A stretch of DNA of 64,000 bases from contig NZ_SUKC01000001.1 of the NCBI RefSeq assembly GCF_005047635.1, positions 248,001-312,000 on the forward strand, given 5' to 3'. The number at the start of each line of letters is the position of its first letter. The first letter of the stretch is position 1. The translations under genes were made by a program, and so were the position numbers. The notes below the pieces were generated by a model. That model saw only the letters and a list, made by a program, of their open reading frames with translations, was not told the origin of the DNA and did not search any database. This document shows, piece by piece, positions 1 through 64,000 of this stretch. This DNA is from Arthrobacter sp. CAU 1506. GTDB taxonomy: Bacteria > Actinomycetota > Actinomycetes > Actinomycetales > Micrococcaceae.

Positions 1-266
1 CCCAGTTCACCGGCCCGCACTACGAAACGCCGGCGGAAGTCCAGTACGCCAAGCGGATCGGCGCCGATCTGGTGGGCATGTCGACGGCGCTGGAGTCCAT
101 TGCCGCCCGTCATGCCGGCATGGAAGTCTTCGGCATTTCACTGGTGACCAACCTGGCCGCCGGCATCAGCGACACTCCGCTGAGCCATGCCGAGGTCATT
201 GAAGCCGGACAGGCCGCAGGACCGCGGATCTCCAGGCTGCTGGCCGGCATCGTCGCCAAGCTGTGA
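1..266 (+). CDS. punA: Purine nucleoside phosphorylase, C-terminal part (5' end outside window)
   Basis: This is the last 87 or so codons of a trimeric purine nucleoside phosphorylase, which splits purine (deoxy)nucleosides with phosphate into base and (deoxy)ribose-1-phosphate in the cytoplasm. Reading from base 3, the sequence shows the family blocks [18 protein letters not shown] and [12 protein letters not shown]. The first two belong to the substrate pocket (the Met of VGMS contacts the sugar, and the Thr and Asn of VTNLA lie close to the base-binding site in the family). The stop codon overlaps the GTG start of the following mutase gene (GTGA), so the two are translationally coupled. 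The neighbouring mutase and deoC fit a nucleoside salvage and pentose-phosphate role. The gene is cut by the window edge, not broken. Confidence 0.93.
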
Positions 267-2038
267 ACGGAAGCGACTTGACCGCAACAACCGACGAGCT
301 CATGGCCGCTGCCCTCGCCTGGCTGGAGGCGGACCCTGACCCGCAGACCCGGCAGGAACTGCAGGACTTGGTGGCCGCTGCGGGCGGCGATGGCCCGGAT
401 GCCGCTGATGCCCGGGCAGAACTGGCTGACAGGTTTTCCGGCCCCCTCGCTTTCGGTACGGCCGGACTCCGGGCTGCCCTGGGCGCCGGTCCGTTCCGGA
501 TGAACCGGGTGGTGGTTCGCCGGACCGCGGCCGGGCTGGCCCGGTTCCTGCTGGACACCGCCGACGGCGCGTACACCCCGCGCGCCGTGGTCGGCTTCGA
601 CGCGCGCCGGAATTCTGACGTTTTTGCCGCCGAATCCGCTGCCATCTTCACTGCCGCCGGGATCGAGACCTTCCTCATGCCCTCGGCCCTGCCGACGCCG
701 GTGCTGGCGTACGCGGTCCGGGCGCTGGGCTGCGAAGCGGGCGTGATGGTCACCGCCAGCCACAACCCCGCCAACGACAACGGCTACAAGGTCTACCTGG
801 GCGGACGCGCCGTGGACGAAGGCGGGCGCGGGGCTCAGATTGTGGCACCCTACGACGCCGAGATCGCCGCCCGGATCGACTACGGCCCGGCATTGGAATC
901 GATCCGGCTGGCGGCAGAGGGCTGGACAGTCCTGCCTGACGCGATCGCCGATGACTACACCGCGGCCGTGACCGCCCTGGCCGATGCCCGGCTGTTCCCG
1001 CAGCGGGGACTGAAGATCGTGCTCACCCCCATGCACGGGGTGGGCGGGGCCACCATGCGGGCGGTCTTTGAGCAGGCTGGATTCACTGACGTCACCATGG
1101 TTGCCGTGCAGGCGGACCCCGATCCGGCTTTCCCCACCGTGGCCTTCCCCAACCCGGAGGAAGCCGGAGCCATCGATCTGGCCTTGGAAACCGCGGCGGA
1201 CGTCGATGCCGATCTGGTCATCGCCAACGACCCCGATGCCGACCGTGCTGCCCTGGCGGCCAAAGATCCCGGGACCGGGGCTTGGCGGATGCTGCGCGGC
1301 GACGAGGTCGGTGCCCTGCTCGGCGCCCACATGGCGGCACGCTTCGCCGGTCAGGACCAGCTGGCCCCGGACAACGGTGCGCCCGGCCAAAGCCGCGTCT
1401 TCGCCAATTCCATCGTCTCGTCCCGCCTGCTGGGCAAGATCGCGGCGGATGCGGGCGTGGAACACGTCGAGACCCTCACCGGTTTCAAGTGGATCTCCCG
1501 CGTCCCGGGGCTGGTCTATGGCTATGAGGAGGCCCTGGGCTACTGCGTGGCACCGCATCTGGTCCGTGACAAGGACGGCATGTCCGCGGCCCTGCTGCTC
1601 GCGGAGCTGGCCGCCGACGTGCATGCCTCCGGCCGCACGGTCTTCGACCTGCTCGACGAGTTGGCCCTGCGCTACGGGCTGCACGCCACCGACCAGCTCA
1701 GCGTCCGGGTGGAAAACCTGGCCCTGATTCCGGCCATGATGGACCGGCTCCGCGAACAGCCGCCGTCGTCATTCGCCGGGTCCCCGGTGACGGCCCACAC
1801 GGACTTATCCCTGGGCAGCGAAGCGCTGCCGCCCACCGACGGGATGCTGTTCCTCAGCCAGGACCAGACCCGTGTGATCATCCGGCCCAGCGGCACCGAG
1901 CCCAAGCTCAAGTGCTATCTGGAGGTCATCCGGCCGGTCGGATCGGCGGCGCAGCTGCCGGCCGTGCGCGCCGCGGCGGCAGACGCTCTGCAGGCGATCA
2001 AGGCGGAAATCCGCGCAGCCCTGGGACTGGCGGAATAG
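263..2038 (+). CDS. pmmB: Phospho-sugar mutase (phosphomannomutase/phosphoglucomutase, PmmB type)
   Basis: A 591-residue alpha-D-phosphohexomutase that moves phosphate between C1 and C6 (or C5 for pentoses) of a sugar. The four family signatures are present: the phosphoserine loop TASHNP with Ser166, the metal loop DPDADR at residues 323-328, the sugar-specificity loop GYEEALGY starting at residue 420, and the phosphate-binding [10 protein letters not shown] at residue 541. The length matches the long PmmB/PGM2-like branch. The GTG start at 263 overlaps the PNP stop by four bases. The PNP-PmmB order is also found in mycobacteria (deoD-pmmB), so the substrate may be ribose- or deoxyribose-phosphate as well as hexose phosphate. 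I infer this from context and cannot settle it from sequence. Confidence 0.95.
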
Positions 2039-2077
2039 CACCTTTTGCGCTAGGCACGACTGTGGGACGATGCTGCA

Positions 2078-2284
2078 ATGGCCATTGATGAGGACTATTC
2101 GCCAGCCGCGGGGGGCAGGCACCCGAGTCCCGACGACAAGCCGGAACACAGGGCGTCGGAAGAACACGGCCCGGCCGACGACGAGCGTGCCATCGCCCGC
2201 CGGCGGAAGGACGCCGAGGACAAGCTCGAGGAGCACCGGCGCGACGCCGAGCAGCACGGCCATCCGACCGGCGGCAGGCACTGA
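2078..2284 (+). CDS. Small highly charged hypothetical protein
   Basis: A possible 68-residue protein of almost purely hydrophilic composition, rich in Asp, Glu, Arg and His. The second half (about residues 38-60) is a likely charged helix with RRRKDAEDKLEEHRRDAEQ. There is no signal peptide, membrane segment or recognised domain. It starts at an ATG 39 bases after pmmB and ends about 115 bases before deoC, so it would be co-transcribed with both. No convincing ribosome binding site is visible in front of it. The acid/base residue pattern looks like a real cytoplasmic protein and not an antisense shadow, and no better frame competes here. I do not recognise the family. Confidence 0.42.
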   Translation: MAIDEDYSPAAGGRHPSPDDKPEHRASEEHGPADDERAIARRRKDAEDKLEEHRRDAEQHGHPTGGRH

Positions 2285-2398
2285 CAGGTAGGCCCTGCGC
2301 CGCCTGCCCGGGCGGAGCTGTGCGCTGGGCTCCCCCGGCAGGTGTCGTCGATATGCAAGGATGGATGTTCCTGGACCCAGCAGATGAAAGGGATGGCC

Positions 2399-3121
2399 AT
2401 GTCTGAAGACAGCACACCCGGATCCGCGCCGAGCGAGACCTATCACGACCCGACGTCGATCGCTTCGGTCATTGACCACACCCTGCTGAAGCCTGAAGCT
2501 TCCCGCGAGGACATCATCACCGTCTGCGAGGAGGCGGCTAAATACCGCTTCGCCGCAGTCTGCGTGAACCCCCTGTGGACTGCCCTGGTGCACAGCACGC
2601 TCAAGGGGTCCGGCGTCAAGACCTGCTCGGTGATCGGCTTCCCGTTCGGTGCCACGCCTACCGACGTGAAGGTTTATGAGGCCCGCGGCGCCAACCTCGA
2701 CGGCGCCGACGAGATCGATATGGTGATCGACATTGCCGCCGCCCGCGCGAATGACCGTGACGCGGTCTTGGCGGACATAGCAGCGGTGGCGGATGCCGTC
2801 CACGCCGGCGGCGCCATCCTCAAGGTCATTCTGGAAACCCATCTGCTCTCCGACGAGCAAAAACGGATGGTCTGCGAAGCGGCGGCCGAGGCCGGCGCGG
2901 ACTTCGTCAAGACCTCCACCGGATTCAGCGGCGGGGGCGCGACCGTCGAAGATATTGCGCTGATGCGTGATGCCGTGGGTCCGCACCTGGGTGTCAAGGC
3001 TTCCGGCGGCGTGCGTTCCATCGATGACGCGCGCGCCATGCTCCGGGCCGGCGCAACACGAATTGGCGCCAGCTCATCAGTGGCTATTGTTAAGGGTGAG
3101 CAAGCCGCCGGCGGCTACTGA
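2399..3121 (+). CDS. deoC: Deoxyribose-phosphate aldolase
   Basis: A 240-residue class I aldolase that cleaves 2-deoxyribose-5-phosphate to glyceraldehyde-3-phosphate and acetaldehyde, the last step of deoxynucleoside breakdown. The Schiff-base lysine is K171 in FVKTSTGF and the second catalytic lysine is K200 in GVKASGGVR. The N-terminal IDHTLLKP block is also typical. I place the start at ATG 2399 because GAAAGGG ends six bases before it. Upstream in-frame starts at 2342, 2384 and 2393 would add a non-conserved extension. It follows PNP and PmmB, which supply deoxyribose-1-phosphate and isomerise it to the 5-phosphate, so the three genes form a plausible salvage pathway. The stop overlaps an ATG (TGATG) that is probably not the true start of the next gene. 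Confidence 0.95.
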   Translation: MSEDSTPGSAPSETYHDPTSIASVIDHTLLKPEASREDIITVCEEAAKYRFAAVCVNPLWTALVHSTLKGSGVKTCSVIGFPFGATPTDVKVYEARGANLDGADEIDMVIDIAAARANDRDAVLADIAAVADAVHAGGAILKVILETHLLSDEQKRMVCEAAAEAGADFVKTSTGFSGGGATVEDIALMRDAVGPHLGVKASGGVRSIDDARAMLRAGATRIGASSSVAIVKGEQAAGGY

Positions 3122-3153
3122 TGCCGCATCGCACTATTGAGGAGAAACACCCC

Positions 3154-3381
3154 ATGGCCCATCCCAAGCAGCGCACCCATTCGGGCGAGGGACATTTGGT
3201 CAGCAACATCATCACGTTCGTGATCATCATGCTGATCTTCTTCGGCTCCCTGTACGCCTTCAGCCTGGAATCGGTCATCGGCCCCATCCCGGCGTTCGCC
3301 ATCGGACTGGGCCTGTTCACGCTGGCCTTCTTCATTCCCAAGCAAATCATCGGGCGCTCCGACACCTACCACGACGCCTGA
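3154..3381 (+). CDS. Small two-helix membrane protein
   Basis: A 75-residue protein with two hydrophobic segments, about residues 18-38 (rich in Ile, Val, Phe) and 42-62, joined by a very short turn, with short polar ends. It is a hairpin membrane protein with no recognisable catalytic motif. The start at 3154 is chosen because GAGGAG lies nine bases upstream. An earlier ATG at 3121 overlaps the deoC stop and would add 11 residues. The gene is the last of the PNP-pmmB-deoC run and is followed by a strong terminator-like hairpin. I do not recognise the family. Confidence 0.7.
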   Translation: MAHPKQRTHSGEGHLVSNIITFVIIMLIFFGSLYAFSLESVIGPIPAFAIGLGLFTLAFFIPKQIIGRSDTYHDA

Positions 3382-3401
3382 GCCAACGCTGAAGGCTTCC
3401 C

Positions 3402-3451
3402 GGGCGCGCAGCCAAGGGCACGGCAGGATCTGCCCCCTTGGCTGCGCGCCC
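3402..3451 (+). terminator. Hairpin terminator after the deoC operon
   Basis: GGGCGCGCAGCCAAGGGCA (3402-3420) pairs with its near-perfect complement at 3431-3451 (two extra C in the right arm) around a ten-base loop. It lies 20 bases past the stop of the small membrane protein. There is no clean U-tract (only TTTAA follows shortly after), which is usual for actinobacterial terminators. Confidence 0.75.
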
Positions 3452-3492
3452 GGCGCCTTTAAGCACGACGGCGCCGGTGCGTGCCGGGCGTG

Positions 3493-3570
3493 TAAACTGG
3501 CATACGGTGTGACGGGAAGTCTGGTCGTCGGGTAATCGACCGAGCCCTCAGGGCGACCAACCGTCAGGAG
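3493..3570 (+). promoter_or_regulatory. Promoter and multi-helix structured leader of nhaA
   Basis: A -10-like TAAACT at 3493-3498 would start a transcript at about 3504. From that point the sequence folds into a closed structure that ends just before the Shine-Dalgarno AGGAG (3566-3570). The outer helix is ACGGT 3504-3508 with ACCGT 3560-3564. Inside lies a small hairpin GAC 3511-3513/GTC 3519-3521 (loop GGGAA), then TGGTC 3522-3526 with GACCA 3555-3559. That second helix encloses two adjacent hairpins, GTCG 3527-3530/CGAC 3537-3540 and GCCC 3544-3547/GGGC 3551-3554. All five helices are compatible and almost contiguous, and they leave few unpaired bases. The pairing is read from sequence; a regulatory role (ion, pH or ligand sensing) is inference. 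Confidence 0.55.
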
Positions 3571-3576
3571 CCATGC

Positions 3577-4926
3577 ATGGCAACTCCCCCACCTTCCGGC
3601 CAGAAAACCATCCTGGGCCGCGGCAGCTATCCCGAGTTCCTCCGGATCAGCGAACTGCTGCGCAAGGAAACGGTGGGCGGGATCCTGCTGCTGATCGCAA
3701 CCGTCGCGGCACTCATCTGGGCCAACTCGCCCGCAGCCGACAGCTATTTCGCCATCCGCGACTTCCAGGTCGGCATCGAACCCCTTCACCTAAACCTCAG
3801 CATCGGCCACTGGGCCTCTGACGGCTTGCTGGCGATCTTCTTCTTCCTGACCGGTTTGGAACTCAAGCGTGAGTTCGTGGCCGGCGACCTCCGTTCCCCG
3901 GCCCGGGCCATCGTCCCCATTGCCGCGGCCTTCGGCGGTGTCGCGGTGCCGGCCCTGATCTTCGTGATCGTGAACCTGAGCGCCGGTCCTGAAGCGCTGC
4001 GCGGCTGGGCCATTCCGACGGCGACGGACATTGCCTTCGCCGTCGCTGTCCTTGCCGTGATCAGTTCGCACCTGCCCAGTGCGCTCAGGATCTTCATCCT
4101 GACCCTGGCCGTGATGGACGACCTGATCGCGATCGCCATCATCGCGTTCTTCTACTCCTCCGACGTCCAGGTGCCGTACCTGCTGTGGATGTTGCTGCCG
4201 CTGGGTGCCTTCGCGTTCCTGACCCACAGATTCCCCAAGTTCTTTGCCCAACGCCATCTGGCGGCCTGGGTGATCCTGCTTCCGCTCGGCATTGTCACCT
4301 GGGCGCTGATGCACTCCTCCGGCGTGCACGCAACTGTTGCCGGTGTACTGCTCGGCTTCATGGTCCCGGTGCTGCGCAGCAAGAAGCACGGCGGCCCGGA
4401 CGCCGGCCCCGGGCTGGCAGAACAACTGGAACACCGCTTCCGGCCGCTCTCCACCGGGTTCGCGGTGCCGGTATTCGCATTCTTCGCCGCCGGTGTGGCC
4501 CTCGGAGGCTGGGAGGGCATCAGCCGCACCTTCACCGATTCGGTGGCTATCGGCATCGTCGCAGCACTGGTGATCGGCAAGCCGCTGGGCATCATGCTCA
4601 CCACCTGGGTGCTGACAAAGTCCACCAAGGCCAGCCTGGATCCGTCACTGAAGTGGATCGATGTGCTCGGCGTGGCGGTGCTGGCCGGGGTGGGCTTCAC
4701 CGTTTCGCTGCTGGTCAATGACCTGAGCTTCACGCTCGGCACCGAACACCACGACCACGCGAAGGTGGCCGTGTTGGCCGGTTCCCTGGCCTCGGCAGTG
4801 CTGGCTGCGGTCCTGCTGCGTGCCCGCAACCGGCATTACCGCCAGGTTGAGGAGTTGGAGACCGCCGATGCCGACCAGGACGGCATCCCGGACGTCTATC
4901 AGCAGGGCCGGGGCGCAACCGGCTGA
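3577..4926 (+). CDS. nhaA: Na+/H+ antiporter NhaA
   Basis: A 449-residue electrogenic sodium/proton antiporter of the inner membrane, used for sodium export and pH homeostasis. The paired ion-binding aspartates D181-D182 sit in the [16 protein letters not shown] helix, and the conserved TDIAFA segment carries D151. Many hydrophobic helices span the protein, as expected for NhaA. The start at ATG 3577 has AGGAG six bases upstream; the nearby ATG at 3573 is out of frame. The protein is longer than the E. coli form (388 residues) and ends in a polar tail with the acidic motif DADQDGIPD, which resembles a calcium-binding loop of the thrombospondin type 3 kind. It is preceded by a folded leader and followed by a histidine kinase in the same orientation. 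Confidence 0.95.
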
Positions 4927-5096
4927 CTCCTGGTTGCCTCCGGCCCGCTGCGGCGCTGCCGTTGCGACCCGCGTCACACAGCGTACGGTTCCGCTATCTG
5001 CAGCCAGGCCCGTGCCATACTGAACCAGTTATGGCCAGCCCGTGCCCCGCAGAGTAGCCGGCAGGTGGGCTGCCCGGAGAAGGGGGATCTTCGAGC

Positions 5097-6812
5097 GTGT
5101 CTGCCGCACCAAGCCCGCTGGTGTCATTGCTGATCGGCCGCCAGCAGTTCCATGAGCTATCCCTCCGTGCACGGGTCGTCCTGAGCCATCTGCCGCTGTG
5201 CGTGTCTGTGGCGCTCACGGCTTTGCTCGCTGCGGTGTTCTTCTCGGAACTGTTGTCCAACCCGCACTTCATCGCAGGTTTGGCCGGCGTCGGCGTCTTG
5301 TTGATCCTCAGCGCCGTGGTGCCTTGGGATCGGCTGCCCTACCCCTCCTACTGGGTGATCCCGCTGCTGGATTTCGTTGCCATCGGATTCCTCCGCCAGG
5401 GCGGCGGGTCGGAGCTTTCCGGGATCAGCCTGCTGGCCGTCTTCCCGGTTTTCTGGATGGCATGGTCCGAAATCGCGCCCGCTGCTGCGCGCCTCATCAG
5501 TTTTGTTGCCCCGCTGCTGATCATCTGGATCCCGGTGTTCACCGGACCGGAGCCGGTAACGGCTGAAGCTCTGGTCGGCCCGGCCCTGGTCCCGATTGTG
5601 ACCTTGACGGTGTCCGTCACCGCCTCCGTTTTCGCCTTGAGCTCGACGGCGCAGCAACTGACCCTGGCGCGCAAAGACCGCGAACTGCGCGCCTTGCTGG
5701 AAGAGAGCAAGGTCCACGTGCGCCGGCTGGATACCGTCTTGAACGCCGTCGCCGTGGGCGTCCTCGTCACCGACGCCAACGGGCGCGACATTCTGAGCAA
5801 CGTGCAACAACAGCGGGACCGCTCGGTGGCCATGCCGCAGGGAATCGAGAATCCGGACGAGGCCGACCTGCTGGTCTTCGAAGCCGACCGGAAAACGCCC
5901 TTCGCCCTTGAGGACCGGCCCATCCGCCGGGCCGTGCGCGGGGAGACCTTTTCGGACGTTTTGGTCTGGATCGGCGCCGGCGAGAACCAACGCGCCATGT
6001 TGTGCACGGCCCGCCCCATGCAGGACGACACCGGCCGGTTCGACGGAACCGTCATGGCCTTCAGCGACGTCACCGACCTGGTCAACGCGCTCACGGTCAA
6101 GGAAGAGTTCGTCTCCAGCGTCACCCACGAGCTTCGCACACCGCTGACCTCCATCATGGGCTATCTGGATCTTGCGCTCGAGGACGCCGACCAGCTGCCG
6201 GAACACGTCATCCATTCCCTCACCATCGCGATGCGCAATTCCGAGCGCCTGCTCCAACTTGTGGAAGATCTGCTCTTCACGGCGGCTGGCACCCTGAGCA
6301 TTGAACCGCGCAGCACCGCACTGGCAGAAATCGTGGCCGGCAGCGTCGCCTCGGCGCTGCCCAGGGCAGAACATGCCGGCGTGGAATTGGTGATCGATGC
6401 CGCCGAACCGGTCGTAGCCGACGTCGATCCCACCAGGATCGGACAAGTTCTGGACAACTTGCTCTCCAACGCCATCAAATACTCGCCCGGTGGCGGCCGG
6501 GTCACCGTGCGGGCGCTGGAATCCGACGGCGCAGCCGTGCTGGAGGTCAGCGACACGGGAATGGGCATGTCGGAAGCCGACCAGGCTGAAGTCTTCACCA
6601 AGTTTTTCCGGACCAGTTCTGTCCGGCAAGCTGCGATCCCCGGCCTGGGGCTGGGGTTGGCCATCAGCAAGTCGATTGCCGAGGCACACGGCGGCACGCT
6701 GACCTTTAGCAGCGTGCTCGGATCCGGCACCACGTTCCGGGTCGCCATCCCGCTGCGCGACGAAAAGGGAGGCCGCCCGAAGACGGCCTCCCTGAGCCAG
6801 CTGCCGGCGTAA
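5097..6812 (+). CDS. Membrane-bound PAS sensor histidine kinase
   Basis: A 571-residue two-component sensor. The N-terminal ~185 residues are hydrophobic and contain about five or six membrane segments with no large extracytoplasmic domain, so it may sense a membrane or intramembrane signal. A PAS-like region follows (about residues 200-330, with the start NAVAVGVLVTDANG). The dimerisation/phosphoacceptor motif SVTHELRTPL gives H344. The ATPase domain shows the N box DNLLSNAIKYS, the G1 box DTGMGMS and the G2 box GLGLGLAIS. The GTG start at 5097 has AGGGGG about nine bases upstream. No response regulator gene is adjacent, so it is an orphan kinase in this window. A hairpin lies inside its last codons. 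Confidence 0.92.
   Translation: MSAAPSPLVSLLIGRQQFHELSLRARVVLSHLPLCVSVALTALLAAVFFSELLSNPHFIAGLAGVGVLLILSAVVPWDRLPYPSYWVIPLLDFVAIGFLRQGGGSELSGISLLAVFPVFWMAWSEIAPAAARLISFVAPLLIIWIPVFTGPEPVTAEALVGPALVPIVTLTVSVTASVFALSSTAQQLTLARKDRELRALLEESKVHVRRLDTVLNAVAVGVLVTDANGRDILSNVQQQRDRSVAMPQGIENPDEADLLVFEADRKTPFALEDRPIRRAVRGETFSDVLVWIGAGENQRAMLCTARPMQDDTGRFDGTVMAFSDVTDLVNALTVKEEFVSSVTHELRTPLTSIMGYLDLALEDADQLPEHVIHSLTIAMRNSERLLQLVEDLLFTAAGTLSIEPRSTALAEIVAGSVASALPRAEHAGVELVIDAAEPVVADVDPTRIGQVLDNLLSNAIKYSPGGGRVTVRALESDGAAVLEVSDTGMGMSEADQAEVFTKFFRTSSVRQAAIPGLGLGLAISKSIAEAHGGTLTFSSVLGSGTTFRVAIPLRDEKGGRPKTASLSQLPA
6767..6792 (+). terminator. Hairpin inside the 3' end of the histidine kinase gene
   Basis: GGGAGGCCG (6767-6775) is complementary to CGGCCTCCC (6784-6792), with an eight-base loop. 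It falls within the last 15 codons of the kinase gene, between two convergent genes, and may end transcription from the left. No T-run follows. It may simply reflect codon choice. Confidence 0.4.
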
Positions 6813-6850
6813 ACCGGTGATGCCGACAGCTGGCCGGATGTTGCCTGGCT

Positions 6851-8371
6851 CTAACGAATGGCTTGGTGGCCCTTGAACATCATCTTGCTGGTATCGGTTC
6901 CCTTGCCCTTGCCCTTGGCGGTGCCGTTCACCGCCGAGGTGGTCTCCGCGAACGTCAGCGTGCTGTGCGCGATCGCGTCGGCCATTTGTTCGAGAACCAC
7001 GGGGTCCACGTTGGCGATGGTATCGCAGGCCTGGTGGTAGCAGGGATCGTAGGCCTCACCCGCCGTACCTCCGTAGATGGCTGCTTGCTCCTCGGTCTTG
7101 ATCTCCTCGGCACCGGTGAACAAACCACCGGCCGGGATACCGTTGTTGATGAACGCGAAGTAGTCCGAGCGGCCATCGAACGCCGTCGGCTCCGTGGCCA
7201 GCCCCTGCGAGGCGAAATAGTCTTCGAAGATGTGCTCGATGTTCGCCGACCCATTCGGTCCGGTCAGCCCGAACGCATCGCCGTCGCCGTCATAGACAAA
7301 GCGGACGGCGTTCGGCGAACCAACCATGTCGAAGTTCAGGTTCAGCGCATGGTTTTTGATGTCCTTCTGCGTCAACTGCGAAACGTAGTACTCGGATCCG
7401 AGCAAGCCGTCTTCTTCACCGCCCCAGAAGGCGAACCGCACCCGGTTGCGCGGTTCGTCTCCGCTGGCTGCGATCTGCAGCGCAGTTTCCAGAATCGCCG
7501 CGCTGCCCGAACCATTGTCGTTGATGCCCGGACCCTCCGAGACCGAATCCAGGTGGGCGCCGACCACCACGGTGCGGTCCGCACGTCCAGCTGAGTCGGC
7601 CAGAATGTTGAACGTCTCGGTCTGGACGATTTCAGCGTCCACCGCGATCCGCACTTCGAGGCCGGCCGTGCCGGCCAGTTCAGCACCCAGATCGAAGCTG
7701 GTGGTCACCGCAGGGATGGCCTGCGGCGTGCCCAGCGTACCGCCGAACAGTTCAAGCCGGTCCGGCGTACCGCCGTTACCTTGGTTGAAGATCACTACCG
7801 CCACGGCTCCTGCCGCCGCGGCATTCGCCACCTTTACCGCGAAGTCGCAGCTACCCCGCTGGATCAACGCGATGTTTCCTGCCGGGAAGCCGGCAAAGTC
7901 GGTGGTCTCGCAGCCGCTGGTGGACGCCCTGTCCCCTGCCAGATTGATGTCCACCGCGCTCACCGGTGCCGTCACGTCGCCGGAGCCGGAGTAATCCATG
8001 CCCAGGAAGTCCTCTGACATTGTGTAGACGGTCGGCGTCGGCGCCACCTGCTCGAAGTCCGCGCTGTTGAGCACGAAGCGTTCATAGGAGAACGTCTGCC
8101 GAACCGGGGTGTAGCCGGCGGCCGTCAACTGAGCTTCGATGTACTGGGCCGATGCCTCGTAGCCGGGGGTGCCCGCGGCGCGGTTGCCGCCATTGGCATC
8201 GGCCACGTCCTGCAGAGCCTGTAGATGGCTAAAGATGTTCTCGGCGGTGACAGCGTCCCGGAGGGCGCTGGTATCCGTTCCGTTGTCGGCCTGGGCCGGC
8301 AGCCCGATCCCGAGGGCCAAAGCGGTAGCGGCGGTGATGGCCGCTCCGCGCCTGAAACGGTGAGTTTTCAT
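6851..8371 (-). CDS. Secreted M28 family zinc aminopeptidase with PA domain
   Basis: A 506-residue exported aminopeptidase of the Streptomyces griseus type. The N-terminus MKTHRFRR followed by a hydrophobic stretch and AQA-D is a Sec signal peptide. A protease-associated domain (about residues 130-235) is inserted before the catalytic core. Co-catalytic zinc residues are visible: H273 in AHLDS, D285 in GINDNG, E319/E320 in GGEEDG, D348 in NFDMVGS, and the His of DPCYHQACD near the C-terminus, where the two Cys probably form the family disulfide. The start at 8371 is set by GGAGGAACC immediately upstream; the open frame extends further but overlaps the divergent VanZ gene. The product should release N-terminal residues from peptides outside the cell. 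Confidence 0.93.
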   Translation of the reverse strand: MKTHRFRRGAAITAATALALGIGLPAQADNGTDTSALRDAVTAENIFSHLQALQDVADANGGNRAAGTPGYEASAQYIEAQLTAAGYTPVRQTFSYERFVLNSADFEQVAPTPTVYTMSEDFLGMDYSGSGDVTAPVSAVDINLAGDRASTSGCETTDFAGFPAGNIALIQRGSCDFAVKVANAAAAGAVAVVIFNQGNGGTPDRLELFGGTLGTPQAIPAVTTSFDLGAELAGTAGLEVRIAVDAEIVQTETFNILADSAGRADRTVVVGAHLDSVSEGPGINDNGSGSAAILETALQIAASGDEPRNRVRFAFWGGEEDGLLGSEYYVSQLTQKDIKNHALNLNFDMVGSPNAVRFVYDGDGDAFGLTGPNGSANIEHIFEDYFASQGLATEPTAFDGRSDYFAFINNGIPAGGLFTGAEEIKTEEQAAIYGGTAGEAYDPCYHQACDTIANVDPVVLEQMADAIAHSTLTFAETTSAVNGTAKGKGKGTDTSKMMFKGHQAIR

Positions 8372-8582
8372 GCTGGTTCCTCCATAGGGTGCGATGATGG
8401 ATCCCGCTATCCCCGTAGCAGGATCCTGCCCGGAAGCTACCCGATCTGAAGCAATTGCAAAAGAGTTGGCAATGGTTTGGGTGCTGAAACCAACAAAAAT
8501 AGACCAAAATGCCCTCACCGGTAGCATGATGGCCTGCTGCCTGACCTGTTTCAGCCCGGTCGGCCTGAGGGGAAGGACGCCC

Positions 8583-9032
8583 ATGCGGTTTGGCACACCT
8601 GCGGCACGCGCCCGCGCCCTCACGGCTGCGATGCTGGCCGTCTACGTCTTCGGTGTCGCCCTCGTCGTGTTGTGGCCCACGCCGGTGGACGCGGCCGCTC
8701 AGGGCTTCATCCAGGAGGTCCTGTCGGCGCTGCACCGCGCGGGGCTGCCCGACTGGCTCGACTACAACCTGGTGGAGTCCGGCGCCAACGTTGTGATGTT
8801 CGTCCCGCTTGGTTTCCTGGCTGCCCTGCTGCTGCCCTCCGGATTACGCTGGCTCACGCCGGCCGGAGCGATGGTGTTCTCCGCCGCGATCGAATGGTGC
8901 CAGCAGTCGTTCCTGCCGGACCGGTATGCATCCCTTCAGGATGTTTGGGTGAACACACTGGGGGCCGCGCTGGGCACGGTGCTGGCGTATGCCTGGTTGG
9001 AGCGGCGCAACCGGCGCCCGGTAACACGATAA
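8583..9032 (+). CDS. VanZ-like membrane protein
   Basis: A 149-residue VanZ-family membrane protein with about four hydrophobic segments and the family signatures NVVMFVPLGFLAALLLP and IEWCQQSFLPDRYASLQDVWVNTLGAALG. VanZ proteins were named for low-level teicoplanin resistance, but most chromosomal members have no assigned function. The start at ATG 8583 follows GGAAGG (8571-8576). A longer in-frame start at 8394 would run into the promoter of the divergent aminopeptidase. It precedes UDP-glucose dehydrogenase by 41 bases and may be co-transcribed with it, which fits a cell-surface role. Confidence 0.85.
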   Translation: MRFGTPAARARALTAAMLAVYVFGVALVVLWPTPVDAAAQGFIQEVLSALHRAGLPDWLDYNLVESGANVVMFVPLGFLAALLLPSGLRWLTPAGAMVFSAAIEWCQQSFLPDRYASLQDVWVNTLGAALGTVLAYAWLERRNRRPVTR

Positions 9033-9073
9033 AGTCGAACTAGTCTCTCTCACCGCACGGACAAAGGACCAGT

Positions 9074-10387
9074 ATGCGTATTTCCGTCATCGGGTGCGGC
9101 TACCTCGGTGCCGTTCACGCGGCCGCCATGGCCAAACTCGGGCACGACGTGATCGGGATCGACGTGGATGCGCGCAGAATCAGCGAGTTGCAGGCGGGAC
9201 GGGCACCGTTTTTTGAGCCTGGGCTGCCGGAGTTGCTGACGGATGCGCAGCAAACCGGCCGTCTTGCCTTCAGCACGGACATGGCAGCGGCCGCGGGTGC
9301 CGCCGTGCACTTCGTCTGCGTGGGCACGCCCCAGCGCAAAGGCGAGAACGCCGCAGACCTCCGCTACGTCGACGCCGCCTTCACGTCGCTGGCTGAACAC
9401 TTGAATCCCGGCGACGTGGTCGTCGGCAAGTCCACCGTGCCGGTGGGCACCGCCGCCCGGCTGGCTGATGAAGTCCAGGAGATCTCTCCGGAGGCTGTCC
9501 TTGCGTGGAACCCGGAGTTCCTACGGGAGGGCCACGCTGTGAAAGATACGTTGACGCCCGACCGGTTCGTCTACGGCGTTCCCTCCGGCCCCGCCGGCGA
9601 AGCGGCCACCAAAGCCCTGGACGAGGTCTATGCTGTGCCGCTGTCGCAGGGGACGCCCCGACTGGTGGTGGACTACGCCACGGCCGAACTGGTCAAGACG
9701 GCCGCGAACTCCTTTCTGGCCACCAAAATCTCCTTCATCAATGCCATGGCGGAGGTGTGCGACGCTGCCGGCGCCGACGTCACGGCACTCGCCGACGCGA
9801 TCGGCATGGATGAGCGCATCGGCCGCAAGTTCCTCAACGCGGGGGTCGGCTTTGGCGGCGGCTGCCTGCCTAAGGACATTCGGGCGTTCATGGCCCGGGC
9901 CGGCGAGCTCGGGGCGGATCAAGCCCTGACATTCCTGCGGGAGGTCGACGCCATCAACATGCGGCGCCGCAGCCGGGTTGTCGAACTGACCCGCGAGCTG
10001 GCCGGAGGATCACTGATCGGCAAGCGCATCACTGTGCTGGGAGCCGCGTTCAAGCCCGAGTCCGACGACGTCAGGGACTCTCCGGCATTGTCCGTTGCCG
10101 CCCAACTGCAGTTGCAGGGCGCCACCGTCACGGTCACCGACCCCGAGGCCCTGGCGAATGCCAAGCAGCGTTTCCCGGAGCTCAGCTACGAACCCGATAC
10201 GAAGACCGCGATTGACCGTGCCCATGTCCTGGTGCTCTTGACCGAGTGGAAGGAATACCGCGAGCTGGATCCGGCCGCGGTGGCGAACCAAGTGACCGAG
10301 AAAAAGATCCTGGACGGGCGCAACGTGCTGGACCCCGTGGCCTGGCGTGAAGCCGGCTGGACGTTCAAGGGCATCGGACGCCCGTAG
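9074..10387 (+). CDS. ugd: UDP-glucose 6-dehydrogenase
   Basis: A 437-residue NAD-dependent dehydrogenase that oxidises UDP-glucose to UDP-glucuronate, a precursor for acidic surface polysaccharides. The N-terminal Rossmann motif is GCGYLGAVHA, the middle block is ELVKTAANSFLATKISFINAMAE, the active-site cysteine is C264 in GFGGGCLPKDI, and the C-terminal nucleotide-binding domain contains GAAFKPESDDVRDSP. The length is normal. ATG 9074 follows AAAGGAC with good spacing. GDP-mannose dehydrogenase shares these motifs, but the overall form favours UDP-glucose. A perfect hairpin terminator follows 27 bases after the stop. Confidence 0.93.
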   Translation: MRISVIGCGYLGAVHAAAMAKLGHDVIGIDVDARRISELQAGRAPFFEPGLPELLTDAQQTGRLAFSTDMAAAAGAAVHFVCVGTPQRKGENAADLRYVDAAFTSLAEHLNPGDVVVGKSTVPVGTAARLADEVQEISPEAVLAWNPEFLREGHAVKDTLTPDRFVYGVPSGPAGEAATKALDEVYAVPLSQGTPRLVVDYATAELVKTAANSFLATKISFINAMAEVCDAAGADVTALADAIGMDERIGRKFLNAGVGFGGGCLPKDIRAFMARAGELGADQALTFLREVDAINMRRRSRVVELTRELAGGSLIGKRITVLGAAFKPESDDVRDSPALSVAAQLQLQGATVTVTDPEALANAKQRFPELSYEPDTKTAIDRAHVLVLLTEWKEYRELDPAAVANQVTEKKILDGRNVLDPVAWREAGWTFKGIGRP

Positions 10388-10413
10388 CGTTTTTCCAAGT
10401 TCCGCCATCCACA

Positions 10414-10446
10414 ATGGGCCCGTACAGCCAAGCTGTACGGGCCCAT
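10414..10446 (+). terminator. Hairpin terminator after ugd
   Basis: ATGGGCCCGTACAG (10414-10427) is perfectly complementary to CTGTACGGGCCCAT (10433-10446) with a five-base loop, a 14-bp stem. No T-tract follows. Confidence 0.8.
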
Positions 10447-10573
10447 CGCGCATCCGTTGACAGGGCCCGCAAACAGGAGCATGTTAGGTGGATGGCCAGC
10501 GCCAATGCCGCCGACCCTAGCTGATTGCGGGTCCGGCCCGGATGCGCTGGCCGAATGGGGGGACGAAGTAGAG

Positions 10574-12604
10574 ATGACTCGGCGCAGTAGGGTTCTTGCC
10601 GCGGGTGCTGCCCTCGGTCTCGCCTGCCTGCTGCTCCCGGCTGCTCCGGCTGCGGCAGCCCCCGATCCGGGCCAGCCCTATTTTGAACCCGGCGCTGCCA
10701 GCATCGGCGATCCCTACTTCCCGGACGCGGGCAATACGGGCTACAACGCCAGCCACTATCAGCTGGATCTGCTGTATGACCCGCCGACAGACCAACTCGG
10801 CGCCCACGCCACGATAACGGCGCGCGCCACCCAGGACCTGGCCAGCTTCAGCTTGGATCTGGACGGGCTGATGGTCCATTCAGTCAGCGTTGACGGGCTG
10901 GAAGCACGCTTCGAGCACAAAGGCACCAAGCTCAGCGTCACACCTGCCCGCGGCGTACCGGACGGACGGACTTTCACCACGGTGGTGGAGTATTCCGGTG
11001 TCCCCCAAACGCTTGCCTTGCCCGGTCCTGCGGGATTCATCCACACCAATGACGGAGCCATTGTCACGGGCCATCCGAGGAGCGCGCCGAGCTGGTTTCC
11101 GGTCAACAACTACCCCGGTGACCGTGCCAGCTACGAGTTCAACATCTCGGTCCCGGACGGATGGCAGGCCGTAGCCAACGGGCTGCCGCACGGGACCAGT
11201 CGCACCCCGGGCCGCACTGTCTACCAGTGGGAGGCCCAGGAGCCGCTTTCGCCGCATCTGGCGACCATCGCCGTCGGGCATTTCGCCCTGGACGAGTATG
11301 CCAAGGGCGGCATCACGTACGTCGACGCGATGGACCCGGCGCTCAAGAAGACGGTCATTCCGCGCAACGGCGACGGCTTGGCCTGGTCGCAAACCGACGA
11401 CGCCAGTTACAAGCGCCTCAGCCAAACGATCAGCGTGCCCGACGACGGCGCGGAGTTCTCCTTTTGGATGCTCCGCGACACCGAACCCGGCTGGGACTAC
11501 GCCTTCGTCGAGGCGCGTACGCCGGGCGAGGACAACTGGACCACGTTGAAGGACACCACCGGAATCGCGCAGGACAGCACCGGAAATTCGTGCCCGGCGT
11601 GGCATCAGGTCCATCCATTCCTGAAGCATTACCAAAGCGACGACGACGGTACCTGTTCCGCGAAGGGGTCCACCGGACAGTGGTGGGCGGCCACCGGTAC
11701 CAGCGACGGCTGGGAGCGCTGGGAGTTCGATCTGGCGGACTTCGCCGGGGAGGATGTGGAGCTTTCCATCACCTATGCCAGCGACATCACCGGACAGAAC
11801 GACGGCGTCTTTGTCGAGGACATACAGTTGTCCGGCGGCAACGGCTCAACCTCCTTCGACAGCGACGGCGACCGCTGGGACGGTTGGAGCCCGAAAGGGG
11901 CGCCCAAGGGAAGCCCCGGCAACGACAACGAATGGACGGCCGGGAGCAGCACGCCGCCGTCGCAGGGGTACAAGATCCAGCAGTCGCTGGACAAGCAGCC
12001 GAAGATGATCGAGTTCCTCTCCTCAGTGTTCGGCAAGTATCCGCTGGCCAGTGCCGGAGGCATCGTCGACAACGTCGAGGACCTCGGTTTCGCCCTGGAG
12101 ACCCAGGCCAGGCCGGTCTACCCGATGGATTACTTCTACAGCGAGGCCAGCGGCGACTCCTTCGTTGTCCGGCAACTCGCGCTGCAGTGGCTCGGCAGCC
12201 AGGTGCCGATCGACCGGTGGAAGGACAGTTGGCTCAACCAGGGTCTGGGGACCTACGCGCAATGGCTCTGGGCGGAAGACCAGGATCCCGGAAGCGCCCA
12301 GGACAGTTTCGATTTCTATGCAGACATCGATGCCGCCGACCCGTTCTGGAAGTTCAGGTTGTCCGACCCGGGACCGGACAACCTGTACTCCACCAGCCTG
12401 CAGACCCGCTCGGCCATGGCCTTGCACGCGGTGCGGACCGAGGTAGGCAACAAGAACTTCTCCAAGATCCTTCGTCAGTGGGTCAGGGACGGTTCAGGCT
12501 CGCCCAAGGATTTCCGGAAGCTGGCCGAGACGGTTTCGGGGAAGGACCTGTCCGGCGTGTTCAAGGCCTTCGTGTCAACGGCGGGCAAACCAGGAATTCT
12601 CTGA
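10574..12604 (+). CDS. Secreted M1-like aminopeptidase homologue lacking the zinc site
   Basis: A 676-residue exported protein with a clear signal peptide (MTRRSRVLAAGAALG ... AAPAAAA). The N-terminal part (about residues 40-250) resembles the beta domain of M1 aminopeptidases. Residues about 290-460 form an inserted domain rich in Trp, Asp and Gly, with FDLADFAGEDVELSITY, similar to the accessory domain of immune-inhibitor-A type M6 peptidases. The C-terminal part resembles the M1 catalytic domain, but where HExxHx18E is expected the protein reads R533, Q534, L537 and Q556. All three zinc ligands and the catalytic Glu are therefore replaced at correct spacing. The GxMEN site is also altered (NVEDLG). 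It is probably a binding or scaffold protein. An LCP gene starts 26 bases after it. Confidence 0.85.
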   Translation: MTRRSRVLAAGAALGLACLLLPAAPAAAAPDPGQPYFEPGAASIGDPYFPDAGNTGYNASHYQLDLLYDPPTDQLGAHATITARATQDLASFSLDLDGLMVHSVSVDGLEARFEHKGTKLSVTPARGVPDGRTFTTVVEYSGVPQTLALPGPAGFIHTNDGAIVTGHPRSAPSWFPVNNYPGDRASYEFNISVPDGWQAVANGLPHGTSRTPGRTVYQWEAQEPLSPHLATIAVGHFALDEYAKGGITYVDAMDPALKKTVIPRNGDGLAWSQTDDASYKRLSQTISVPDDGAEFSFWMLRDTEPGWDYAFVEARTPGEDNWTTLKDTTGIAQDSTGNSCPAWHQVHPFLKHYQSDDDGTCSAKGSTGQWWAATGTSDGWERWEFDLADFAGEDVELSITYASDITGQNDGVFVEDIQLSGGNGSTSFDSDGDRWDGWSPKGAPKGSPGNDNEWTAGSSTPPSQGYKIQQSLDKQPKMIEFLSSVFGKYPLASAGGIVDNVEDLGFALETQARPVYPMDYFYSEASGDSFVVRQLALQWLGSQVPIDRWKDSWLNQGLGTYAQWLWAEDQDPGSAQDSFDFYADIDAADPFWKFRLSDPGPDNLYSTSLQTRSAMALHAVRTEVGNKNFSKILRQWVRDGSGSPKDFRKLAETVSGKDLSGVFKAFVSTAGKPGIL

Positions 12605-12630
12605 CGGAGTTGGACCGGCGAGGGGGCCGT

Positions 12631-13635
12631 ATGTGGAGACGACGCTTGGCCGCAGTCCTGTTGGCCGTGGTCTTGGTGGTGGCGGCCGGGGGCGCTGCCG
12701 CGGTGACCTATCTGGCGCAGCTCTCGGACGCCTTCGATTCACAGGCCGTGCGCATCCCCCAAGCCTTCCCGGAGGCCTCTCTGCGGCCAGCTGCCGCGGA
12801 GCCCCGGCCCGACTCGCGGTCCCCGATCAATATTCTGCTGCTCGGAACGGACACGGTGGCAGCCGATGGGGACCCGCTCGTCGCCGGCTCCCAGGGCAGT
12901 AGGACAGACGCCATGATGCTGCTCCATCTGCCGGCCGACCGGCAACAGTTGCACGTCATGTCCATCATGCGTGATCTGTGGACCAACATCCCCGGCTATG
13001 GCGAAGCGAAAATCAATGCCGCCTACGCCCATGGCGGAGCGCCGCTGACCGTCCGCGTCGTGGAAGAGATGTTCGGCACCCGGATAGACCACGTAGCTGT
13101 GATGGATTTTGAGGGGTTCGGCTCACTGACGGAGTCCCTGGGCGGGGTTGAGATCACCGTGGACCAGGCCTTTGACTCAAGCCACTTGCCCGGCCGGCGC
13201 TTCAATGCAGGGCCACAGCTGATGAACGGCCAGGAGGCGCTGGCTTTTGTGCGCGAACGCTATGCCTACTCGGACGGAGACTATCAACGGGTGCGCAACC
13301 AGCAGGAATTTATCCGCGCCGCGCTGGCGAAGTTCCTGACCATGGAGACCTTGACCAACCCTGGCCGGATCAGCGACGTGGTCTCCAAGACCGCTCCCTA
13401 CGTGGCCGTGGACGAAGGGCTGAATGCTGCAGGCGTCGCAGGTCTTGCCCTGGAACTCCGCGACCTGCGGGCAGACGACATCAAGATGTTCACTCTTCCC
13501 ACGGCAGGCATCGGTACGTCCGACGACGGGCAGTCGATTGTGCTGCGCGACGAAGCAGCCATTGCGGCCGTCGGCCGGGCGCTGCGCGGAGACACCCTGG
13601 ACCAATATCTGCGGGCGCTGCCTGCGGGCGGCTAA
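12631..13635 (+). CDS. LCP (LytR-CpsA-Psr) family cell-wall glycopolymer ligase
   Basis: A 334-residue membrane-anchored enzyme of the family that transfers glycopolymers from polyprenyl-phosphate carriers to peptidoglycan outside the cell. An N-terminal hydrophobic helix (about residues 7-30) is followed by the LCP domain (about 65-250), with INILLLGTDT, RTDAMMLLHL, MSIMRDLWTNIPGYGEAKINAAYAHG split over the usual blocks, and the RxRxxxxDGDxxRxxxQQ-type segment YSDGDYQRVRNQQEF. The Arg and Asp residues that bind the lipid pyrophosphate and Mg in this family are present. The start ATG 12631 follows GAGGGGG. It is co-directional with and 26 bases after the M1-like pseudoenzyme. It may attach the polysaccharide made by the locus further right, which is inference. 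Confidence 0.92.
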   Translation: MWRRRLAAVLLAVVLVVAAGGAAAVTYLAQLSDAFDSQAVRIPQAFPEASLRPAAAEPRPDSRSPINILLLGTDTVAADGDPLVAGSQGSRTDAMMLLHLPADRQQLHVMSIMRDLWTNIPGYGEAKINAAYAHGGAPLTVRVVEEMFGTRIDHVAVMDFEGFGSLTESLGGVEITVDQAFDSSHLPGRRFNAGPQLMNGQEALAFVRERYAYSDGDYQRVRNQQEFIRAALAKFLTMETLTNPGRISDVVSKTAPYVAVDEGLNAAGVAGLALELRDLRADDIKMFTLPTAGIGTSDDGQSIVLRDEAAIAAVGRALRGDTLDQYLRALPAGG

Positions 13636-13898
13636 CGGTCCTCGCCCAAGACCCGCAGGCCCTCGCGGTATGCGTCAGCGGTCAGCTCGCCCCGGGCAAA
13701 GCGCTGGTCCAGAATCTGCCGTGCGGTGCTGCGTCCGTGCGGTCGGTCCATCCTGCCGGCTGCAGAAGCCACCGCAACAGCATCCTCCACGGTGCTTGGG
13801 CGCAGCCCCATAAACGCCCTGACCACGAGGATGGCCAGCATTGCCACGATGGCCACTAGCAGGAGGCCGAACAGCCACACCAAGCCCAGATCTACCAT
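13632..13898 (-). CDS. Small membrane protein with C-terminal SHOCT domain
   Basis: An 88-residue protein with one N-terminal membrane helix (about residues 5-30) and a C-terminal short SHOCT-type motif, ILDQRFARGELTADAYREGLRVL (in parts), in which a helix, RGELT and YREG are characteristic. SHOCT domains are usually found at the ends of small membrane proteins and are thought to mediate oligomerisation. The gene converges on the LCP gene and their coding ends overlap by four bases. The frame opens at an ATG at 13898 with GGGGT sequence upstream. Confidence 0.8.
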   Translation of the reverse strand: MVDLGLVWLFGLLLVAIVAMLAILVVRAFMGLRPSTVEDAVAVASAAGRMDRPHGRSTARQILDQRFARGELTADAYREGLRVLGEDR

Positions 13899-14279
13899 GA
13901 TGAAGCACCCCTTCGATCACGACGGAACGATGGCCTTTTAGTCCGTTCCCTTAGCGTCAGGATACGCGCCGGTCCCGGGAACAAACAGGGCGAATCCATC
14001 ACAAGAAGATTCCATCCGGCCTGTTTGCTCCGCACGCATGATTTTCCCCGGGCTCCGCCCCGGCGCCGCCCCCGGGGTGGAGCCGAGGCCGACCGCCGCC
14101 CATCGAACAGCCGATGGCCGTAAATGATGCGGCATTGAGATGTTACGCACGCCCGGCTTCCCGGGATTCGGCCCTTGCCAGACATAGGATGGCTGTAGGC
14201 ACCATCCCGTGTAGATCACCGGGCCACTGTGCTGTCCAACCTTCCCTGACCTCCGGTTGCCCGGTTGAAAGTCGAGTTG
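13899..14279. other. 381-base gap with one strong hairpin
   Basis: No convincing gene lies between the SHOCT protein and the next small membrane protein, which are divergent, so both promoters should be here. GGCTCCGCCCCGG (14051-14063) pairs with CCGGGGTGGAGCC (14072-14084), 12 of 13 positions, with an eight-base loop. On the - strand it is followed by GGGGAAAAT. I could not identify a confident -35/-10 pair. Confidence 0.5.
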
Positions 14280-14621
14280 ATGAGTCCCACTCCCGACGGC
14301 ACGCCGTTCCCGCGCCGCCGCGACGTCCGCACCGGCGCCGCTGAACCAGCCCCGCCCACCGGGATGATCCCGGTGGTGCCGCTGGTCTCCGCCCCCTCCG
14401 GAACTCCCCTGCCTGCCCGGCGCGAACTGCGCACCGGCCTCATCCAGGTGGTTCCGCCGGCCTCCGGCCAAGCCGATGGCACGACCCGGTACGTTCGTAC
14501 CGATGCCCAGCCCGCGCCAGCAGCCAAGCGGGGGAAGGGTCGCGGCACCGCTTGGGCCGTGGCTACCGCCGTCGTCCTTGCCGCTGCGGCAGCCGTTCTC
14601 TGGTTCCTGTTCGTCCGCTAG
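14280..14621 (+). CDS. C-tail-anchored small membrane protein with duplicated motif
   Basis: A 113-residue protein of unknown function. The N-terminal ~75 residues are rich in Pro, Thr and Arg and contain two copies of a motif of the form GTPxPxRRxxRTG, first as GTPFPRRRDVRTG and then as GTPLPARRELRTG, about 45 residues apart. A basic stretch (AAKRGKGRG) precedes a single C-terminal helix of about 20 residues ending in LWFLFVR, so the protein is probably tail-anchored with the repeats in the cytoplasm. ATG 14280 is preferred over an in-frame TTG at 14265. It converges with the MarR gene with only four bases between them. Confidence 0.65.
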   Translation: MSPTPDGTPFPRRRDVRTGAAEPAPPTGMIPVVPLVSAPSGTPLPARRELRTGLIQVVPPASGQADGTTRYVRTDAQPAPAAKRGKGRGTAWAVATAVVLAAAAAVLWFLFVR

Positions 14622-14625
14622 CGTT

Positions 14626-15042
14626 TTAGCCTTCGGCCGCTGTCAGCTTGCCCAAGAGCGCCGAGAGTTCTGAGCGCTCCGCTGCGGACAGCGCGGCAAA
14701 GTATTCTTCCGCATGTTTCACTTGGACTTTTCGGATGGTTCGCCCGATGTCCTGCCCTGCCTCTGTGAGGACAACCACCGTGGCGCGCCGGTCGGTCGGA
14801 TCGGGCTCGCGGACGCACCAACCGCGCTCCTGTAAGCCATCGACGATTTCGGTGGCCGATCGCGGTGCTATCCGGAGCCGCTCGGAGAGTTCGCCCAGGC
14901 GCAACGAGCCGTGATGGCGGAGCATACGAAGCGCGCGCGCTTGCGACGGCGCCACCCCTAGCGGGTCCATCCCCTGCCGGGTGGCTTTCCTCAGTTGGCG
15001 CGACACGGCCCAGAACGCGTCGAGTAGATTGTCATCAGCCAC
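14626..15042 (-). CDS. MarR family transcriptional regulator
   Basis: A 138-residue winged-helix regulator. The helix-turn-helix and wing are visible at about residues 40-95: LRLGELSERLRIAPRSATEIVDGLQERGWCVREPDPTDRR in parts, ending in the DRR wing signature. It starts at GTG 15042 and is divergent from an ABC exporter gene, with a palindromic operator-like site in the 120 bases between them. In this arrangement MarR proteins usually repress both themselves and the exporter and release on binding a small lipophilic compound. The inducer is unknown. Confidence 0.92.
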   Translation of the reverse strand: MADDNLLDAFWAVSRQLRKATRQGMDPLGVAPSQARALRMLRHHGSLRLGELSERLRIAPRSATEIVDGLQERGWCVREPDPTDRRATVVVLTEAGQDIGRTIRKVQVKHAEEYFAALSAAERSELSALLGKLTAAEG

Positions 15043-15073
15043 GGGAATAGGCTATCAAGTTTCCCTGTTGTAG

Positions 15074-15094
15074 CCTCATAGTGAGGTAACCTCA
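15074..15094. promoter_or_regulatory. Overlapping palindromic operator, probably for the MarR regulator
   Basis: Two overlapping inverted repeats share the half site TGAGG: CCTCA-TAG-TGAGG (15074-15086) and TGAGGT-A-ACCTCA (15082-15094). They lie between the divergent MarR and ABC exporter starts, 30-50 bases from the regulator start. The half-site length and spacing suit a dimeric winged-helix repressor. Confidence 0.6.
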
Positions 15095-15162
15095 GCAATC
15101 CGGGCAGTTGTCTCTCAACCGCACCATCATGAAACGAGGTGGTTCCGACGGAAACATTCGGA

Positions 15163-16944
15163 ATGAACCCCGGCCGCGGTCCCGTGAAGGAACCGACGGC
15201 TGCAGAAAAAGAACAAGCACGGCACGTTCCGCTCAAGCGGATCGTGGCCCTCTTCCGTCCCTACCGGGGACAGCTGGCCCTGGTCACGGCCATCATCGTT
15301 GCTTCCTCGGCCGCCGCCATGGCCTCGCCGTTCCTGCTGCGCGCCGTCATCGACACGGCCCTGCCCCAACAGCAACTGCCGCTGCTGGCCCTGCTGACCG
15401 CAGGTATGCTGGCCGTCGCGGCCGTCACCGCCCTGTTCGGCGTCCTGCAGACCTGGATTGCCACCAAAGTGGGCCAGCACGTGATGCACAGCCTGCGGAC
15501 GGATGTCTTCTCCCACTTGCAGCGCCAGTCTGTTGGCTTCTTCACCCGGACCCGCAGCGGGGAAATCCAATCCCGCATCACCCAAGACATCGGGGGCATG
15601 CAGTCCGTCGTGACGTCCACCGCCACTGGCATCGCGACCAACCTGACCACCGTCGTCGCCACCGCCGTCGCCATGGCGGCACTGTCTTGGCAACTGTCGC
15701 TGATCTCGCTGCTGGTGATGCCCCCGGCAGTGGTGCTGACCCGCAGGGTGGCCAAGGTTCGGCGGGCCCTTACCGCCCGCCGCCAGCGGGAACTGGCAGA
15801 CATGAACGTGACCATCGAAGAGTCACTCTCGGTCAGCGGCATCCAGCTGAGCAAGACCCTGGGCACCGGGGCCGACCTCGCCGCCCGGTTCTCGGCGTCA
15901 TCCGAGCGGTTGACCGATCTGGAACTGCGTTCGGAATTGGCCGGACGCTGGCGGATGGCCACGATGAGCATCATCTTCGCCGCGGTACCGGCCGTCATCT
16001 ACTTCGCCGCCGGCCTGCCCGGGGCGGCAGGGAACATCAGCATCGGCACCGTGGTGGCGTTCAGCGCGCTGCAAGGCGGGTTGTTCCGACCGCTGCTGGG
16101 ACTGCTGAACGTCACGATCACCGTCACCAGTTCGCTGGCGCTCTTCGCCCGGATTTTCGAGTATCTCGACCTGCCGGTGGAGATCACCGAACCGGCCTCG
16201 CCAGCTGCGGTTGTGCCTTCACAGGTAGCCGGACACGTCCGCTTCGAGGACGTCAGCTTCAGCTACCCGGACAGCGAAACACCGGCCCTCCGGCAGGTGA
16301 ACCTGGCTGTCCCTGCCGGTTCCACCTTGGCCCTGGTGGGACCGACCGGTTCGGGAAAGAGCAGCTTGGCCGCCCTGGTGGCCCGCCTGCATGATCCGAC
16401 GGCGGGGCGCATCACCATCGACGGCGTGGACCTGAAGTCCATGCGGTTGGCCGATCTGGCGCGCATCGTCGGAGTGGTCAGCCAGGACACCTACCTGCTG
16501 CACACTACGGTGCGTGAAAACCTGCGCTACGCCAAGCCGGATGCCAGTGATGTCGACATCGAGCAGGCCGCCCGGGACGCCCAGATCCACGACCATATCG
16601 TGGCGCTGCCGGACGGTTATGACACCGTCGTCGGTTCACGCGGGCACCGGTTCTCCGGTGGCGAAAAGCAACGCATTGCCATTGCCCGCACGCTGTTGCG
16701 CAACCCGCCGGTGCTGGTGCTGGACGAAGCGACCAGCGCATTGGACACGCAGACTGAGCACGCCGTGCAGCAGGCGTTCGACCGGCTGGCTGCCGGCCGG
16801 ACCATGATCACCATCGCCCACCGGCTCTCAACCGTGCGCAACGCGGACCAGATCGCTGTCCTCGAGGCGGGGCGCATCGTGGAACGCGGCACCCACGAAA
16901 CACTGCTCGACGCCGACGGCCGCTATGCGGCCTTGGCTGCCTAG
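15163..16944 (+). CDS. ABC exporter, fused permease and ATPase
   Basis: A 593-residue half-transporter with an N-terminal six-helix ABC transmembrane domain (about residues 25-310) and a C-terminal ATPase. Motifs are Walker A GPTGSGKSS, Q loop VVSQDTYLL, signature FSGGEKQRIAIARTLL, Walker B VLVLDEATSALD and the switch His in TIAHRLS. It is complete and would act as a homodimer or with another half-transporter, exporting lipids, drugs or peptides. I use ATG 15163 because GGAAA lies eight bases upstream; GTG 15139 is also in frame but has no separate binding site. The divergent MarR gene and the operator between them suggest drug- or stress-inducible efflux. Confidence 0.9.
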   Translation: MNPGRGPVKEPTAAEKEQARHVPLKRIVALFRPYRGQLALVTAIIVASSAAAMASPFLLRAVIDTALPQQQLPLLALLTAGMLAVAAVTALFGVLQTWIATKVGQHVMHSLRTDVFSHLQRQSVGFFTRTRSGEIQSRITQDIGGMQSVVTSTATGIATNLTTVVATAVAMAALSWQLSLISLLVMPPAVVLTRRVAKVRRALTARRQRELADMNVTIEESLSVSGIQLSKTLGTGADLAARFSASSERLTDLELRSELAGRWRMATMSIIFAAVPAVIYFAAGLPGAAGNISIGTVVAFSALQGGLFRPLLGLLNVTITVTSSLALFARIFEYLDLPVEITEPASPAAVVPSQVAGHVRFEDVSFSYPDSETPALRQVNLAVPAGSTLALVGPTGSGKSSLAALVARLHDPTAGRITIDGVDLKSMRLADLARIVGVVSQDTYLLHTTVRENLRYAKPDASDVDIEQAARDAQIHDHIVALPDGYDTVVGSRGHRFSGGEKQRIAIARTLLRNPPVLVLDEATSALDTQTEHAVQQAFDRLAAGRTMITIAHRLSTVRNADQIAVLEAGRIVERGTHETLLDADGRYAALAA

Positions 16945-16956
16945 CAAGCGGCGCCG

Positions 16957-19900
16957 CTAGTCGGTGAACACCGCGTCGATCACACCCTGCGCCCACTCCA
17001 GGATCTGTTGGTCGGCCAAGTCCCTGCCCCCGATCCTGGCGGTCTTGGGCTTGGGGATCAGGATGAAGTCCAGCGCGGGCTTCACCTGCGAGCCGGGGTA
17101 CATCCGGGTTAGCCGCATCGCCTTGGACTCCGGCAGTGCAGCCGGCGCGAACTTGATGAAGTTGCCCTGTACCGCTACGTCCGTCAGTCCGGCGGCGCGG
17201 GCCCGGACCCGGAAACGTGCCACGGCGACGAGGTTCTGCACCGGCTCCGGCAGCTCGCCGTAGCGGTCGGTGAGTTCGGCAACCACTTCGGCGATGGCCT
17301 CGTCGGTGGCCGCCTGCGCCAGCTTCCGGTAGGCCTCCAAGCGCAGGCGCTCCCCCGGCACGTAGTCGTGCGGCAGGTGGGCGTTGACCGGCAGCTCGAT
17401 CTTCATGTCGGCAACCTTTTGCTCGGTTTCGCCGCGGAAGTCGGCCACGGCCTCGCCGACCAGCCGGATGTACAGATCGAAGCCGACGCCGGCAATGTGC
17501 CCCGACTGTTCCCCGCCGAGCAGATTGCCTGCACCGCGGATCTCCAGGTCCTTCAGGGCCAGCTGCATGCCCGCGCCCAGTTCGTTGTGCGCCGCCACCG
17601 CCTTGAGCCGCTCCAGCGCCACTTCGCCAAGCGGTTTCTCGGCGTCGAACAGGAAGTAGGCGTAGGCGCGCTCCCGGCCGCGGCCCACCCGGCCGCGCAG
17701 CTGGTGCAGCTGGGAGAGGCCGTAGCGGTCCGCGCGGTCAACAATCAGCGTGTTGGCGTTGGAGATGTCCAGCCCGGTTTCGATGATGGTGGTGCAGACC
17801 AGCACGTCGAACCGCTTTTCCCAGAAATCGACGATGATCTGTTCCAGCCGGGACTCGCTCATTTGCCCGTGCGCCACTTCCACCCGGGCTTCGGGGACCA
17901 GTTCCCGAATCCGCGCCGCCTGCCGCTCGATGGACGAGACGCGGTTGTGCACGAAAAAGACCTGTCCTTCGCGCGTCAGCTCGCGCCGGATCGCCGCCGT
18001 CGTCTGCTTGTCCGTGTACGGGCCCACGTACGTCAGCACCGGGTGCCGCTCCTCCGGCGGGGTGGCCAGCGTGGATGTCTCGCGGATGCCGGTCAGCGAC
18101 ATCTCCAAGGTCCGCGGGATCGGCGTCGCGGACATGGCCAGCACGTCCACGTTGGTACGCATCTTCTTCAGCGCTTCCTTGTGTTCGACGCCGAACCGCT
18201 GTTCCTCGTCCACGATGACCAGGCCCAGGTCCTTGAACTGGACCTCCTTGGAGAGCAGCCGGTGCGTCCCGATGACCACGTCGATGCTGCCGTTCTTGAT
18301 CCCTTCCATGGTGTCCTTGGCTTCCTTGGACGTTTGGAAGCGGGACAGCGCCTTGACCCTGACCGGGAATCCGGAGAAGCGTTCGCTGAAGGTCTCGAAG
18401 TGCTGCTGGGACAGCAGCGTGGTGGGTACCAGCACTGCCGCCTGTTTGCCGTCCTGGACCGCCTTGAAGGCAGCGCGGACCGCAATCTCGGTCTTGCCGT
18501 AGCCCACATCGCCGGAGACCAGGCGGTCCATCGGGATTTCCCGCTCCATGTCCGCCTTGACCTCGTTGATGGTGGTCAACTGGTCGGGGGTCTCGATGTA
18601 CGGGAATGCTTCTTCCAGCTCACGCTGCCAGGGCGTGTCCGGTCCGAAGGCATGCCCGCGGGACGCCATCCGGGCCGAATACAGGCGGATCAGCTCGCCG
18701 GCAATCTCCTTGACCGCCTTGCGCGCCTGGCTCTTGGTCTTGGCCCAGTCGGAGCCGCCCATCTTGGACAGGACCGGAGTCTCGCCGCCCACGTACCGGG
18801 TGACTTGGTCCAACTGGTCGGTCGGCACGAACAGCCGGTCCCCGGGGGCACCCCGCTTGGACGGGGCGTACTCCAGGACCAGGTACTCGCGCATGGCTTT
18901 GGTGGGCCCGGCTCCGGTGGAGCGCTGCACCAGCTCGACGAACTTGCCCACGCCGTGCTGCTCGTGCACCACGAAGTCGCCTTCGGTCAGCTGCAACGGA
19001 TCCACCGCATTGCGCCGCCGCGACGGCATTTTCCGCATGTCCTTGGTGGAGCGTGCCGAGGCCCGGCCCAGCAGATCGGCCTCGGTCAGCAGGCCGAGCT
19101 TCAATCCGTCGAAAACGAACCCCTTGCCGGTGCTGGCCGTGGTGATTTCGATGATTCCCGGCTGCGGTTCGTTCTCCAGCGATTCCACCCGCGTGGCCGG
19201 TATCTGCGCGTCATGGAAGAGTTCGGCCATGCGCGAGGCGGGTCCGGGACCCTCAGTGGCCACCACCACGCGCCACTGGTCGCGTACGCGGGAGCCAATG
19301 AACTCCATCATCTCGGCGACGTCGCCCTGATAGCCCCTGGGTTCCCGGGCCGCGATGGTCAGCGTGTCGATGTCCAGCACGGTTTCGTCGTCGGGGTTGA
19401 ACGAGGTAATGGACCACCAGGACACCTCATGCTTGCCGGCTGCCGTGCGCGTGTCGCCCAGCGAGCGGAAGCCTGCCTGCTCCAAGTCCCCCTGCAGCGC
19501 CAGGTCCAGCGGCGCGTCGCCTCCTTCGGAGGCGGTGGCCCAGGCAGCGGCCAGGAATTCGTCGTTGGTGGTCTCCAGATCGTGTGCCCGGCTGCGCACC
19601 TTCTCCGGCTCAATGACAACTGCGATGGATCCGGGCGGCAACTCGCCGACAAACGGCACCATGGCATCCACCAGCACCGGCGAGAGTGACTCCATGCCTT
19701 CGACCGCGACGCCCCCGGCGATCTTTTCCAGCATGTCCGCGGCCGCCGGCATCTGGTCCTTGAGCTTGGCCGCACGGCTCATCACCGAGGGCGTGATCAA
19801 CAGCTCCCGGCACGGCGGGGCATACAGCCGGGTGGGGTGCTTGACGTGCTCGCCGGCCAAGGAGCGCTGGTCTGCCACAGCGAACCAGCGCATCGATTCA

Positions 19901-20649
19901 ACTTCGTCGCCAAAGAACTCAATCCGGACCGGGTGGTCGTCGGTGGGCGAGAAGACATCCAAAATCCCGCCGCGCACGGCAAACTCGCCGCGCCGGCTGA
20001 CCATGTCCACCCGGGCGTAGGCCGCGTCGGCCAACCGACGGACCACGTCGGTAAAGGCGACCTCGTCGCCGACCGCCAGCGCGACCGGCTGCAGCTCTCC
20101 CAGCCCCTGGACCAGCGGCTGAAGTACTGCGCGCACCGGCGCGATGACCACGCGAAGCGGCGCCGCACCGTCGTCGTGCTTTAGCCGGCGCAGCACCGAG
20201 AGCCGGCGCCCCACGGTGTCTGACCGCGGCGACAGCCGCTCGTGCGGCAACGTCTCCCAGCTGGGGAACTCCTCGATGGACTCATCCGGCAGGTAGCTCC
20301 GCAGCGCAGCGGCCAGGTCTTCCGTTTCCCGCCCGGTTGCCGTGACCGCCAGCACCACCCCGCCGGTGGTCGACCAAGGCGCGCCAGCGCCGCGTGGAGA
20401 CCCTCCCTCCGGTGATCGACCAAGGCCGCCCGCGGCCCCCTCCGGTGATCGACCAAGGCCGCCCGCGGCCGCGTGGAGATCTGTCTCCAGCCCCTGCACC
20501 ATCTCCGCGAGCAGCGCTGCGCGCAACCCGGGCGGGGCGCCGATCTGCAGATCCTCGCTGCGCTCTGCCACCGGCCGGGCCGACTGCAGCCGCACCTTGG
20601 CGAACGAATCGTCCTGGGCGAGGGCTGTGCGCAGTCCGTTCAGGCTCAT
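16957..20649 (-). CDS. mfd: Transcription-repair coupling factor Mfd
   Basis: A 1230-residue translocase that removes stalled RNA polymerase at lesions and recruits UvrA. Domains in order: UvrB-like N-terminal module (about 1-400), polymerase-interacting module with EGDFVVHEQHGVGKFVEL, the helicase core with Walker A GDVGYGKTEIAVRA and DEEQ box IVDEEQRFGV, the second helicase lobe (IETGLDISNANT, QLRGRVGRG), and the C-terminal TRCF domain. Residues about 57-97 form an insertion between AALLAEMVQGLE and VVLAVTATGRE that I do not expect in the family; it contains two identical 11-residue repeats AAGGLGRSPEG and is encoded by a DNA tandem repeat. I use ATG 20649 (MSLNGL); ATG 20658 is equally possible. 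It reads left and is divergent from the DUF2505 gene. Confidence 0.96.
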   Translation of the reverse strand: MSLNGLRTALAQDDSFAKVRLQSARPVAERSEDLQIGAPPGLRAALLAEMVQGLETDLHAAAGGLGRSPEGAAGGLGRSPEGGSPRGAGAPWSTTGGVVLAVTATGRETEDLAAALRSYLPDESIEEFPSWETLPHERLSPRSDTVGRRLSVLRRLKHDDGAAPLRVVIAPVRAVLQPLVQGLGELQPVALAVGDEVAFTDVVRRLADAAYARVDMVSRRGEFAVRGGILDVFSPTDDHPVRIEFFGDEVESMRWFAVADQRSLAGEHVKHPTRLYAPPCRELLITPSVMSRAAKLKDQMPAAADMLEKIAGGVAVEGMESLSPVLVDAMVPFVGELPPGSIAVVIEPEKVRSRAHDLETTNDEFLAAAWATASEGGDAPLDLALQGDLEQAGFRSLGDTRTAAGKHEVSWWSITSFNPDDETVLDIDTLTIAAREPRGYQGDVAEMMEFIGSRVRDQWRVVVATEGPGPASRMAELFHDAQIPATRVESLENEPQPGIIEITTASTGKGFVFDGLKLGLLTEADLLGRASARSTKDMRKMPSRRRNAVDPLQLTEGDFVVHEQHGVGKFVELVQRSTGAGPTKAMREYLVLEYAPSKRGAPGDRLFVPTDQLDQVTRYVGGETPVLSKMGGSDWAKTKSQARKAVKEIAGELIRLYSARMASRGHAFGPDTPWQRELEEAFPYIETPDQLTTINEVKADMEREIPMDRLVSGDVGYGKTEIAVRAAFKAVQDGKQAAVLVPTTLLSQQHFETFSERFSGFPVRVKALSRFQTSKEAKDTMEGIKNGSIDVVIGTHRLLSKEVQFKDLGLVIVDEEQRFGVEHKEALKKMRTNVDVLAMSATPIPRTLEMSLTGIRETSTLATPPEERHPVLTYVGPYTDKQTTAAIRRELTREGQVFFVHNRVSSIERQAARIRELVPEARVEVAHGQMSESRLEQIIVDFWEKRFDVLVCTTIIETGLDISNANTLIVDRADRYGLSQLHQLRGRVGRGRERAYAYFLFDAEKPLGEVALERLKAVAAHNELGAGMQLALKDLEIRGAGNLLGGEQSGHIAGVGFDLYIRLVGEAVADFRGETEQKVADMKIELPVNAHLPHDYVPGERLRLEAYRKLAQAATDEAIAEVVAELTDRYGELPEPVQNLVAVARFRVRARAAGLTDVAVQGNFIKFAPAALPESKAMRLTRMYPGSQVKPALDFILIPKPKTARIGGRDLADQQILEWAQGVIDAVFTD
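20360..20480. repeat. Tandem repeat inserted in frame in mfd
   Basis: Two perfect, directly adjacent 33-base copies (20405-20437 and 20438-20470) each begin CCCTCCGGTGATCGACC and end GCCCGCGGCC. A third, diverged copy lies at about 20360-20391 (CGGTGGTCGACCAAGGC core). The words CGTGGAGA at 20393-20400 and 20473-20480 also frame the two perfect copies. The unit length of 33 keeps the reading frame, so each copy adds 11 residues to Mfd. The core GGTSRTCGACCAAGG is not seen elsewhere in the window. It looks like a mobile or intergenic-type repeat that landed in a coding region and then expanded. Confidence 0.85.
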
Positions 20650-20786
20650 TGTTTCCATCTTCTTCCGGTCGGGGCGCAACACGAATACCCTCCAGTTCGG
20701 CGGAACTGAGGGTCAGAAAACCAACTTTACCGCGCACAGTAGGATGGATGCTGGCCCAACTAGTTCCGAGAAATCCGGGAGTCTTT

Positions 20787-21287
20787 ATGGCGCTCAGCGC
20801 TTCAACCACCCTGCCCTACCCCGCAGCCAAGGTCACCGAAACCTTTACCGACGAGGCGTTTCTGCGCCACATCAGCGAGTTGGTCGGCGGCTCCCTGGAG
20901 TCGGTGCAGCGCGACGGCGACGTGTCCGGCGCCTTCACCCTGACCGTGGTCCGCAAGGTTCCCAGCGCACGGCTGCCCGAGATCGCCAAGAAGATGCTGG
21001 GCGATTCGCTCACCGTCACCCAGACTGAACGGTGGCAGGCGCCTGCGGCCGACGGCTCGCGGACTGCCGACGTCACCATGAAGGTGGCCGGAGCGCCGGT
21101 GGACGTCAACGCGGTCCAGCAGCTGGTTGCCGACGGGGGCTCCACCCGCGTGGACCTGACCGGCGATGTGAAATCCTCCATCCCGTTCCTGGGTGGCAAG
21201 ATCGCCGCCGCGGCCGAACCCATGCTGGGCAAGGCTCTGAACATCCAGGCGCAGCAGGCCGAGGCCTGGCTGTCCGGACGCTCCTAA
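20787..21287 (+). CDS. DUF2505 domain protein (START-like fold)
   Basis: A 166-residue cytoplasmic protein of the DUF2505 family, which is common in actinobacteria and is thought to adopt a START/SRPBCC-like lipid-binding fold. Visible features are the N-terminal FTDEAFLRHI block, the central FTLTVVRKVPSARLPEIAKKMLG region in parts, and the C-terminal helix GGKIAAAAEPMLGKALNIQAQQAEAWL. The start ATG 20787 follows GGGAG by five bases. An open frame extends upstream into mfd but has no support. It is divergent from mfd and is followed 15 bases later by a small membrane protein gene. Function unknown. Confidence 0.85.
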   Translation: MALSASTTLPYPAAKVTETFTDEAFLRHISELVGGSLESVQRDGDVSGAFTLTVVRKVPSARLPEIAKKMLGDSLTVTQTERWQAPAADGSRTADVTMKVAGAPVDVNAVQQLVADGGSTRVDLTGDVKSSIPFLGGKIAAAAEPMLGKALNIQAQQAEAWLSGRS

Positions 21288-21302
21288 CCCGGGGCCGCAG
21301 CA

Positions 21303-21524
21303 GTGAACATTCCAGCCGCCTTGGCCTGGGTTCTGGTCCTCGCCGGCCTGTGGGCTTTGCTCGTCTGGGTGCCGCACCTCATCCGGGTGTGGAAGGACCC
21401 TCGGTCCAAGGACGAGAAGGGCGCCATGACCCGCTACTTCACCATGGAGTTCATGAAGGCAACCACCTCCATGATCCTGGGCATTGCCACGTTGGTGATC
21501 GGCGCCCGCGGACTCGCGGGGTAG
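21303..21524 (+). CDS. Small two-helix membrane protein, SCO4848-like
   Basis: A 73-residue membrane protein with helices at about residues 5-25 and 50-72, joined by a polar loop containing WKDPRSKDEKGAMTRYF. The pattern of a WVxHxxRVWKD-type motif, a charged loop and a second helix ending IGARGL resembles the SCO4848 family of actinobacterial membrane proteins, whose role is unknown. It starts at a GTG 15 bases after the DUF2505 gene and is probably co-transcribed with it. A shared terminator follows. Confidence 0.65.
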   Translation: MNIPAALAWVLVLAGLWALLVWVPHLIRVWKDPRSKDEKGAMTRYFTMEFMKATTSMILGIATLVIGARGLAG

Positions 21525-21538
21525 GCAGCAGGACATAG

Positions 21539-21570
21539 CAAGGGCCGGGCAGCGAACTGCCCGGCCCTTG
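21539..21570. terminator. Bidirectional hairpin terminator
   Basis: CAAGGGCCGGGCAG (21539-21552) pairs perfectly with CTGCCCGGCCCTTG (21557-21570) around the tetraloop CGAA. It lies between convergent genes (21524 + and 21583 -) and can serve both. Confidence 0.85.
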
Positions 21571-21582
21571 CGGCGTTGAGGG

Positions 21583-22044
21583 TCAGTTCGCCGCCAACAG
21601 GGCTTCCTCCAGCGCCACCCACGCCAACATGGCGCATTTGACCCGAGCCGGGTAGCGGGAGACGCCCGAGAGCGCGGCGGCGTCGCCCAGGATTTCTTCG
21701 TCGGCCTCGATGCTCCCCCGGGAACGCATCAGCTCGCGGAAGTTGTCCACCACTTTCAGCAGTTCCTCCCGGTCCATGCCCTGCGCCAGGTCGCTGAGCA
21801 CGGACGCCGAGGCCATCGAGATGGAGCAGCCCTGGCCGTCCCAGCTGATGGCGGACAGGGTGGTGGCGGCGCCGTCGTTGTGCACGGCTGCCCGCAGCGT
21901 GATTTCATCCCCGCAGGTGGGGTTCAGCATGTGCGATTCACCGGATTTGTCGCCCGGCGGCGGATCTGCCAACGGCGACCCGTTCCGCTTCTTGGCATGT
22001 TCCAGAATGATCTGCTGGTACAGCTGCTGCAGTTCGGCGCTCAC
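21583..22044 (-). CDS. sufU: SufU, sulfur-transfer zinc protein for Fe-S assembly
   Basis: A 153-residue IscU/SufU-like protein that in Gram-positive bacteria accepts sulfur from the cysteine desulfurase SufS. The four zinc ligands are visible: C44 and D46 in NPTCGDEIT, C73 in GQGCSIS, and C137 in RVKCAMLAW. The 18-21 residue insertion typical of SufU as opposed to IscU is present between the second and third Cys (MDREELLKVVDNFRELM region). It starts at GTG 22044, two bases past the SufS stop, so the pair is translationally coupled. The rest of the suf operon is not in this window. Confidence 0.94.
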   Translation of the reverse strand: MSAELQQLYQQIILEHAKKRNGSPLADPPPGDKSGESHMLNPTCGDEITLRAAVHNDGAATTLSAISWDGQGCSISMASASVLSDLAQGMDREELLKVVDNFRELMRSRGSIEADEEILGDAAALSGVSRYPARVKCAMLAWVALEEALLAAN

Positions 22045-22045
22045 G

Positions 22046-23455
<1,410 letters not shown>

Positions 23456-23653
23456 TCATCCCACTTCGCTCGCCGCCGGTCACGTGAGCCCAGCCTTACT
23501 CGGATCCTGCGGGTTGCCGCCTGGCCCCGGATTCCCGGGGGTCCTGCTGCCGGAACTGCTCTTCACGGCCTTCACCCGCCCTATACAACGGCCCGCCGGG
23601 TGGTTAGAAACGAAACTACGCACCATCGTCCCGAACCAAACTTCTGGAGCCCC

Positions 23654-25312
23654 ATGCCGACTCATCCTGTGCCACCTAACCACGGCGAACTGCGCCGGGT
23701 CGCCGAAGAATCGTTCGGTTGGACCGTCCTCCGGGAGGGGCAGCTGGATGCGATGGCCGCAGCCGCCCGCGGCGAGGATGTGCTGGCCGTGATGCCCTCC
23801 GGGCATGGGAAGTCAGCCGTCTATCAGGTGCCAGCCGTCGCCTTGCCGGGCACCGCCGTCGTTATTTCGCCGCTGATCGCGCTGCAGTATGACCAAGTGG
23901 ATGCCATTAACGACGATCTGGGCGCCGGCCGGGCCTTCGCCGTGAATTCGCAGCTGAGGGCGTCGGCCGAACGCGCCGCGTGGGACGCCGCGGCCAGCGG
24001 CGGGGCAAAGTTCCTGTTCCTGGCACCGGAACAGCTGGCCCGCGAAGAAACCCTGCAGCGGCTGGCGGAGCTGGAGATCTCGCTGTTCGTGGTGGACGAG
24101 GCGCATTGCATCTCCTCGTGGGGCCACGATTTCCGGCCCGATTATCTGACCCTCGCGCCGGTGGTGAAGCGGCTGAAGCACCCGCCGGTGGTGGCACTGA
24201 CGGCAACCGCATCGCCGCATACCCGCACCGAGATCATTGACCGCTTGGGCATGCGCGACCCGTTCGTCACGGTGCAGAGCTTCGACCGGCCAAACCTCAA
24301 CCTTCAGGTGCGGCGGCACCACGAAGACCGCGGCAAGCGCCAAGCCGTGGTGGAGCAGGTGGCCGGATTCGGTGGGCCGGGGCTGCTCTACACGGCCACC
24401 CGCAAGGACACGGAGCGCTACGCCGCCGAACTGGCCGAGCGCGGCCTGCGCACGGACGCCTATCACGCCGGCCGGCGGGCCGCCGACCGGGTGGCGATCC
24501 ACGAACGGTTCCTCGATGGCGAGGTGGACGTGGTGGTGGCCACGTCCGCGTTCGGGATGGGCATTGATAAGCCGGACGTCCGGTTTGTGGTGCACGCGGA
24601 TATCCCCGACTCGCTGGACAGCTACTACCAGGAAATCGGCCGCGCCGGCCGGGACGGCGAACCCGCGCGGGCAGTGCTGCACTACCGGTCCGCGGACTTG
24701 GGTTTGCAGCGCTTCTTTGCCGGCGGTGCCCCCGATCCAGGCGATCTCGCCGCGGTGTACGGCGCCGTCCGGGAGCAAGGTCCGCTCCGCCCGGCCGCGC
24801 TGACCGAACGGACCGGCCTCTCGCAGCGCAAACAGGCCCGGCTGCTCAACCTCTTGGAACACAGCGGCAGCATCGCCGTGGACCGCAACGGCTATCGGGC
24901 GGTGGGTGGGGTGGATCCCTCGTCGGCTGCGGACAAAGCAGTGGCCGAAGCCGAATCCCAGCACCGGATCGATGAATCGCGGATCGAAATGGCCCGCGGC
25001 TATGCCGAGACGGACCATTGCCGGCGCGACTGGCTGCTGAACTACTTTGGCGAAGAGACCGACGGCTATTGCGGGAACTGCGATAACTGCGAAGCCGGGT
25101 CGGAGGCCGTGGCTGAAGCGTGGGAGGCTGAGATGCCGGAGGGATATGAGATCCAGCGGCCGGTGAAACACCGTGAATGGGGACCGGGCATCGTGATGGG
25201 GACCCAGCCCGACCGCATCACGGTCTTGTTCGAGTCAGTCGGCTACAAGGACATCGCGCTGTCCGCCGTCCGGGAGGATGCGGGGCTGTTGGAATCCGTG
25301 GAGGACCAGTAG
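23654..25312 (+). CDS. recQ: RecQ-like ATP-dependent DNA helicase
   Basis: A 552-residue superfamily 2 DNA helicase of the RecQ group. The Walker A motif is MPSGHGKSAVYQVP, in which GHGKS replaces the usual GGGKS; the DEAH box is VVDEAHCISSWGHDFRPDYL (in parts); the arginine-finger motif VI is YYQEIGRAGRDG. A four-cysteine zinc site follows (CRRDWLLNYFGE...CGNCDNC). The C-terminal ~70 residues (RPVKHREWGPGIV...) form a small unassigned domain, and there is no HRDC domain. ATG 23654 follows GGAG by four bases; an earlier GTG/ATG at 23600 is less likely. A TATACA box at 23582-23587 may belong to its promoter. Confidence 0.93.
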   Translation: MPTHPVPPNHGELRRVAEESFGWTVLREGQLDAMAAAARGEDVLAVMPSGHGKSAVYQVPAVALPGTAVVISPLIALQYDQVDAINDDLGAGRAFAVNSQLRASAERAAWDAAASGGAKFLFLAPEQLAREETLQRLAELEISLFVVDEAHCISSWGHDFRPDYLTLAPVVKRLKHPPVVALTATASPHTRTEIIDRLGMRDPFVTVQSFDRPNLNLQVRRHHEDRGKRQAVVEQVAGFGGPGLLYTATRKDTERYAAELAERGLRTDAYHAGRRAADRVAIHERFLDGEVDVVVATSAFGMGIDKPDVRFVVHADIPDSLDSYYQEIGRAGRDGEPARAVLHYRSADLGLQRFFAGGAPDPGDLAAVYGAVREQGPLRPAALTERTGLSQRKQARLLNLLEHSGSIAVDRNGYRAVGGVDPSSAADKAVAEAESQHRIDESRIEMARGYAETDHCRRDWLLNYFGEETDGYCGNCDNCEAGSEAVAEAWEAEMPEGYEIQRPVKHREWGPGIVMGTQPDRITVLFESVGYKDIALSAVREDAGLLESVEDQ

Positions 25313-25362
25313 CCAGGAGCTAGCCGGCCGGTGGCACGGCAGCCGCTGCAGACTGCGGGGCG

Positions 25363-25402
25363 GTCAAAGCCGCTCGCGTCAAAGCCGGCCATCCTCTATA
25401 CA
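25363..25402 (+). promoter_or_regulatory. Possible promoter of the rml genes with direct repeats
   Basis: GTCAAAGCC occurs twice, at 25363-25371 and 25378-25386, 15 bases apart, just upstream of a TATACA -10-like box at 25397-25402. The coding start of rmlA is 25433. The first GTCAAA is too far and the second too near for a standard -35 (13-base spacing), so the repeats may bind an activator. Low certainty. Confidence 0.33.
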
Positions 25403-25432
25403 AAGTGGTGCCGCCACGCTAGAAATAACGCT

Positions 25433-26311
25433 ATGCGGGGGATAATTCTGGCTGGGGGAACAGGATCGCGGTTGCATCCGATCACCCTTGGCATCAGCAA
25501 ACAGCTAGTACCGGTCTACGACAAGCCGATGATTTATTATCCGCTGTCCACACTGATGTTGGCCGGAATCCGGGACATTCTGATCATCACCACACCGGTG
25601 GATGCACCCCAGTTCCAGGCCCTGCTCGGCGACGGGTCCCAGTTCGGCATCTCGCTGACCTACCGGCAGCAGGCGGCGCCCAACGGGCTGGCCGAGGCCT
25701 TCGTCATCGGGGCGGACCACATCGGAACCGACGCGTGCGCCTTGGTGCTGGGCGACAACTTGTTTTATGGTCCCGGTCTGGGCACGCAACTCGAGGACGT
25801 TGCCAAAGTCGACGGCGGCACGATCTTCGGCTATTGGGTGGCGGATCCGAGCGCCTACGGCGTCGTCGAATTCGATGCCAACGGCACAGCGGTTTCCATT
25901 GAAGAGAAACCGCAGAAACCCAAAAGCAATTACGCGGTTCCCGGGCTGTATTTCTACGACAACGACGTCGTGGCGATGTCGCGGACCTTGCGGCCCTCGG
26001 CCCGGGGCGAATTGGAGATCACCGACCTGAACCGGCTGTATATGGACCAGGGCCGCCTGACCGTCAAGATCCTCCCCCGCGGAACTGCGTGGCTGGACAC
26101 CGGAACCTTCGATTCGCTCAACGACGCCTCCAACTTCATCCGGACGATCGCCAGCCGCCAGGGCATGCCCATCGGCTCGCCGGAAGAAGTCGCGTGGCGG
26201 ATGAAGTACATCGACGACGAGCAGCTCCACGGCCACGGCCAATCGCTGGCCAAGAGCGGCTACGGCACCTATCTGCTGGACCTGCTGGAGAGCACCCGCT
26301 ATGGGGGTTGA
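25433..26311 (+). CDS. rmlA: Glucose-1-phosphate thymidylyltransferase
   Basis: A 292-residue nucleotidyltransferase making dTDP-glucose, the first step to dTDP-L-rhamnose. The N-terminal signature is [13 protein letters not shown], followed by [17 protein letters not shown] and the LGDNLFYG metal-binding block; [13 protein letters not shown] is near the C-terminus. The length is standard. ATG 25433 is the first start compatible with the conserved N-terminus, although its ribosome binding site is weak. It opens the dTDP-rhamnose run and is followed 79 bases later by rmlB. Confidence 0.96.
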
Positions 26312-26357
26312 GCGGACCTGCCCGCATCGTTGTCCGCCAATCTGGCCGCAACTCTAG

Positions 26358-28839
<2,482 letters not shown>

Positions 28840-28843
<4 letters not shown>

Positions 28844-29631
28844 CGCTCCCAGTCCCCCGCCGGATCGCAAGCGCGGTGTCCGCCGACGACCCCTGGCTCT
28901 TCCTGTCGCCCCACCTGGATGACGCAGTATTGTCCTGCGGCGCCCTGATTGAGGCCGAGGCCACGCGCCGCGAGGTCACGGTCGCGACCATTTTCACCGA
29001 ATCGGCACCGCCGCCGCACACTCGGTCGGCGCGCACCTTCATGCGGCTGGCCCGGGTAGAGGACGCCGCCGCGCTCTTCGAGGCCCGCCGCGCCGAAGAC
29101 CTCGCCGTGCTGCGGGACCTGGGCGTCAAGTATCTCCACCTCGGCGCCACCGATGCCATCTACCGTCGCCGGAAGCCCGCGGCGGCCCCGGATCTTCTGG
29201 CCCGCTTCCTGCCGGAACTGGTGCACACCTACCCCACCTATCGGTTCAACATTGTGCGCGGACGGATATCCCGCGGCGACCGCCGCCTGATGGCCGAGTT
29301 GCGCAGCCAGGTGGCGTGGCTGATGAAACAGACACAGGCGGAACTCATTTTCTGTCCACTCGGTGTCGGCAGGCATGTGGACCACTTGGTGGCCAGGGCT
29401 CTGGGAACGGCCTTCCCCGAGCAGGTGGTCTACTACTCCGACTTCCCCTACAACCAGTCCGCCGAACCGGACGCTGCCTTCCTCACCCAACACCAGTTGG
29501 AACCTTGGCTGTGGGACCAGGGACTCGAGGCCAAGGAGCACTGGATCCGCCAATACGACACACAAGCCGACGCGTTGTTCCCCGACGGCCGGATACCGGC
29601 GGCACCGGAATCGTACTTCGCGCCGCGATGA
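28840..29631 (+). CDS. PIG-L family deacetylase
   Basis: A 263-residue zinc-dependent N-deacetylase of the GlcNAc-PI deacetylase/MshB/BshB superfamily. The metal motif is SPHLDDAVLSCG (PHxDD), and the later zinc His lies in GVGRHVDHLVA. It starts at GTG 28840, overlapping the rmlCD stop, with GGAGGG nine bases upstream. Members inside polysaccharide loci often act on sugar intermediates or on lipid-linked glycans, but the substrate cannot be read from sequence; mycothiol or other small-molecule deacetylation is less likely here given the location between rml and a glycosyltransferase. Confidence 0.9.
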
Positions 29632-29683
29632 GCAACATCGGCGCAGTCGAAACGAGGCGGCCTTGGCCCATGGAGGGAATGCG

Positions 29684-30850
29684 ATGACATCAACAGATAC
29701 TCCCCTGCACGTACTTGTGGCCCACCCCTCCGCGGACCTGTACGGATCGGACCGGGTGCTGCTGGAAACCGTCCAGGCGCTACTGGAACATGGACATCAA
29801 GTGGCCGTGGCCCTGCCCGGCCCCGGGCCGTTGGTGAAGGAGCTGACCAGACGCGGCGCCTTGGTGGAGTTCAGCCCCACCCTGGTGCTGCGCCGCTCCC
29901 TGCTCTCGCCGACCGGGTTGCTGCGCCTGGCAGGCGAAGGCCTCTACGGGTTCTGGAGGGGAATGCGGGTGATGCGCCGCTACCGTCCGGACGTACTGTA
30001 CGTGAACACCGTGGCCGTCCCGTTGTGGCCGCTGGTGGGCTGGCTGTACCGCGTACCCACCGTGGCCCACGTCCACGAAGCAGAGCGCCATACCCCGCGC
30101 CGGCTGCAGCTGGCGACAGCGCTGCCGCTGCTGCTGGCGGACCTGATCGTGGCCAATAGCCGCTTCACCGCGGACACCTTGGCACACGTACTGCCGGCGC
30201 TGCGCGGCCAGGCCCGGGTTGTCTACAACGGCGTGCCGGGACCGGAAGGGCCGCTGCCCGCCCGCATGGGGCTCGACGGCGGCCTGCGGGTGGCCTACGT
30301 GGGCCGGCTGTCGCACCGCAAGGGAGCCGACGTGGCCGTGGAAGCGGTCGCGCGGCTTCGGCAGCGCGGTGTGGCCGCCACTTTGGCCATTGTCGGCACC
30401 GCGGTCCCCGGCTACGAGGACTACGAGCACGCCCTGCGGGGCCGCGTCCGCGAGCTCGGTCTGGGCGAGGAGGTCCTCTTCCACGGTTTCCAGCCCACCC
30501 CTTGGGACGTTCTGGCCGACGCGGACGCCGCGGTGGTTCCGTCGCGGCTGGACGAGTCGTTCGGCAACACTGCCGTGGAGGCGGTGCTGGCCAGCCGGCC
30601 GCTGGTAGCCAGCTCGGTCCCCGGGCTCCGCGAGGCCGCCGGGCACTATGCCTGCGCCCAGTTCACCGCACCGGATGACGCCGCGGCGCTCGCCGATGCC
30701 CTGGAGCGGGTGGCAGTGGACTGGGAGCGTTACCGTGCCGCCGCCGCCGACGACGCCGCTGACGCCCTGGAACGCCACGCCCCGCACCGGTACCGACGCA
30801 GCATCGCCGAAGTCATCACCGGGACGCCCGGCGCGGGCCGCAGGCGCTGA
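29684..30850 (+). CDS. GT4-type glycosyltransferase
   Basis: A 388-residue GT-B glycosyltransferase. The N-terminal Rossmann-like lobe begins LHVLVAHPSADLYGSDRVLLETVQALLEHG (in parts), with VAHVHEAERHTPRR and IVANSRFTADTL, and the C-terminal nucleotide-sugar lobe has VAYVGRLSHRKGADVAVEA and the E-x7-E type motif PSRLDESFGNTAVEAVLASRP. ATG 29684 follows GGAGGG by six bases. It closes the + strand rml run, so rhamnosyl transfer is a reasonable guess. A hairpin terminator follows. Confidence 0.9.
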   Translation: MTSTDTPLHVLVAHPSADLYGSDRVLLETVQALLEHGHQVAVALPGPGPLVKELTRRGALVEFSPTLVLRRSLLSPTGLLRLAGEGLYGFWRGMRVMRRYRPDVLYVNTVAVPLWPLVGWLYRVPTVAHVHEAERHTPRRLQLATALPLLLADLIVANSRFTADTLAHVLPALRGQARVVYNGVPGPEGPLPARMGLDGGLRVAYVGRLSHRKGADVAVEAVARLRQRGVAATLAIVGTAVPGYEDYEHALRGRVRELGLGEEVLFHGFQPTPWDVLADADAAVVPSRLDESFGNTAVEAVLASRPLVASSVPGLREAAGHYACAQFTAPDDAAALADALERVAVDWERYRAAAADDAADALERHAPHRYRRSIAEVITGTPGAGRRR

Positions 30851-30864
30851 CGCCCGCGGAGCGA

Positions 30865-30903
30865 GCGGACGGGCCTTCACCATGGGAAGGGCCCCGAGTC
30901 CGC
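30865..30903 (+). terminator. Hairpin terminator after the rml run
   Basis: GGGCCTTC (30871-30878) pairs with GAAGGGCCC (30886-30894), extended by GCGGAC (30865-30870) with GTCCGC (30898-30903) across a small internal loop. It lies 15 bases past the glycosyltransferase stop. The following 206 bases to the next gene hold no other feature I can support. Confidence 0.7.
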
Positions 30904-31109
30904 CCGAACCTTTCCAGGTGCCGAATCGACCCCATGAATTTGCCCGGCAAGTCCGGTGGCGCATTCGCCGTTAATTTCCGCTGAGCCGCGTTTCCAGCAG
31001 GCGACGCGGACATTCCTCCCGCGGGGCTGCCCGTTCATTCGCATGGGCAACAGTGGGCCGTGCCGGCATCTGAACGGCCGGTAATCACTCGACCGGAGGT
31101 CCAATTTCC

Positions 31110-32936
31110 ATGCACTCATCTCCCACTCCGCCAACAAGCCGACTGTCCCGACTGCTGCGCCTGACCGTCGGTGCCCTGGCTCTGCTCGCCGCCGGCACCG
31201 GGGTTGCTCCCGCCGCCGCTGCGCCCGGCCCCGCACCGGCCGACAACGACTGGGCCGCTTCGGCCTACCGAGGAGGCATCGACGTCGTCAGTGGTTCAGA
31301 CCCTGACCAGCAGACCCTTGATGGCACGGTCTTCGATGACAAGAACAAAAACTCCAAGCAGGACGTGAACGAATCCGGCGTGCGCGGCGTAACCGTCTCC
31401 AATGGCCGCGATGTGGTGACCACGGACAGCCACGGCCGCTACCAGCTGCCGGTCTTTGACAACATGACCGTCTTCGTTACCCAGCCTCGCGGCTACCAGG
31501 TGCCGGTGGACGAGGACAACGTGGCCCAGTTCTTCTACAACCATTTGCCCGAAGGCTCCCCTGATCTGAAATTCGGCGGGATCCAACCAACCGGGGCACT
31601 GCCTGACAAGGTGAACTTCCCGCTGGTCAAGAGCCAGCTCACGCAGTCGCCCGAGCAGCACTGCGCTTTCGGCGCCGATGTCCAGACCTACAACCAGGAG
31701 GAGGTGGAGTTCGCGCGCAACGGCGTCTTCACCGATCTGGCCGGGCGCATCGACTATGCAGGCTGCGGCGCCCTATTCATCGGTGACATTGTGGGCGACG
31801 ATCTGTCCCTCTTCGAGCAAACCCGGGAACTGACGGGTATGCTCAACGGTCCGGCCCGTTTCCTCCCTGGCAACCACGACCTCGATTTCGACGCCCTCGA
31901 CGGCGAGCACGAGTTCGATACCTACCGCAGCCAGTTCGGCCCGGAGTACTACTCCTACGACGCCGGCAAGGCCCATGTGGTCGCCCTGAGCAACATCGAA
32001 TATCCGACGACGATCCCCGCCAAGAAGAGCAACTACACGTACTCCCTCGGCGAGCGCCAGCTCGAGTGGCTCCGCGCGGACATTGCCAAGGTGCCCAAGG
32101 ACCGGGTGATTGTGCTGGCCGGCCACAGCCCACTGCTGGAGTTCTTCTACAGCGACTCCCACACGATGAAGCAACTGGAAGAGGTCTACGGAATCCTTGA
32201 GGGCCGCGAAGTCGTTTCGCTCGGCGGCCATACCCACATGGCCGAGAACCTGCGTGAAGGCGATCTCATGGCCGGCTGGCGCGACGAGGTCGGCGACGCG
32301 GGCCTGCCCTTTACCCACCTGACAGTGCCGGCAGTCTCCGGGCACTGGTACGGCGGACGCGTCCTCGGGGAGGGCTACCCCACCGCGGTGCAGCGTGACG
32401 GCACTCCTCCCGGCGTGCTGACCCTGGATATCAAAAACACCGAGGTCAAGGAACGCTTTACCATCCGCGGCGGCGACGAAACCCAGCAGATGGCACTGGG
32501 CCTGAACACCCCGGCCTACCGCACCTGGTATGCCGAGCACGTCACCAAGCCCCGCGGAACGGCTCCGGCCCTGGAGAATCCGCTGCAGGTTTCGCGCGAG
32601 GAACTGGCCGACCACACCTGGCTGACCACCAACTTCTGGATGGGCAGCACCGGTTCCACCGTGAAGGTCACGTTGGACGGCGGCGACACCACCGAGGCCG
32701 TCCGCACCCAGCAAATGCAGGGCGAAACCCCGCTGATCGGCGCTGAGTGGTCTGACCCGACGGCCATCCAGGAGCAGTTTGTCCACGGTGGCGGCCTGGC
32801 CGACCGCTCCATGCACCTCTGGCGGCTGGAACTGCCGGCCGATCTCGCCGTCGGCAAGCACACTGCCGAGGTCACCGCTACCGACGTCCACGGACGGGAG
32901 TTCACCGAGACGCTGACCTTCGACGTCGTGGAGTAA
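31110..32936 (+). CDS. Secreted calcineurin-like phosphoesterase
   Basis: A 608-residue exported metallophosphoesterase. A twin-lysine-free Sec signal peptide (hydrophobic core about residues 18-38, AAAAPG cleavage area) is followed by a small beta-sandwich (about 70-125; DGTVFDDKNKNSKQDVNESG is a collagen-binding-B-like start) that precedes the catalytic domain in this subfamily. Metal motifs are GDIVGDDL, PGNHDLDF, AGHSPL and GGHTHMAEN. A C-terminal domain (about 450-608) completes the usual three-part form. GGAGG lies ten bases before ATG 31110. It sits inside the polysaccharide locus and could remove phosphate from glycans or other extracellular substrates; this is inference. Confidence 0.92.
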   Translation: MHSSPTPPTSRLSRLLRLTVGALALLAAGTGVAPAAAAPGPAPADNDWAASAYRGGIDVVSGSDPDQQTLDGTVFDDKNKNSKQDVNESGVRGVTVSNGRDVVTTDSHGRYQLPVFDNMTVFVTQPRGYQVPVDEDNVAQFFYNHLPEGSPDLKFGGIQPTGALPDKVNFPLVKSQLTQSPEQHCAFGADVQTYNQEEVEFARNGVFTDLAGRIDYAGCGALFIGDIVGDDLSLFEQTRELTGMLNGPARFLPGNHDLDFDALDGEHEFDTYRSQFGPEYYSYDAGKAHVVALSNIEYPTTIPAKKSNYTYSLGERQLEWLRADIAKVPKDRVIVLAGHSPLLEFFYSDSHTMKQLEEVYGILEGREVVSLGGHTHMAENLREGDLMAGWRDEVGDAGLPFTHLTVPAVSGHWYGGRVLGEGYPTAVQRDGTPPGVLTLDIKNTEVKERFTIRGGDETQQMALGLNTPAYRTWYAEHVTKPRGTAPALENPLQVSREELADHTWLTTNFWMGSTGSTVKVTLDGGDTTEAVRTQQMQGETPLIGAEWSDPTAIQEQFVHGGGLADRSMHLWRLELPADLAVGKHTAEVTATDVHGREFTETLTFDVVE

Positions 32937-32954
32937 TCCGTCGCTTCCTGCTGA

Positions 32955-32986
32955 CAGGGCCCGGCGGTTCGTTCCGCCGGGCCCTG
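32955..32986. terminator. Bidirectional hairpin terminator
   Basis: CAGGGCCCGGCGG (32955-32967) is perfectly complementary to CCGCCGGGCCCTG (32974-32986), loop TTCGTT. It sits between the convergent phosphoesterase and acyltransferase genes. Confidence 0.85.
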
Positions 32987-32993
32987 CTGGACT

Positions 32994-34133
32994 TTATGGG
33001 GAAGCGGGCGACGTGGCTTTCTTCGCCGCCCTGGCCGCCCGGAGCCGCGCCCATGCTTCCACGGTCTTCTTGGCCATCCGCCTGGACCTTAAATAAGCGG
33101 TCCTGCCCAGAACGTAGGCGTGGCCGCGCAGGGTGGCGATGACCCGCACCTCGTACAGCGGACGGCGCCAGGCGCCAAAATCAGCTTTATAGGATTCGTC
33201 ACCGACGGTGAGGTCGAAGAACCGCTGCCCGCGGCCGATCGCGTCCTTGGCGAGTTCCTCCACGATCAGCAGGCCCAGCGAGTAGTTGCGCAGCCGCTGC
33301 ATGTCATAGCCCACCAGCAGGAACAGGTCGCGGTCCGGAGCGATCAGGTCGAAGGCAATCGCCACTGGCTCGCCGCCCACCTCAAGCACGGCCAACGTTC
33401 CCGGTGCCCCGGTCTTGACGCTGTCCCGGACCACCGCGCAGTAGAACTCAAAGCAGTCAGGGTCCTGCACCAGATCGATCCCCCGGCGCTCCGCAAAGCG
33501 CGCGGCCCGGAACTCCTGCATGCGCCGCATGAGGTCGTCGACGGCGCTGACGTCGGTGATCTCCAGCAGGCGCTTCTCGCCCTTGGGCCGCAGCCGTTTG
33601 TGCTTACGGTCGAGATGGCGGACGAAACCGGCGTCCAGGCCGCCTCGCCATTCCTCTACCGAAGAAGCCAGCGACATTAAATGGGTGTCGTAGAGATGCC
33701 TGGCACTCGTGGCGCCAGCCAGCAGTGCGGTCACGGCATCGGGCGAGTCGGCGACGCGTTCGATCCGCAGCAGATCGAACCGGCCCAAGGCCTCGCGAAT
33801 GCGGCGGGCCACCGAGGGGTCGGCACCAAGACCGGCGGTCCCGTCGAGTACCGGGGCAGCGTAGTCGGCCACGCCCAAGTCGGCGTATTCCACGAGGCGG
33901 ATCGGACCCACGCGACGGCGGACAAACGGCAGGACGAGGACCAGGTGGCCGTCGTCGCGCCGTACCGTCACCACCACCTTTGCCGCCTCCCGGGCGGGTG
34001 CGAGCAGGGTGTACAGGCGGTCCAGCCACACGCCGTGCTGGAACGGCGTCGCAGCGGATAGCGCAAAGAGGTCGTCATACTCACTGCTGAGGAAGTCGAA
34101 GTCGTCCTCGCGCTGCACGGTGAAGCCGGACAT
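32994..34133 (-). CDS. CelD/BcsL-like GNAT acyltransferase
   Basis: A 379-residue acyltransferase of the double-GNAT type often found in polysaccharide loci (CelD/BcsL; Acetyltransf_6). The second GNAT domain, about residues 160-320, has LDRKHKRLRPKGE, FRAARFAERRG and GTLAVLEVGGEPVAIAFDL, then YDMQRLRNYSLGLLIVEELAKDAI and FDLTVGDESYKADFG, the last being a signature of the group. No membrane segment is seen. I use ATG 34133, preceded by AAAGGG; the frame stays open further upstream without support. It probably acylates a sugar residue of the polymer or its lipid-linked unit. Confidence 0.87.
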   Translation of the reverse strand: MSGFTVQREDDFDFLSSEYDDLFALSAATPFQHGVWLDRLYTLLAPAREAAKVVVTVRRDDGHLVLVLPFVRRRVGPIRLVEYADLGVADYAAPVLDGTAGLGADPSVARRIREALGRFDLLRIERVADSPDAVTALLAGATSARHLYDTHLMSLASSVEEWRGGLDAGFVRHLDRKHKRLRPKGEKRLLEITDVSAVDDLMRRMQEFRAARFAERRGIDLVQDPDCFEFYCAVVRDSVKTGAPGTLAVLEVGGEPVAIAFDLIAPDRDLFLLVGYDMQRLRNYSLGLLIVEELAKDAIGRGQRFFDLTVGDESYKADFGAWRRPLYEVRVIATLRGHAYVLGRTAYLRSRRMAKKTVEAWARLRAARAAKKATSPASP

Positions 34134-34321
34134 AATCAGCCCTTTCGGTTCGGGCGGACGCGCCCGCCCCAGGGGACATGCGTACCGCCGTCGATGCGCT
34201 CGAGCAGGCCGCCCCGTTGCGGCCAACCGGTGCGCGCCAGTCTAGCGGACAGGTTGCGGCTTGCGGCCAACGGCAATAAAGTTGTGCAACTTCCGCCTCC
34301 ACCAGAGCGGGGAGATCTGCG

Positions 34322-36124
34322 ATGACGGATGGTTCCACCTCGCCACACCATCGGCCGCCAGTGAAGTTCCTGGTCGCCGGTGCCGTAGCGACTGTTGGCT
34401 TGCTGTGCCTGTCTCCGCCGCCTCCCGTTCCGTCCGCCGCCGGCCAGGCTGCGACGTCGGGTTCCGCTGCAGGGCTTTCCGCTGCGGCAGCGGCTGTGCC
34501 CGGCACCGTGGTGGTTTCGCCCGAGGGGTCGGACGACGCGGCCGGCTCACCGGCGGCACCGCTGCGCACCGTCCGGGCCGCCGTGGCGAGGGCGGCCTCC
34601 GGCCAAACGATCGTGCTTCGTGCCGGAAGCTATCACGAGTTCGTGACCATTCCACCAGCCAAGAAACTGATTCTGCGGTCCTACCCGGGGGAAGAGGTGT
34701 GGCTGGACGGCAGCCAGCCGGTGACCGGTTTCGCCCGGCAGGGCAACGTCTATGTAGTCGACGGCTGGACAGCCGAGTTCGATGCCAGCCCCACCTACAA
34801 GCGCGGTGCCCCCGACGGGACATCGCAGGGGTGGCAGTTTGTCAGCGATCAGCACCCGATGGCTGCGCATCCCGACCAGGTCTGGATCGACGGCGTTCCG
34901 CAGCGGCAGGTGGGCAGCCGGTCCGAGGTCACGGCGGGCACCTTCTACGTGGACTATGCCGCGGACCGCCTGTACCTCGGTTCGGATCCGCAGGACCGCA
35001 CCGTCCGGGCCAGCACGCTGGGCAGGGCGCTCAGCATCCAAGGAGCCGGATCCGAACTGCACGGCGTGGGGATCCGGCGCTACGCGACCGCGGTTCCACA
35101 GATGGGGGCGGTGACCGTGGAAGCCCCGAACGCCGTGCTGGACGACGTGGCCATCACCGACAATGCAACCACCGGCCTCTTCGTTGGGGCCGGCAGCGTG
35201 GCGCTGCGCAAGGTCAGTCTGGTCGGCAACGGGATGCTGGGGGCGGCGGCCACCTATGCCGACGGGCTGCAGGTGTCCGGCCTGTTAGCGGAACGAAACA
35301 ACACCGAACATTTCAACACCGCACCGGTTTCCGGCGGCGTCAAGGTCGGCCGCAGCCGCGGTGTCGATATCAGTGACTCGGTCTTCCGGGACAATGCCGG
35401 ACCGGGCCTGTGGCTGGACGAGTCGGTCTTTGATGCGGCGGTCCACGGGAACGACATGCTGGACAACTCCGGCCACGGGCTGACGCTTGAACTTTCGGCC
35501 CAGGCCGATGTCGTCAACAACGTGATAGCCGGCAACGCCGGGCATGGCCTGAAAGTCAACAACACCAGCGATGTACGCATCTGGAACAACACCATCAGCG
35601 CCAGCGGGCGCGCGGTTAATATCGTCCAGGACGGCAGGCGTGCCAGCGACCCGGACACGCCCGGGCATGACCCGCGGCAGCCTTTCCCGGATCCGGCGAT
35701 GTCCTGGATCAACGGCCCGGTTGAGATCCGCAACAACATCATCTCCAACCCGGGCTCGCCTGCCGACTGCCTGCTGTGCGTGGAGGACTATTCCGGAACC
35801 TACAGTGCCGATCAGCTCAGGGTCACGGCCCTGGGCAACGTCTATCATCGCGCCCGGCCCGCGTCACCGGGGTCAGCCGTGATCTGGGCCAAGGATGCCG
35901 GTGAACCCGCACTGTTCGCCCGTCCGGACGACTTCATGTCAGCGACTGGCCAGGAACTCCAGCACCTGTACCTCGAAGGTGCTGCTCCCTTCGATTCCGG
36001 CTACCGGCCAGGCGACATCATCACCAGCAGGAATTCCACCTTCGCCCAGCCGCTGCCCCGGGAGATCGCGCAACTGGCTGGCCAGCCGGCCGGTACGCGC
36101 TCGCTCGGCGCCTTTGGCAGATAG
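34322..36124 (+). CDS. Secreted right-handed beta-helix repeat protein
   Basis: A 600-residue exported protein. A signal or anchor helix (about residues 14-33) is followed by a Ser/Ala-rich stretch and then by a parallel beta-helix (about 60-530). The first coil contains VVVSPEGSDDAAGSPAAPLRTVRAAVA (in parts), the usual entry of pectate-lyase-like helices, and many short repeats of the form NxxxGNxGHGLxxxNxxDVxIxNN are visible, such as VVNNVIAGNAGHGLKVNNTSDV. This fold is used by polysaccharide lyases, hydrolases and epimerases; I do not see a certain catalytic triad. ATG 34322 follows GGGGAG. It is divergent from the acyltransferase and probably acts on the exported glycan. Confidence 0.87.
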   Translation: MTDGSTSPHHRPPVKFLVAGAVATVGLLCLSPPPPVPSAAGQAATSGSAAGLSAAAAAVPGTVVVSPEGSDDAAGSPAAPLRTVRAAVARAASGQTIVLRAGSYHEFVTIPPAKKLILRSYPGEEVWLDGSQPVTGFARQGNVYVVDGWTAEFDASPTYKRGAPDGTSQGWQFVSDQHPMAAHPDQVWIDGVPQRQVGSRSEVTAGTFYVDYAADRLYLGSDPQDRTVRASTLGRALSIQGAGSELHGVGIRRYATAVPQMGAVTVEAPNAVLDDVAITDNATTGLFVGAGSVALRKVSLVGNGMLGAAATYADGLQVSGLLAERNNTEHFNTAPVSGGVKVGRSRGVDISDSVFRDNAGPGLWLDESVFDAAVHGNDMLDNSGHGLTLELSAQADVVNNVIAGNAGHGLKVNNTSDVRIWNNTISASGRAVNIVQDGRRASDPDTPGHDPRQPFPDPAMSWINGPVEIRNNIISNPGSPADCLLCVEDYSGTYSADQLRVTALGNVYHRARPASPGSAVIWAKDAGEPALFARPDDFMSATGQELQHLYLEGAAPFDSGYRPGDIITSRNSTFAQPLPREIAQLAGQPAGTRSLGAFGR

Positions 36125-36192
36125 TCCGCTCCCCTGGAGCCGCGCCGGACAGGGCTTGGTCGCTGCTCCGTCCGTCTCCGTGAATTGGGGGT

Positions 36193-36276
36193 GGGCGCCG
36201 GCAGCGCGGTGGACGCCGAAGGCGCGATGGACGCCGAAGGCGCGATGGGCGCCGGAAGCGCGGTGGGCGCCGGAAC
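36193..36276. repeat. 18-base tandem repeat array
   Basis: Four and two-thirds units of 18 bases: GGGCGCCGGCAGCGCGGT (36193), GGACGCCGAAGGCGCGAT (36211 and 36229, identical), GGGCGCCGGAAGCGCGGT (36247), and a partial unit at 36265. The array lies between the convergent beta-helix and giant PKD genes, just before their shared terminator. Both strands stay open across it (the unit is a multiple of three), but I see no real gene there. Confidence 0.85.
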
Positions 36277-36280
36277 GAAA

Positions 36281-36313
36281 GCTGGGGCGGGACCGTGAAG
36301 GTCCCGCCCCAGC
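36281..36313. terminator. Bidirectional hairpin terminator
   Basis: GCTGGGGCGGGACC (36281-36294) pairs perfectly with GGTCCCGCCCCAGC (36300-36313), five-base loop. It separates the convergent beta-helix gene and the giant propeller/LamG/PKD gene and directly follows the 18-base repeats. Confidence 0.85.
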
Positions 36314-36335
36314 GTGGCGCCGCAACCCGGTGGTG

Positions 36336-39300
36336 TCAGTTGCTCGCTTTCACCGTCAGGTCATCGAACGAAGCGAACACCGGTGTGTTGGTCGCGGAGC
36401 CGGAGGCGTAGACCCCCAGCCCAACGGCTCCCGGCACCTGCAGTTCCGGCGCCGTATCCGTGACGGACACTTGCCAGTCCGCGGGCTCCTCCGTCCCGGC
36501 CGGCCATAGCTTGGCCCGAACGGTGGTCGGCGAGGTGCCCGTGACTTCCAGGCGCAGCTGCAGTTGCTGTCCGGCTTGATAGGTCAGCCCAGCAACTGTG
36601 GCCTGCCGCAACGTGGTCTCCGTGGAGCCGACGGCCCGCACGGCCTGCAGTGTCACCGCCCCGTTGGATGCCACCCTGGCCGTGGCCATGTACTGCCCGG
36701 TGGTGCCGACCTGCCGCCCGACGACATCTACATAAATTCCGCCGCCGGTGGCCGGCTTATCCAATGAGAACCGCACGTTGGTGTCCGTGCCGGTCGCCGA
36801 GACTGCATTCAGTGAAGAGCCCGGCCCGTGCCCCGGGGCGTTCATCCGCATCCGTCCGGCCCCATCGGCGACGGTGAAGTGCGTGGACGATCCGCGCAGG
36901 GTCCATGCCCCTCCGGTGTCGGCACTCCCCCAGCCGGAGGCCAAGGTCCGTCCGAAGGCGTCCGCCGCGATGTTGGTCGCGGGCGGCGGCCCGGCATCGA
37001 CGGTGACCTCTTGGCTGCTGCTCCGCGCCTCGCCGTCGTCGTCGGTCACGGTGAGTTTCACCGTGTAGGTGCCGGCCGTCGCGTAGGTGTGCGACGCCGT
37101 CGCGCCACTGGCCGTCGCGCCGTCGCCGAACTCCCACGCGTAACTGGCGATGGTGCCGTCCGGATCCGAGGACCCGGACCCGTCCACAGCCACGCCAAGG
37201 CCATTGGTCGTGGCGGTGAAGGAGGCTGTCGGAGCCGCGTTGGATGGCGTCCCCGTGGTGCCGGCTGTGAAGTGGTTCTGCACCTGCGCGGCGCTGAGCA
37301 CTGCCGGGTAGATGGCTACTTCGTCGATATCGCCGGCAAAGTAGGCGCTGGTCGGCCGCGGGCTCCACCGGCTCAGGCTGTCTCCGCCGATCCTCCAGTA
37401 GCCCAGGACTTCCTGGCCCTTGGTCACGTCCGCCCGCTGGGCCACCACCTGCCCGTCGACGAACAGTTGCATGCCGTTCGCGCCAAGCGTGGTCACGGCA
37501 TGATGCCACTTGCCGTCGTTGTAGCTGCCGGTGCTGTTGACCGTCTGCCGCGAACCGTTCTGGATGACGCCGAAGTACAACTGGCCGGTGTTGGCCATGT
37601 ACAGGTGACGGTCCATCAGGTCCGAGTTGATGGTGGTCGAGTTGGCATAGCCGATCAGCTTCCCGCCTCGGGTGGTGGTAGTGCGGAACCACATTTCGGT
37701 GCTGAACGTGTTCGCCGGCTTCACCCGGGAGGTTGTAGAGGCAAACCCTGTTGACGCTCCATTGAAGGTTCCGGCAGCGTCCGCATCGCCAGCCACCGCT
37801 CCGGCAGTGCCCAGGGTCACTCCGGCGTTCAGCCGCAGGTCGTCCTTGCCCGACTGGTCGATGCCCACGGCACCCGATGTTTCGCCGAACCTCCAGTAGT
37901 TGGCTGGCTGGTCGGCCTTGATTGTGGCTGCGTAGGCGCTGGCCGCCGGATCCTCCGCCGCTGCGGTGACCGTGACCGTGTTGCCGCGGACCTCCACACC
38001 GGTGGGATCAGTGGCGATGATGCGGTAAGAGTACTGCCGTCCGGGCACCAGCCCGGTGTCCAGGAAGGTCATGCCCGGCCGGTCCCAGAACGTTGTGGAA
38101 GCGCTCGTGGTGTAGACCGGACTGGCAAGGTTGCCGTCACGGATCACCTTGTAGCTCAGCTTCTTATTGTCCATGTCCCAGTTGGCCTGCCAGCGGACGC
38201 GGACAGTCCCCTTCTTCGGGGAGCTGAGCGTGGGGACGAAATTGGCCCCGCTGACTTCCGGTCCCCGTAGGTTCGGTGCATTCTGGCGCACGGTATAGCG
38301 CACCAGTCCCTGCTGGGCCACGCCGTTCACCCTGGTGAACTCGCCGCCCATCACCACGTACTGGTCATTACCGGTGACTGACCACGGACCCTGGAACTGT
38401 CCGGTGAAAGTACCCGAGTTCATGTCCGGGAACCAGTTCTGCAGCTCCGGCCGCGGCAGGCCTTCGAAGTTGGTGTAGTCGTACAGCTCCCGCGTGATTG
38501 TGCCGCCCACAGCCTTGCTGAACGACATACCGCGATGCCATTCCCAATCCACTTCCTGCGGAAAGGCGCCAACATTGGCACAGTGGTGCGGGTGCCCGGC
38601 CAGATAGATCAGATCGCGCTGACCCGCGTAAACCGAGTAGGTGTCACCGTGGCAGTCGTTGACCCATTCGGTTCCCAGGTCCGACCATCTGATGGAGACC
38701 ACGCCCTCCAGTGTGCTGATGCGGCCGAAGGTGTAGCCGCTGGCGTAGAAGTGGGTTCCGTCCGAGGTCAGGCTGGTGATTGAGCCGTTGTCGCTGCCGT
38801 TGCGGATGTAGGCGCTGGCTGGCAGCGGGAACTGGGTTCCGGTTGCCGTGTCCAGTACGCCGAGCCCGTAGCCGGGCCGGTCCGATCCGTTCAGGCTGGT
38901 GAACGCGCCGCCGACGGCGATCTTGGTGTTGTCCGCAGACAGGGCCAGCCCGTTGACCTGGCCGCCCGCTGCCTGGGGTGTCCAGTTCAGCAGCGCCGCG
39001 TCCGACGCCCGAACAGCCGCCAGCTTGCCGCGCGCCACGCTCCCCACAAAGTTGAAGTCGCCGCCGAAATAGACGGTGTTGTTCGTGGCCACGATGCCGT
39101 GGACGGACGAGGAGGCCTGCGGTTGGAAGCCCTGGATCAACGCACCCGTCGACGGGTTCAGTGCCACGATCCGCGAGACCGGGGTGGTCCCGTTGTACTG
39201 TGTGAAATCCCCGCCCACGTACAGCCGCGATCCGTCCGGTGAGGCCGCGAGGGTGAGCACCTGGGCGTTGAAACGCGGGGCAAATGAACCGATCAGCGCC

Positions 39301-39614
39301 CCTGTGGTGAGGTTGTAGGCCATGATGTTCGACCTGGCCACCTCGTTGGTTCCAGCCGCTGAACCCGCCGGCCGGGCGGACGTGAACTTCCCGCCGACAT
39401 ACACCGTGTTGCCGATGATCACCTGGGACCAGACGACGCCGTTGATCTGCGCCGTCGGCAGCCGGTCGGCAGTGACGGTGGCCGGAGTCAGCGGATCCGC
39501 TGGGTTCTCCGGCAGTGAGTCCGCGGTCGCGGACGGAACACCCACGATGGCTATGGAGGCTGCCAATGCTGCTGAGGATAGGAAGACGGCGCTCCTGCGC
39601 CAGCGTGTATGCAT
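36336..39614 (-). CDS. Giant secreted propeller-FN3-LamG-PKD surface protein, first copy
   Basis: A 1092-residue exported protein. After a signal peptide (MHTRWRRS ... PSATA), residues about 45-450 form a beta-propeller-like region of repeats such as LYVGGDFTQYNGTTPVSRIVALNPSTGAL (in parts; delta-60 type). An FN3-like domain follows (about 465-555), then a LamG/concanavalin-like domain (about 560-785), one PKD domain (about 790-872, YAWEFGDGATASG), and a C-terminal sandwich domain (about 880-1092). There is no LPXTG or membrane anchor. It is a paralogue of the 1655-residue protein at 46098-51065, sharing LPTxQINGVVWS and TGTSPTxxRxKxW motifs. The ATG at 39614 follows the stop of the LVPED-domain gene by two bases. 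Adhesin or glycan-binding roles are likely; no enzyme site is visible. Confidence 0.9.
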   Translation of the reverse strand: MHTRWRRSAVFLSSAALAASIAIVGVPSATADSLPENPADPLTPATVTADRLPTAQINGVVWSQVIIGNTVYVGGKFTSARPAGSAAGTNEVARSNIMAYNLTTGALIGSFAPRFNAQVLTLAASPDGSRLYVGGDFTQYNGTTPVSRIVALNPSTGALIQGFQPQASSSVHGIVATNNTVYFGGDFNFVGSVARGKLAAVRASDAALLNWTPQAAGGQVNGLALSADNTKIAVGGAFTSLNGSDRPGYGLGVLDTATGTQFPLPASAYIRNGSDNGSITSLTSDGTHFYASGYTFGRISTLEGVVSIRWSDLGTEWVNDCHGDTYSVYAGQRDLIYLAGHPHHCANVGAFPQEVDWEWHRGMSFSKAVGGTITRELYDYTNFEGLPRPELQNWFPDMNSGTFTGQFQGPWSVTGNDQYVVMGGEFTRVNGVAQQGLVRYTVRQNAPNLRGPEVSGANFVPTLSSPKKGTVRVRWQANWDMDNKKLSYKVIRDGNLASPVYTTSASTTFWDRPGMTFLDTGLVPGRQYSYRIIATDPTGVEVRGNTVTVTAAAEDPAASAYAATIKADQPANYWRFGETSGAVGIDQSGKDDLRLNAGVTLGTAGAVAGDADAAGTFNGASTGFASTTSRVKPANTFSTEMWFRTTTTRGGKLIGYANSTTINSDLMDRHLYMANTGQLYFGVIQNGSRQTVNSTGSYNDGKWHHAVTTLGANGMQLFVDGQVVAQRADVTKGQEVLGYWRIGGDSLSRWSPRPTSAYFAGDIDEVAIYPAVLSAAQVQNHFTAGTTGTPSNAAPTASFTATTNGLGVAVDGSGSSDPDGTIASYAWEFGDGATASGATASHTYATAGTYTVKLTVTDDDGEARSSSQEVTVDAGPPPATNIAADAFGRTLASGWGSADTGGAWTLRGSSTHFTVADGAGRMRMNAPGHGPGSSLNAVSATGTDTNVRFSLDKPATGGGIYVDVVGRQVGTTGQYMATARVASNGAVTLQAVRAVGSTETTLRQATVAGLTYQAGQQLQLRLEVTGTSPTTVRAKLWPAGTEEPADWQVSVTDTAPELQVPGAVGLGVYASGSATNTPVFASFDDLTVKASN

Positions 39615-39616
39615 AG

Positions 39617-40456
39617 CTATCCTGCCTTTCTTGGAGCTGCGCCTTCGAACGCAACCACAGACTCGGACGCAGCGTAGTTCAGGTAAATCCGCACCTGACC
39701 CCGCTGGTCCTCGGGTACTAGGAAAACAAAGGTGCCGGAGGCCCTCTTGCCCGCCGCGACTTCCAGCGGGAAGAGCTTGGTGCCGGAACCGTCAAGCCGG
39801 ATGGCGGGTAGCTTTTGCGCGCCTGCCTCCACGGTGATCTCGGCGGTGTCCAGTTTCAGTTCTTGGTCCGAGGTGTTCCGTACTTCCACCACAAAACGGA
39901 TGGCCGGCCCGGCGATCTGCCCAATGCCTTCCGCCTTGGCTTCGATGGCCTCGATCTTGGAGATCGTGGCGACGCCGCCCGCGACATCGGCGGTCTCCTC
40001 CAGTTCGACGGCCGGAGCAACGGGCTTCGGTGTGGCAGCGCGATCGGCGTCCTTGGCCACGGCCAGCGAGCCGGAGGGTGAGTTATCGACGGATCCGTCC
40101 CCGGATTCCTTTGCCGCTTCACTGGGCTTCGTTTTGGCCTGGTCGGTCTTCTCCTCCTCGGATTTTTTATCGGACTTCTCCGCATCGTCTTCGGAGGGCG
40201 TCACGGTCTCGCCCGTCTGACCGGTCTTTCCGGAAGCTGCCTCCTGGCCCGCCGCGGCGGAAGCCACCGCGCCGTCCGAAGGGGGCGCCGTCGTCGTTCC
40301 CGCGCCGGTCCAGGCGGACCAGGCCGCGGCGACGGCCACCGCCGCTCCCGCGACGCCGACCAGAGCGGCCGCAATCCAGCGCTGTTTGCGCCGTCCGCGC
40401 TCCGCGTTGCCGGATTCGGGCATGCCGGCCTCGGTTTCGTCGCTGCGTTCAGGCAT
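39617..40456 (-). CDS. Membrane-anchored exported protein with LVPED domain, first copy
   Basis: A 279-residue protein with a short cytoplasmic basic tail, one membrane helix (about residues 30-50), a long Ser/Glu/Lys/Thr-rich linker (about 60-150), and a C-terminal beta-sandwich-like domain (about 160-270). The domain reads IRFVVEVRNTS, then a repeat of hydrophobic strands, GTFVFLVPEDQ and VRIYLNY, like DUF4352-type immunoglobulin folds. A homologous domain is found in the lipoprotein at 52332-52985 (VRFTVTVRNGS, GTYAFLVPEDA, VLYLDLN). Both genes lie in modules that end in a giant propeller protein. ATG 40456 has GGAGG eight bases upstream and overlaps the end of the CDP-alcohol phosphotransferase gene. 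Function unknown. Confidence 0.82.
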   Translation of the reverse strand: MPERSDETEAGMPESGNAERGRRKQRWIAAALVGVAGAAVAVAAAWSAWTGAGTTTAPPSDGAVASAAAGQEAASGKTGQTGETVTPSEDDAEKSDKKSEEEKTDQAKTKPSEAAKESGDGSVDNSPSGSLAVAKDADRAATPKPVAPAVELEETADVAGGVATISKIEAIEAKAEGIGQIAGPAIRFVVEVRNTSDQELKLDTAEITVEAGAQKLPAIRLDGSGTKLFPLEVAAGKRASGTFVFLVPEDQRGQVRIYLNYAASESVVAFEGAAPRKAG

Positions 40457-41270
40457 TCCGTCCACCTCCGTCGGCAGAGGGGACCGCCGGATCCAGACGG
40501 CCCAGCTCGCGGAACCACTTCACGCCGGCCAACATGAGGTAGGCCAGGTTCGCTGCGAAGAACAGCGTGTAGAGCCACATGAACAGCACGGGTGCGCCCA
40601 CGAAGAGGAACACAAAGCAGAAGATTCCGTAGTCTGTCGGCAACAGGGCCAGCGACTTCAGTCTGGACCCGCTGCGCGGTGTGGCGGCGGTGCCGGACTT
40701 CAACAAATGCGTCTTCCGGAGCTGTTCGGTGAGGATCATCGTGAAGAAACCCACCCCGTCCACCAAGCAGTAGCCGATCGGGATCAGCAGCCAGGCCGGA
40801 TCCTCCAACCCGAACGTGCGGTAAGCACAGACCAGGGCAGCAAGATGCACGCTGGAGTTCTTCAGGCTGTCCAGCACATGGTCCAGCCACTCGCCGCTGA
40901 GCGAACCCCCTCCGCGCAACCGCGCCACTTGCCCGTCCGCGGAGTCAAACGCATAGCCAACGGCCAGCCCGGCCCACACCACCAGTCCGGCCCAGACCAC
41001 GGGCCCCGCCGGGCCGTCTGCCCCGCCGTTCGTCGGCGTGAAGGCCAGGAAGGCGATGGCGGACAGGGTGAACAGCGCGCTGATCGCGCTGACCATGTTC
41101 GGTGTCAGGTCGGCCCGGTAGGCTGCAGCGGCGAGCAACCTGCCGGCCCGGCGGTTGACCAGCACCGAATAGGCCGGGGCTCCTGGGGCCACCGTTTTCT
41201 GCGCCTTGGCCAGGATCCGGACCGTCTCCAGGTAGCCCGGCCGCTCCCGTCCCAGCAACTGGCGGGTCAT
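40449..41270 (-). CDS. CDP-alcohol phosphatidyltransferase family membrane enzyme
   Basis: A 273-residue membrane enzyme that would transfer a phospho-alcohol from a CDP-alcohol to an acceptor. The full family motif is present with exact spacing: D109, D112-G113, A116-R117, then eight residues to G126, D130 and D134. About six hydrophobic segments surround it. It overlaps the glycosyltransferase gene upstream by four bases. The TagD-like cytidylyltransferase two genes upstream could supply the CDP-linked donor (for example CDP-glycerol or a related polyol), so this pair may build a phosphodiester-containing glycan or glycolipid rather than a standard phospholipid. Inositol- or glycerol-phosphate synthases share the motif, so the substrate remains open. 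Confidence 0.9.
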   Translation of the reverse strand: MTRQLLGRERPGYLETVRILAKAQKTVAPGAPAYSVLVNRRAGRLLAAAAYRADLTPNMVSAISALFTLSAIAFLAFTPTNGGADGPAGPVVWAGLVVWAGLAVGYAFDSADGQVARLRGGGSLSGEWLDHVLDSLKNSSVHLAALVCAYRTFGLEDPAWLLIPIGYCLVDGVGFFTMILTEQLRKTHLLKSGTAATPRSGSRLKSLALLPTDYGIFCFVFLFVGAPVLFMWLYTLFFAANLAYLMLAGVKWFRELGRLDPAVPSADGGGRNA

Positions 41271-42457
41271 GCCACACCGGCCGGGGTCCGGTCAGCGGCG
41301 GAGGGACGACGGCGGCCACCGGACTGCCGCACCCTGCGTGCGTGGAGATCCCGGCAGAGCTGCTCATAACCGTCGGCGACCACGTCCCAGTCGTATTGTG
41401 CGGCGCGCTGCTGCCCCAGCAGGCCCCGGGTCTTGGCGGCCTCCGGACTCGCTTCGGCTTCTGAAGCCAGGGCGGCTGCCTCCGCAACCGTGGAAAAGTA
41501 GTTGCCGGTTTCGGCGAGCACCTCGCGGTTGAAGTTCACGTCGAAGGCGTTGGTGGGGGCCGCCGCGCCGATGGCCCGCAGCAACGAGGGATTGGTGCCG
41601 CCCACGGAGTGCCCGTGCCAGTAGACCAGTGCGTTGGCATAGAGCTGGTCCAGCAACTCCTGGTCCCACACCCCGCCCAGGAACCTGACCCGCTCGTCTG
41701 CCCGGTCCATGACCCGGCGCGTGTACTCGTCGCCATAGGGGCTGCCGCCGACCACCACCAAGGGCAACCGTGCTTCACTGGCAACATAGCCTTCCACGAT
41801 CAAGTGGACGTGGTTCTCCGGCTCAAAGCGGGCCACCACCAGGTGATAGCGGCCCCGTTCCAGCCCGAGTTCGGCTAGCCGCTCCATCCGTCCCGGGGCA
41901 ATGAGGGGCGCGCCGTAGGTGATCAGCCGGGTGGCGGCACCGAATTGGTCGCTGTAGTAATCCTGGATGCCGGCGGCGTCTGCGATCAGGGCGTCCGAGC
42001 AACGCACCGCCATGGATTCAGCCAGCCGGTAATATTTCCGCCCGACCGGCCCCCACTTGCCCCGCTTCCACTCCAGCCCGTCCACGTGCGTGGCCACTGG
42101 AATTCGAGCGGCACGCAGCAGCGGCAGCCACGGGGCGTTCGCTGCGTTGAACACCACGGCGGCGTCTACGCGGTTCGCCGCCAGATGAACGGCTGACAGC
42201 CCGGAATGACTCAGCGTCTCCAGGCTGCGGCGGCGCAGCGCGGGAAGGTACACGAGCCGCATGCCGGCGTACTCGCGCAGTGTGGCGTCGGCTCCGGTGG
42301 TGTTCCGACAGTAGACCACCACTTCATGGCCGCGGGCAGCCAGCCGCCGGCCGACTTCCTCCACACAGGTCTCGAATCCGCCGTAGCGCGCAGGTACTCC
42401 CCTCGTTCCCATCAGCGCGATGCGCAACGGCCTTCGGTCTTCAGGTGATTTTGACAT
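41267..42457 (-). CDS. Glycosyltransferase with DUF1972 N-terminal domain
   Basis: A 396-residue GT4 enzyme. The N-terminal DUF1972 region shows IALMGTRGVPARYGGFETCVEEVGRRL (in parts), typical of rhamnosyl- or glucosyltransferases of surface polysaccharides, with HVDGLEWKRGKWG and the C-terminal donor site HGHSVGGTNPSLLRAIGAAAPTNAFD in parts. ATG 42457 is preceded by GGGGA. The gene overlaps the CDP-alcohol phosphotransferase gene by four bases. With dTDP-rhamnose made nearby, rhamnosyl transfer is a fair guess. Confidence 0.9.
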   Translation of the reverse strand: MSKSPEDRRPLRIALMGTRGVPARYGGFETCVEEVGRRLAARGHEVVVYCRNTTGADATLREYAGMRLVYLPALRRRSLETLSHSGLSAVHLAANRVDAAVVFNAANAPWLPLLRAARIPVATHVDGLEWKRGKWGPVGRKYYRLAESMAVRCSDALIADAAGIQDYYSDQFGAATRLITYGAPLIAPGRMERLAELGLERGRYHLVVARFEPENHVHLIVEGYVASEARLPLVVVGGSPYGDEYTRRVMDRADERVRFLGGVWDQELLDQLYANALVYWHGHSVGGTNPSLLRAIGAAAPTNAFDVNFNREVLAETGNYFSTVAEAAALASEAEASPEAAKTRGLLGQQRAAQYDWDVVADGYEQLCRDLHARRVRQSGGRRRPSAADRTPAGVA

Positions 42458-42523
42458 ATCCCCATCCCCAGCATGGTTGTGTCTGTGTATGGTGCGGTTA
42501 CTTGGCCGCAACCCGGCGGTCGG

Positions 42524-42985
42524 CTACTCATTCACCGCCGTGCCGGACCTGCCCCGGGACGACGGTGTGCCGTCGAGGGTGGCCAGCGCCTGGCGCAGCG
42601 CTGTGCTCGAGGTGTGGACGGTGTACGGGAAATAGACCACTGAGACGCCAACAGTGGCGAAATCACGCTCCAGCCGGCGCCCCTTCTCGGTGTCCTTCCA
42701 GTCGTCGCCCTTGAAGAAGACGTCGAAACCGACCTCCGCCCAGGTCTGCAGCCGGTCCGGCGAAACCTCGGCCACGGCCCGGTCAACGAAGGTGATGTGG
42801 CGGACGATTTCCAAGCGTTCCTGGAGCGGCACCACCGGATAACGGCCCTTGGTCGCGTAGCAGATCTCGTCGGACACCGTACCGGCAATCAGGTAGTCGC
42901 ACCGTGAGCGTGCTTGGCGAAGGATATTCAGATGGCCAACATGGAACAGATCGAATGCTCCTGCCGCGTAGCCAACTACAGTCAT
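42524..42985 (-). CDS. TagD-like cytidylyltransferase
   Basis: A 153-residue nucleotidyltransferase of the glycerol-3-phosphate/ethanolamine-phosphate cytidylyltransferase family. The HxGH signature is H15-V-G-H18 in GAFDLFHVGHLNIL, followed by ERLEIVRHITFVD, FFKGDDWKDTEKG (the GDDW block of TagD), and the C-terminal YTVHTSSTALR (the SSTxLR-type motif that binds phosphate). The start ATG 42985 has GGGGGA six bases upstream; ATG 42991 touches the binding site. It begins the second module of the cluster and probably makes a CDP-polyol donor for the CDP-alcohol phosphotransferase. Confidence 0.9.
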   Translation of the reverse strand: MTVVGYAAGAFDLFHVGHLNILRQARSRCDYLIAGTVSDEICYATKGRYPVVPLQERLEIVRHITFVDRAVAEVSPDRLQTWAEVGFDVFFKGDDWKDTEKGRRLERDFATVGVSVVYFPYTVHTSSTALRQALATLDGTPSSRGRSGTAVNE

Positions 42986-43330
42986 GGTCATTCCCCCAGA
43001 TGGATCACACATGCATTGCTCAGCGGCGCGGCAACTACCGAATTCAGGGATCGTTTGGCCGCTCCGCTGCCCCAAGCCACAGCCTAGGAAAAATCAGCTG
43101 AGGGCACATGAGTGAGTGGTACGTAAGTCAACCGGACCCATTACTCGCAGCAGGTCGCGCAGTACTGATAGTGACCCGGCATGTACTCACAGCAGGCGGG
43201 CGCTGCCCTGCACATTGTGGAAGATCGGCCGGGTCGGAATGGCCTGCCTCTGGTGGCCTCCCGTCCGAGGCCTCAAGGCCTGGGTCTCAAAAGCCGGGGT
43301 TTCAGGGCCGAGGCCTCAAAGGCCGGGGCC
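42986..43330. other. 345-base gap with promoter region and direct repeats
   Basis: This gap separates the Wzy-like gene from the TagD-like gene; both read left. It should hold the promoter of the second module. A 13-base direct repeat TACTC[G/A]CAGCAGG occurs at 43142-43154 and 43184-43196, spaced 42 bases start to start, four helical turns apart. The left end of the 14-15 base repeat array described separately lies at 43267. No gene or certain -10 box is seen. Confidence 0.45.
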
Positions 43331-43338
43331 TCAGAACC
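43267..43338. repeat. Degenerate 14-15 base tandem repeats at the 3' end of the polymerase gene
   Basis: Five consecutive units on the + strand: GAGGCCTCAAGGCC, TGGGTCTCAAAAGCC, GGGGTTTCAGGGCC, GAGGCCTCAAAGGCC and GGGGCCTCAGAACC. The consensus is GNGGYCTCAAAGGCC. The last unit contains the stop codon of the Wzy-like gene (TGA, 43331-43333 on the - strand). The units carry small internal palindromes (GGCC, CTCAAAG), so a transcript through them could fold. No spacer of CRISPR type is present. Confidence 0.75.
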
Positions 43339-44566
43339 GGGATGGTGACGTGGCGGGGTATTCCTTCGGACCCGGGAAAGCGGAGCCGGCCGCTGCACCC
43401 GGCGGGCTGCCTGCGCTGGCCTTTTCCAGCAGCACGGACAAGGTGAAGAAAACCACGAAGTCTACGCTGGCATCAACCAGTCCGTTCTCGGTCACGCTGC
43501 GGAACAGGATGAACAGCAGCGCCCCGTTGGTGAACGTGCCGAGGTGTGGCGTGCGCAGGCTGTCCCAGCAGGTGAGCACCACCCACACGGCCAGCAGCGC
43601 AGTTCCGACCAGCCCGGCCTGGGCCAGCGCGGAGATCCAGCTGGAGTCGAAAACCTGCTCATCCCAGTATTGGCCGGCCACCGCAATCTGCTTCACCGAG
43701 AGCCCGCTGCCCAGCCACCTTTGCCAGGTATGGAAGGGGATCTCCAGCACCGCTTCCCAGCTGATGGTGCGGGAATTGAGTGTGACCAGCGACGAGCTGT
43801 CCCCCCTGGTCACGATGTTGGCCAGGGTAGGCGTGTACGCGATGATTGCGACGGCGGTGGGCACCGCGATGAGCACCATGGCGGCGACGGCGATCGGTGG
43901 CCTGCGCACCTGCAGCAGCACCACAAGCATCGCTGCGACCAAAGCGAACAGTGCCGTCCTGGATCCGGTGGCCAAAACCAGGCCCGAAAGCCCGGCGAAA
44001 ACAGCCACGAGTTTGCCCGAGCCGCGCCCGTGGACGATCTCGTGCAGCACGCCCAGGGCGGGAAGGCCGCACAGCGAGGCAATGTCGTTGGGCGACAACG
44101 GCGGGATGCCTCCGCCCAGCCTTCCCCCGGAGAGCATCAGCCCGAGGCCGGTGATGGCGCTGAATGCTCCCACCACCGCCATGGCCGCCAGCAGTGTTTT
44201 CACCGCCAACCGGGCGGGAAACGAGAGCAGCAGCATGATCACGGTAGCGGCCAGCAGCACCACGCGCAGCGCCAGTACCGTGGAAGGCGCCGTGGTGCCC
44301 TGAGCGTAGGCGCCGATCGATGATACCGCCACGATTAACAGCAACAGGCCCAGGGAGCGTCCGCCCACTGGTTGCCGCACCGGGGTACGGATGAGCACAA
44401 CCACGGCTGCCAGCAGGGCGACGCACTGGATCATTGCCTTGATCACCACAACCGGATCGGCGCCTCCGCTGTAGATGCTGCCCTGACGCCAACGCACCAG
44501 GCTGACGACCACGAGCAGCCAGATCAAAAACGGGACAACTGCCCGCTTGACGCCGGTTTCAGGCAT
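43331..44566 (-). CDS. O-antigen ligase/polymerase (Wzy-like) membrane protein
   Basis: A 411-residue polytopic membrane protein with about ten to twelve hydrophobic helices and one larger extracytoplasmic loop (about residues 250-325, with LNSRTISWEAVLEIPFHTWQRWLGSGL in parts, where RTxxW and WLGSG are typical of the Wzy_C/O-antigen ligase group). The preceding helix LATGSRTALFALVAAML carries the conserved GSRT. It should polymerise or ligate lipid-linked repeat units outside the membrane. It overlaps the chain-length gene by eight bases. The C-terminus (AGSPPGAAAGSAFPGPKEY) is polar, and the stop codon lies within a repeat array. Confidence 0.87.
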   Translation of the reverse strand: MPETGVKRAVVPFLIWLLVVVSLVRWRQGSIYSGGADPVVVIKAMIQCVALLAAVVVLIRTPVRQPVGGRSLGLLLLIVAVSSIGAYAQGTTAPSTVLALRVVLLAATVIMLLLSFPARLAVKTLLAAMAVVGAFSAITGLGLMLSGGRLGGGIPPLSPNDIASLCGLPALGVLHEIVHGRGSGKLVAVFAGLSGLVLATGSRTALFALVAAMLVVLLQVRRPPIAVAAMVLIAVPTAVAIIAYTPTLANIVTRGDSSSLVTLNSRTISWEAVLEIPFHTWQRWLGSGLSVKQIAVAGQYWDEQVFDSSWISALAQAGLVGTALLAVWVVLTCWDSLRTPHLGTFTNGALLFILFRSVTENGLVDASVDFVVFFTLSVLLEKASAGSPPGAAAGSAFPGPKEYPATSPSRF

Positions 44567-45941
44567 TCACGTCAGCGTCGCGGACCCGCGAATGCCGGCC
44601 GGCCACTGCCTCCGCCTGATGGATGAGCGGCACGGCGGAAGGCCGCCTGCGCAACGGCACCCCCGTCATGACCACTCCTTGCGGCGAACTCCCGGCCGCG
44701 GCCAGTTCCGCAAAAGTCCGGCGCAAATCGTCCCTCTTGGTCTTGCCGTAGCGGCAGATCACCAGCGTGTAGTCCGCGGAAGGAGCCAACTGCTGCGCGT
44801 TCAAGGGGCTGGACGTTACGGCGCTTTCGGCCAGCGTCATGTCGAATCGCACCTTGAGTTCGTCCAGGACGGGCACGGCTTGGCGCGCCCTGTCGAGGCT
44901 GCGGCCCTTCGTGTTCGCAGAACTGCCCGGCAAGATATAGGAGACGGACTCGGACTCGGTGGTCCTGATGACGGCGGGCAGGTTCGTCTTCCCGCTGAGG
45001 ACTTCGGTCAGCCCAGCGCCGTCTTGTTCGTGTCCGAAGGCCGGCGGCAGCGTGGAGTCCGCCTCCAAAACGCAGACGTCCTTACCCAGCTCCGCCACCA
45101 TAAGCGCGAAGTTCCTGCGTTGGAAAGTAGCGCCGGCGCGCGTGGAAGCAGGTACCAACAACAGCAATGGCGGCAGCGCCGTTCGCCCCGCCAGCAGCAG
45201 GTTGGTGAGGAGTTCGCGGTGCGCCAACCAATGCTTGCTGTTGCTAGGCCACTCGCCCGGTTTACCGTCCCGGCCGCGGTAGCGGGGAAGCTGCCCCACT
45301 ACCGCCATGCCGACGGCGGACTGAACGTCTCGGCTGGTTCGAAGGCGGGAGTCTAGCCGGAAGGCAGCGATGGCGAACAGCAGGCCGCCGGACAGTCCGA
45401 CCAGCGCTCCCACGGCCACATTCAAAACGGTCCGCGGCGAAGCAGGGCTGGACGGCGCCGAGGCCGGGACTGTCAGCTCCGGGACGACGGTAACCCTGCT
45501 GTCTCCGGATGTGGTTTCCAGCCGCTGGATGTGCTGGCCCAGGTGTTCTGCCACCGCATTGGCGATGTCCGCCGCCATTTGCGGTTCGGACGACTCGGCG
45601 CTGACGTTGAGGAAGACCGTCTCCAACGGGTTGTCCGCCGCAATGCTGTCCCTGAGTTCGCTCAGGCTGAGATCGAGGTCCAGTTCGCGGATCACCGGTT
45701 CCAAGACTTCCGGGCTCTTGACCAGGCTCGGATAGGACTTGACCCGTTGCAGGCTGAACTGGGATCTTTCATAGGCCGAACCCGAGCCTGTTTCAACCTT
45801 CACGAACAAGGTGGCATGCGCCTCGTAGACCCGGGGCATTGCATTGCTTGCTGCCAAGGCACCGGCGATGCCTGCCAGCGTCAAGACAAGGATGATGACC
45901 CAGCGGCTCACGAATGCCCGGCCGTAGTCGCGCAAATCCAT
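44559..45941 (-). CDS. Wzz/BY-kinase-like chain-length protein with degenerate kinase part
   Basis: A 460-residue membrane protein. The Wzz domain begins MDLRDYGRAFVSRWVIILVLT with a first membrane helix (about residues 13-32), an extracytoplasmic part with ASNAMPRVYEAHATLFV, and a second helix (about 175-195). The C-terminal half (about 230-440) is laid out like a bacterial tyrosine kinase (LLLVPAS ... FALMVAELGKDVCVLEAD ... YTLVICRYGKT), but the Walker A lysine motif GxxxGKT is replaced by STRAGATFQ and there is no C-terminal tyrosine cluster. It therefore is likely an inactive kinase domain that still controls chain length or export. ATG 45941 follows GGTGGGAG. Two hairpins separate it from the giant protein gene upstream. 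Confidence 0.88.
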   Translation of the reverse strand: MDLRDYGRAFVSRWVIILVLTLAGIAGALAASNAMPRVYEAHATLFVKVETGSGSAYERSQFSLQRVKSYPSLVKSPEVLEPVIRELDLDLSLSELRDSIAADNPLETVFLNVSAESSEPQMAADIANAVAEHLGQHIQRLETTSGDSRVTVVPELTVPASAPSSPASPRTVLNVAVGALVGLSGGLLFAIAAFRLDSRLRTSRDVQSAVGMAVVGQLPRYRGRDGKPGEWPSNSKHWLAHRELLTNLLLAGRTALPPLLLLVPASTRAGATFQRRNFALMVAELGKDVCVLEADSTLPPAFGHEQDGAGLTEVLSGKTNLPAVIRTTESESVSYILPGSSANTKGRSLDRARQAVPVLDELKVRFDMTLAESAVTSSPLNAQQLAPSADYTLVICRYGKTKRDDLRRTFAELAAAGSSPQGVVMTGVPLRRRPSAVPLIHQAEAVAGRHSRVRDADVNA

Positions 45942-45986
45942 TGCTCCCACCTTTCCAGTGCCCCAACCGGAGGTGTACACAACATA

Positions 45987-46014
45987 GCACCCGCGGCACA
46001 CCGGCGGCGGGTGC
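45987..46014 (-). terminator. Hairpin in the gap before the chain-length gene
   Basis: GCACCCGC (45987-45994) pairs with GCGGGTGC (46007-46014), 12-base loop. Read on the - strand it lies after the giant protein gene and 46 bases before the chain-length start. It could be a terminator or an attenuating leader. Confidence 0.5.
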
Positions 46015-46048
46015 GTTTCCGCACCGTTACCTTCCTCCTTAGTCCCGT

Positions 46049-46079
46049 CCGGCCGGTCGCGCCATCGACGACCGGCCGG
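46049..46079 (-). terminator. Hairpin terminator after the giant PKD gene
   Basis: CCGGCCGGTCG (46049-46059) is perfectly complementary to CGACCGGCCGG (46069-46079), nine-base loop. It lies 19 bases past the giant gene stop on the - strand. Confidence 0.7.
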
Positions 46080-46097
46080 CGAGTGTGTTCGTTGGTA

Positions 46098-49000
46098 TCA
46101 CTCGGCCCTGGTCTGGCCCACCCACAGGTTGTCCCATAGGGAGTGGACCGGTGCGTTGGTGGCCGAGCCTGACAGGTAGGCTCCGAGTCCGATCCGTCCC
46201 GGCACCTGCAGGGCGGACGTCGAGTCGGCCGCGGTCAACTGCCACTGCCCGGGTTCGGAGGAGCCCTGGCCCCAAATCTTGAAGCGTATCTGGGTCGGCG
46301 ACGTCCCGGTTGCCTGCACTCTGGCGTTCAGCAGGTCCCCTGGCTGGATCGTGAGGCCGGAAATGACCGTCTCGTTGGCGATGAACGTTTCCACGCCGTT
46401 GAGGACGCGGTACAGGCTGACCGCTACTTGGCCGCTGGCGCGGAACCGCACGGCCGCCTCGTATCTGCCCACGTCCGGAACCTCGCGGACCACGATGTGG
46501 TTGTAGACACCGCCTCCGGTGGCGGCCTTGTCGTTGCCAAGCTGGACGGCGATTTCCGTGTCGCTGGCCTCGACTCCCGGCAAAGTGACCCTCGGCCCGG
46601 CACCCGGGCTGCCCATCCGCAGCTTGCCTTGGCCGTCTGTCACGCTCAAGTTGGCGGCCGATCCCAGGCGCTGCCAGGCTCCGCCTTGGTCCGCTTGGCC
46701 CCAACCGCCCGTGGCGTTGCGGCCGAACGAATCCTGCGCGTAGGTGAGCGGACCCTGGCTGCCCTCCACGGAAACGGTCCCGGTGACCGTTGCCTCGGCG
46801 CCGGCGTTGTCGGTAACGGTCAGGGTCACCTCGTAGTCGCCTGAAGCGCCGTACTGGTGCTCGACCGTGGCCCCCGTTCCCTGGCTGCCGTCGCCGAAGT
46901 CCCAGGCGTAGGATTCCACCGTGCCGTCCGGATCGCTGGATCCGGCGGCGTCAAAAGCGACGTTTAGCCCGTCCGCCGTGGACTGGTAGACGGCCACCGG
47001 AGCAGCATTGGCGACGGTGATCTCTTCGGAATAGCTGCTGGTCCCGCCGTTGCTGCCCGTCACCACGAGGGTGACCGTGTAGGTGCCGTCGGCAGCGAAG
47101 GCGTGGCTGACCGTGGCGCCAGCAGCGCGCTCGCCGTCGCCGAAGTCCCACGCGTAACCGGTCACCGTGCCGTTGGGCGAACCGGAGCCGGACGCGTCCA
47201 GCCGGATGGTCCTGCCGGTGACCTCCTTGCTGAAGACAGCGCCGGGCCCTTCGGGCACGTTCACGGTCACGCTTTGGCTCGCCGTACTCCTGGCGCCCAA
47301 GTCGTCAGTCACGGTGAGCACTGCTTCATAGGTGCCGGCCTGTGCATAGCGATGGGAGACTGTCTTGCCGCTACCGGTACTGCCGTCACCGAAATCCCAG
47401 GCGTACCCGGAAACCCCGCCATCCGGATCGTCCGATCCGCCCGCATCGAAGGCAGCGTCCAGCCCATCGGTGCTGAAGCTAAACACCGCGGACGGCTCGG
47501 CATTAGCCACCACCAACTGAACCGTGGCGGCGGCCGACGCTCCGTCATTGTCCGTAACGGTCAGGGTTACCTGGTATTCGCCGCCGGCTGCATAGCGGTG
47601 GACTGGGTCGACGCCGGTCCCCGTACTGCCGTCGCCAAAGTCCCAGGCATAGCCGGCGATCGTGCCGTCGGAATCTGCCGAGCCGGTGGCGTCGAAAGAA
47701 ACCCGTAGCCCGGTGGAGGTACTGGTCAAAGCCGCCGTCGGAGCCGCGTTCGGTCGGACGGTGGTCACCTCCGCCTGCTTGCTCGCCGTGGCACCGCCAT
47801 CGTCCTTGACAGTCAGGGTGACCGTGAACGTTCCCACCTCGTTGTAGAGGTGCTGGATGCCGGCCCCTTCACCCGTTGTACCGTCGCCAAAGTCCCAACT
47901 GTAAGCGACAATCCGGCCGTCTGCGTCGGAGGAGTCCCGGGCATCGAAGACCACGTTCTTGCCGTCCACGACGCTGGTGAAGTCGGCGACCGGGGCCTTG
48001 TTCAGGGTGCCGCCGAAGGCGTAGTGCGCCTGCACCTGTTCCAGGGTCAGGGAGGTCGAATAGACCGCGGCTTCATCTATGGTCCCCGCGAAATAGCCGC
48101 TGGAGGCCCCGTCCCAGACCCGATCCCCGCCGATGCGCCAGTAGCCGGTGTAGGGTTCGGCGGCGGTCTGCGGATGTGAGCCGGTCAGCATCCCGTCCAC
48201 ATACAGCTTCATGCCCGCCCCGGACTGGGTCGCCACCACGTGGTGCCACTTGTCGTCGTTGTACGGCAGTGCGGTGGTGATGGTGTTCATCGCTCCGGTA
48301 TACGTGCCGAAGGTCAGTTTTCCGTCGTCGCGCATATAGACGTGGCGATCGTAGCTGTTGGAGAGCCCGGTGTTCGAGTTGCCGAAGCCGATGATCTTGC
48401 CGCCCCGGACGGTGCCGGTCTTGAACCACGCTTCCGCGGAGTACACCCTGGGGTTGTTGACGGCGCTGCTGGCGGCGGCCATGCCGCTGGCGCCGTCAAA
48501 GGCGAACGCTTTGCCGCCCGGTCCGCTGATGACGCCGGGCACTCCCACCGTGACACCGCCCGCGACGCGGGCCGGGTTGCCGTACAGGCTGGTGTCCGCT
48601 GCGGTGGGACCGCTGGCGTCCTCGAGCCGCCAGTAGAGGGAAGGATCGTCAGCGTACACCGCGGCCCCGTACCCGTCCGTCGGCACCGGAGCGATGTCCG
48701 GCGTGCGCCCGCTGGCCCGATAATGGTTGGCCACGGTCAGCCGGTCAAGCACTGTCGGATAGATGGCCACGTCGTCGAGGTTGCCGGTGAAGCGGCTCGA
48801 GCTCGGCTGGCTCGGCCACCCGTTGAGATTGTCGCCGCCAATCCGCCAGTAGCCACCGTATTTCTGCCCGGAGGTCACATCTGAGCGATCGGCCACGCGC
48901 ACGCCGTCAACATAAAGCACCATGCCCTGGGGCCCCAGGGTGGCAGTCAGCTGGTGCCATTGGCCGTCGTTGTAGCTCTTCGACGAGTTCACCGTGGCGG

Positions 49001-51065
49001 CATAGCCCAGCCAGGTTCCAAACCACAGCCGGCCGGAATTATCCATCCAGACGTGGCGGTCATAGCTGCCCGAGTCACCGGTGCGCGTATTGCCATAGCC
49101 CGCGATCTTGCCGCCCCTGGTGGACGTGGTCTGGAACCAGGTCTCCAGCGAGAAGGTATCCGGTGCCGGGGCGAAGTTCCGGGTGGCGATCGACGCCGTG
49201 CCGGCACCGCTGAAGCCTGCTGCGGTGTCGCCGGGCATCGCCCCTTCGACGGGGCGGGTGACCCCGTCGCCGGCATCGCCGTCGTTGAACCCGGCATGGT
49301 CGAAGGCGACTGTGCCGGAGGTTTCATTCAGCGGATAGTAGGTGGATGCCCCGTCCGCCTTGATGACGTCGCCGTAAGCGTTCGGCGCCGTGGCGGCTAC
49401 CGTCACCGGGGCGGACCGCGGCCCGATGTACTCATTGCCGGCGGGATCCTTGACCCTGATTCGATAAGTGTGTGTGGCCCCCGGCGTCCGCCCCGTGTCG
49501 ATGAAACCGATGGACTTTTTCTTCCACCAGATGGAGGGTTCGTTCAGGGTCGCGATGGCCGTGAGGCTGTTGTCCCGCAGGACTTCGTAGGTCAGCGTTG
49601 CGTCGTCGTAGTCCCAGGTGGTGGGCCAGGCGACGCGGACAGATCCGGCCGAGAGCGAAACGGTCGACGGCTTGAGGTCGGCGGTGTACTCGGGCCGGAT
49701 CTTGTTCGGTGCGACGGTGCGGGAAGCAAAGACGGCCAGCCCCTGCTGCGCGACGCCGTTCACCGTGGTGAACTCTCCGCCGGCCACCAGATAGGTGTCG
49801 TTGTTGGCCAGCGCCCACCCGCCTTGGTATTGGCCGGTGAAGAAGCCGGTGTTGAGTGCCGGATACCAGTGCAGCAGCGTGGGAACAGGCTGGCCGGAGT
49901 ATGTACTGTTGCTGCCCGGCGGCGCTTGGTCCGTTCCGGTAGCAAAGGTGGTCTCCGCGAGCGCCCGCTTCCAGACCTGCGGATCCTCCTCCGGGAACTC
50001 GCCCAGCGAAGAACAGTCATGCGCGTGCGAGACGCTGTACATGACCTGGTCCATCACCGCGATGTCTGAGGTGGAGCCGTAGCAGTTGTCCATCCAGATC
50101 AGGTCGCCGGTCGCGAAGTCGGCGGCGAACCGGCCGTCGAACCAGTGCCCGCCCATTCCGTTGGCCCCGGCGTAGACAACCCCGTCCTTTTCGATCATCT
50201 GGGTTACCCACGAGGTGTCGACGCCTCGGGTTTGCGGGATCGGAGTGCTGCTCCAGGGCAGCGATGCACCAGTGATTCCGTTGACGGCCCCGATGCCGAT
50301 TTTGCGCTCGCCATTGAGATTCTGGAACCGGCCTCCAATAACGACCCGGCTGTTGTCGGCCGAGGCGATGACGCCGTGCACGATGCTGTCCGCGGCTGGA
50401 GCCCACGGCAGGAGCGCGCCGTTGGATCGATTGAGGGCAGCGACATTCTGTCGGGGCTGGCCTCCCGCGCTGCCGAAGGAGCCGCCGATGTAGACCGTGC
50501 TCCCGGTGACGGAGATGGTCTCCACCTGGCCGCCGACGCTGGTGCCGAAGCTTTGCAGAGCCCCTGTGCCGAGGTCAAATGTTGCGATCTTGCTGCGCGG
50601 CTGGCCGCCGACCGCGCTGAAGTCCCCGCCGACGAAAATCTGCGTCTTGTCCGGGCTGATTTCCACCTCTTTGCCCTGGGCATTCAGGTTCGGATTCCAC
50701 GGCAGGATTTTCCCGGTGCTGATCTCAAACGCCATGGCGTTATTCCGGAGGACTTCGCCTGCGCCGCCGGCGGCAACCCCGGACGGCCGGGCCCGGGTAA
50801 AGCTGCCGACGGCGTAGGCGGTGTTCCCGTTCACCGCGGTGCTCCAGACGACGCCGTTGATTTGAGGGGTGGGTAAGACGTCCGCGCTCACCGTCTGCGG
50901 CAGCACCGTGCCTTCCTGCGTTGAGTCCGCAGCGTGCGCCGGTAATGCGGCAAACAGGCTGGCCAGCATGGCGCCAGCGACAAGGAGCACCTGGCTGCGC
51001 CGGATACGTCCCCGACTGGCGGAGGCGCCGGGGTAAACATCGACGTGCCGTTTAGATTCAGACAT
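46098..51065 (-). CDS. Giant secreted propeller-FN3-LamG-PKD surface protein, second copy
   Basis: A 1655-residue exported protein, the largest in the window. A signal peptide (hydrophobic core about residues 25-44, ending PAHA-AD) is followed by a propeller-like repeat region (about 50-455), an FN3-like domain (about 460-560), two LamG-like domains (about 565-780 and 800-1018), five PKD domains in tandem (about 1021-1436, each near 83 residues and each with a YxWDFGDG core), and a C-terminal sandwich domain (about 1437-1655). It is clearly related to the 1092-residue protein and differs mainly by an extra LamG and four extra PKD domains. No sortase or membrane anchor is seen. Its start overlaps the flippase gene by eight bases. 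It is probably an adhesin or matrix protein bound to the glycan. Confidence 0.9.
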   Translation of the reverse strand: MSESKRHVDVYPGASASRGRIRRSQVLLVAGAMLASLFAALPAHAADSTQEGTVLPQTVSADVLPTPQINGVVWSTAVNGNTAYAVGSFTRARPSGVAAGGAGEVLRNNAMAFEISTGKILPWNPNLNAQGKEVEISPDKTQIFVGGDFSAVGGQPRSKIATFDLGTGALQSFGTSVGGQVETISVTGSTVYIGGSFGSAGGQPRQNVAALNRSNGALLPWAPAADSIVHGVIASADNSRVVIGGRFQNLNGERKIGIGAVNGITGASLPWSSTPIPQTRGVDTSWVTQMIEKDGVVYAGANGMGGHWFDGRFAADFATGDLIWMDNCYGSTSDIAVMDQVMYSVSHAHDCSSLGEFPEEDPQVWKRALAETTFATGTDQAPPGSNSTYSGQPVPTLLHWYPALNTGFFTGQYQGGWALANNDTYLVAGGEFTTVNGVAQQGLAVFASRTVAPNKIRPEYTADLKPSTVSLSAGSVRVAWPTTWDYDDATLTYEVLRDNSLTAIATLNEPSIWWKKKSIGFIDTGRTPGATHTYRIRVKDPAGNEYIGPRSAPVTVAATAPNAYGDVIKADGASTYYPLNETSGTVAFDHAGFNDGDAGDGVTRPVEGAMPGDTAAGFSGAGTASIATRNFAPAPDTFSLETWFQTTSTRGGKIAGYGNTRTGDSGSYDRHVWMDNSGRLWFGTWLGYAATVNSSKSYNDGQWHQLTATLGPQGMVLYVDGVRVADRSDVTSGQKYGGYWRIGGDNLNGWPSQPSSSRFTGNLDDVAIYPTVLDRLTVANHYRASGRTPDIAPVPTDGYGAAVYADDPSLYWRLEDASGPTAADTSLYGNPARVAGGVTVGVPGVISGPGGKAFAFDGASGMAAASSAVNNPRVYSAEAWFKTGTVRGGKIIGFGNSNTGLSNSYDRHVYMRDDGKLTFGTYTGAMNTITTALPYNDDKWHHVVATQSGAGMKLYVDGMLTGSHPQTAAEPYTGYWRIGGDRVWDGASSGYFAGTIDEAAVYSTSLTLEQVQAHYAFGGTLNKAPVADFTSVVDGKNVVFDARDSSDADGRIVAYSWDFGDGTTGEGAGIQHLYNEVGTFTVTLTVKDDGGATASKQAEVTTVRPNAAPTAALTSTSTGLRVSFDATGSADSDGTIAGYAWDFGDGSTGTGVDPVHRYAAGGEYQVTLTVTDNDGASAAATVQLVVANAEPSAVFSFSTDGLDAAFDAGGSDDPDGGVSGYAWDFGDGSTGSGKTVSHRYAQAGTYEAVLTVTDDLGARSTASQSVTVNVPEGPGAVFSKEVTGRTIRLDASGSGSPNGTVTGYAWDFGDGERAAGATVSHAFAADGTYTVTLVVTGSNGGTSSYSEEITVANAAPVAVYQSTADGLNVAFDAAGSSDPDGTVESYAWDFGDGSQGTGATVEHQYGASGDYEVTLTVTDNAGAEATVTGTVSVEGSQGPLTYAQDSFGRNATGGWGQADQGGAWQRLGSAANLSVTDGQGKLRMGSPGAGPRVTLPGVEASDTEIAVQLGNDKAATGGGVYNHIVVREVPDVGRYEAAVRFRASGQVAVSLYRVLNGVETFIANETVISGLTIQPGDLLNARVQATGTSPTQIRFKIWGQGSSEPGQWQLTAADSTSALQVPGRIGLGAYLSGSATNAPVHSLWDNLWVGQTRAE

Positions 51066-52335
51066 GCGTACCCGACTGCCTTTCGTAAGGTGACGTTATG
51101 CGGGCTGTCCGCATCTCGTCCCGTGTCAGCGGAACCAACAGAAGAAGTCGAATGGCGACACCGCCGAGGGCTGACCCCAGCGCCGCTGCCCACGGAGCAA
51201 GCGCGAATTCCCCGGTCAGGTGCAAGACCAGAACAACGCAGGCCAGCGACAGGACCGTGTCAGCCAACCGCAGCGCGAAAACACGCTTGGCGCTCCCCTT
51301 GATGGCAGCCAGTGCCCCATAGGGCGAAACGAGGGCCACTGAGGCGGCATAGGCCAGCCAGCCGGCAACTGCGAGGAAGTTGGGGGTCTGGCCAGTTGCC
51401 AGCGGTCCGGCAACGGGCAGCGCCCACAGCGCTAGGGCAGCGCCTGCGGCAGTGATGCCCAGAACCGCGAGGATGGCGCGGTCGGCTTGCGCCAGCAGGG
51501 CTGCAACCGTGGAGGCCCTGTTCTTCGCGTAGGCCGCGAAGAGGTAGGAAGAAATCCCGCCCACGAAAAGCATGGCCGGAGCCGCGTAAATACGCGCAAT
51601 CTCCAGTTGGCCCGTGGCCGCGAGTGAGACCAGAACCAGGAGCGCCAGCCGCGTGGAGGTCATGAGGCCCGGTCGAAGCATCTGCTGGGCCGCTCGCCAC
51701 GATCCGTAGGCTGCCACGGCTTTCCAATCCGCGCCGTTGAGCCGCACCAGGTAGCGGTCCGGCCCCGGGACCAGCAGTGCGCCTACAACTATTCCCGCTG
51801 CCTGGCCGCAGGCGATCGCGGCCAGGTATCCGGTCAGCGACGGCTGCCCGTTCACATTCTGCAGCCACACTATGGACAGTGCGACGCAGGTGACCGACAG
51901 ATCCATCACGACAATCCGCGCGAAGCCGAGATGTGCCATCAGCAGCCGACGGAGCACATCCTCCACAAGGTACGCCGCAACGGCCAGGCCGAGCAGTAGT
52001 GCTTCCATTCCGGACACGAAGCCGATGGTGAGGCTAACGACCGGCACCAGGACACCGCAGGCACAGCTCAACGTCAGCAGCCACAGCTGCATCCCGGCCC
52101 GGAGTCTTCTGCCCGAGCGGTCCAGCACGGTGAGGGAATCTCCAACAAAACCGCTCGTCGTCGCCGCGCAGAGCACCAGCACACCGTAAAGGACGCCCAG
52201 TTTGCCCAGCTCTTCGATCCCCAGAGTCCTGGCCGCAAGGGCCATAATCAGGAAACTGCCGACTGCCTGGCTGCCTTGGGCAGCCAGCGCCCAAAAGGCG
52301 CCGGTCAGGGAAGCAGGTATCCGCCTGGCGATCAT
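51058..52335 (-). CDS. Polysaccharide flippase (Wzx/MOP-like)
   Basis: A 425-residue membrane protein with about twelve helices in two similar halves, as in the MOP exporter superfamily. The N-terminus IPASLTGAFWALAAQGSQAVGSFLIMALAARTLGIEELGKLGVLYG (in parts) matches the usual start of Wzx-like flippases. It should move undecaprenyl-linked repeat units across the membrane. It overlaps the lipoprotein gene upstream by four bases and the giant PKD gene downstream by eight bases, so the four genes of this module are translationally coupled. Confidence 0.9.
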   Translation of the reverse strand: MIARRIPASLTGAFWALAAQGSQAVGSFLIMALAARTLGIEELGKLGVLYGVLVLCAATTSGFVGDSLTVLDRSGRRLRAGMQLWLLTLSCACGVLVPVVSLTIGFVSGMEALLLGLAVAAYLVEDVLRRLLMAHLGFARIVVMDLSVTCVALSIVWLQNVNGQPSLTGYLAAIACGQAAGIVVGALLVPGPDRYLVRLNGADWKAVAAYGSWRAAQQMLRPGLMTSTRLALLVLVSLAATGQLEIARIYAAPAMLFVGGISSYLFAAYAKNRASTVAALLAQADRAILAVLGITAAGAALALWALPVAGPLATGQTPNFLAVAGWLAYAASVALVSPYGALAAIKGSAKRVFALRLADTVLSLACVVLVLHLTGEFALAPWAAALGSALGGVAIRLLLLVPLTRDEMRTARITSPYERQSGTHV

Positions 52336-52985
52336 GGCAGATCACCCGTGAAGGAGGCCGGAGCGTGGGTGCCGTTGAGGTCAAGGTACAGCACCGTTTT
52401 CGGTGCATCCTCAGGGACCAAGAAGGCATACGTTCCTTCCGCCGAAGCGCCGGCAGCCACGGTGCCGACCAGATCCGCTACCTGGACGCCGGTGTAAAGC
52501 GGCGCGGCCGGTATCTGATCGGAGCCGTACAGCAGAGTGGGCACTACTGCCGCTAGATCCAGCGTTTCCGCCGAACCGTTGCGGACCGTGACCGTGAAGC
52601 GCACGTAGCGTGCCCCGGTCATCGCGCCGGCGCCCTGCTCGGTGACCACTCCCTCGCTGAAGTTGCCGGTCGAAACGGTGACCCCGTCGTCGTACTTCGC
52701 TTGGCCGGCGAAACTGGCGGCTGAGACCGCTATTCGTTTCTGCTTCCCGCTCTTCCCGCGGTCAACCATGGCGAACCCGGGCTTCTTGGCCTCGTAGGCA
52801 GGGCCCCCGATGGGGCCCTTAGGCTGCCCTGCTTCCGGACTCGGTCTGGGGTCATCGATTGGCGCCGCCGAAGCGCCTGCGGTTCCCGGCCCCGGGTGCT
52901 GCTCTGCGACGGCGGCTGCATTGGAACACGCGGTCAAGGCGGCGATCAGGGCTGCGGCGGCCATGAGGCGCCCACCTCTTTTCAT
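52332..52985 (-). CDS. Exported LVPED-domain lipoprotein, second copy
   Basis: A 217-residue lipoprotein: the signal ends in LTAC, so C20 would be lipid-modified. After a Pro/Gly/Ala linker (about 25-70) lies a domain of about 130 residues, with VRFTVTVRNGSAETLDL, a run of hydrophobic strands, GTYAFLVPED and VLYLDLNG. It matches the C-terminal domain of the membrane-anchored protein at 39617-40456 along its length. DUF4352-type folds are the nearest known comparison. It starts at an ATG overlapping the sugar transferase stop (ATGA) and ends overlapping the flippase start. Its place between the priming enzyme and flippase suggests a role in assembly or anchoring of the glycan or of the giant protein. 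Confidence 0.84.
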   Translation of the reverse strand: MKRGGRLMAAAALIAALTACSNAAAVAEQHPGPGTAGASAAPIDDPRPSPEAGQPKGPIGGPAYEAKKPGFAMVDRGKSGKQKRIAVSAASFAGQAKYDDGVTVSTGNFSEGVVTEQGAGAMTGARYVRFTVTVRNGSAETLDLAAVVPTLLYGSDQIPAAPLYTGVQVADLVGTVAAGASAEGTYAFLVPEDAPKTVLYLDLNGTHAPASFTGDLP

Positions 52986-54484
52986 CAGTAGGCCCCCACG
53001 GGATTCAGCATGACTTTCGCTGTCCGCCACATGATGATCAGGTCGCCCAAGACCGACCAGTTCTCCACGTAATAGAGGTCCAGTCGGACGCTCTCCTCCC
53101 AGTTCAGGTCAGAGCGTCCGTTGATCTGCCACAGTCCGGTGCAGCCCGGCTTGATGAAGAGGCGCCGGTGGGTATGGGTTTCGTATTTGCTGACTTCATC
53201 GTGCAGAGGCGGGCGCGGACCCACCAGGGACATGTCCCCTCGCAAGACGTTGTATAGCTGCGGCAACTCGTCCAGCGAATACTTCCGGATCCAGCGGCCA
53301 ACCCGGGTGACCCTGGGGTCGTCCCGAAGCTTGAAGAGGACTGAGTTGCCTTCGTTCAAATGCTTGAGTTGTGCAAGTTCGTCTTCTGCGCTGTCCACCA
53401 TCGAGCGCAGCTTGTACATCCGGAAGGTCCGTCCGCCCTTGCCCACTCGCTCTTGGACGAAAAAGCCAGGGCCGCGGCTGTCCAGCTTCACGGCCGCCAC
53501 CAGGATGGCGATGACCGGGGCAAGGATGGTCAGCGCGATGAGTGATCCAACGACGTCGAGACAGCGCTTGATGACGTGCCGGCCACCGGTGAATGACGGC
53601 AGTTCGACATGCATCAACGGCAGGCCTTCAACCGGCCGAACGCGAATGCGCGGTCCGGCCACGTTGGTGAGGGCGGAGGCAACTACCAGTTCGGTGGAGG
53701 TCTTCTCCAGGTCCCAGCTGAGCCGCTGGATGTACCCGTTCCCGCGGTGTAATTGTCCGGCGACTATGACCGCGTCGGCGCCGCTGGCAGCTACGGCGTC
53801 TTGGATCGTATCCAGATTCCCCAGGACAGGCACGGCGTTCTTTCCGACCTGCAGGGCCGGGAACTTCAGCTTTCCTTCCAGCGCCACACCGACGACGTCG
53901 TAGGCGGCACCGGATTTTCGGGCGATTTGCGCCACCACGTAGCCCACGTCGTGGCGGTTCCCCATCACGATGACCTTGGACAGATAGTGCCCGAAGCGGC
54001 TCTGGTAGTTGAGCCAGCGCCGCCAGGACCATCGCCCCGCCAGTAGCAAGATCAGCCCCGCGGGCCAGGTCAGGAAGAAGAATCCGCGCGGGCCGGGAGC
54101 GTCCAGGAACACGTAGCACACAGCCACCAGTCCGAACGTCGCTGCGCTGGCGTCCACGACGCGCTTGTACTCGCCCGCACCGACGCCGATCAGCCTGGGA
54201 TCCCGGGTGCGCATCAGGCTGGTCATCCCGAACCACACCACGGCGATGAATCCCGCAACCGCGGCGGGGCCGAGGACGGCTCGTGACGATTGCTCGCCGG
54301 CCGAATCCAGCCAGATCGTCGAAGCCACCATCGTCGCGGCGATCAGCAAACCATCCGTGAGTCGGAGCATCAGCAGGTAGCGCCGGCGCCACGCAACTCC
54401 GGAATGAACCGCAGCCCTTGTCTGCGGTCGCGGGACGACGGTGCGAAAGCCTAATTCGCGGGTCAAGGTCATAGGACTATGCAC
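52985..54484 (-). CDS. Polyprenyl glycosylphosphotransferase (priming sugar transferase)
   Basis: A 499-residue membrane enzyme that starts repeat-unit synthesis by moving a sugar-1-phosphate to undecaprenyl phosphate. The N-terminal part has about four membrane helices and a Rossmann-like domain (KVIVMGNRHDVGYVVAQI). The C-terminal catalytic domain (about residues 300-499) carries KRCLDVVGSL, YKLRSMVDSAEDE, LDELPQLYNVLRGDMSLVGPRPPL (in parts) and KPGCTGLWQINGRSD, which are the WbaP/WcaJ/CpsE signatures. The start is GTG 54484, with GAGGGAG nine bases upstream; an internal ATG at 54472 is possible. It is the first gene of the long leftward operon and its leader holds a large hairpin. Confidence 0.94.
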   Translation of the reverse strand: MHSPMTLTRELGFRTVVPRPQTRAAVHSGVAWRRRYLLMLRLTDGLLIAATMVASTIWLDSAGEQSSRAVLGPAAVAGFIAVVWFGMTSLMRTRDPRLIGVGAGEYKRVVDASAATFGLVAVCYVFLDAPGPRGFFFLTWPAGLILLLAGRWSWRRWLNYQSRFGHYLSKVIVMGNRHDVGYVVAQIARKSGAAYDVVGVALEGKLKFPALQVGKNAVPVLGNLDTIQDAVAASGADAVIVAGQLHRGNGYIQRLSWDLEKTSTELVVASALTNVAGPRIRVRPVEGLPLMHVELPSFTGGRHVIKRCLDVVGSLIALTILAPVIAILVAAVKLDSRGPGFFVQERVGKGGRTFRMYKLRSMVDSAEDELAQLKHLNEGNSVLFKLRDDPRVTRVGRWIRKYSLDELPQLYNVLRGDMSLVGPRPPLHDEVSKYETHTHRRLFIKPGCTGLWQINGRSDLNWEESVRLDLYYVENWSVLGDLIIMWRTAKVMLNPVGAY

Positions 54485-54551
54485 AGCAATTCTCCCTCAG
54501 CCTGAGCGTCGAGAACTGGAACCGGGGCGGCCTCCCGGTCTGGACGTGTAA

Positions 54552-54609
54552 GGAGCCGGCGGCGGCTGGGGGCAGGGCTTTGAATTCAAGCCCATGCGCC
54601 GCCGGCTCC
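54552..54609 (-). promoter_or_regulatory. Large nested hairpin in the operon leader
   Basis: GGAGCCGGCGGC (54552-54563) is perfectly complementary to GCCGCCGGCTCC (54598-54609). The loop holds a second stem GGGCTT (54575-54580) with AAGCCC (54588-54593). On the - strand it lies about 67 bases before the priming transferase start, so it would be in the mRNA leader. It could attenuate or bind a regulator. Confidence 0.6.
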
Positions 54610-54743
54610 GTATTGGGGGCCCTGGCTCGGCTCGGCTGCGTTATGGCAGCGGCAGGCAGGGCGATCTGCGTGCTCCCGGCGGGTATCCCCCCACCGGCCG
54701 GCAGAACACGCGAGATTAAGGATGGGAGAGCGGCCGGGCCGCA

Positions 54744-54804
54744 CTTTTCCCCCGAAAAGACCATCGATCATTTCAAAACCCCAACTACCCCCAGCTAAAC
54801 CCCC
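54744..54804. promoter_or_regulatory. Regularly spaced C-tracts in an AT-rich stretch
   Basis: Four to five C in a row occur at about 54749-54753, 54779-54782, 54788-54792 and 54800-54804; the last three are 9-12 bases apart. The first lies inside the palindrome CTTTTC/GAAAAG (54744-54759). On the - strand they read as GGGG tracts in the pattern TGGGGGT. Their helical phasing suits tandem binding of a regulator in front of the polysaccharide operon. Not proven. Confidence 0.35.
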
Positions 54805-55028
54805 ACAAACAGGAAAACCGTTTGAGAAGTTCTTCGTGTCCAGAAGCCTACGGATCCGGTCATGGGCTCTCACGAGTACTCACCACTGGGTTTTATCTGA
54901 AGTCTTTGGGCCATCCGGGGGCTCCCACTCAGTACCGGCGGACGGGTACTCGGAAGTACGATTCACCAAAAATGCCCAGCGGCCTGTCAGGGGCAACCCA
55001 AGCGCGGGCAGCGCTCGTGGCGGTACGT

Positions 55029-57701
55029 CTATTTGCCGATCAGTTTGGGAAGATCTTCCCGTCGGCTGATACCCAGCTTCGAAAACATCCGGTAAAGATG
55101 GCCTTCCACCGTGCGTGTGGACACGGAGAGCTCATTGGCGATTTCCCTGTTCGAAGCACCGCGCCGCACCAGTGCAGCTATCGCCGACTCCCTGCGGGTT
55201 AGCTGCGGCAGTGCTCCTGCCGCCAGGGCCGGTACGGGCTTGGGAACCTCCGACAGCTGCTCTCTGGCGGCAATGATGTCCCGGCGCACCTTGGCGAGCT
55301 GAGGATGGCGGGGCAGCTCCTGCGCGTACGCTAGGGCGCTGTCCAAACAGGCGGCAGCAATCAGCGTATAGCCGCCTTCGGTGGCCTCGGCTGCAGCGGA
55401 GACCATGGCTTCAACGTCTCCTTCGACGTAGGCCTTCGCCATGCGGACCAGAATCCTGCGGTCCGCCCCCTCCCCCTGATCCGGGGTCTCCGCAAGGCGG
55501 AGCAGCAGGTCGACGCGTCCTAAATGAAGGCCCAGCTCCAGAGCTTGTGTTTCGACGGCGACCAGCCCGAGGGAGGCTAACTGGTCCGCCAGTTTCATCA
55601 GCTCCGCGGAGTTTTCGTCCATGGCTGCCCGCGCCGCCACAACGTAACAGCGGCCGAGCATCAACGTGGGGGCATGACCGGTGGCACGCCCCGCCTCGAA
55701 TTCGTCGCTGTAGCGTTCAGCCAGTTCTCTTTCGCCGCAGACAGCCGCGGCGTATGCGCCCAATCCCAGGGCCAGTGGCAACAGCTGTTCCATGTCATGT
55801 TGGTGCAGTGCTTCGATGCTCATGCCGATCTGCGGCAACGCCAGGTCAAACCGGCCTTGCCGGCACAGCACCCTTGCCTGGGCCAGACCGACTGTGCCGC
55901 CGAAGTAAGTCGATGCCCGCGGTTCGGTGAACGGGTACAAGGCAAGGACAGCTTCAATCTGTTCCCATCTGCCCCCGAGGATCAGCAGTTCCAGGTGCCG
56001 GCGAACTACCAGCCCGGCGTGAACCGCCGTGGCGTGGCCGCCGGCGCCCATCAGGTGCATGGCTTCAGCGCTGGCCCGGAGCCCTGATTCAGTTTTTCCG
56101 GAGAACGCCAGGGCCTCGCCCAACAGGGCCAGCGCCAGCATTCTGTTGACCGGTGTACTCGCGTCCTGCTGGGCCATGGCAGTCAATCCGGGCAGCGAAC
56201 GTGAGTACAGGCCCTCACAGTTCAGCGCGTAATACTCCAGCAACTGATTGCTCTCCCGGGCGATCTTCAACTGCTCAGGGCATGTATCGCTGTCAGGCTG
56301 CTGCGCTATGCGTTCAATCGCTGCGCGCCATTCTTCGGCGTATTTCCCCACCCGTGATCCGGGTTTTTTGGCCGCCAAAACATATCTGGCCGACATCCAC
56401 GCCGCAGCTTCAGCCGCTTGCAGACTCGTTGCAGCAGCTATGAGGCCGCTGAGAAGGTCCTCCGCATCTTCGAGCTCATTTCGGAGCATCCGTGCGCGGG
56501 CAAGTTCAACTGTTGCCTCTACAGCCAGCTCTGGGTCCGTGATCTTTGTGGCAGTCCGAATGGCAAAGTCCGGATCGAAGAACTGGTTGGCCTCGGCTGC
56601 AGCACGCAGGAGGCCGCTGGAGGACACGGGGCTACCGCAGTCAAGCGCCCACTCGACCCAGCGGAGTGTATGTGCCGCGGGTTCATCCTCCGGATTGAAA
56701 ACCTGGGTCAGCGCATTCCTCAGGCCCATCCGGCGTCCCATAGGTACGGTTTCGCGGATGACGGCGCCGACGAGGGGCTGCGTTAGCCGAGTGAGGCCCG
56801 TCGGCGAGCCTTCATGCGTAATGAGTCCGTCGTTTTCCAGGGCGTCCACGGCCGATGGGTTGCCCAGGTCCAGCAGCGCCGAAAGCGGCACCGGTTCGCC
56901 CAGTCCAATAGTTTCCAGCAGCATCCGCTCTGATGCGGAACGGCTGGACAGTTGGGCCTGCACCAGGTCACCAATCAGGCGGCCGGGCTTGGGCGGTTCT
57001 CCCGACAGCATCCAGAACCCTTTGCGCTGCACCACGTGGCCGACGCTTCGGCTACGGTCAATGAGCAGTTTCATGAGCAAAGGATTGCCCCCGGCCGCGG
57101 CGTGGAAATATCGGCTCGCGGATGGCAGGACATCGCCTCCCAGGTGGGAAGCGCACAGACCGTGTGCCTCTGCAGCCGTCAGAGGCGCCAGATCGATCCG
57201 ACGCAGCAGCCCATCCTTGCCCAACGCGAGCAGGTCATGCGGCAACTCTGTTATCGACCGGGTGAGCACCACAAGCCGCACTTCTTCGGCAGCTGTCAGC
57301 TGGGCCAGAAGCAACGCGGAGTCCGTGTCGAGATGCTGGGCATCGTCAACAACAACCACTGGCCGGACCCCAGCGCCCGTTTGAAATATCTCCAAAAACT
57401 CCCGAAATCCGCGCAGGACGGCGAGCGCGGAGAGTGCATCCGCAAAGGTCCCGAGGGATAGATGCGGCGCCATCGCACCGAACGGGACGGCGCTGAGAAC
57501 CGGAGACCCTTGGATCCAGATGGCCAGTGTTCCACCCGCTGGGTCCTTGAGAACGTGGCGGACGAGCGCGGACTTTCCCATCCCGGCCTCGGCCACGAGC
57601 ACTGCACCATTCACCAGATCCGATTCCAGACTCGACGTGAGACCTTGGCGGAAAAAGGCGCGGCCGACGAAGGAAGCGTTTCCCGCGCCGAAGGGGCTCA
57701 C
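55029..57701 (-). CDS. Large ATP-binding LuxR-family regulator (LAL-type), downstream copy
   Basis: An 890-residue regulator with an N-terminal AAA/STAND-type ATPase (Walker A in AEAGMGKSALVRH at about residues 37-49, Walker B-like RPVVVVDDAQHLD), a middle helical repeat region, and a C-terminal LuxR helix-turn-helix (about 830-880; LTRRESAIAALVRRGASNREIANEL then VSTRTVEGHLYRMFSKLGI). Such proteins activate transcription on binding ATP and a ligand. It starts at GTG 57701, overlapping the stop of the next regulator by four bases. The pair is co-transcribed and lies upstream of the polysaccharide operon in the same orientation, so control of that operon is likely. Confidence 0.92.
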   Translation of the reverse strand: MSPFGAGNASFVGRAFFRQGLTSSLESDLVNGAVLVAEAGMGKSALVRHVLKDPAGGTLAIWIQGSPVLSAVPFGAMAPHLSLGTFADALSALAVLRGFREFLEIFQTGAGVRPVVVVDDAQHLDTDSALLLAQLTAAEEVRLVVLTRSITELPHDLLALGKDGLLRRIDLAPLTAAEAHGLCASHLGGDVLPSASRYFHAAAGGNPLLMKLLIDRSRSVGHVVQRKGFWMLSGEPPKPGRLIGDLVQAQLSSRSASERMLLETIGLGEPVPLSALLDLGNPSAVDALENDGLITHEGSPTGLTRLTQPLVGAVIRETVPMGRRMGLRNALTQVFNPEDEPAAHTLRWVEWALDCGSPVSSSGLLRAAAEANQFFDPDFAIRTATKITDPELAVEATVELARARMLRNELEDAEDLLSGLIAAATSLQAAEAAAWMSARYVLAAKKPGSRVGKYAEEWRAAIERIAQQPDSDTCPEQLKIARESNQLLEYYALNCEGLYSRSLPGLTAMAQQDASTPVNRMLALALLGEALAFSGKTESGLRASAEAMHLMGAGGHATAVHAGLVVRRHLELLILGGRWEQIEAVLALYPFTEPRASTYFGGTVGLAQARVLCRQGRFDLALPQIGMSIEALHQHDMEQLLPLALGLGAYAAAVCGERELAERYSDEFEAGRATGHAPTLMLGRCYVVAARAAMDENSAELMKLADQLASLGLVAVETQALELGLHLGRVDLLLRLAETPDQGEGADRRILVRMAKAYVEGDVEAMVSAAAEATEGGYTLIAAACLDSALAYAQELPRHPQLAKVRRDIIAAREQLSEVPKPVPALAAGALPQLTRRESAIAALVRRGASNREIANELSVSTRTVEGHLYRMFSKLGISRREDLPKLIGK

Positions 57702-60343
57702 TTGCAGGACACCTCGAGGACATCTGAGAGCTCCGCCCTGCCACTGACATGCAGCTTCGCGTAAATCTGGTACAAGTGGCTCTCAATGGTCCGGACGGAC
57801 ACGACGAGTTCGTCCGCGATCTGTCGGTTCGTCAAGCCGCCGACGGCGCGCAAAGCGATATCCGTTTCCTTTGCGGTGAGCGGGATGTGTGATTCACTCT
57901 GCACTCCGACCGGTCCCAACAATGCCCGATACTGCTGGGTGCGTGCCCTCGCCGCTGCGGTCCTTGGCCCATCGTTGGCGACCTGAGCCAACGAGACCGC
58001 AGCCGATGCTGCGTCCAGGGCAAACAGATCATGTCCGATAAGGTGGGCGCGCTCGGCGGCCAACAACAGCTGATCAGGGTCCCCGCCCGCCAATCCTTTT
58101 CCATAGTGCTCGCAGATCCTGGCGAATGCACCTTGGACAATCGAGGCCTTGGTGGCTAGTTCTTCCGCGGCCTCAGATTCTCCAAGGCGCACCGCGCCAC
58201 TGATGGCAAACAGTTCGGCGGTCAGCGCCCCTCGTAAGCGGTGCTGTTCGGCCTGTTCGAGCAGTTTGGCGGCGGCCACATCTTTGGACGTGAAGGAAGC
58301 AGTCGCCATCTCCAGGAAGTAGTCCCTGTCGCAGTCGAAGATCCAGGCAGCTCTGCTGTGAACGCTGCGGCTTTCCTGGGCCATGCGATGATACTGCCGG
58401 CCTTCTTCCACATCGCCGCAAAGGCAGCTTGCATAAGCGGCCGCAGCCGAGGCGATCCCGATGAGACCGTCAGGATCAAACTGCCGCAACTGGCTGGTCA
58501 GTGGTCGGAGCGTCTTCAAGGCCTGGGCTGCACGGCCGCAATGGACCTGCATGACGCCCGCTGCCACGCTGGGAATTGCGCTGGGAATGCGCCCCTGTGC
58601 GGCCTCAGGAGACTGCTCGACCCCGGAAACGGTGTCGGGCACCTGCCATTCCCGGGCAGTAAGGCGGACTACGGACAGGCCCCGGGCGGCTGATTCCAGT
58701 ACCTCGGCGGGGTGTCCCTCCCGCTTGTGCCGCTCCAGAAGCGTCTGGGCGAGCTGCAACGCTTCCTCGTTCCTGCCCGCCACAGCCATGGCTTCGGCAA
58801 GGAGACAGTCCGCACGGAGAGAATCTTCTCCACCGTTGCTTGGCAGGTCCTTCCGAGCCTGCTCCAACCCCGGAATGGATGAGGCATGCTGGCCTTCACG
58901 CGCGAACAACTCGGCTTCGGCCAGCTCGATCCGAAGGCGCAGCTCCGCCTTGTCGGCGTCCTCTGGGACATTTCCTATCCGGTCCTTGGCTGCAGCGATC
59001 GTCCGATGGGCGGATTCGTGGTCGCCGCCGTGTTCGGCCAGTTCCGCCGTGACAAGGTCCAGTTCCAGCTGTGCGCTGGGGTCGAGCTGCATGGCGCCCA
59101 GCGATTCAAGCAACTGCCGGGCTTTGTTTTCCTGTCCGGAACCGACCAGGGCAACTAGCTGGACCAGGGTTACTTCCGGATCGCGGTTTTCGTTTCCCAG
59201 CGAGTCAAGAATCCGCAAGCACGTCTCGAAATCCCCTGCTCGGTTCGCCAATCGGGCGCTCTCCAAGGCCAGTCCACGGTCTGCGTCTCTCCGGCATTCA
59301 AGCCGCCACAGGGTGTGCGCGAGCCGACCGTTGGGGGTTAAGCCCGTGTCATCGGTGAGTCCTTCGAGCCGCTCCAGCAGTCTGTTGGCCCGGCCGGGAG
59401 GCACGTTGTCCCGGATGACCTCGCTCAAGAACCGACTGCCCACGGCCAGCACCGGCCCGTTGACCAACCTGATACTGACCAGACGCCGGGCCTCCAGTTG
59501 GTCCACGTCGTCCCGGCCTGCCAGCGCGGTCGCCACCCACAGCGGCAGTTCCCCTGCCAGCGCGCACATTTCCAAGAGGGAACGCTGGGCCGCGGTGAGA
59601 TGTCCGAGACCCAGATCCACGACTTCGGCGATGCGTCCGCCGTGTTCGATCAGGTCATCGCGGCAAACCCAAACGCCCTCGCGTTGCAGCAGATGGCCGG
59701 CGTCGCGTTGTTCCTCTGCCAGCGCCTGAAGAAGCATTGGATTGCCGCTTGACGCTCCCCAGAGCTGCATGGTGACCGTCTCTGAGATGGGGCCGCTGAG
59801 GGCTTCGGCGAGCATCTCCCGGCATTCCTCGGGCGACAGCCCTTCCAGATCAAACCGCTCCAGTGCGCCGTCAGTCCACATGCGCATCAGCTCAGGGGCG
59901 TGGGTCAGATCCCGGACTGCGGCCACCGGAGTCACGATGCCGGCTGCGGTCAACTGTGCGACGGTCAGGGCGGAGTGGCTGTCCAGAAATTCCGCGCTGT
60001 CCAGGAACAAGATCACGGGCCGGCCTGCCGCCTTGGTTCGGATCGCATCCGCGATGCCACTGAGGATCCGCAAAGGATGGCTCAGTTCCTCTTGATGCCG
60101 GCTGAGGATGACGTTGAATGCCCCGTAGGACGTGCCTTCGAGTGAAGCAGAACCGCGCAGATGTACTACGTGCGCTTGGCCTCCTACACGTCGCAGGACG
60201 TGCTGGATCAGGGCCGTCTTTCCCACTCCAACTTCGCCGACAACCACAACCCCTCGCCGGCCAGGACCGGACAGCAGCGATTCAAGAGCCTCGACCTGAG
60301 CTGTGCGGCCGGAGAAAGGCCACAACAAAGTTGGCTGGGTCAT
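57698..60343 (-). CDS. Large ATP-binding LuxR-family regulator (LAL-type), upstream copy
   Basis: An 881-residue paralogue of the next gene. The ATPase begins FSGRTAQVEALESLLSG and has Walker A GEVGVGKTALIQH and Walker B-like PVILFLDSAEFLD. The middle is a helical repeat region, and the C-terminal LuxR domain reads LTAKETDIALRAVGGLTNRQIADELVVSVRTIESHLYQIYAKLHV in parts. ATG 60343 is preceded by GGGGGGA. A 28-base inverted repeat lies 29-56 bases before the start. Two tandem LAL proteins may work as a heteromer or respond to two signals. Confidence 0.92.
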   Translation of the reverse strand: MTQPTLLWPFSGRTAQVEALESLLSGPGRRGVVVVGEVGVGKTALIQHVLRRVGGQAHVVHLRGSASLEGTSYGAFNVILSRHQEELSHPLRILSGIADAIRTKAAGRPVILFLDSAEFLDSHSALTVAQLTAAGIVTPVAAVRDLTHAPELMRMWTDGALERFDLEGLSPEECREMLAEALSGPISETVTMQLWGASSGNPMLLQALAEEQRDAGHLLQREGVWVCRDDLIEHGGRIAEVVDLGLGHLTAAQRSLLEMCALAGELPLWVATALAGRDDVDQLEARRLVSIRLVNGPVLAVGSRFLSEVIRDNVPPGRANRLLERLEGLTDDTGLTPNGRLAHTLWRLECRRDADRGLALESARLANRAGDFETCLRILDSLGNENRDPEVTLVQLVALVGSGQENKARQLLESLGAMQLDPSAQLELDLVTAELAEHGGDHESAHRTIAAAKDRIGNVPEDADKAELRLRIELAEAELFAREGQHASSIPGLEQARKDLPSNGGEDSLRADCLLAEAMAVAGRNEEALQLAQTLLERHKREGHPAEVLESAARGLSVVRLTAREWQVPDTVSGVEQSPEAAQGRIPSAIPSVAAGVMQVHCGRAAQALKTLRPLTSQLRQFDPDGLIGIASAAAAYASCLCGDVEEGRQYHRMAQESRSVHSRAAWIFDCDRDYFLEMATASFTSKDVAAAKLLEQAEQHRLRGALTAELFAISGAVRLGESEAAEELATKASIVQGAFARICEHYGKGLAGGDPDQLLLAAERAHLIGHDLFALDAASAAVSLAQVANDGPRTAAARARTQQYRALLGPVGVQSESHIPLTAKETDIALRAVGGLTNRQIADELVVSVRTIESHLYQIYAKLHVSGRAELSDVLEVSCK

Positions 60344-60371
60344 ACCGGTCCCCCCAAGAAACCGTTATTAC

Positions 60372-60399
60372 TGAATTCGGACCCCCAAGTCCGGATTCA
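60372..60399 (-). promoter_or_regulatory. 28-base inverted repeat before the LAL operon
   Basis: TGAATTCGGAC (60372-60382) and GTCCGGATTCA (60389-60399) are inverted repeats (10 of 11 positions) around CCCCAA. As DNA it would suit a dimeric regulator, possibly the LAL proteins themselves. As RNA it would form a hairpin in the leader. It begins 28 bases upstream of the start codon. Confidence 0.6.
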
Positions 60400-60620
60400 A
60401 TACCTAAATTTCAGCCGCAGGCCCCCCGCTCGATGAGCCTTCCTGCTGGCTGAAGCTCAGCGTACCTGCAAATCGCGATTCCCAACAGGGCCATTTTTCA
60501 GGGCGACCTCGGTACATTGGGGAAACGAAGCCGGTCGGCGGGGCGCATGCGTGCACGGATTCACGTCCCGGCAGTTGCCCGCAAGACGCCCGGAACTCGT
60601 CTTCGTTGCCGGCGTTCCTT

Positions 60621-60651
60621 CGGCCAGCCACCGAAACGGTGTCGCTGGCCG
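60621..60651 (-). ncRNA. Candidate structured RNA hairpin 1
   Basis: CGGCCAGC (60621-60628) and CACCG (60629-60633) pair with CGGTG (60637-60641) and GCTGGCCG (60644-60651), loop AAA, with a two-base bulge TC. This gives a 13-bp stem. It is near another long stem and in a non-coding gap, so the two may be parts of one RNA or of a terminator region. Strand is inferred from the neighbours. Confidence 0.45.
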
Positions 60652-60669
60652 GACGTGGGCATTGGAAAG

Positions 60670-60724
60670 GGGCCGACGATGGGATGGGGGTGGCCCAGTC
60701 TCGTAAGCCGCCCATCGTCGACCC
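60670..60724 (-). ncRNA. Candidate structured RNA hairpin 2 (possible pth terminator)
   Basis: On the - strand GGGGTCGACGATGGG (60724-60710) pairs with CCCATCGTCGGCCCC (60684-60670) over 15 positions, with one G-T pair, around a 25-base loop. It lies about 90 bases after the pth stop. It may end pth transcription or form the 5' part of a small RNA with hairpin 1. Confidence 0.45.
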
Positions 60725-60809
60725 CCGCTTGTGGAGCCAAATATGGCTAAGTCGATTCTAGGCAACCGCGCCCGGACTGGCCAATCGACGGTTTTGTGAC
60801 GCTAGAGGT

Positions 60810-61403
60810 TCACTGTTGCTTCGCCGTGCCGTGGAATTTCTGTTGCGCCGCCAGCAGTCCCTCGCGCACCAGAATTTCGGCTGCGTCGGCGGCGTCGTCC
60901 ACGAGGAACGGGAGATCCTTCTTTTCCGTCGTGGAAAAATCGCGCAGCACATGGTCCGCTGTGTCCATGCGTCCAGGCGGGCGGCCCACACCGATGCGGA
61001 CTCTGTAATAGTCCTTGGTACCCAGCGCCTTGGACATGTCGCGCAGGCCGTTGTGCCCGCCTTCTCCCCCGCCGATCTTGAGCTTAATCGTGTTGAACGG
61101 AATGTCGATCTCGTCGTGCAGCGCAACCACATGGTCTGGTGCGATCGAAAAAAATTTGCACAGCGCCGCCGTCGGACCTCCTGAAAGGTTCATAAACGTG
61201 AGCGGCTTTGCCAGCACCACCCGTGGCCCTCCGATGCCCAGACGGCCTTCCACGACCTGCGCGTGGGTTTTGTGCGACTTGAACGAACCGCCGATACGGC
61301 GGGACAGCTCGTCGAGGGCCATCTGGCCGACGTTATGGCGATTGCCGCTGTATCCCGGGCCGGGGTTGCCCAAGCCAATCATCAGCCAGGTGTCGCTGCT
61401 CAC
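60810..61403 (-). CDS. pth: Peptidyl-tRNA hydrolase
   Basis: A 197-residue enzyme that releases tRNA from peptidyl-tRNA dropped by ribosomes. The N-terminal block MIGLGNPGPGYSGNRHNVG gives the catalytic H23 and neighbouring N13; the LHDEIDIPFNTIKLKIGGGEGGHNGLRDM region (in parts) carries the catalytic Asp and the GGHNGL signature; RIGVGRPPGRMD follows. It starts at GTG 61403, with GGAG about 11 bases upstream. It lies downstream of rplY, the usual actinobacterial pair, with a hairpin between them. Confidence 0.95.
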   Translation of the reverse strand: MSSDTWLMIGLGNPGPGYSGNRHNVGQMALDELSRRIGGSFKSHKTHAQVVEGRLGIGGPRVVLAKPLTFMNLSGGPTAALCKFFSIAPDHVVALHDEIDIPFNTIKLKIGGGEGGHNGLRDMSKALGTKDYYRVRIGVGRPPGRMDTADHVLRDFSTTEKKDLPFLVDDAADAAEILVREGLLAAQQKFHGTAKQQ

Positions 61404-61464
61404 GGGACAGGTGCTCCTTGGATGGTAGATGCAGGGGACCCAGGATCATCCTAGGGATAGACCA

Positions 61465-61503
61465 AAGCCCCCGGCGAATGCGTCAGGCAGTCGCCGGGGG
61501 CTT
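61465..61503 (-). terminator. Hairpin terminator after rplY
   Basis: AAGCCCCCGGCGA (61465-61477) is perfectly complementary to TCGCCGGGGGCTT (61491-61503), 13-base loop. It follows the rplY stop on the - strand and is followed by TTTGGT. It would reduce read-through into pth. Confidence 0.8.
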
Positions 61504-61516
61504 CGACGGGGAGTTG

Positions 61517-62119
61517 CTACTCGGCCGGGGTTTCGGCGGACGGAGCGGCTTCGGCTGCCGCGGCCTCAGGCTCAGGCTCTGCCACTGCAGGTGCGGAAAC
61601 GGTAGCGATGACGGTGTCTTCCGGAATCAGCAGGCTGACACCGGAAGGCAACTCAATGTCGGTGGCGTGGACATGCTCGCCGATCTCGCGTCCCTCCACG
61701 TTGATGGTGAGGGTCTCCGGCAGAGCGGTCGCATCGGCTTCAACCAGAACGGTGAACTCTTCCAGATCGAAGACGGCGCCGGCGGCAACTTCGCCGGCAA
61801 CGTGGATGTTGACGTCGACGTGCACCTTCTCGCCCTTGCGCACGGTCAGCAGGTCAACGTGCTCGATGATCTGGGCGATCGGGTCGCGCTGGACGTCCTT
61901 GGCCAGGGCCAGGTGCTCTGCTCCGTCGACGTCCAGGGTCAGGAGGGCGTTGGCGGTACGCAGCGCCAGCGTGGTGGCCCTCTGCGGCAGCAGAACGTGC
62001 AGCGGCTCTGCGCCGTGGCCGTAAATCACGGCGGGGATCTGTGCATTGCGGCGGGCGCGTCGTGCGGCACCCTTACCGAATTCGTTGCGGACTTCAGCGG
62101 CGAGCTTCTGCTCGGACAT
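61517..62119 (-). CDS. rplY: 50S ribosomal protein L25/general stress protein Ctc
   Basis: A 200-residue L25 of the long CTC form, which binds 5S rRNA. The N-terminal L25 domain includes LAAEVRNEFGKGAARRARRNAQIPAVIYG (in parts), LALRTANALLTLDVDGAEHLALAKDVQRDP and the HVDLL motif; the C-terminal TL5-like domain ends in an acidic Glu/Ala-rich tail (EPEPEAAAAEAAP). ATG 62119 has GGAGAAACACC directly upstream, a strong binding site. It is followed by its own terminator and then pth. Confidence 0.95.
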   Translation of the reverse strand: MSEQKLAAEVRNEFGKGAARRARRNAQIPAVIYGHGAEPLHVLLPQRATTLALRTANALLTLDVDGAEHLALAKDVQRDPIAQIIEHVDLLTVRKGEKVHVDVNIHVAGEVAAGAVFDLEEFTVLVEADATALPETLTINVEGREIGEHVHATDIELPSGVSLLIPEDTVIATVSAPAVAEPEPEAAAAEAAPSAETPAE

Positions 62120-62429
62120 GGTGTTTCTCCTTGTGCTGGATGGTTCAGGGCGGGTGTCTAGAAACCGTCCCGCCGCACCGAATACCAGCGCAGAGAAGCG
62201 AAGCTGCTAGCCACCGTCGATAACGGAGAGCCGGTTTCGCTCTCCCTCGCCTAGGCAATGGCCCTACTTTACCAGTGCTGCGGCAGCAGCGGAAAACTGC
62301 GGGGTCGGCGGAACTGAGCCAGCAGCCGATCAAGCGTTAGTGGAGCCCAAGGTTATGACCCCAAGGTTTTCCCATCCGGTCGGACCTAGCCTCCTGTCAT
62401 TCGAACGGGCGGGACGGAGGATCATCATC
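62120..62429. other. 310-base divergent gap
   Basis: This gap lies between rplY (-) and a glycosyltransferase (+), so both promoters should lie here. GGAGAG (62225-62230) pairs with CTCTCC (62240-62245), nine-base loop. No other structure or small gene is convincing. Confidence 0.4.
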
Positions 62430-63593
62430 ATGGTCGGGGCATTGGTTCATGAATGGATCGCGCCGCTGGGCGGCTCCGAAAACGTCCTGGCAGCGCTGAG
62501 CCGGTTGTACCCGACGGCCCACCTGCATTGCCTGTGGAACGATGCCCCCGATCGATTCCTGCCGGAGACGGTGAACGAGAGCTGGCTGGCCCGCACGCCC
62601 TTGCGCAGGCACAAGCTGGCGGCGCTTCCCCTGATGCCCCTCGTCTGGCGCTACCGGCGTGCCCCCGCACGCTATTCCTGGATACTGACCAGCTCCCATC
62701 TGTTCGCCCACCATGTCCAGTTCCCCCACTGCACCCGGGATACCCCCAAGCTCTCCTATGTGCATTCCCCCGCCCGCTACCTGTGGACGCCCGAATTCGA
62801 CCCCCGCGGAAGCCATCCGCTGGCTCGCGCAGCCGCGGCCGCGCTCAAACCACTGGATGCCTCCCGTGCCCAAGAGAGTTCCGCGGTGGCCGCCAACAGC
62901 AGCTTTGTCCGGGCACGGATCCGGCGGTACTGGGGACGAGACGCCGAGGTCATCCACCCTCCCGTCGGTGTCCACCGGATCGCTTCAGTTGGCGACTGGT
63001 CGTCGCTGTTATCGGAGCAGGAGTCCGCCGCCTTGGCGGCGCTACCGGCAGACTTTGTCCTGGGCGCTTCCCGGCTGGTCCCCTATAAGCGGTTGGACAA
63101 GGTCATCGAAACCGGCCGTCTGCTGCAGTTGCCCGTGGTCATCGCCGGGATGGGTCCGCTGGCCCAGCAACTCACGGCAGCAGGCCGATCCGCCGGCGTG
63201 CCCGTTCACTTGACCGGCAGGATTTCGGACGCTTTGCTATTCGCCCTCTACCAGCGATGCCGGCTGTTCGTCTTTCCTGCGGTTGAAGACTTCGGGATCA
63301 TGCCAGTGGAGGCGATGGCCGCCGGGGCTCCCGTGTTGGCCAATATTCTCGGCGGGGCGGCAGAAACCGTAGTCCATGGCGTCACCGGCGGCTTGGCCGA
63401 TTTCGACGACGAGGACTCACTCCGCGCGGGGATCGCCGCCGCGCTCACGTGTGGCGCCATTGCCGCCCGCCAGCGTGCGATGGACTTCGGCGAGGACATT
63501 TTCCAACAGCGGATGGGGGCTTGGGTCAGCCGCCACACCGGCGAGGCAGCCCCGTTGCTGACGGCGGCAGCTGGCCCGGGAGCCCAACGGTGA
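62430..63593 (+). CDS. GT4-type glycosyltransferase
   Basis: A 387-residue GT-B enzyme. The acceptor lobe has HEWIAPLGGSENVLAAL, WILTSSHLFAHHVQ and SYVHSPARYLWTPEFD; the donor lobe has VLGASRLVPYKRLDKVIE and FVFPAVEDFGIMPVEAMAAGAPVLA, typical of GT4 enzymes with EDFG-type donor sites (mannosyl- or glucosyltransferase-like). I use ATG 62430 because GGACGGAGG lies nine bases upstream; the frame is open for 30 codons before it without conservation. It overlaps the next glycosyltransferase gene by four bases and begins a new + strand polysaccharide run that leaves the window. Confidence 0.92.
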   Translation: MVGALVHEWIAPLGGSENVLAALSRLYPTAHLHCLWNDAPDRFLPETVNESWLARTPLRRHKLAALPLMPLVWRYRRAPARYSWILTSSHLFAHHVQFPHCTRDTPKLSYVHSPARYLWTPEFDPRGSHPLARAAAAALKPLDASRAQESSAVAANSSFVRARIRRYWGRDAEVIHPPVGVHRIASVGDWSSLLSEQESAALAALPADFVLGASRLVPYKRLDKVIETGRLLQLPVVIAGMGPLAQQLTAAGRSAGVPVHLTGRISDALLFALYQRCRLFVFPAVEDFGIMPVEAMAAGAPVLANILGGAAETVVHGVTGGLADFDDEDSLRAGIAAALTCGAIAARQRAMDFGEDIFQQRMGAWVSRHTGEAAPLLTAAAGPGAQR

Positions 63594-64000
63594 TCACCAT
63601 CGACACCCGGTTTTCGGGACACCATGGCATAGCCCGCTACGCCCGAGAGGTCACGGGCCGGCTCAGCGGGCTCGAATGGTCAGGATTGAGCAGCGGCCGC
63701 AATCCGTCGTCTCCTGCCGGGCTGCTGGACGGGTTCCGGCTGGGCCGCAGCACCCGCCTGTTCTATTCGCCCGGCTTCAACCCGCTTGCCAGCGCGGTCC
63801 CGCAGTTGCTGACCCTGCACGACTTGATCCATTTGCGGCCAGGCCTGCCCAATCGCTCCCGACGTCTGGCTTACTACGAAGCATTGATCCGTCCAGTCAT
63901 CAGGCGGCTCGGGCGGGTCCTCACGGTTTCGGAAACCTCCGCCGAAGAAATCCGCCGATGGGTCCGTGACGACACGGTCGAAGTCATCAATGCGGGAAAC
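63590..64000 (+). CDS. Glycosyltransferase, N-terminal part (3' end outside window)
   Basis: The first 137 codons of a GT4-like glycosyltransferase, starting at GTG 63590, which overlaps the previous stop (GTGA). It begins MITIDTRFSGHHGIARYAREVTGRL, a common start for family members that hold the acceptor lobe, and continues with LLTLHDLIHLRPGLPNRSRRL and VLTVSETSAEEIRRW, typical of the HDL and SETS blocks. It is cut by the window end. The donor lobe is not visible, so the sugar is unknown. Confidence 0.87.
   Translation, partial: MITIDTRFSGHHGIARYAREVTGRLSGLEWSGLSSGRNPSSPAGLLDGFRLGRSTRLFYSPGFNPLASAVPQLLTLHDLIHLRPGLPNRSRRLAYYEALIRPVIRRLGRVLTVSETSAEEIRRWVRDDTVEVINAGN

Follow-up and report, generated by a model that had tools for sequence, protein, structure and literature searches.

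The window, a stretch of 64,000 nucleotides, carries a run of polysaccharide genes in which two LVPED-domain proteins and two giant modular proteins are embedded (Table 1). All open reading frames of the original prediction were recovered at their coordinates, and the paired LVPED proteins and paired giants are each confirmed as real, homologous and located where it had put them. Its assignments of the TagD-like, GT4, CDP-alcohol phosphotransferase and priming transferase genes are backed by Pfam and NCBIfam, while the flippase has no significant Pfam match and is called so by position and look only. Two coupled modules had been proposed, but genes for Wzz-like and Wzy-like proteins sit between them, so that here the two form a single run. 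In Arthrobacter hankyongi, about 18 kb containing other genes separates the two giants. The stop codon of LVPED2 and the start of giant 2 are separated by only 2 bases. Relatives of the beta-helix protein are present in 21 of 77 giant loci, and homologues of the regulator that adjoins module 1 are found next to the priming transferase in four loci (L100, L102, L103 and L110).

Table 1. Features of the locus in window coordinates
Feature	Coordinates	Strand	Anatomy or basis
Right-handed beta-helix protein	34322..36124	+	PF13229
Giant 2	36336..39614	-	1092 aa: signal peptide, propeller, FN3-like stretch, 1 LamG, 1 PKD, C-terminal sandwich
Propeller of giant 2	38277..39515	-	Alignment; fold seen in models of relatives
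LVPED2	39617..40456	-	Membrane helix near the N-terminus (from residue 27), then a low-complexity linker and the LVPED domain at the C-terminus
Presumed docking domain: the LVPED domain, final 140 residues of LVPED2	39620..40039	-	Alignment; docking predicted only on a relative
CDP-alcohol phosphotransferase, clade accompanying LVPED and giant	40449..41270	-	PF01066 (E 1.3e-7), motif, co-occurrence
GT4 glycosyltransferase	41267..42511	-	Pfam; like rhamnosyltransferase Cps2T, under NCBIfam cut-off
TagD-like cytidylyltransferase	42524..43075	-	PF01467; TIGR01518 under cut-off
Wzy-like polymerase/ligase	43331..44566	-	PF04932 (E 3.7e-8)
Wzz-like chain-length protein	44559..46001	-	PF02706; TIGR01006 under cut-off
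Giant 1	46098..51065	-	1655 aa: propeller, 2 LamG, 5 PKD, C-terminal sandwich
Propeller of giant 1	49716..50945	-	Alignment
Putative flippase, between LVPED1 and giant 1	51058..52335	-	Position; L094 and L110 have a homologue at the corresponding place
LVPED1	52332..52985	-	Lipoprotein with lipobox at Cys 20, then a linker and the LVPED domain at the C-terminus
Priming polyprenyl-phosphate sugar transferase	52985..54484	-	PF02397; TIGR03025 over cut-off
AAA + LuxR-type regulator adjoining module 1	55029..57701	-	PF00196, PF13191
Second AAA + LuxR-type regulator	57698..60343	-	PF00196, PF13191

The two giants align, as had been claimed, at 41% across 843 residues, with 47% for the final 301, and the Pfam domain counts bear out the difference in PKD number, one in giant 2 versus five in giant 1. 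The propeller is their best conserved portion. It scores 31.4 bits against the Rax2 propeller family in giant 2 (cut-off 28.8) and 27.8 bits, just under the cut-off, in giant 1; by sequence it has no significant match in the PDB (best E 0.047). A weak Pfam match to fn3 is listed for giant 2 only. Across 118 giants, a set in which a few reading frames are cut by contig ends or apparently frameshifted, all have a hydrophobic N-terminal core, followed in 115 by an AxA cleavage-like motif. None of the 118 carries a C-terminal sorting helix (hydropathy in 19-residue segments peaks at 1.6 over the final 90 residues) or a convincing lipobox, the one chance match lying within the core (L018). Two loose LPxTG-like strings, with no helix, occur in this set. 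In L014, a propeller-only giant of 506 aa adjoins an LVPED.

The two LVPED domains had been said to align along their length; the alignment covers the domain (38% over 92 residues, E 8e-13) and not the whole proteins. In 67 of 67 LVPEDs from giant loci, a hydrophobic N-terminal segment is followed by a low-complexity linker of 34–129 residues and a C-terminal domain. This domain is probably Ig-like and resembles DUF4352 (PF11611) weakly: LVPED2, LVPED1 and the LVPED of L063 score 20.7, 23.5 and 22.7 bits, under the Pfam gathering cut-off of 25.9, and four of seven LVPED domains tested give a weak match (best E 2.4e-5). A profile built for LVPED splits these proteins from their weaker relatives, leaving a gap between 2.3e-13 and 1.5e-9. 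A PDB sequence search with LVPED returned nothing significant (best E 0.2, YcdA, 4r4g), plasmids searched with LVPED2 contained no match, and natural LVPED–giant fusions are absent from the reading frames of the 77 loci.

LVPEDs and giants with a full-length propeller occur in identical sets of genomes, 39 of 248 from the order and 17 of 120 from the family, at E-value cut-offs that were chosen after seeing the data and placed in visible gaps (5.2e-121 versus 1.4e-80 for giants, 2.3e-13 versus 1.5e-9 for LVPEDs). The condition named as fatal to the original prediction, either protein being widespread without the other, was checked at these cut-offs and does not hold (17 of 17 family and 39 of 39 order genomes), and with co-occurrence complete in both samples, plain chance pairing is rejected. 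Weaker matches to the LVPED profile without such giants are found in 13 of the order's 248 genomes, with E between 1.5e-9 and 7.7e-6, and in 8 of the 120 family genomes. The LVPED lies upstream of the giant on the same strand in 19/19 family and 40/45 order cases, and within 5 kb of it in 19/19 and 43/45. Among the 77 named giant loci, 67 have an LVPED within 10 kb, directly upstream and on the same strand in 64, and ten have none. Giants are also the more numerous partner in the order sample (68 versus 45 LVPEDs); 51 of the 68 have an LVPED at 5 kb or less and 17 do not. The pair is found in Arthrobacter, Cellulomonas, Cryobacterium, Nocardioides and other genera, and the CDP-alcohol phosphotransferase (CDPOH), LVPED and giant stand consecutively in a record outside the search sets. 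A phage origin was considered and rejected. The one strong propeller in a phage collection belongs to a faecal scaffold, itself unverified, whose content looks like that of a bacterial polysaccharide locus; the collection also holds two weak Leptospira phage matches to the propeller.

The trees of the two partners co-vary. The mirror-tree correlation between LVPED and propeller is 0.82 over 86 pairs (88 pairs at 5 kb or less on the same strand before duplicates were removed), and the highest of 2000 permutations reaches 0.30. The correlation persists after correction for neighbouring genes, with partial r of 0.74 given GT4, 0.55 given CDPOH and 0.84 given PGT. The two copies in the window represent two old sub-types common to several genera and not a recent duplication.

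LVPED is predicted to dock onto the propeller of the giant. For one natural tandem from Cellulomonas (L029), a relative of the pairs in the window, read through its stop, AlphaFold2 gives a pTM of 0.86, the sole measure from which docking is read, where 0.65–0.66 would be expected for the undocked pair. Both domains, an LVPED of ~140 residues and a propeller of ~410, are modelled with high confidence in this relative. A sandwich–propeller control does not dock (pTM 0.63); its alignment of 104 rows used 45 of 49 sandwich and 50 of 84 propeller rows, with 19 loci, mostly near-duplicates, and one further sandwich row omitted. The L029 model matches WD40-type propellers (best E 1.7e-8), and generic propellers of this type head the structure-search lists of the fused models, which did not identify the fold of LVPED itself. 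Legume-lectin-like and alginate-lyase matches, at ranks 42 and 44 for a fused model, probably reflect the C-terminal sandwich. The proposed dedicated partnership between small protein and giant thus draws support from co-occurrence, from the 67 of 77 loci, from tree co-variation and from the docking of one pair.

A third component travels with this pair. The CDP-alcohol phosphotransferase of the window scores 32.6 bits against PF01066 (gathering cut-off 22). Enzymes of this type carry the motif DxxDGxxAR(x8)GxxxDxxxD, of which D109, D112, G113, R117, G126, D130 and D134 are invariant and A116 nearly so in 24 sequences. One CDPOH clade is present in 38 of the 39 genomes with LVPED and giant, at a cut-off that does not fall in a score gap (38th genome 3.0e-79, 39th 1.1e-78); with a profile built from the giant/LVPED loci themselves, LVPED is present in every one of the best 38 genomes and in none of the 20 that follow. 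A second CDPOH clade adjoins giants without LVPED. A second giant class, with an N-terminal fibrinogen-C-like domain, is adjoined by another small anchored protein, which has a domain of ~110 residues, encoded at 4426–4755 in L131, with a conserved Cys at its end and no detectable similarity to LVPED. Its profile search gave 12 strong genomes, of which seven had supplied seeds and five are new; a further search covered 80 chosen genomes of the 248, and four of the 16 genomes found had supplied seeds. These observations suggest that two dissimilar tethers do the same job. In eight CDPOH-bearing genomes with propeller giants neither anchor type was found, so some such giants manage without an anchor.

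The computed results (co-occurrence, gene order, the anatomy of both partners, tree co-variation, and docking with its control) indicate that each LVPED is probably tethered to the membrane as the dedicated docking partner of a secreted giant propeller protein, the giant being made as part of a polysaccharide system. Export, folding and attachment to the glycan had been offered as roles; the anatomy favours a fourth, in which the giant is tethered to the membrane by way of its propeller. LVPED would be kept in the membrane by a lipid or a membrane helix, its linker would span outward through the wall, and its C-terminal domain would bind the N-terminal propeller of the giant in cells. The giant, with a signal peptide and no anchor, would thereby be retained at the surface, which we infer to be the purpose of the pair. 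Its LamG, PKD and C-terminal sandwich domains would face outward and may bind the polysaccharide of the same locus, and the TagD-like and CDP-alcohol enzymes may add a phospho-alcohol to that glycan or its lipid carrier.

That LVPED and giant are not linked physically and their genes merely travel together is very improbable. Polysaccharide loci do move as blocks, and CDPOH is likewise co-inherited, but the correlation with LVPED is poor for GT4 and PGT of these loci (r -0.01 and 0.33) and good for the propeller (0.71 and 0.85 in the same subsets). The predicted docking, with its undocked negative control, also argues against simple co-travel. Somewhat less remote, and still improbable, is that both are parts of glycan assembly, LVPED positioning the giant for transfer so that it becomes glycosylated with, or lipid-anchored via, the product of the CDP-alcohol enzyme. 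The near-constant company of CDPOH in the LVPED genomes, the second clade beside LVPED-less giants and the CDPOH trees, which track both LVPED (r 0.56) and propeller (r 0.61), would fit this; the giants, however, have no visible C-terminal processing signal, and the LVPED–propeller link survives when CDPOH is corrected for (partial r 0.55 against a permutation maximum of 0.45).

LVPED could also be a factor for export, folding or quality control, bound to the membrane and meeting the propeller only in passing, the giant then being released or held by glycan. Its anatomy and the predicted docking fit this equally, and giants outnumber LVPEDs in some genomes, which a factor shared by several giants would explain. 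We regard it as unlikely, if the least so of the alternatives, because propeller giants in genomes lacking LVPED are presumably exported without it and a linker that can be as long as 129 residues is better suited to reaching outward than to catalysis. Returning to membrane tethering, the second anchor class allows a wider, tentative formulation, possible yet short of probable: an actinobacterial, sortase-independent coat system in which a specific CDPOH clade and a giant secreted propeller protein are combined with an interchangeable, class-matched, membrane-tethered adaptor (LVPED for full-length-propeller giants, the ~110-residue domain for fibrinogen-C-like giants), the adaptors acting as docking receptors that build a protein–polysaccharide layer.

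To our knowledge, little is established about the way in which actinobacterial cells, which lack an outer membrane, retain large coat proteins and capsule-like polysaccharides. The LVPED–giant pair looks like a so far undescribed way to hold a large coat protein on the cell. It offers a concrete pair for binding, a ~140-residue domain and a ~410-residue propeller from several genera, and links a CDP-alcohol enzyme clade to them. It would also assign a role to the DUF4352-like domains in these loci and to giants recognised so far only by their PKD and LamG domains. Dedicated handling of surface proteins is known from the LPXTG/sortase and PEP-CTERM/exosortase systems, the latter also accompanying exopolysaccharide loci; the giants differ in having no C-terminal sorting helix. 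A literature search, with subscription papers and bioRxiv's own preprint collection outside its scope, found no account of this gene make-up, and PMC12419801, in the part available, is not about it.

The biofilm matrix proteins Bap1 and RbmC of Vibrio cholerae likewise combine a secreted beta-propeller with adhesive modules and go with an exopolysaccharide (PMC10102183). Their propeller binds polysaccharide and not the cell surface, whereas here it is predicted to bind a membrane-tethered protein, and the available part of that paper mentions no LVPED-like partner (PMC10102183). The likeness is one of make-up. Bap1 is absent among the 50 structure matches listed for L029; at the level of sequence, neither giant has a Pfam beta-prism match. 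In the cellulosome, large modular proteins are secreted and then held non-covalently, through cohesin–dockerin pairing, by a dedicated receptor domain that belongs to an anchored protein. The logic of anchored receptor and large secreted partner is the same, while neither the giants nor the LVPEDs of the window have a Pfam match to cohesin or dockerin at E 0.1. Here a propeller and a probably Ig-like domain would form the pair, in a context of polysaccharide synthesis rather than degradation.

The window is part of contig 1 of a 4.24-Mb genome, and a single polysaccharide region spans 34 to 60 kb of it. Read leftward, this region begins with two AAA/LuxR regulators, a priming sugar transferase, LVPED1 (a small membrane-anchored protein with a C-terminal LVPED domain), a putative flippase and giant 1 (a large secreted propeller/LamG/PKD protein). 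It continues with Wzz-like, Wzy-like and TagD-like proteins, a glycosyltransferase (GT4), a CDP-alcohol phosphotransferase (CDPOH), LVPED2 and giant 2, beyond which a beta-helix protein lies on the opposite strand. An ORF check, domain searches and pairwise alignments agree in the main with the coordinates and domains of the original prediction. Left of the locus, with a UDP-sugar dehydrogenase nearby, are an M1 peptidase-like protein and a LytR-CpsA-Psr domain, a possible glycan-to-wall ligase; because their ORFs overlap, one of the starts is probably misassigned.

Coordinates of features in the window and in related records
Feature	Location	Remark
Giant 1	window 46098-51065 (-)	
Giant 2	window 36336-39614 (-)	residues 321-345: two cysteines and H-x-H-x-C motif invariant in 8-row propeller alignment; may be a disulphide, metal or catalytic site
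LVPED1	window 52332-52985 (-)	
LVPED2	window 39617-40456 (-)	
CDPOH	window 40449-41270 (-)	
LytR-CpsA-Psr domain and M1 peptidase-like protein	window 11161-13635 and 10457-12604	overlapping ORFs
Giant adjoining LVPED	L029:6126-9779	C-terminus looks out-of-frame
CDPOH directly adjoining propeller giant	L114:6501-9625	
CDPOH directly adjoining propeller giant	L115:6108-9280	
CDPOH directly adjoining propeller giant	L116:7264-10436	
CDPOH directly adjoining propeller giant	L117:6432-11277	
CDPOH directly adjoining propeller giant	L119:7077-12645	
A7-type small anchored protein	L131:4027-4758	C-terminal ~110-aa domain
A7-type small anchored protein	L122:11800-12570	C-terminal ~110-aa domain
A7-type small anchored protein	L126:2777-3511	C-terminal ~110-aa domain
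A7-type small anchored protein	L127:4170-5081	C-terminal ~110-aa domain
A7-type small anchored protein	L128:6244-7026	C-terminal ~110-aa domain
A7-type small anchored protein	L130:9185-10168	C-terminal ~110-aa domain
A7-type small anchored protein	L129:1534-2187	C-terminal ~110-aa domain
CDPOH, LVPED lipoprotein, giant	L134 (MT835675.1:1787-26986)	unverified 'phage' scaffold, human faeces
Distant propeller relative, Leptospira phage	KF114877.1 66569-67444	27-30% identity; annotated hypothetical
Distant propeller relative, Leptospira phage	KF114876.1 47594-48202	27-30% identity; annotated hypothetical

The claim that each LVPED protein is a dedicated partner of its giant is supported across genome samples, in which neither part is widespread alone. 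With full-length propellers taken at E ≤ 1.1e-125 and LVPED at E ≤ 2.5e-17, profiles of the propeller (A2) and the LVPED domain (A3) pick out the same 17 of 120 family genomes; in the order, both parts occur in the same 39 of 248. Fisher p values for co-occurrence are 5e-21 and 2e-46, both overstated because the genomes are related, the samples partly overlap and the cut-offs were set after score gaps had been seen. In 19/19 family and 40/45 order cases LVPED sits upstream of the giant on the same strand, and in 19/19 and 43/45 the two are within 5 kb of each other. In a phylum sample (246 genomes), the genome of the window is the only one with LVPED (E up to 1e-5), and six others have propeller matches (E up to 1e-40), all of them partial and weaker. 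Counting against the pairing, weak LVPED-profile matches, read as other DUF4352-like proteins, occur without such giants in 13/248 order and 8/120 family genomes, and the order sample holds 68 giants vs 45 LVPEDs, with an LVPED within 5 kb of 51 of the 68.

Loci from public genomes (77 distinct, from the best 80 of 204 confirmed places) show the same arrangement. The best 80 include Arthrobacter, Cellulomonas, Cryobacterium, Nocardioides, Subtercola, Leifsonia and other genera; the nearest named relative among them is Arthrobacter hankyongi (84% identity to the giant 2 propeller). LVPED is found in 67/77 loci, upstream on the giant's strand in 64 and on the opposite strand, 7.7-8.7 kb off, in three (Leifsonia). 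The ten loci where it was not found include two short contigs (L078, L080) and five (L046, L047, L048, L071, L084) whose genomes carry LVPED in another fetched locus; the others are L041, L056 and L069. Neighbours are Wzz-like (41), GT4 (30), TagD-like (28), priming transferase (25), CDPOH (25) and beta-helix (21) proteins, counts that are probably lower bounds since gene calling was crude.

The two modules are two old sub-types. Relatives of module 1 in other genera carry a regulator, priming transferase, LVPED, a flippase-sized spacer and a giant, and those of module 2 carry TagD, GT4, CDPOH, LVPED and a giant. The LVPED-giant gap is ~1.4 kb for 8/19 family LVPEDs, and in two loci, L110 and L094 (the latter from A. 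hankyongi), a flippase homologue lies inside it. Among 86 pairs, nine giants are nearer giant 1 than giant 2 and ten LVPEDs nearer LVPED1, nine being common to both. LVPED and propeller trees correlate with r 0.82 (86 pairs; maximum of 2000 permutations 0.30). This co-variation exceeds that explained by enzymes of the same locus: partial r is 0.74 given GT4 (38 loci; permutation maximum 0.34), 0.84 given the priming transferase (32 loci; 0.36) and, with the smallest margin, 0.55 given CDPOH (38 loci; 0.45).

All 67 LVPED proteins consist of a hydrophobic segment (best 18-residue mean 1.6-3.8), a low-complexity linker of 34-129 residues, mostly P, T, S, A-rich, and the C-terminal LVPED domain, with at most six residues beyond it in 66. 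A lipobox is present in two (L091 by script, L031 by eye), so the remaining 65 look like single membrane helices. The 118 giants examined all have an N-terminal hydrophobic core, followed by an AxA motif in 115; neither a C-terminal anchor nor a convincing lipobox was seen in them. Their best conserved part is the propeller, LamG and PKD domain numbers differ, and the giant adjoining LVPED in L014 is a propeller only (506 aa); one therefore expects the propeller to be the part that LVPED recognises. L072, L069 and L041 have propeller-FN3 giants (541-582 aa); the last two of these loci have no LVPED nearby.

LVPED and giant share a reading frame in 24/64 loci. With the stop translated as glycine, L029 (Cellulomonas) yields a natural chain of 620 residues comprising LVPED domain, junk linker and propeller; its AlphaFold2 model (104 aligned rows, 24 paired) has mean pLDDT 88.4 and pTM 0.86. 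Arithmetically, pTM would be ~0.65-0.66 with LVPED misplaced by 20-28 angstroms and 0.82-0.84 with it placed within 2-3, so that LVPED is predicted, judging from pTM, to be firmly docked on the propeller. The L029 gene may be frameshifted or misassembled; the propeller used is intact. A control chain from L065, in which the C-terminal sandwich of one giant reads through into the next giant's propeller (708 residues, 104 rows, 10 paired), has per-block pLDDT mostly 90-98 in both domains and pTM 0.63, and is read as undocked. The comparison is of one positive pair vs one control on different query propellers; the disordered linker of the control is longer, and fewer of its rows are paired.

What the computations show (components, gene order, co-inheritance, tree co-variation and a predicted docking) is best explained by LVPED tethering the giant. 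LVPED would keep the giant at the membrane, where its outer domains would meet the polysaccharide from the same locus, and the TagD-like and CDPOH enzymes would put a phospho-alcohol on that glycan or its carrier. An export helper whose contact with the giant is passing fits nearly as well.

CDPOH appears to be a third part of the tethered system. A profile built from giant loci (A6) matches at E 1e-25 or better in 58/248 order genomes. The best 38 (3.0e-79 or better) all belong to the 39 genomes that carry both LVPED and giant, of which G174 alone lacks a match; the next 20 (1.1e-78 to 5.6e-53), separated by no score gap, have no strong-kind LVPED. Twelve of the 20, and no others of the 248, carry a second small-protein family (A7, E 7.2e-25 or better; weaker matches, best 1.2e-12, in 17 other genomes). 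Its seven seeds, from seven of the 12 genomes (five are new), each combine, by eye, a membrane helix or lipobox with a linker and a domain at the C-terminus; this domain has a conserved Cys at or close to its end and no confident Pfam family. Two giants have a weak N-terminal Pfam match to a fibrinogen-C-like domain, and giants combining such a domain with a propeller (A8) occur in 16 of 80 chosen genomes: all 12 A7 genomes and G288, G223, G184 and G154, in which no strong A7 match was found. The A7 protein is directly upstream of the A8 giant on the same strand in 10/12 genomes; in G302 it is on the other strand ~2 kb away, and in G171 on a separate short contig, adjoining a different propeller giant (L124). 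In the remaining eight of the 20, distant propellers lie no more than 5 kb from CDPOH (six within 0.6 kb), and neither anchor type was found. CDPOH and propeller giant therefore seem to be the older constant, and tethers to have been added in two ways. In the five tabulated loci where CDPOH adjoins a giant, no LVPED or other small anchor was seen between them.

Two kinds of phage-labelled record carry related genes. In L134, from outside the genome search sets, CDPOH, LVPED and giant are consecutive; the record looks like a polysaccharide locus of a bacterium and is probably mislabelled as bacteriophage; the Leptospira phage relatives are distant.

The nearest mechanical parallel to the LVPED-giant pair is cohesin-dockerin anchoring, a likeness that does not amount to family membership. 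The nearest functional parallel, again not of family, is Bap1/RbmC of Vibrio cholerae, exopolysaccharide-associated secreted propellers that carry adhesive modules; their propeller binds sugar and not the cell surface (PMC10102183), whereas that of the giants is predicted to bind LVPED. The LVPED-giant pair would be a dedicated, non-covalent means of attachment to the surface; its make-up was not found described in the open-access literature searched.
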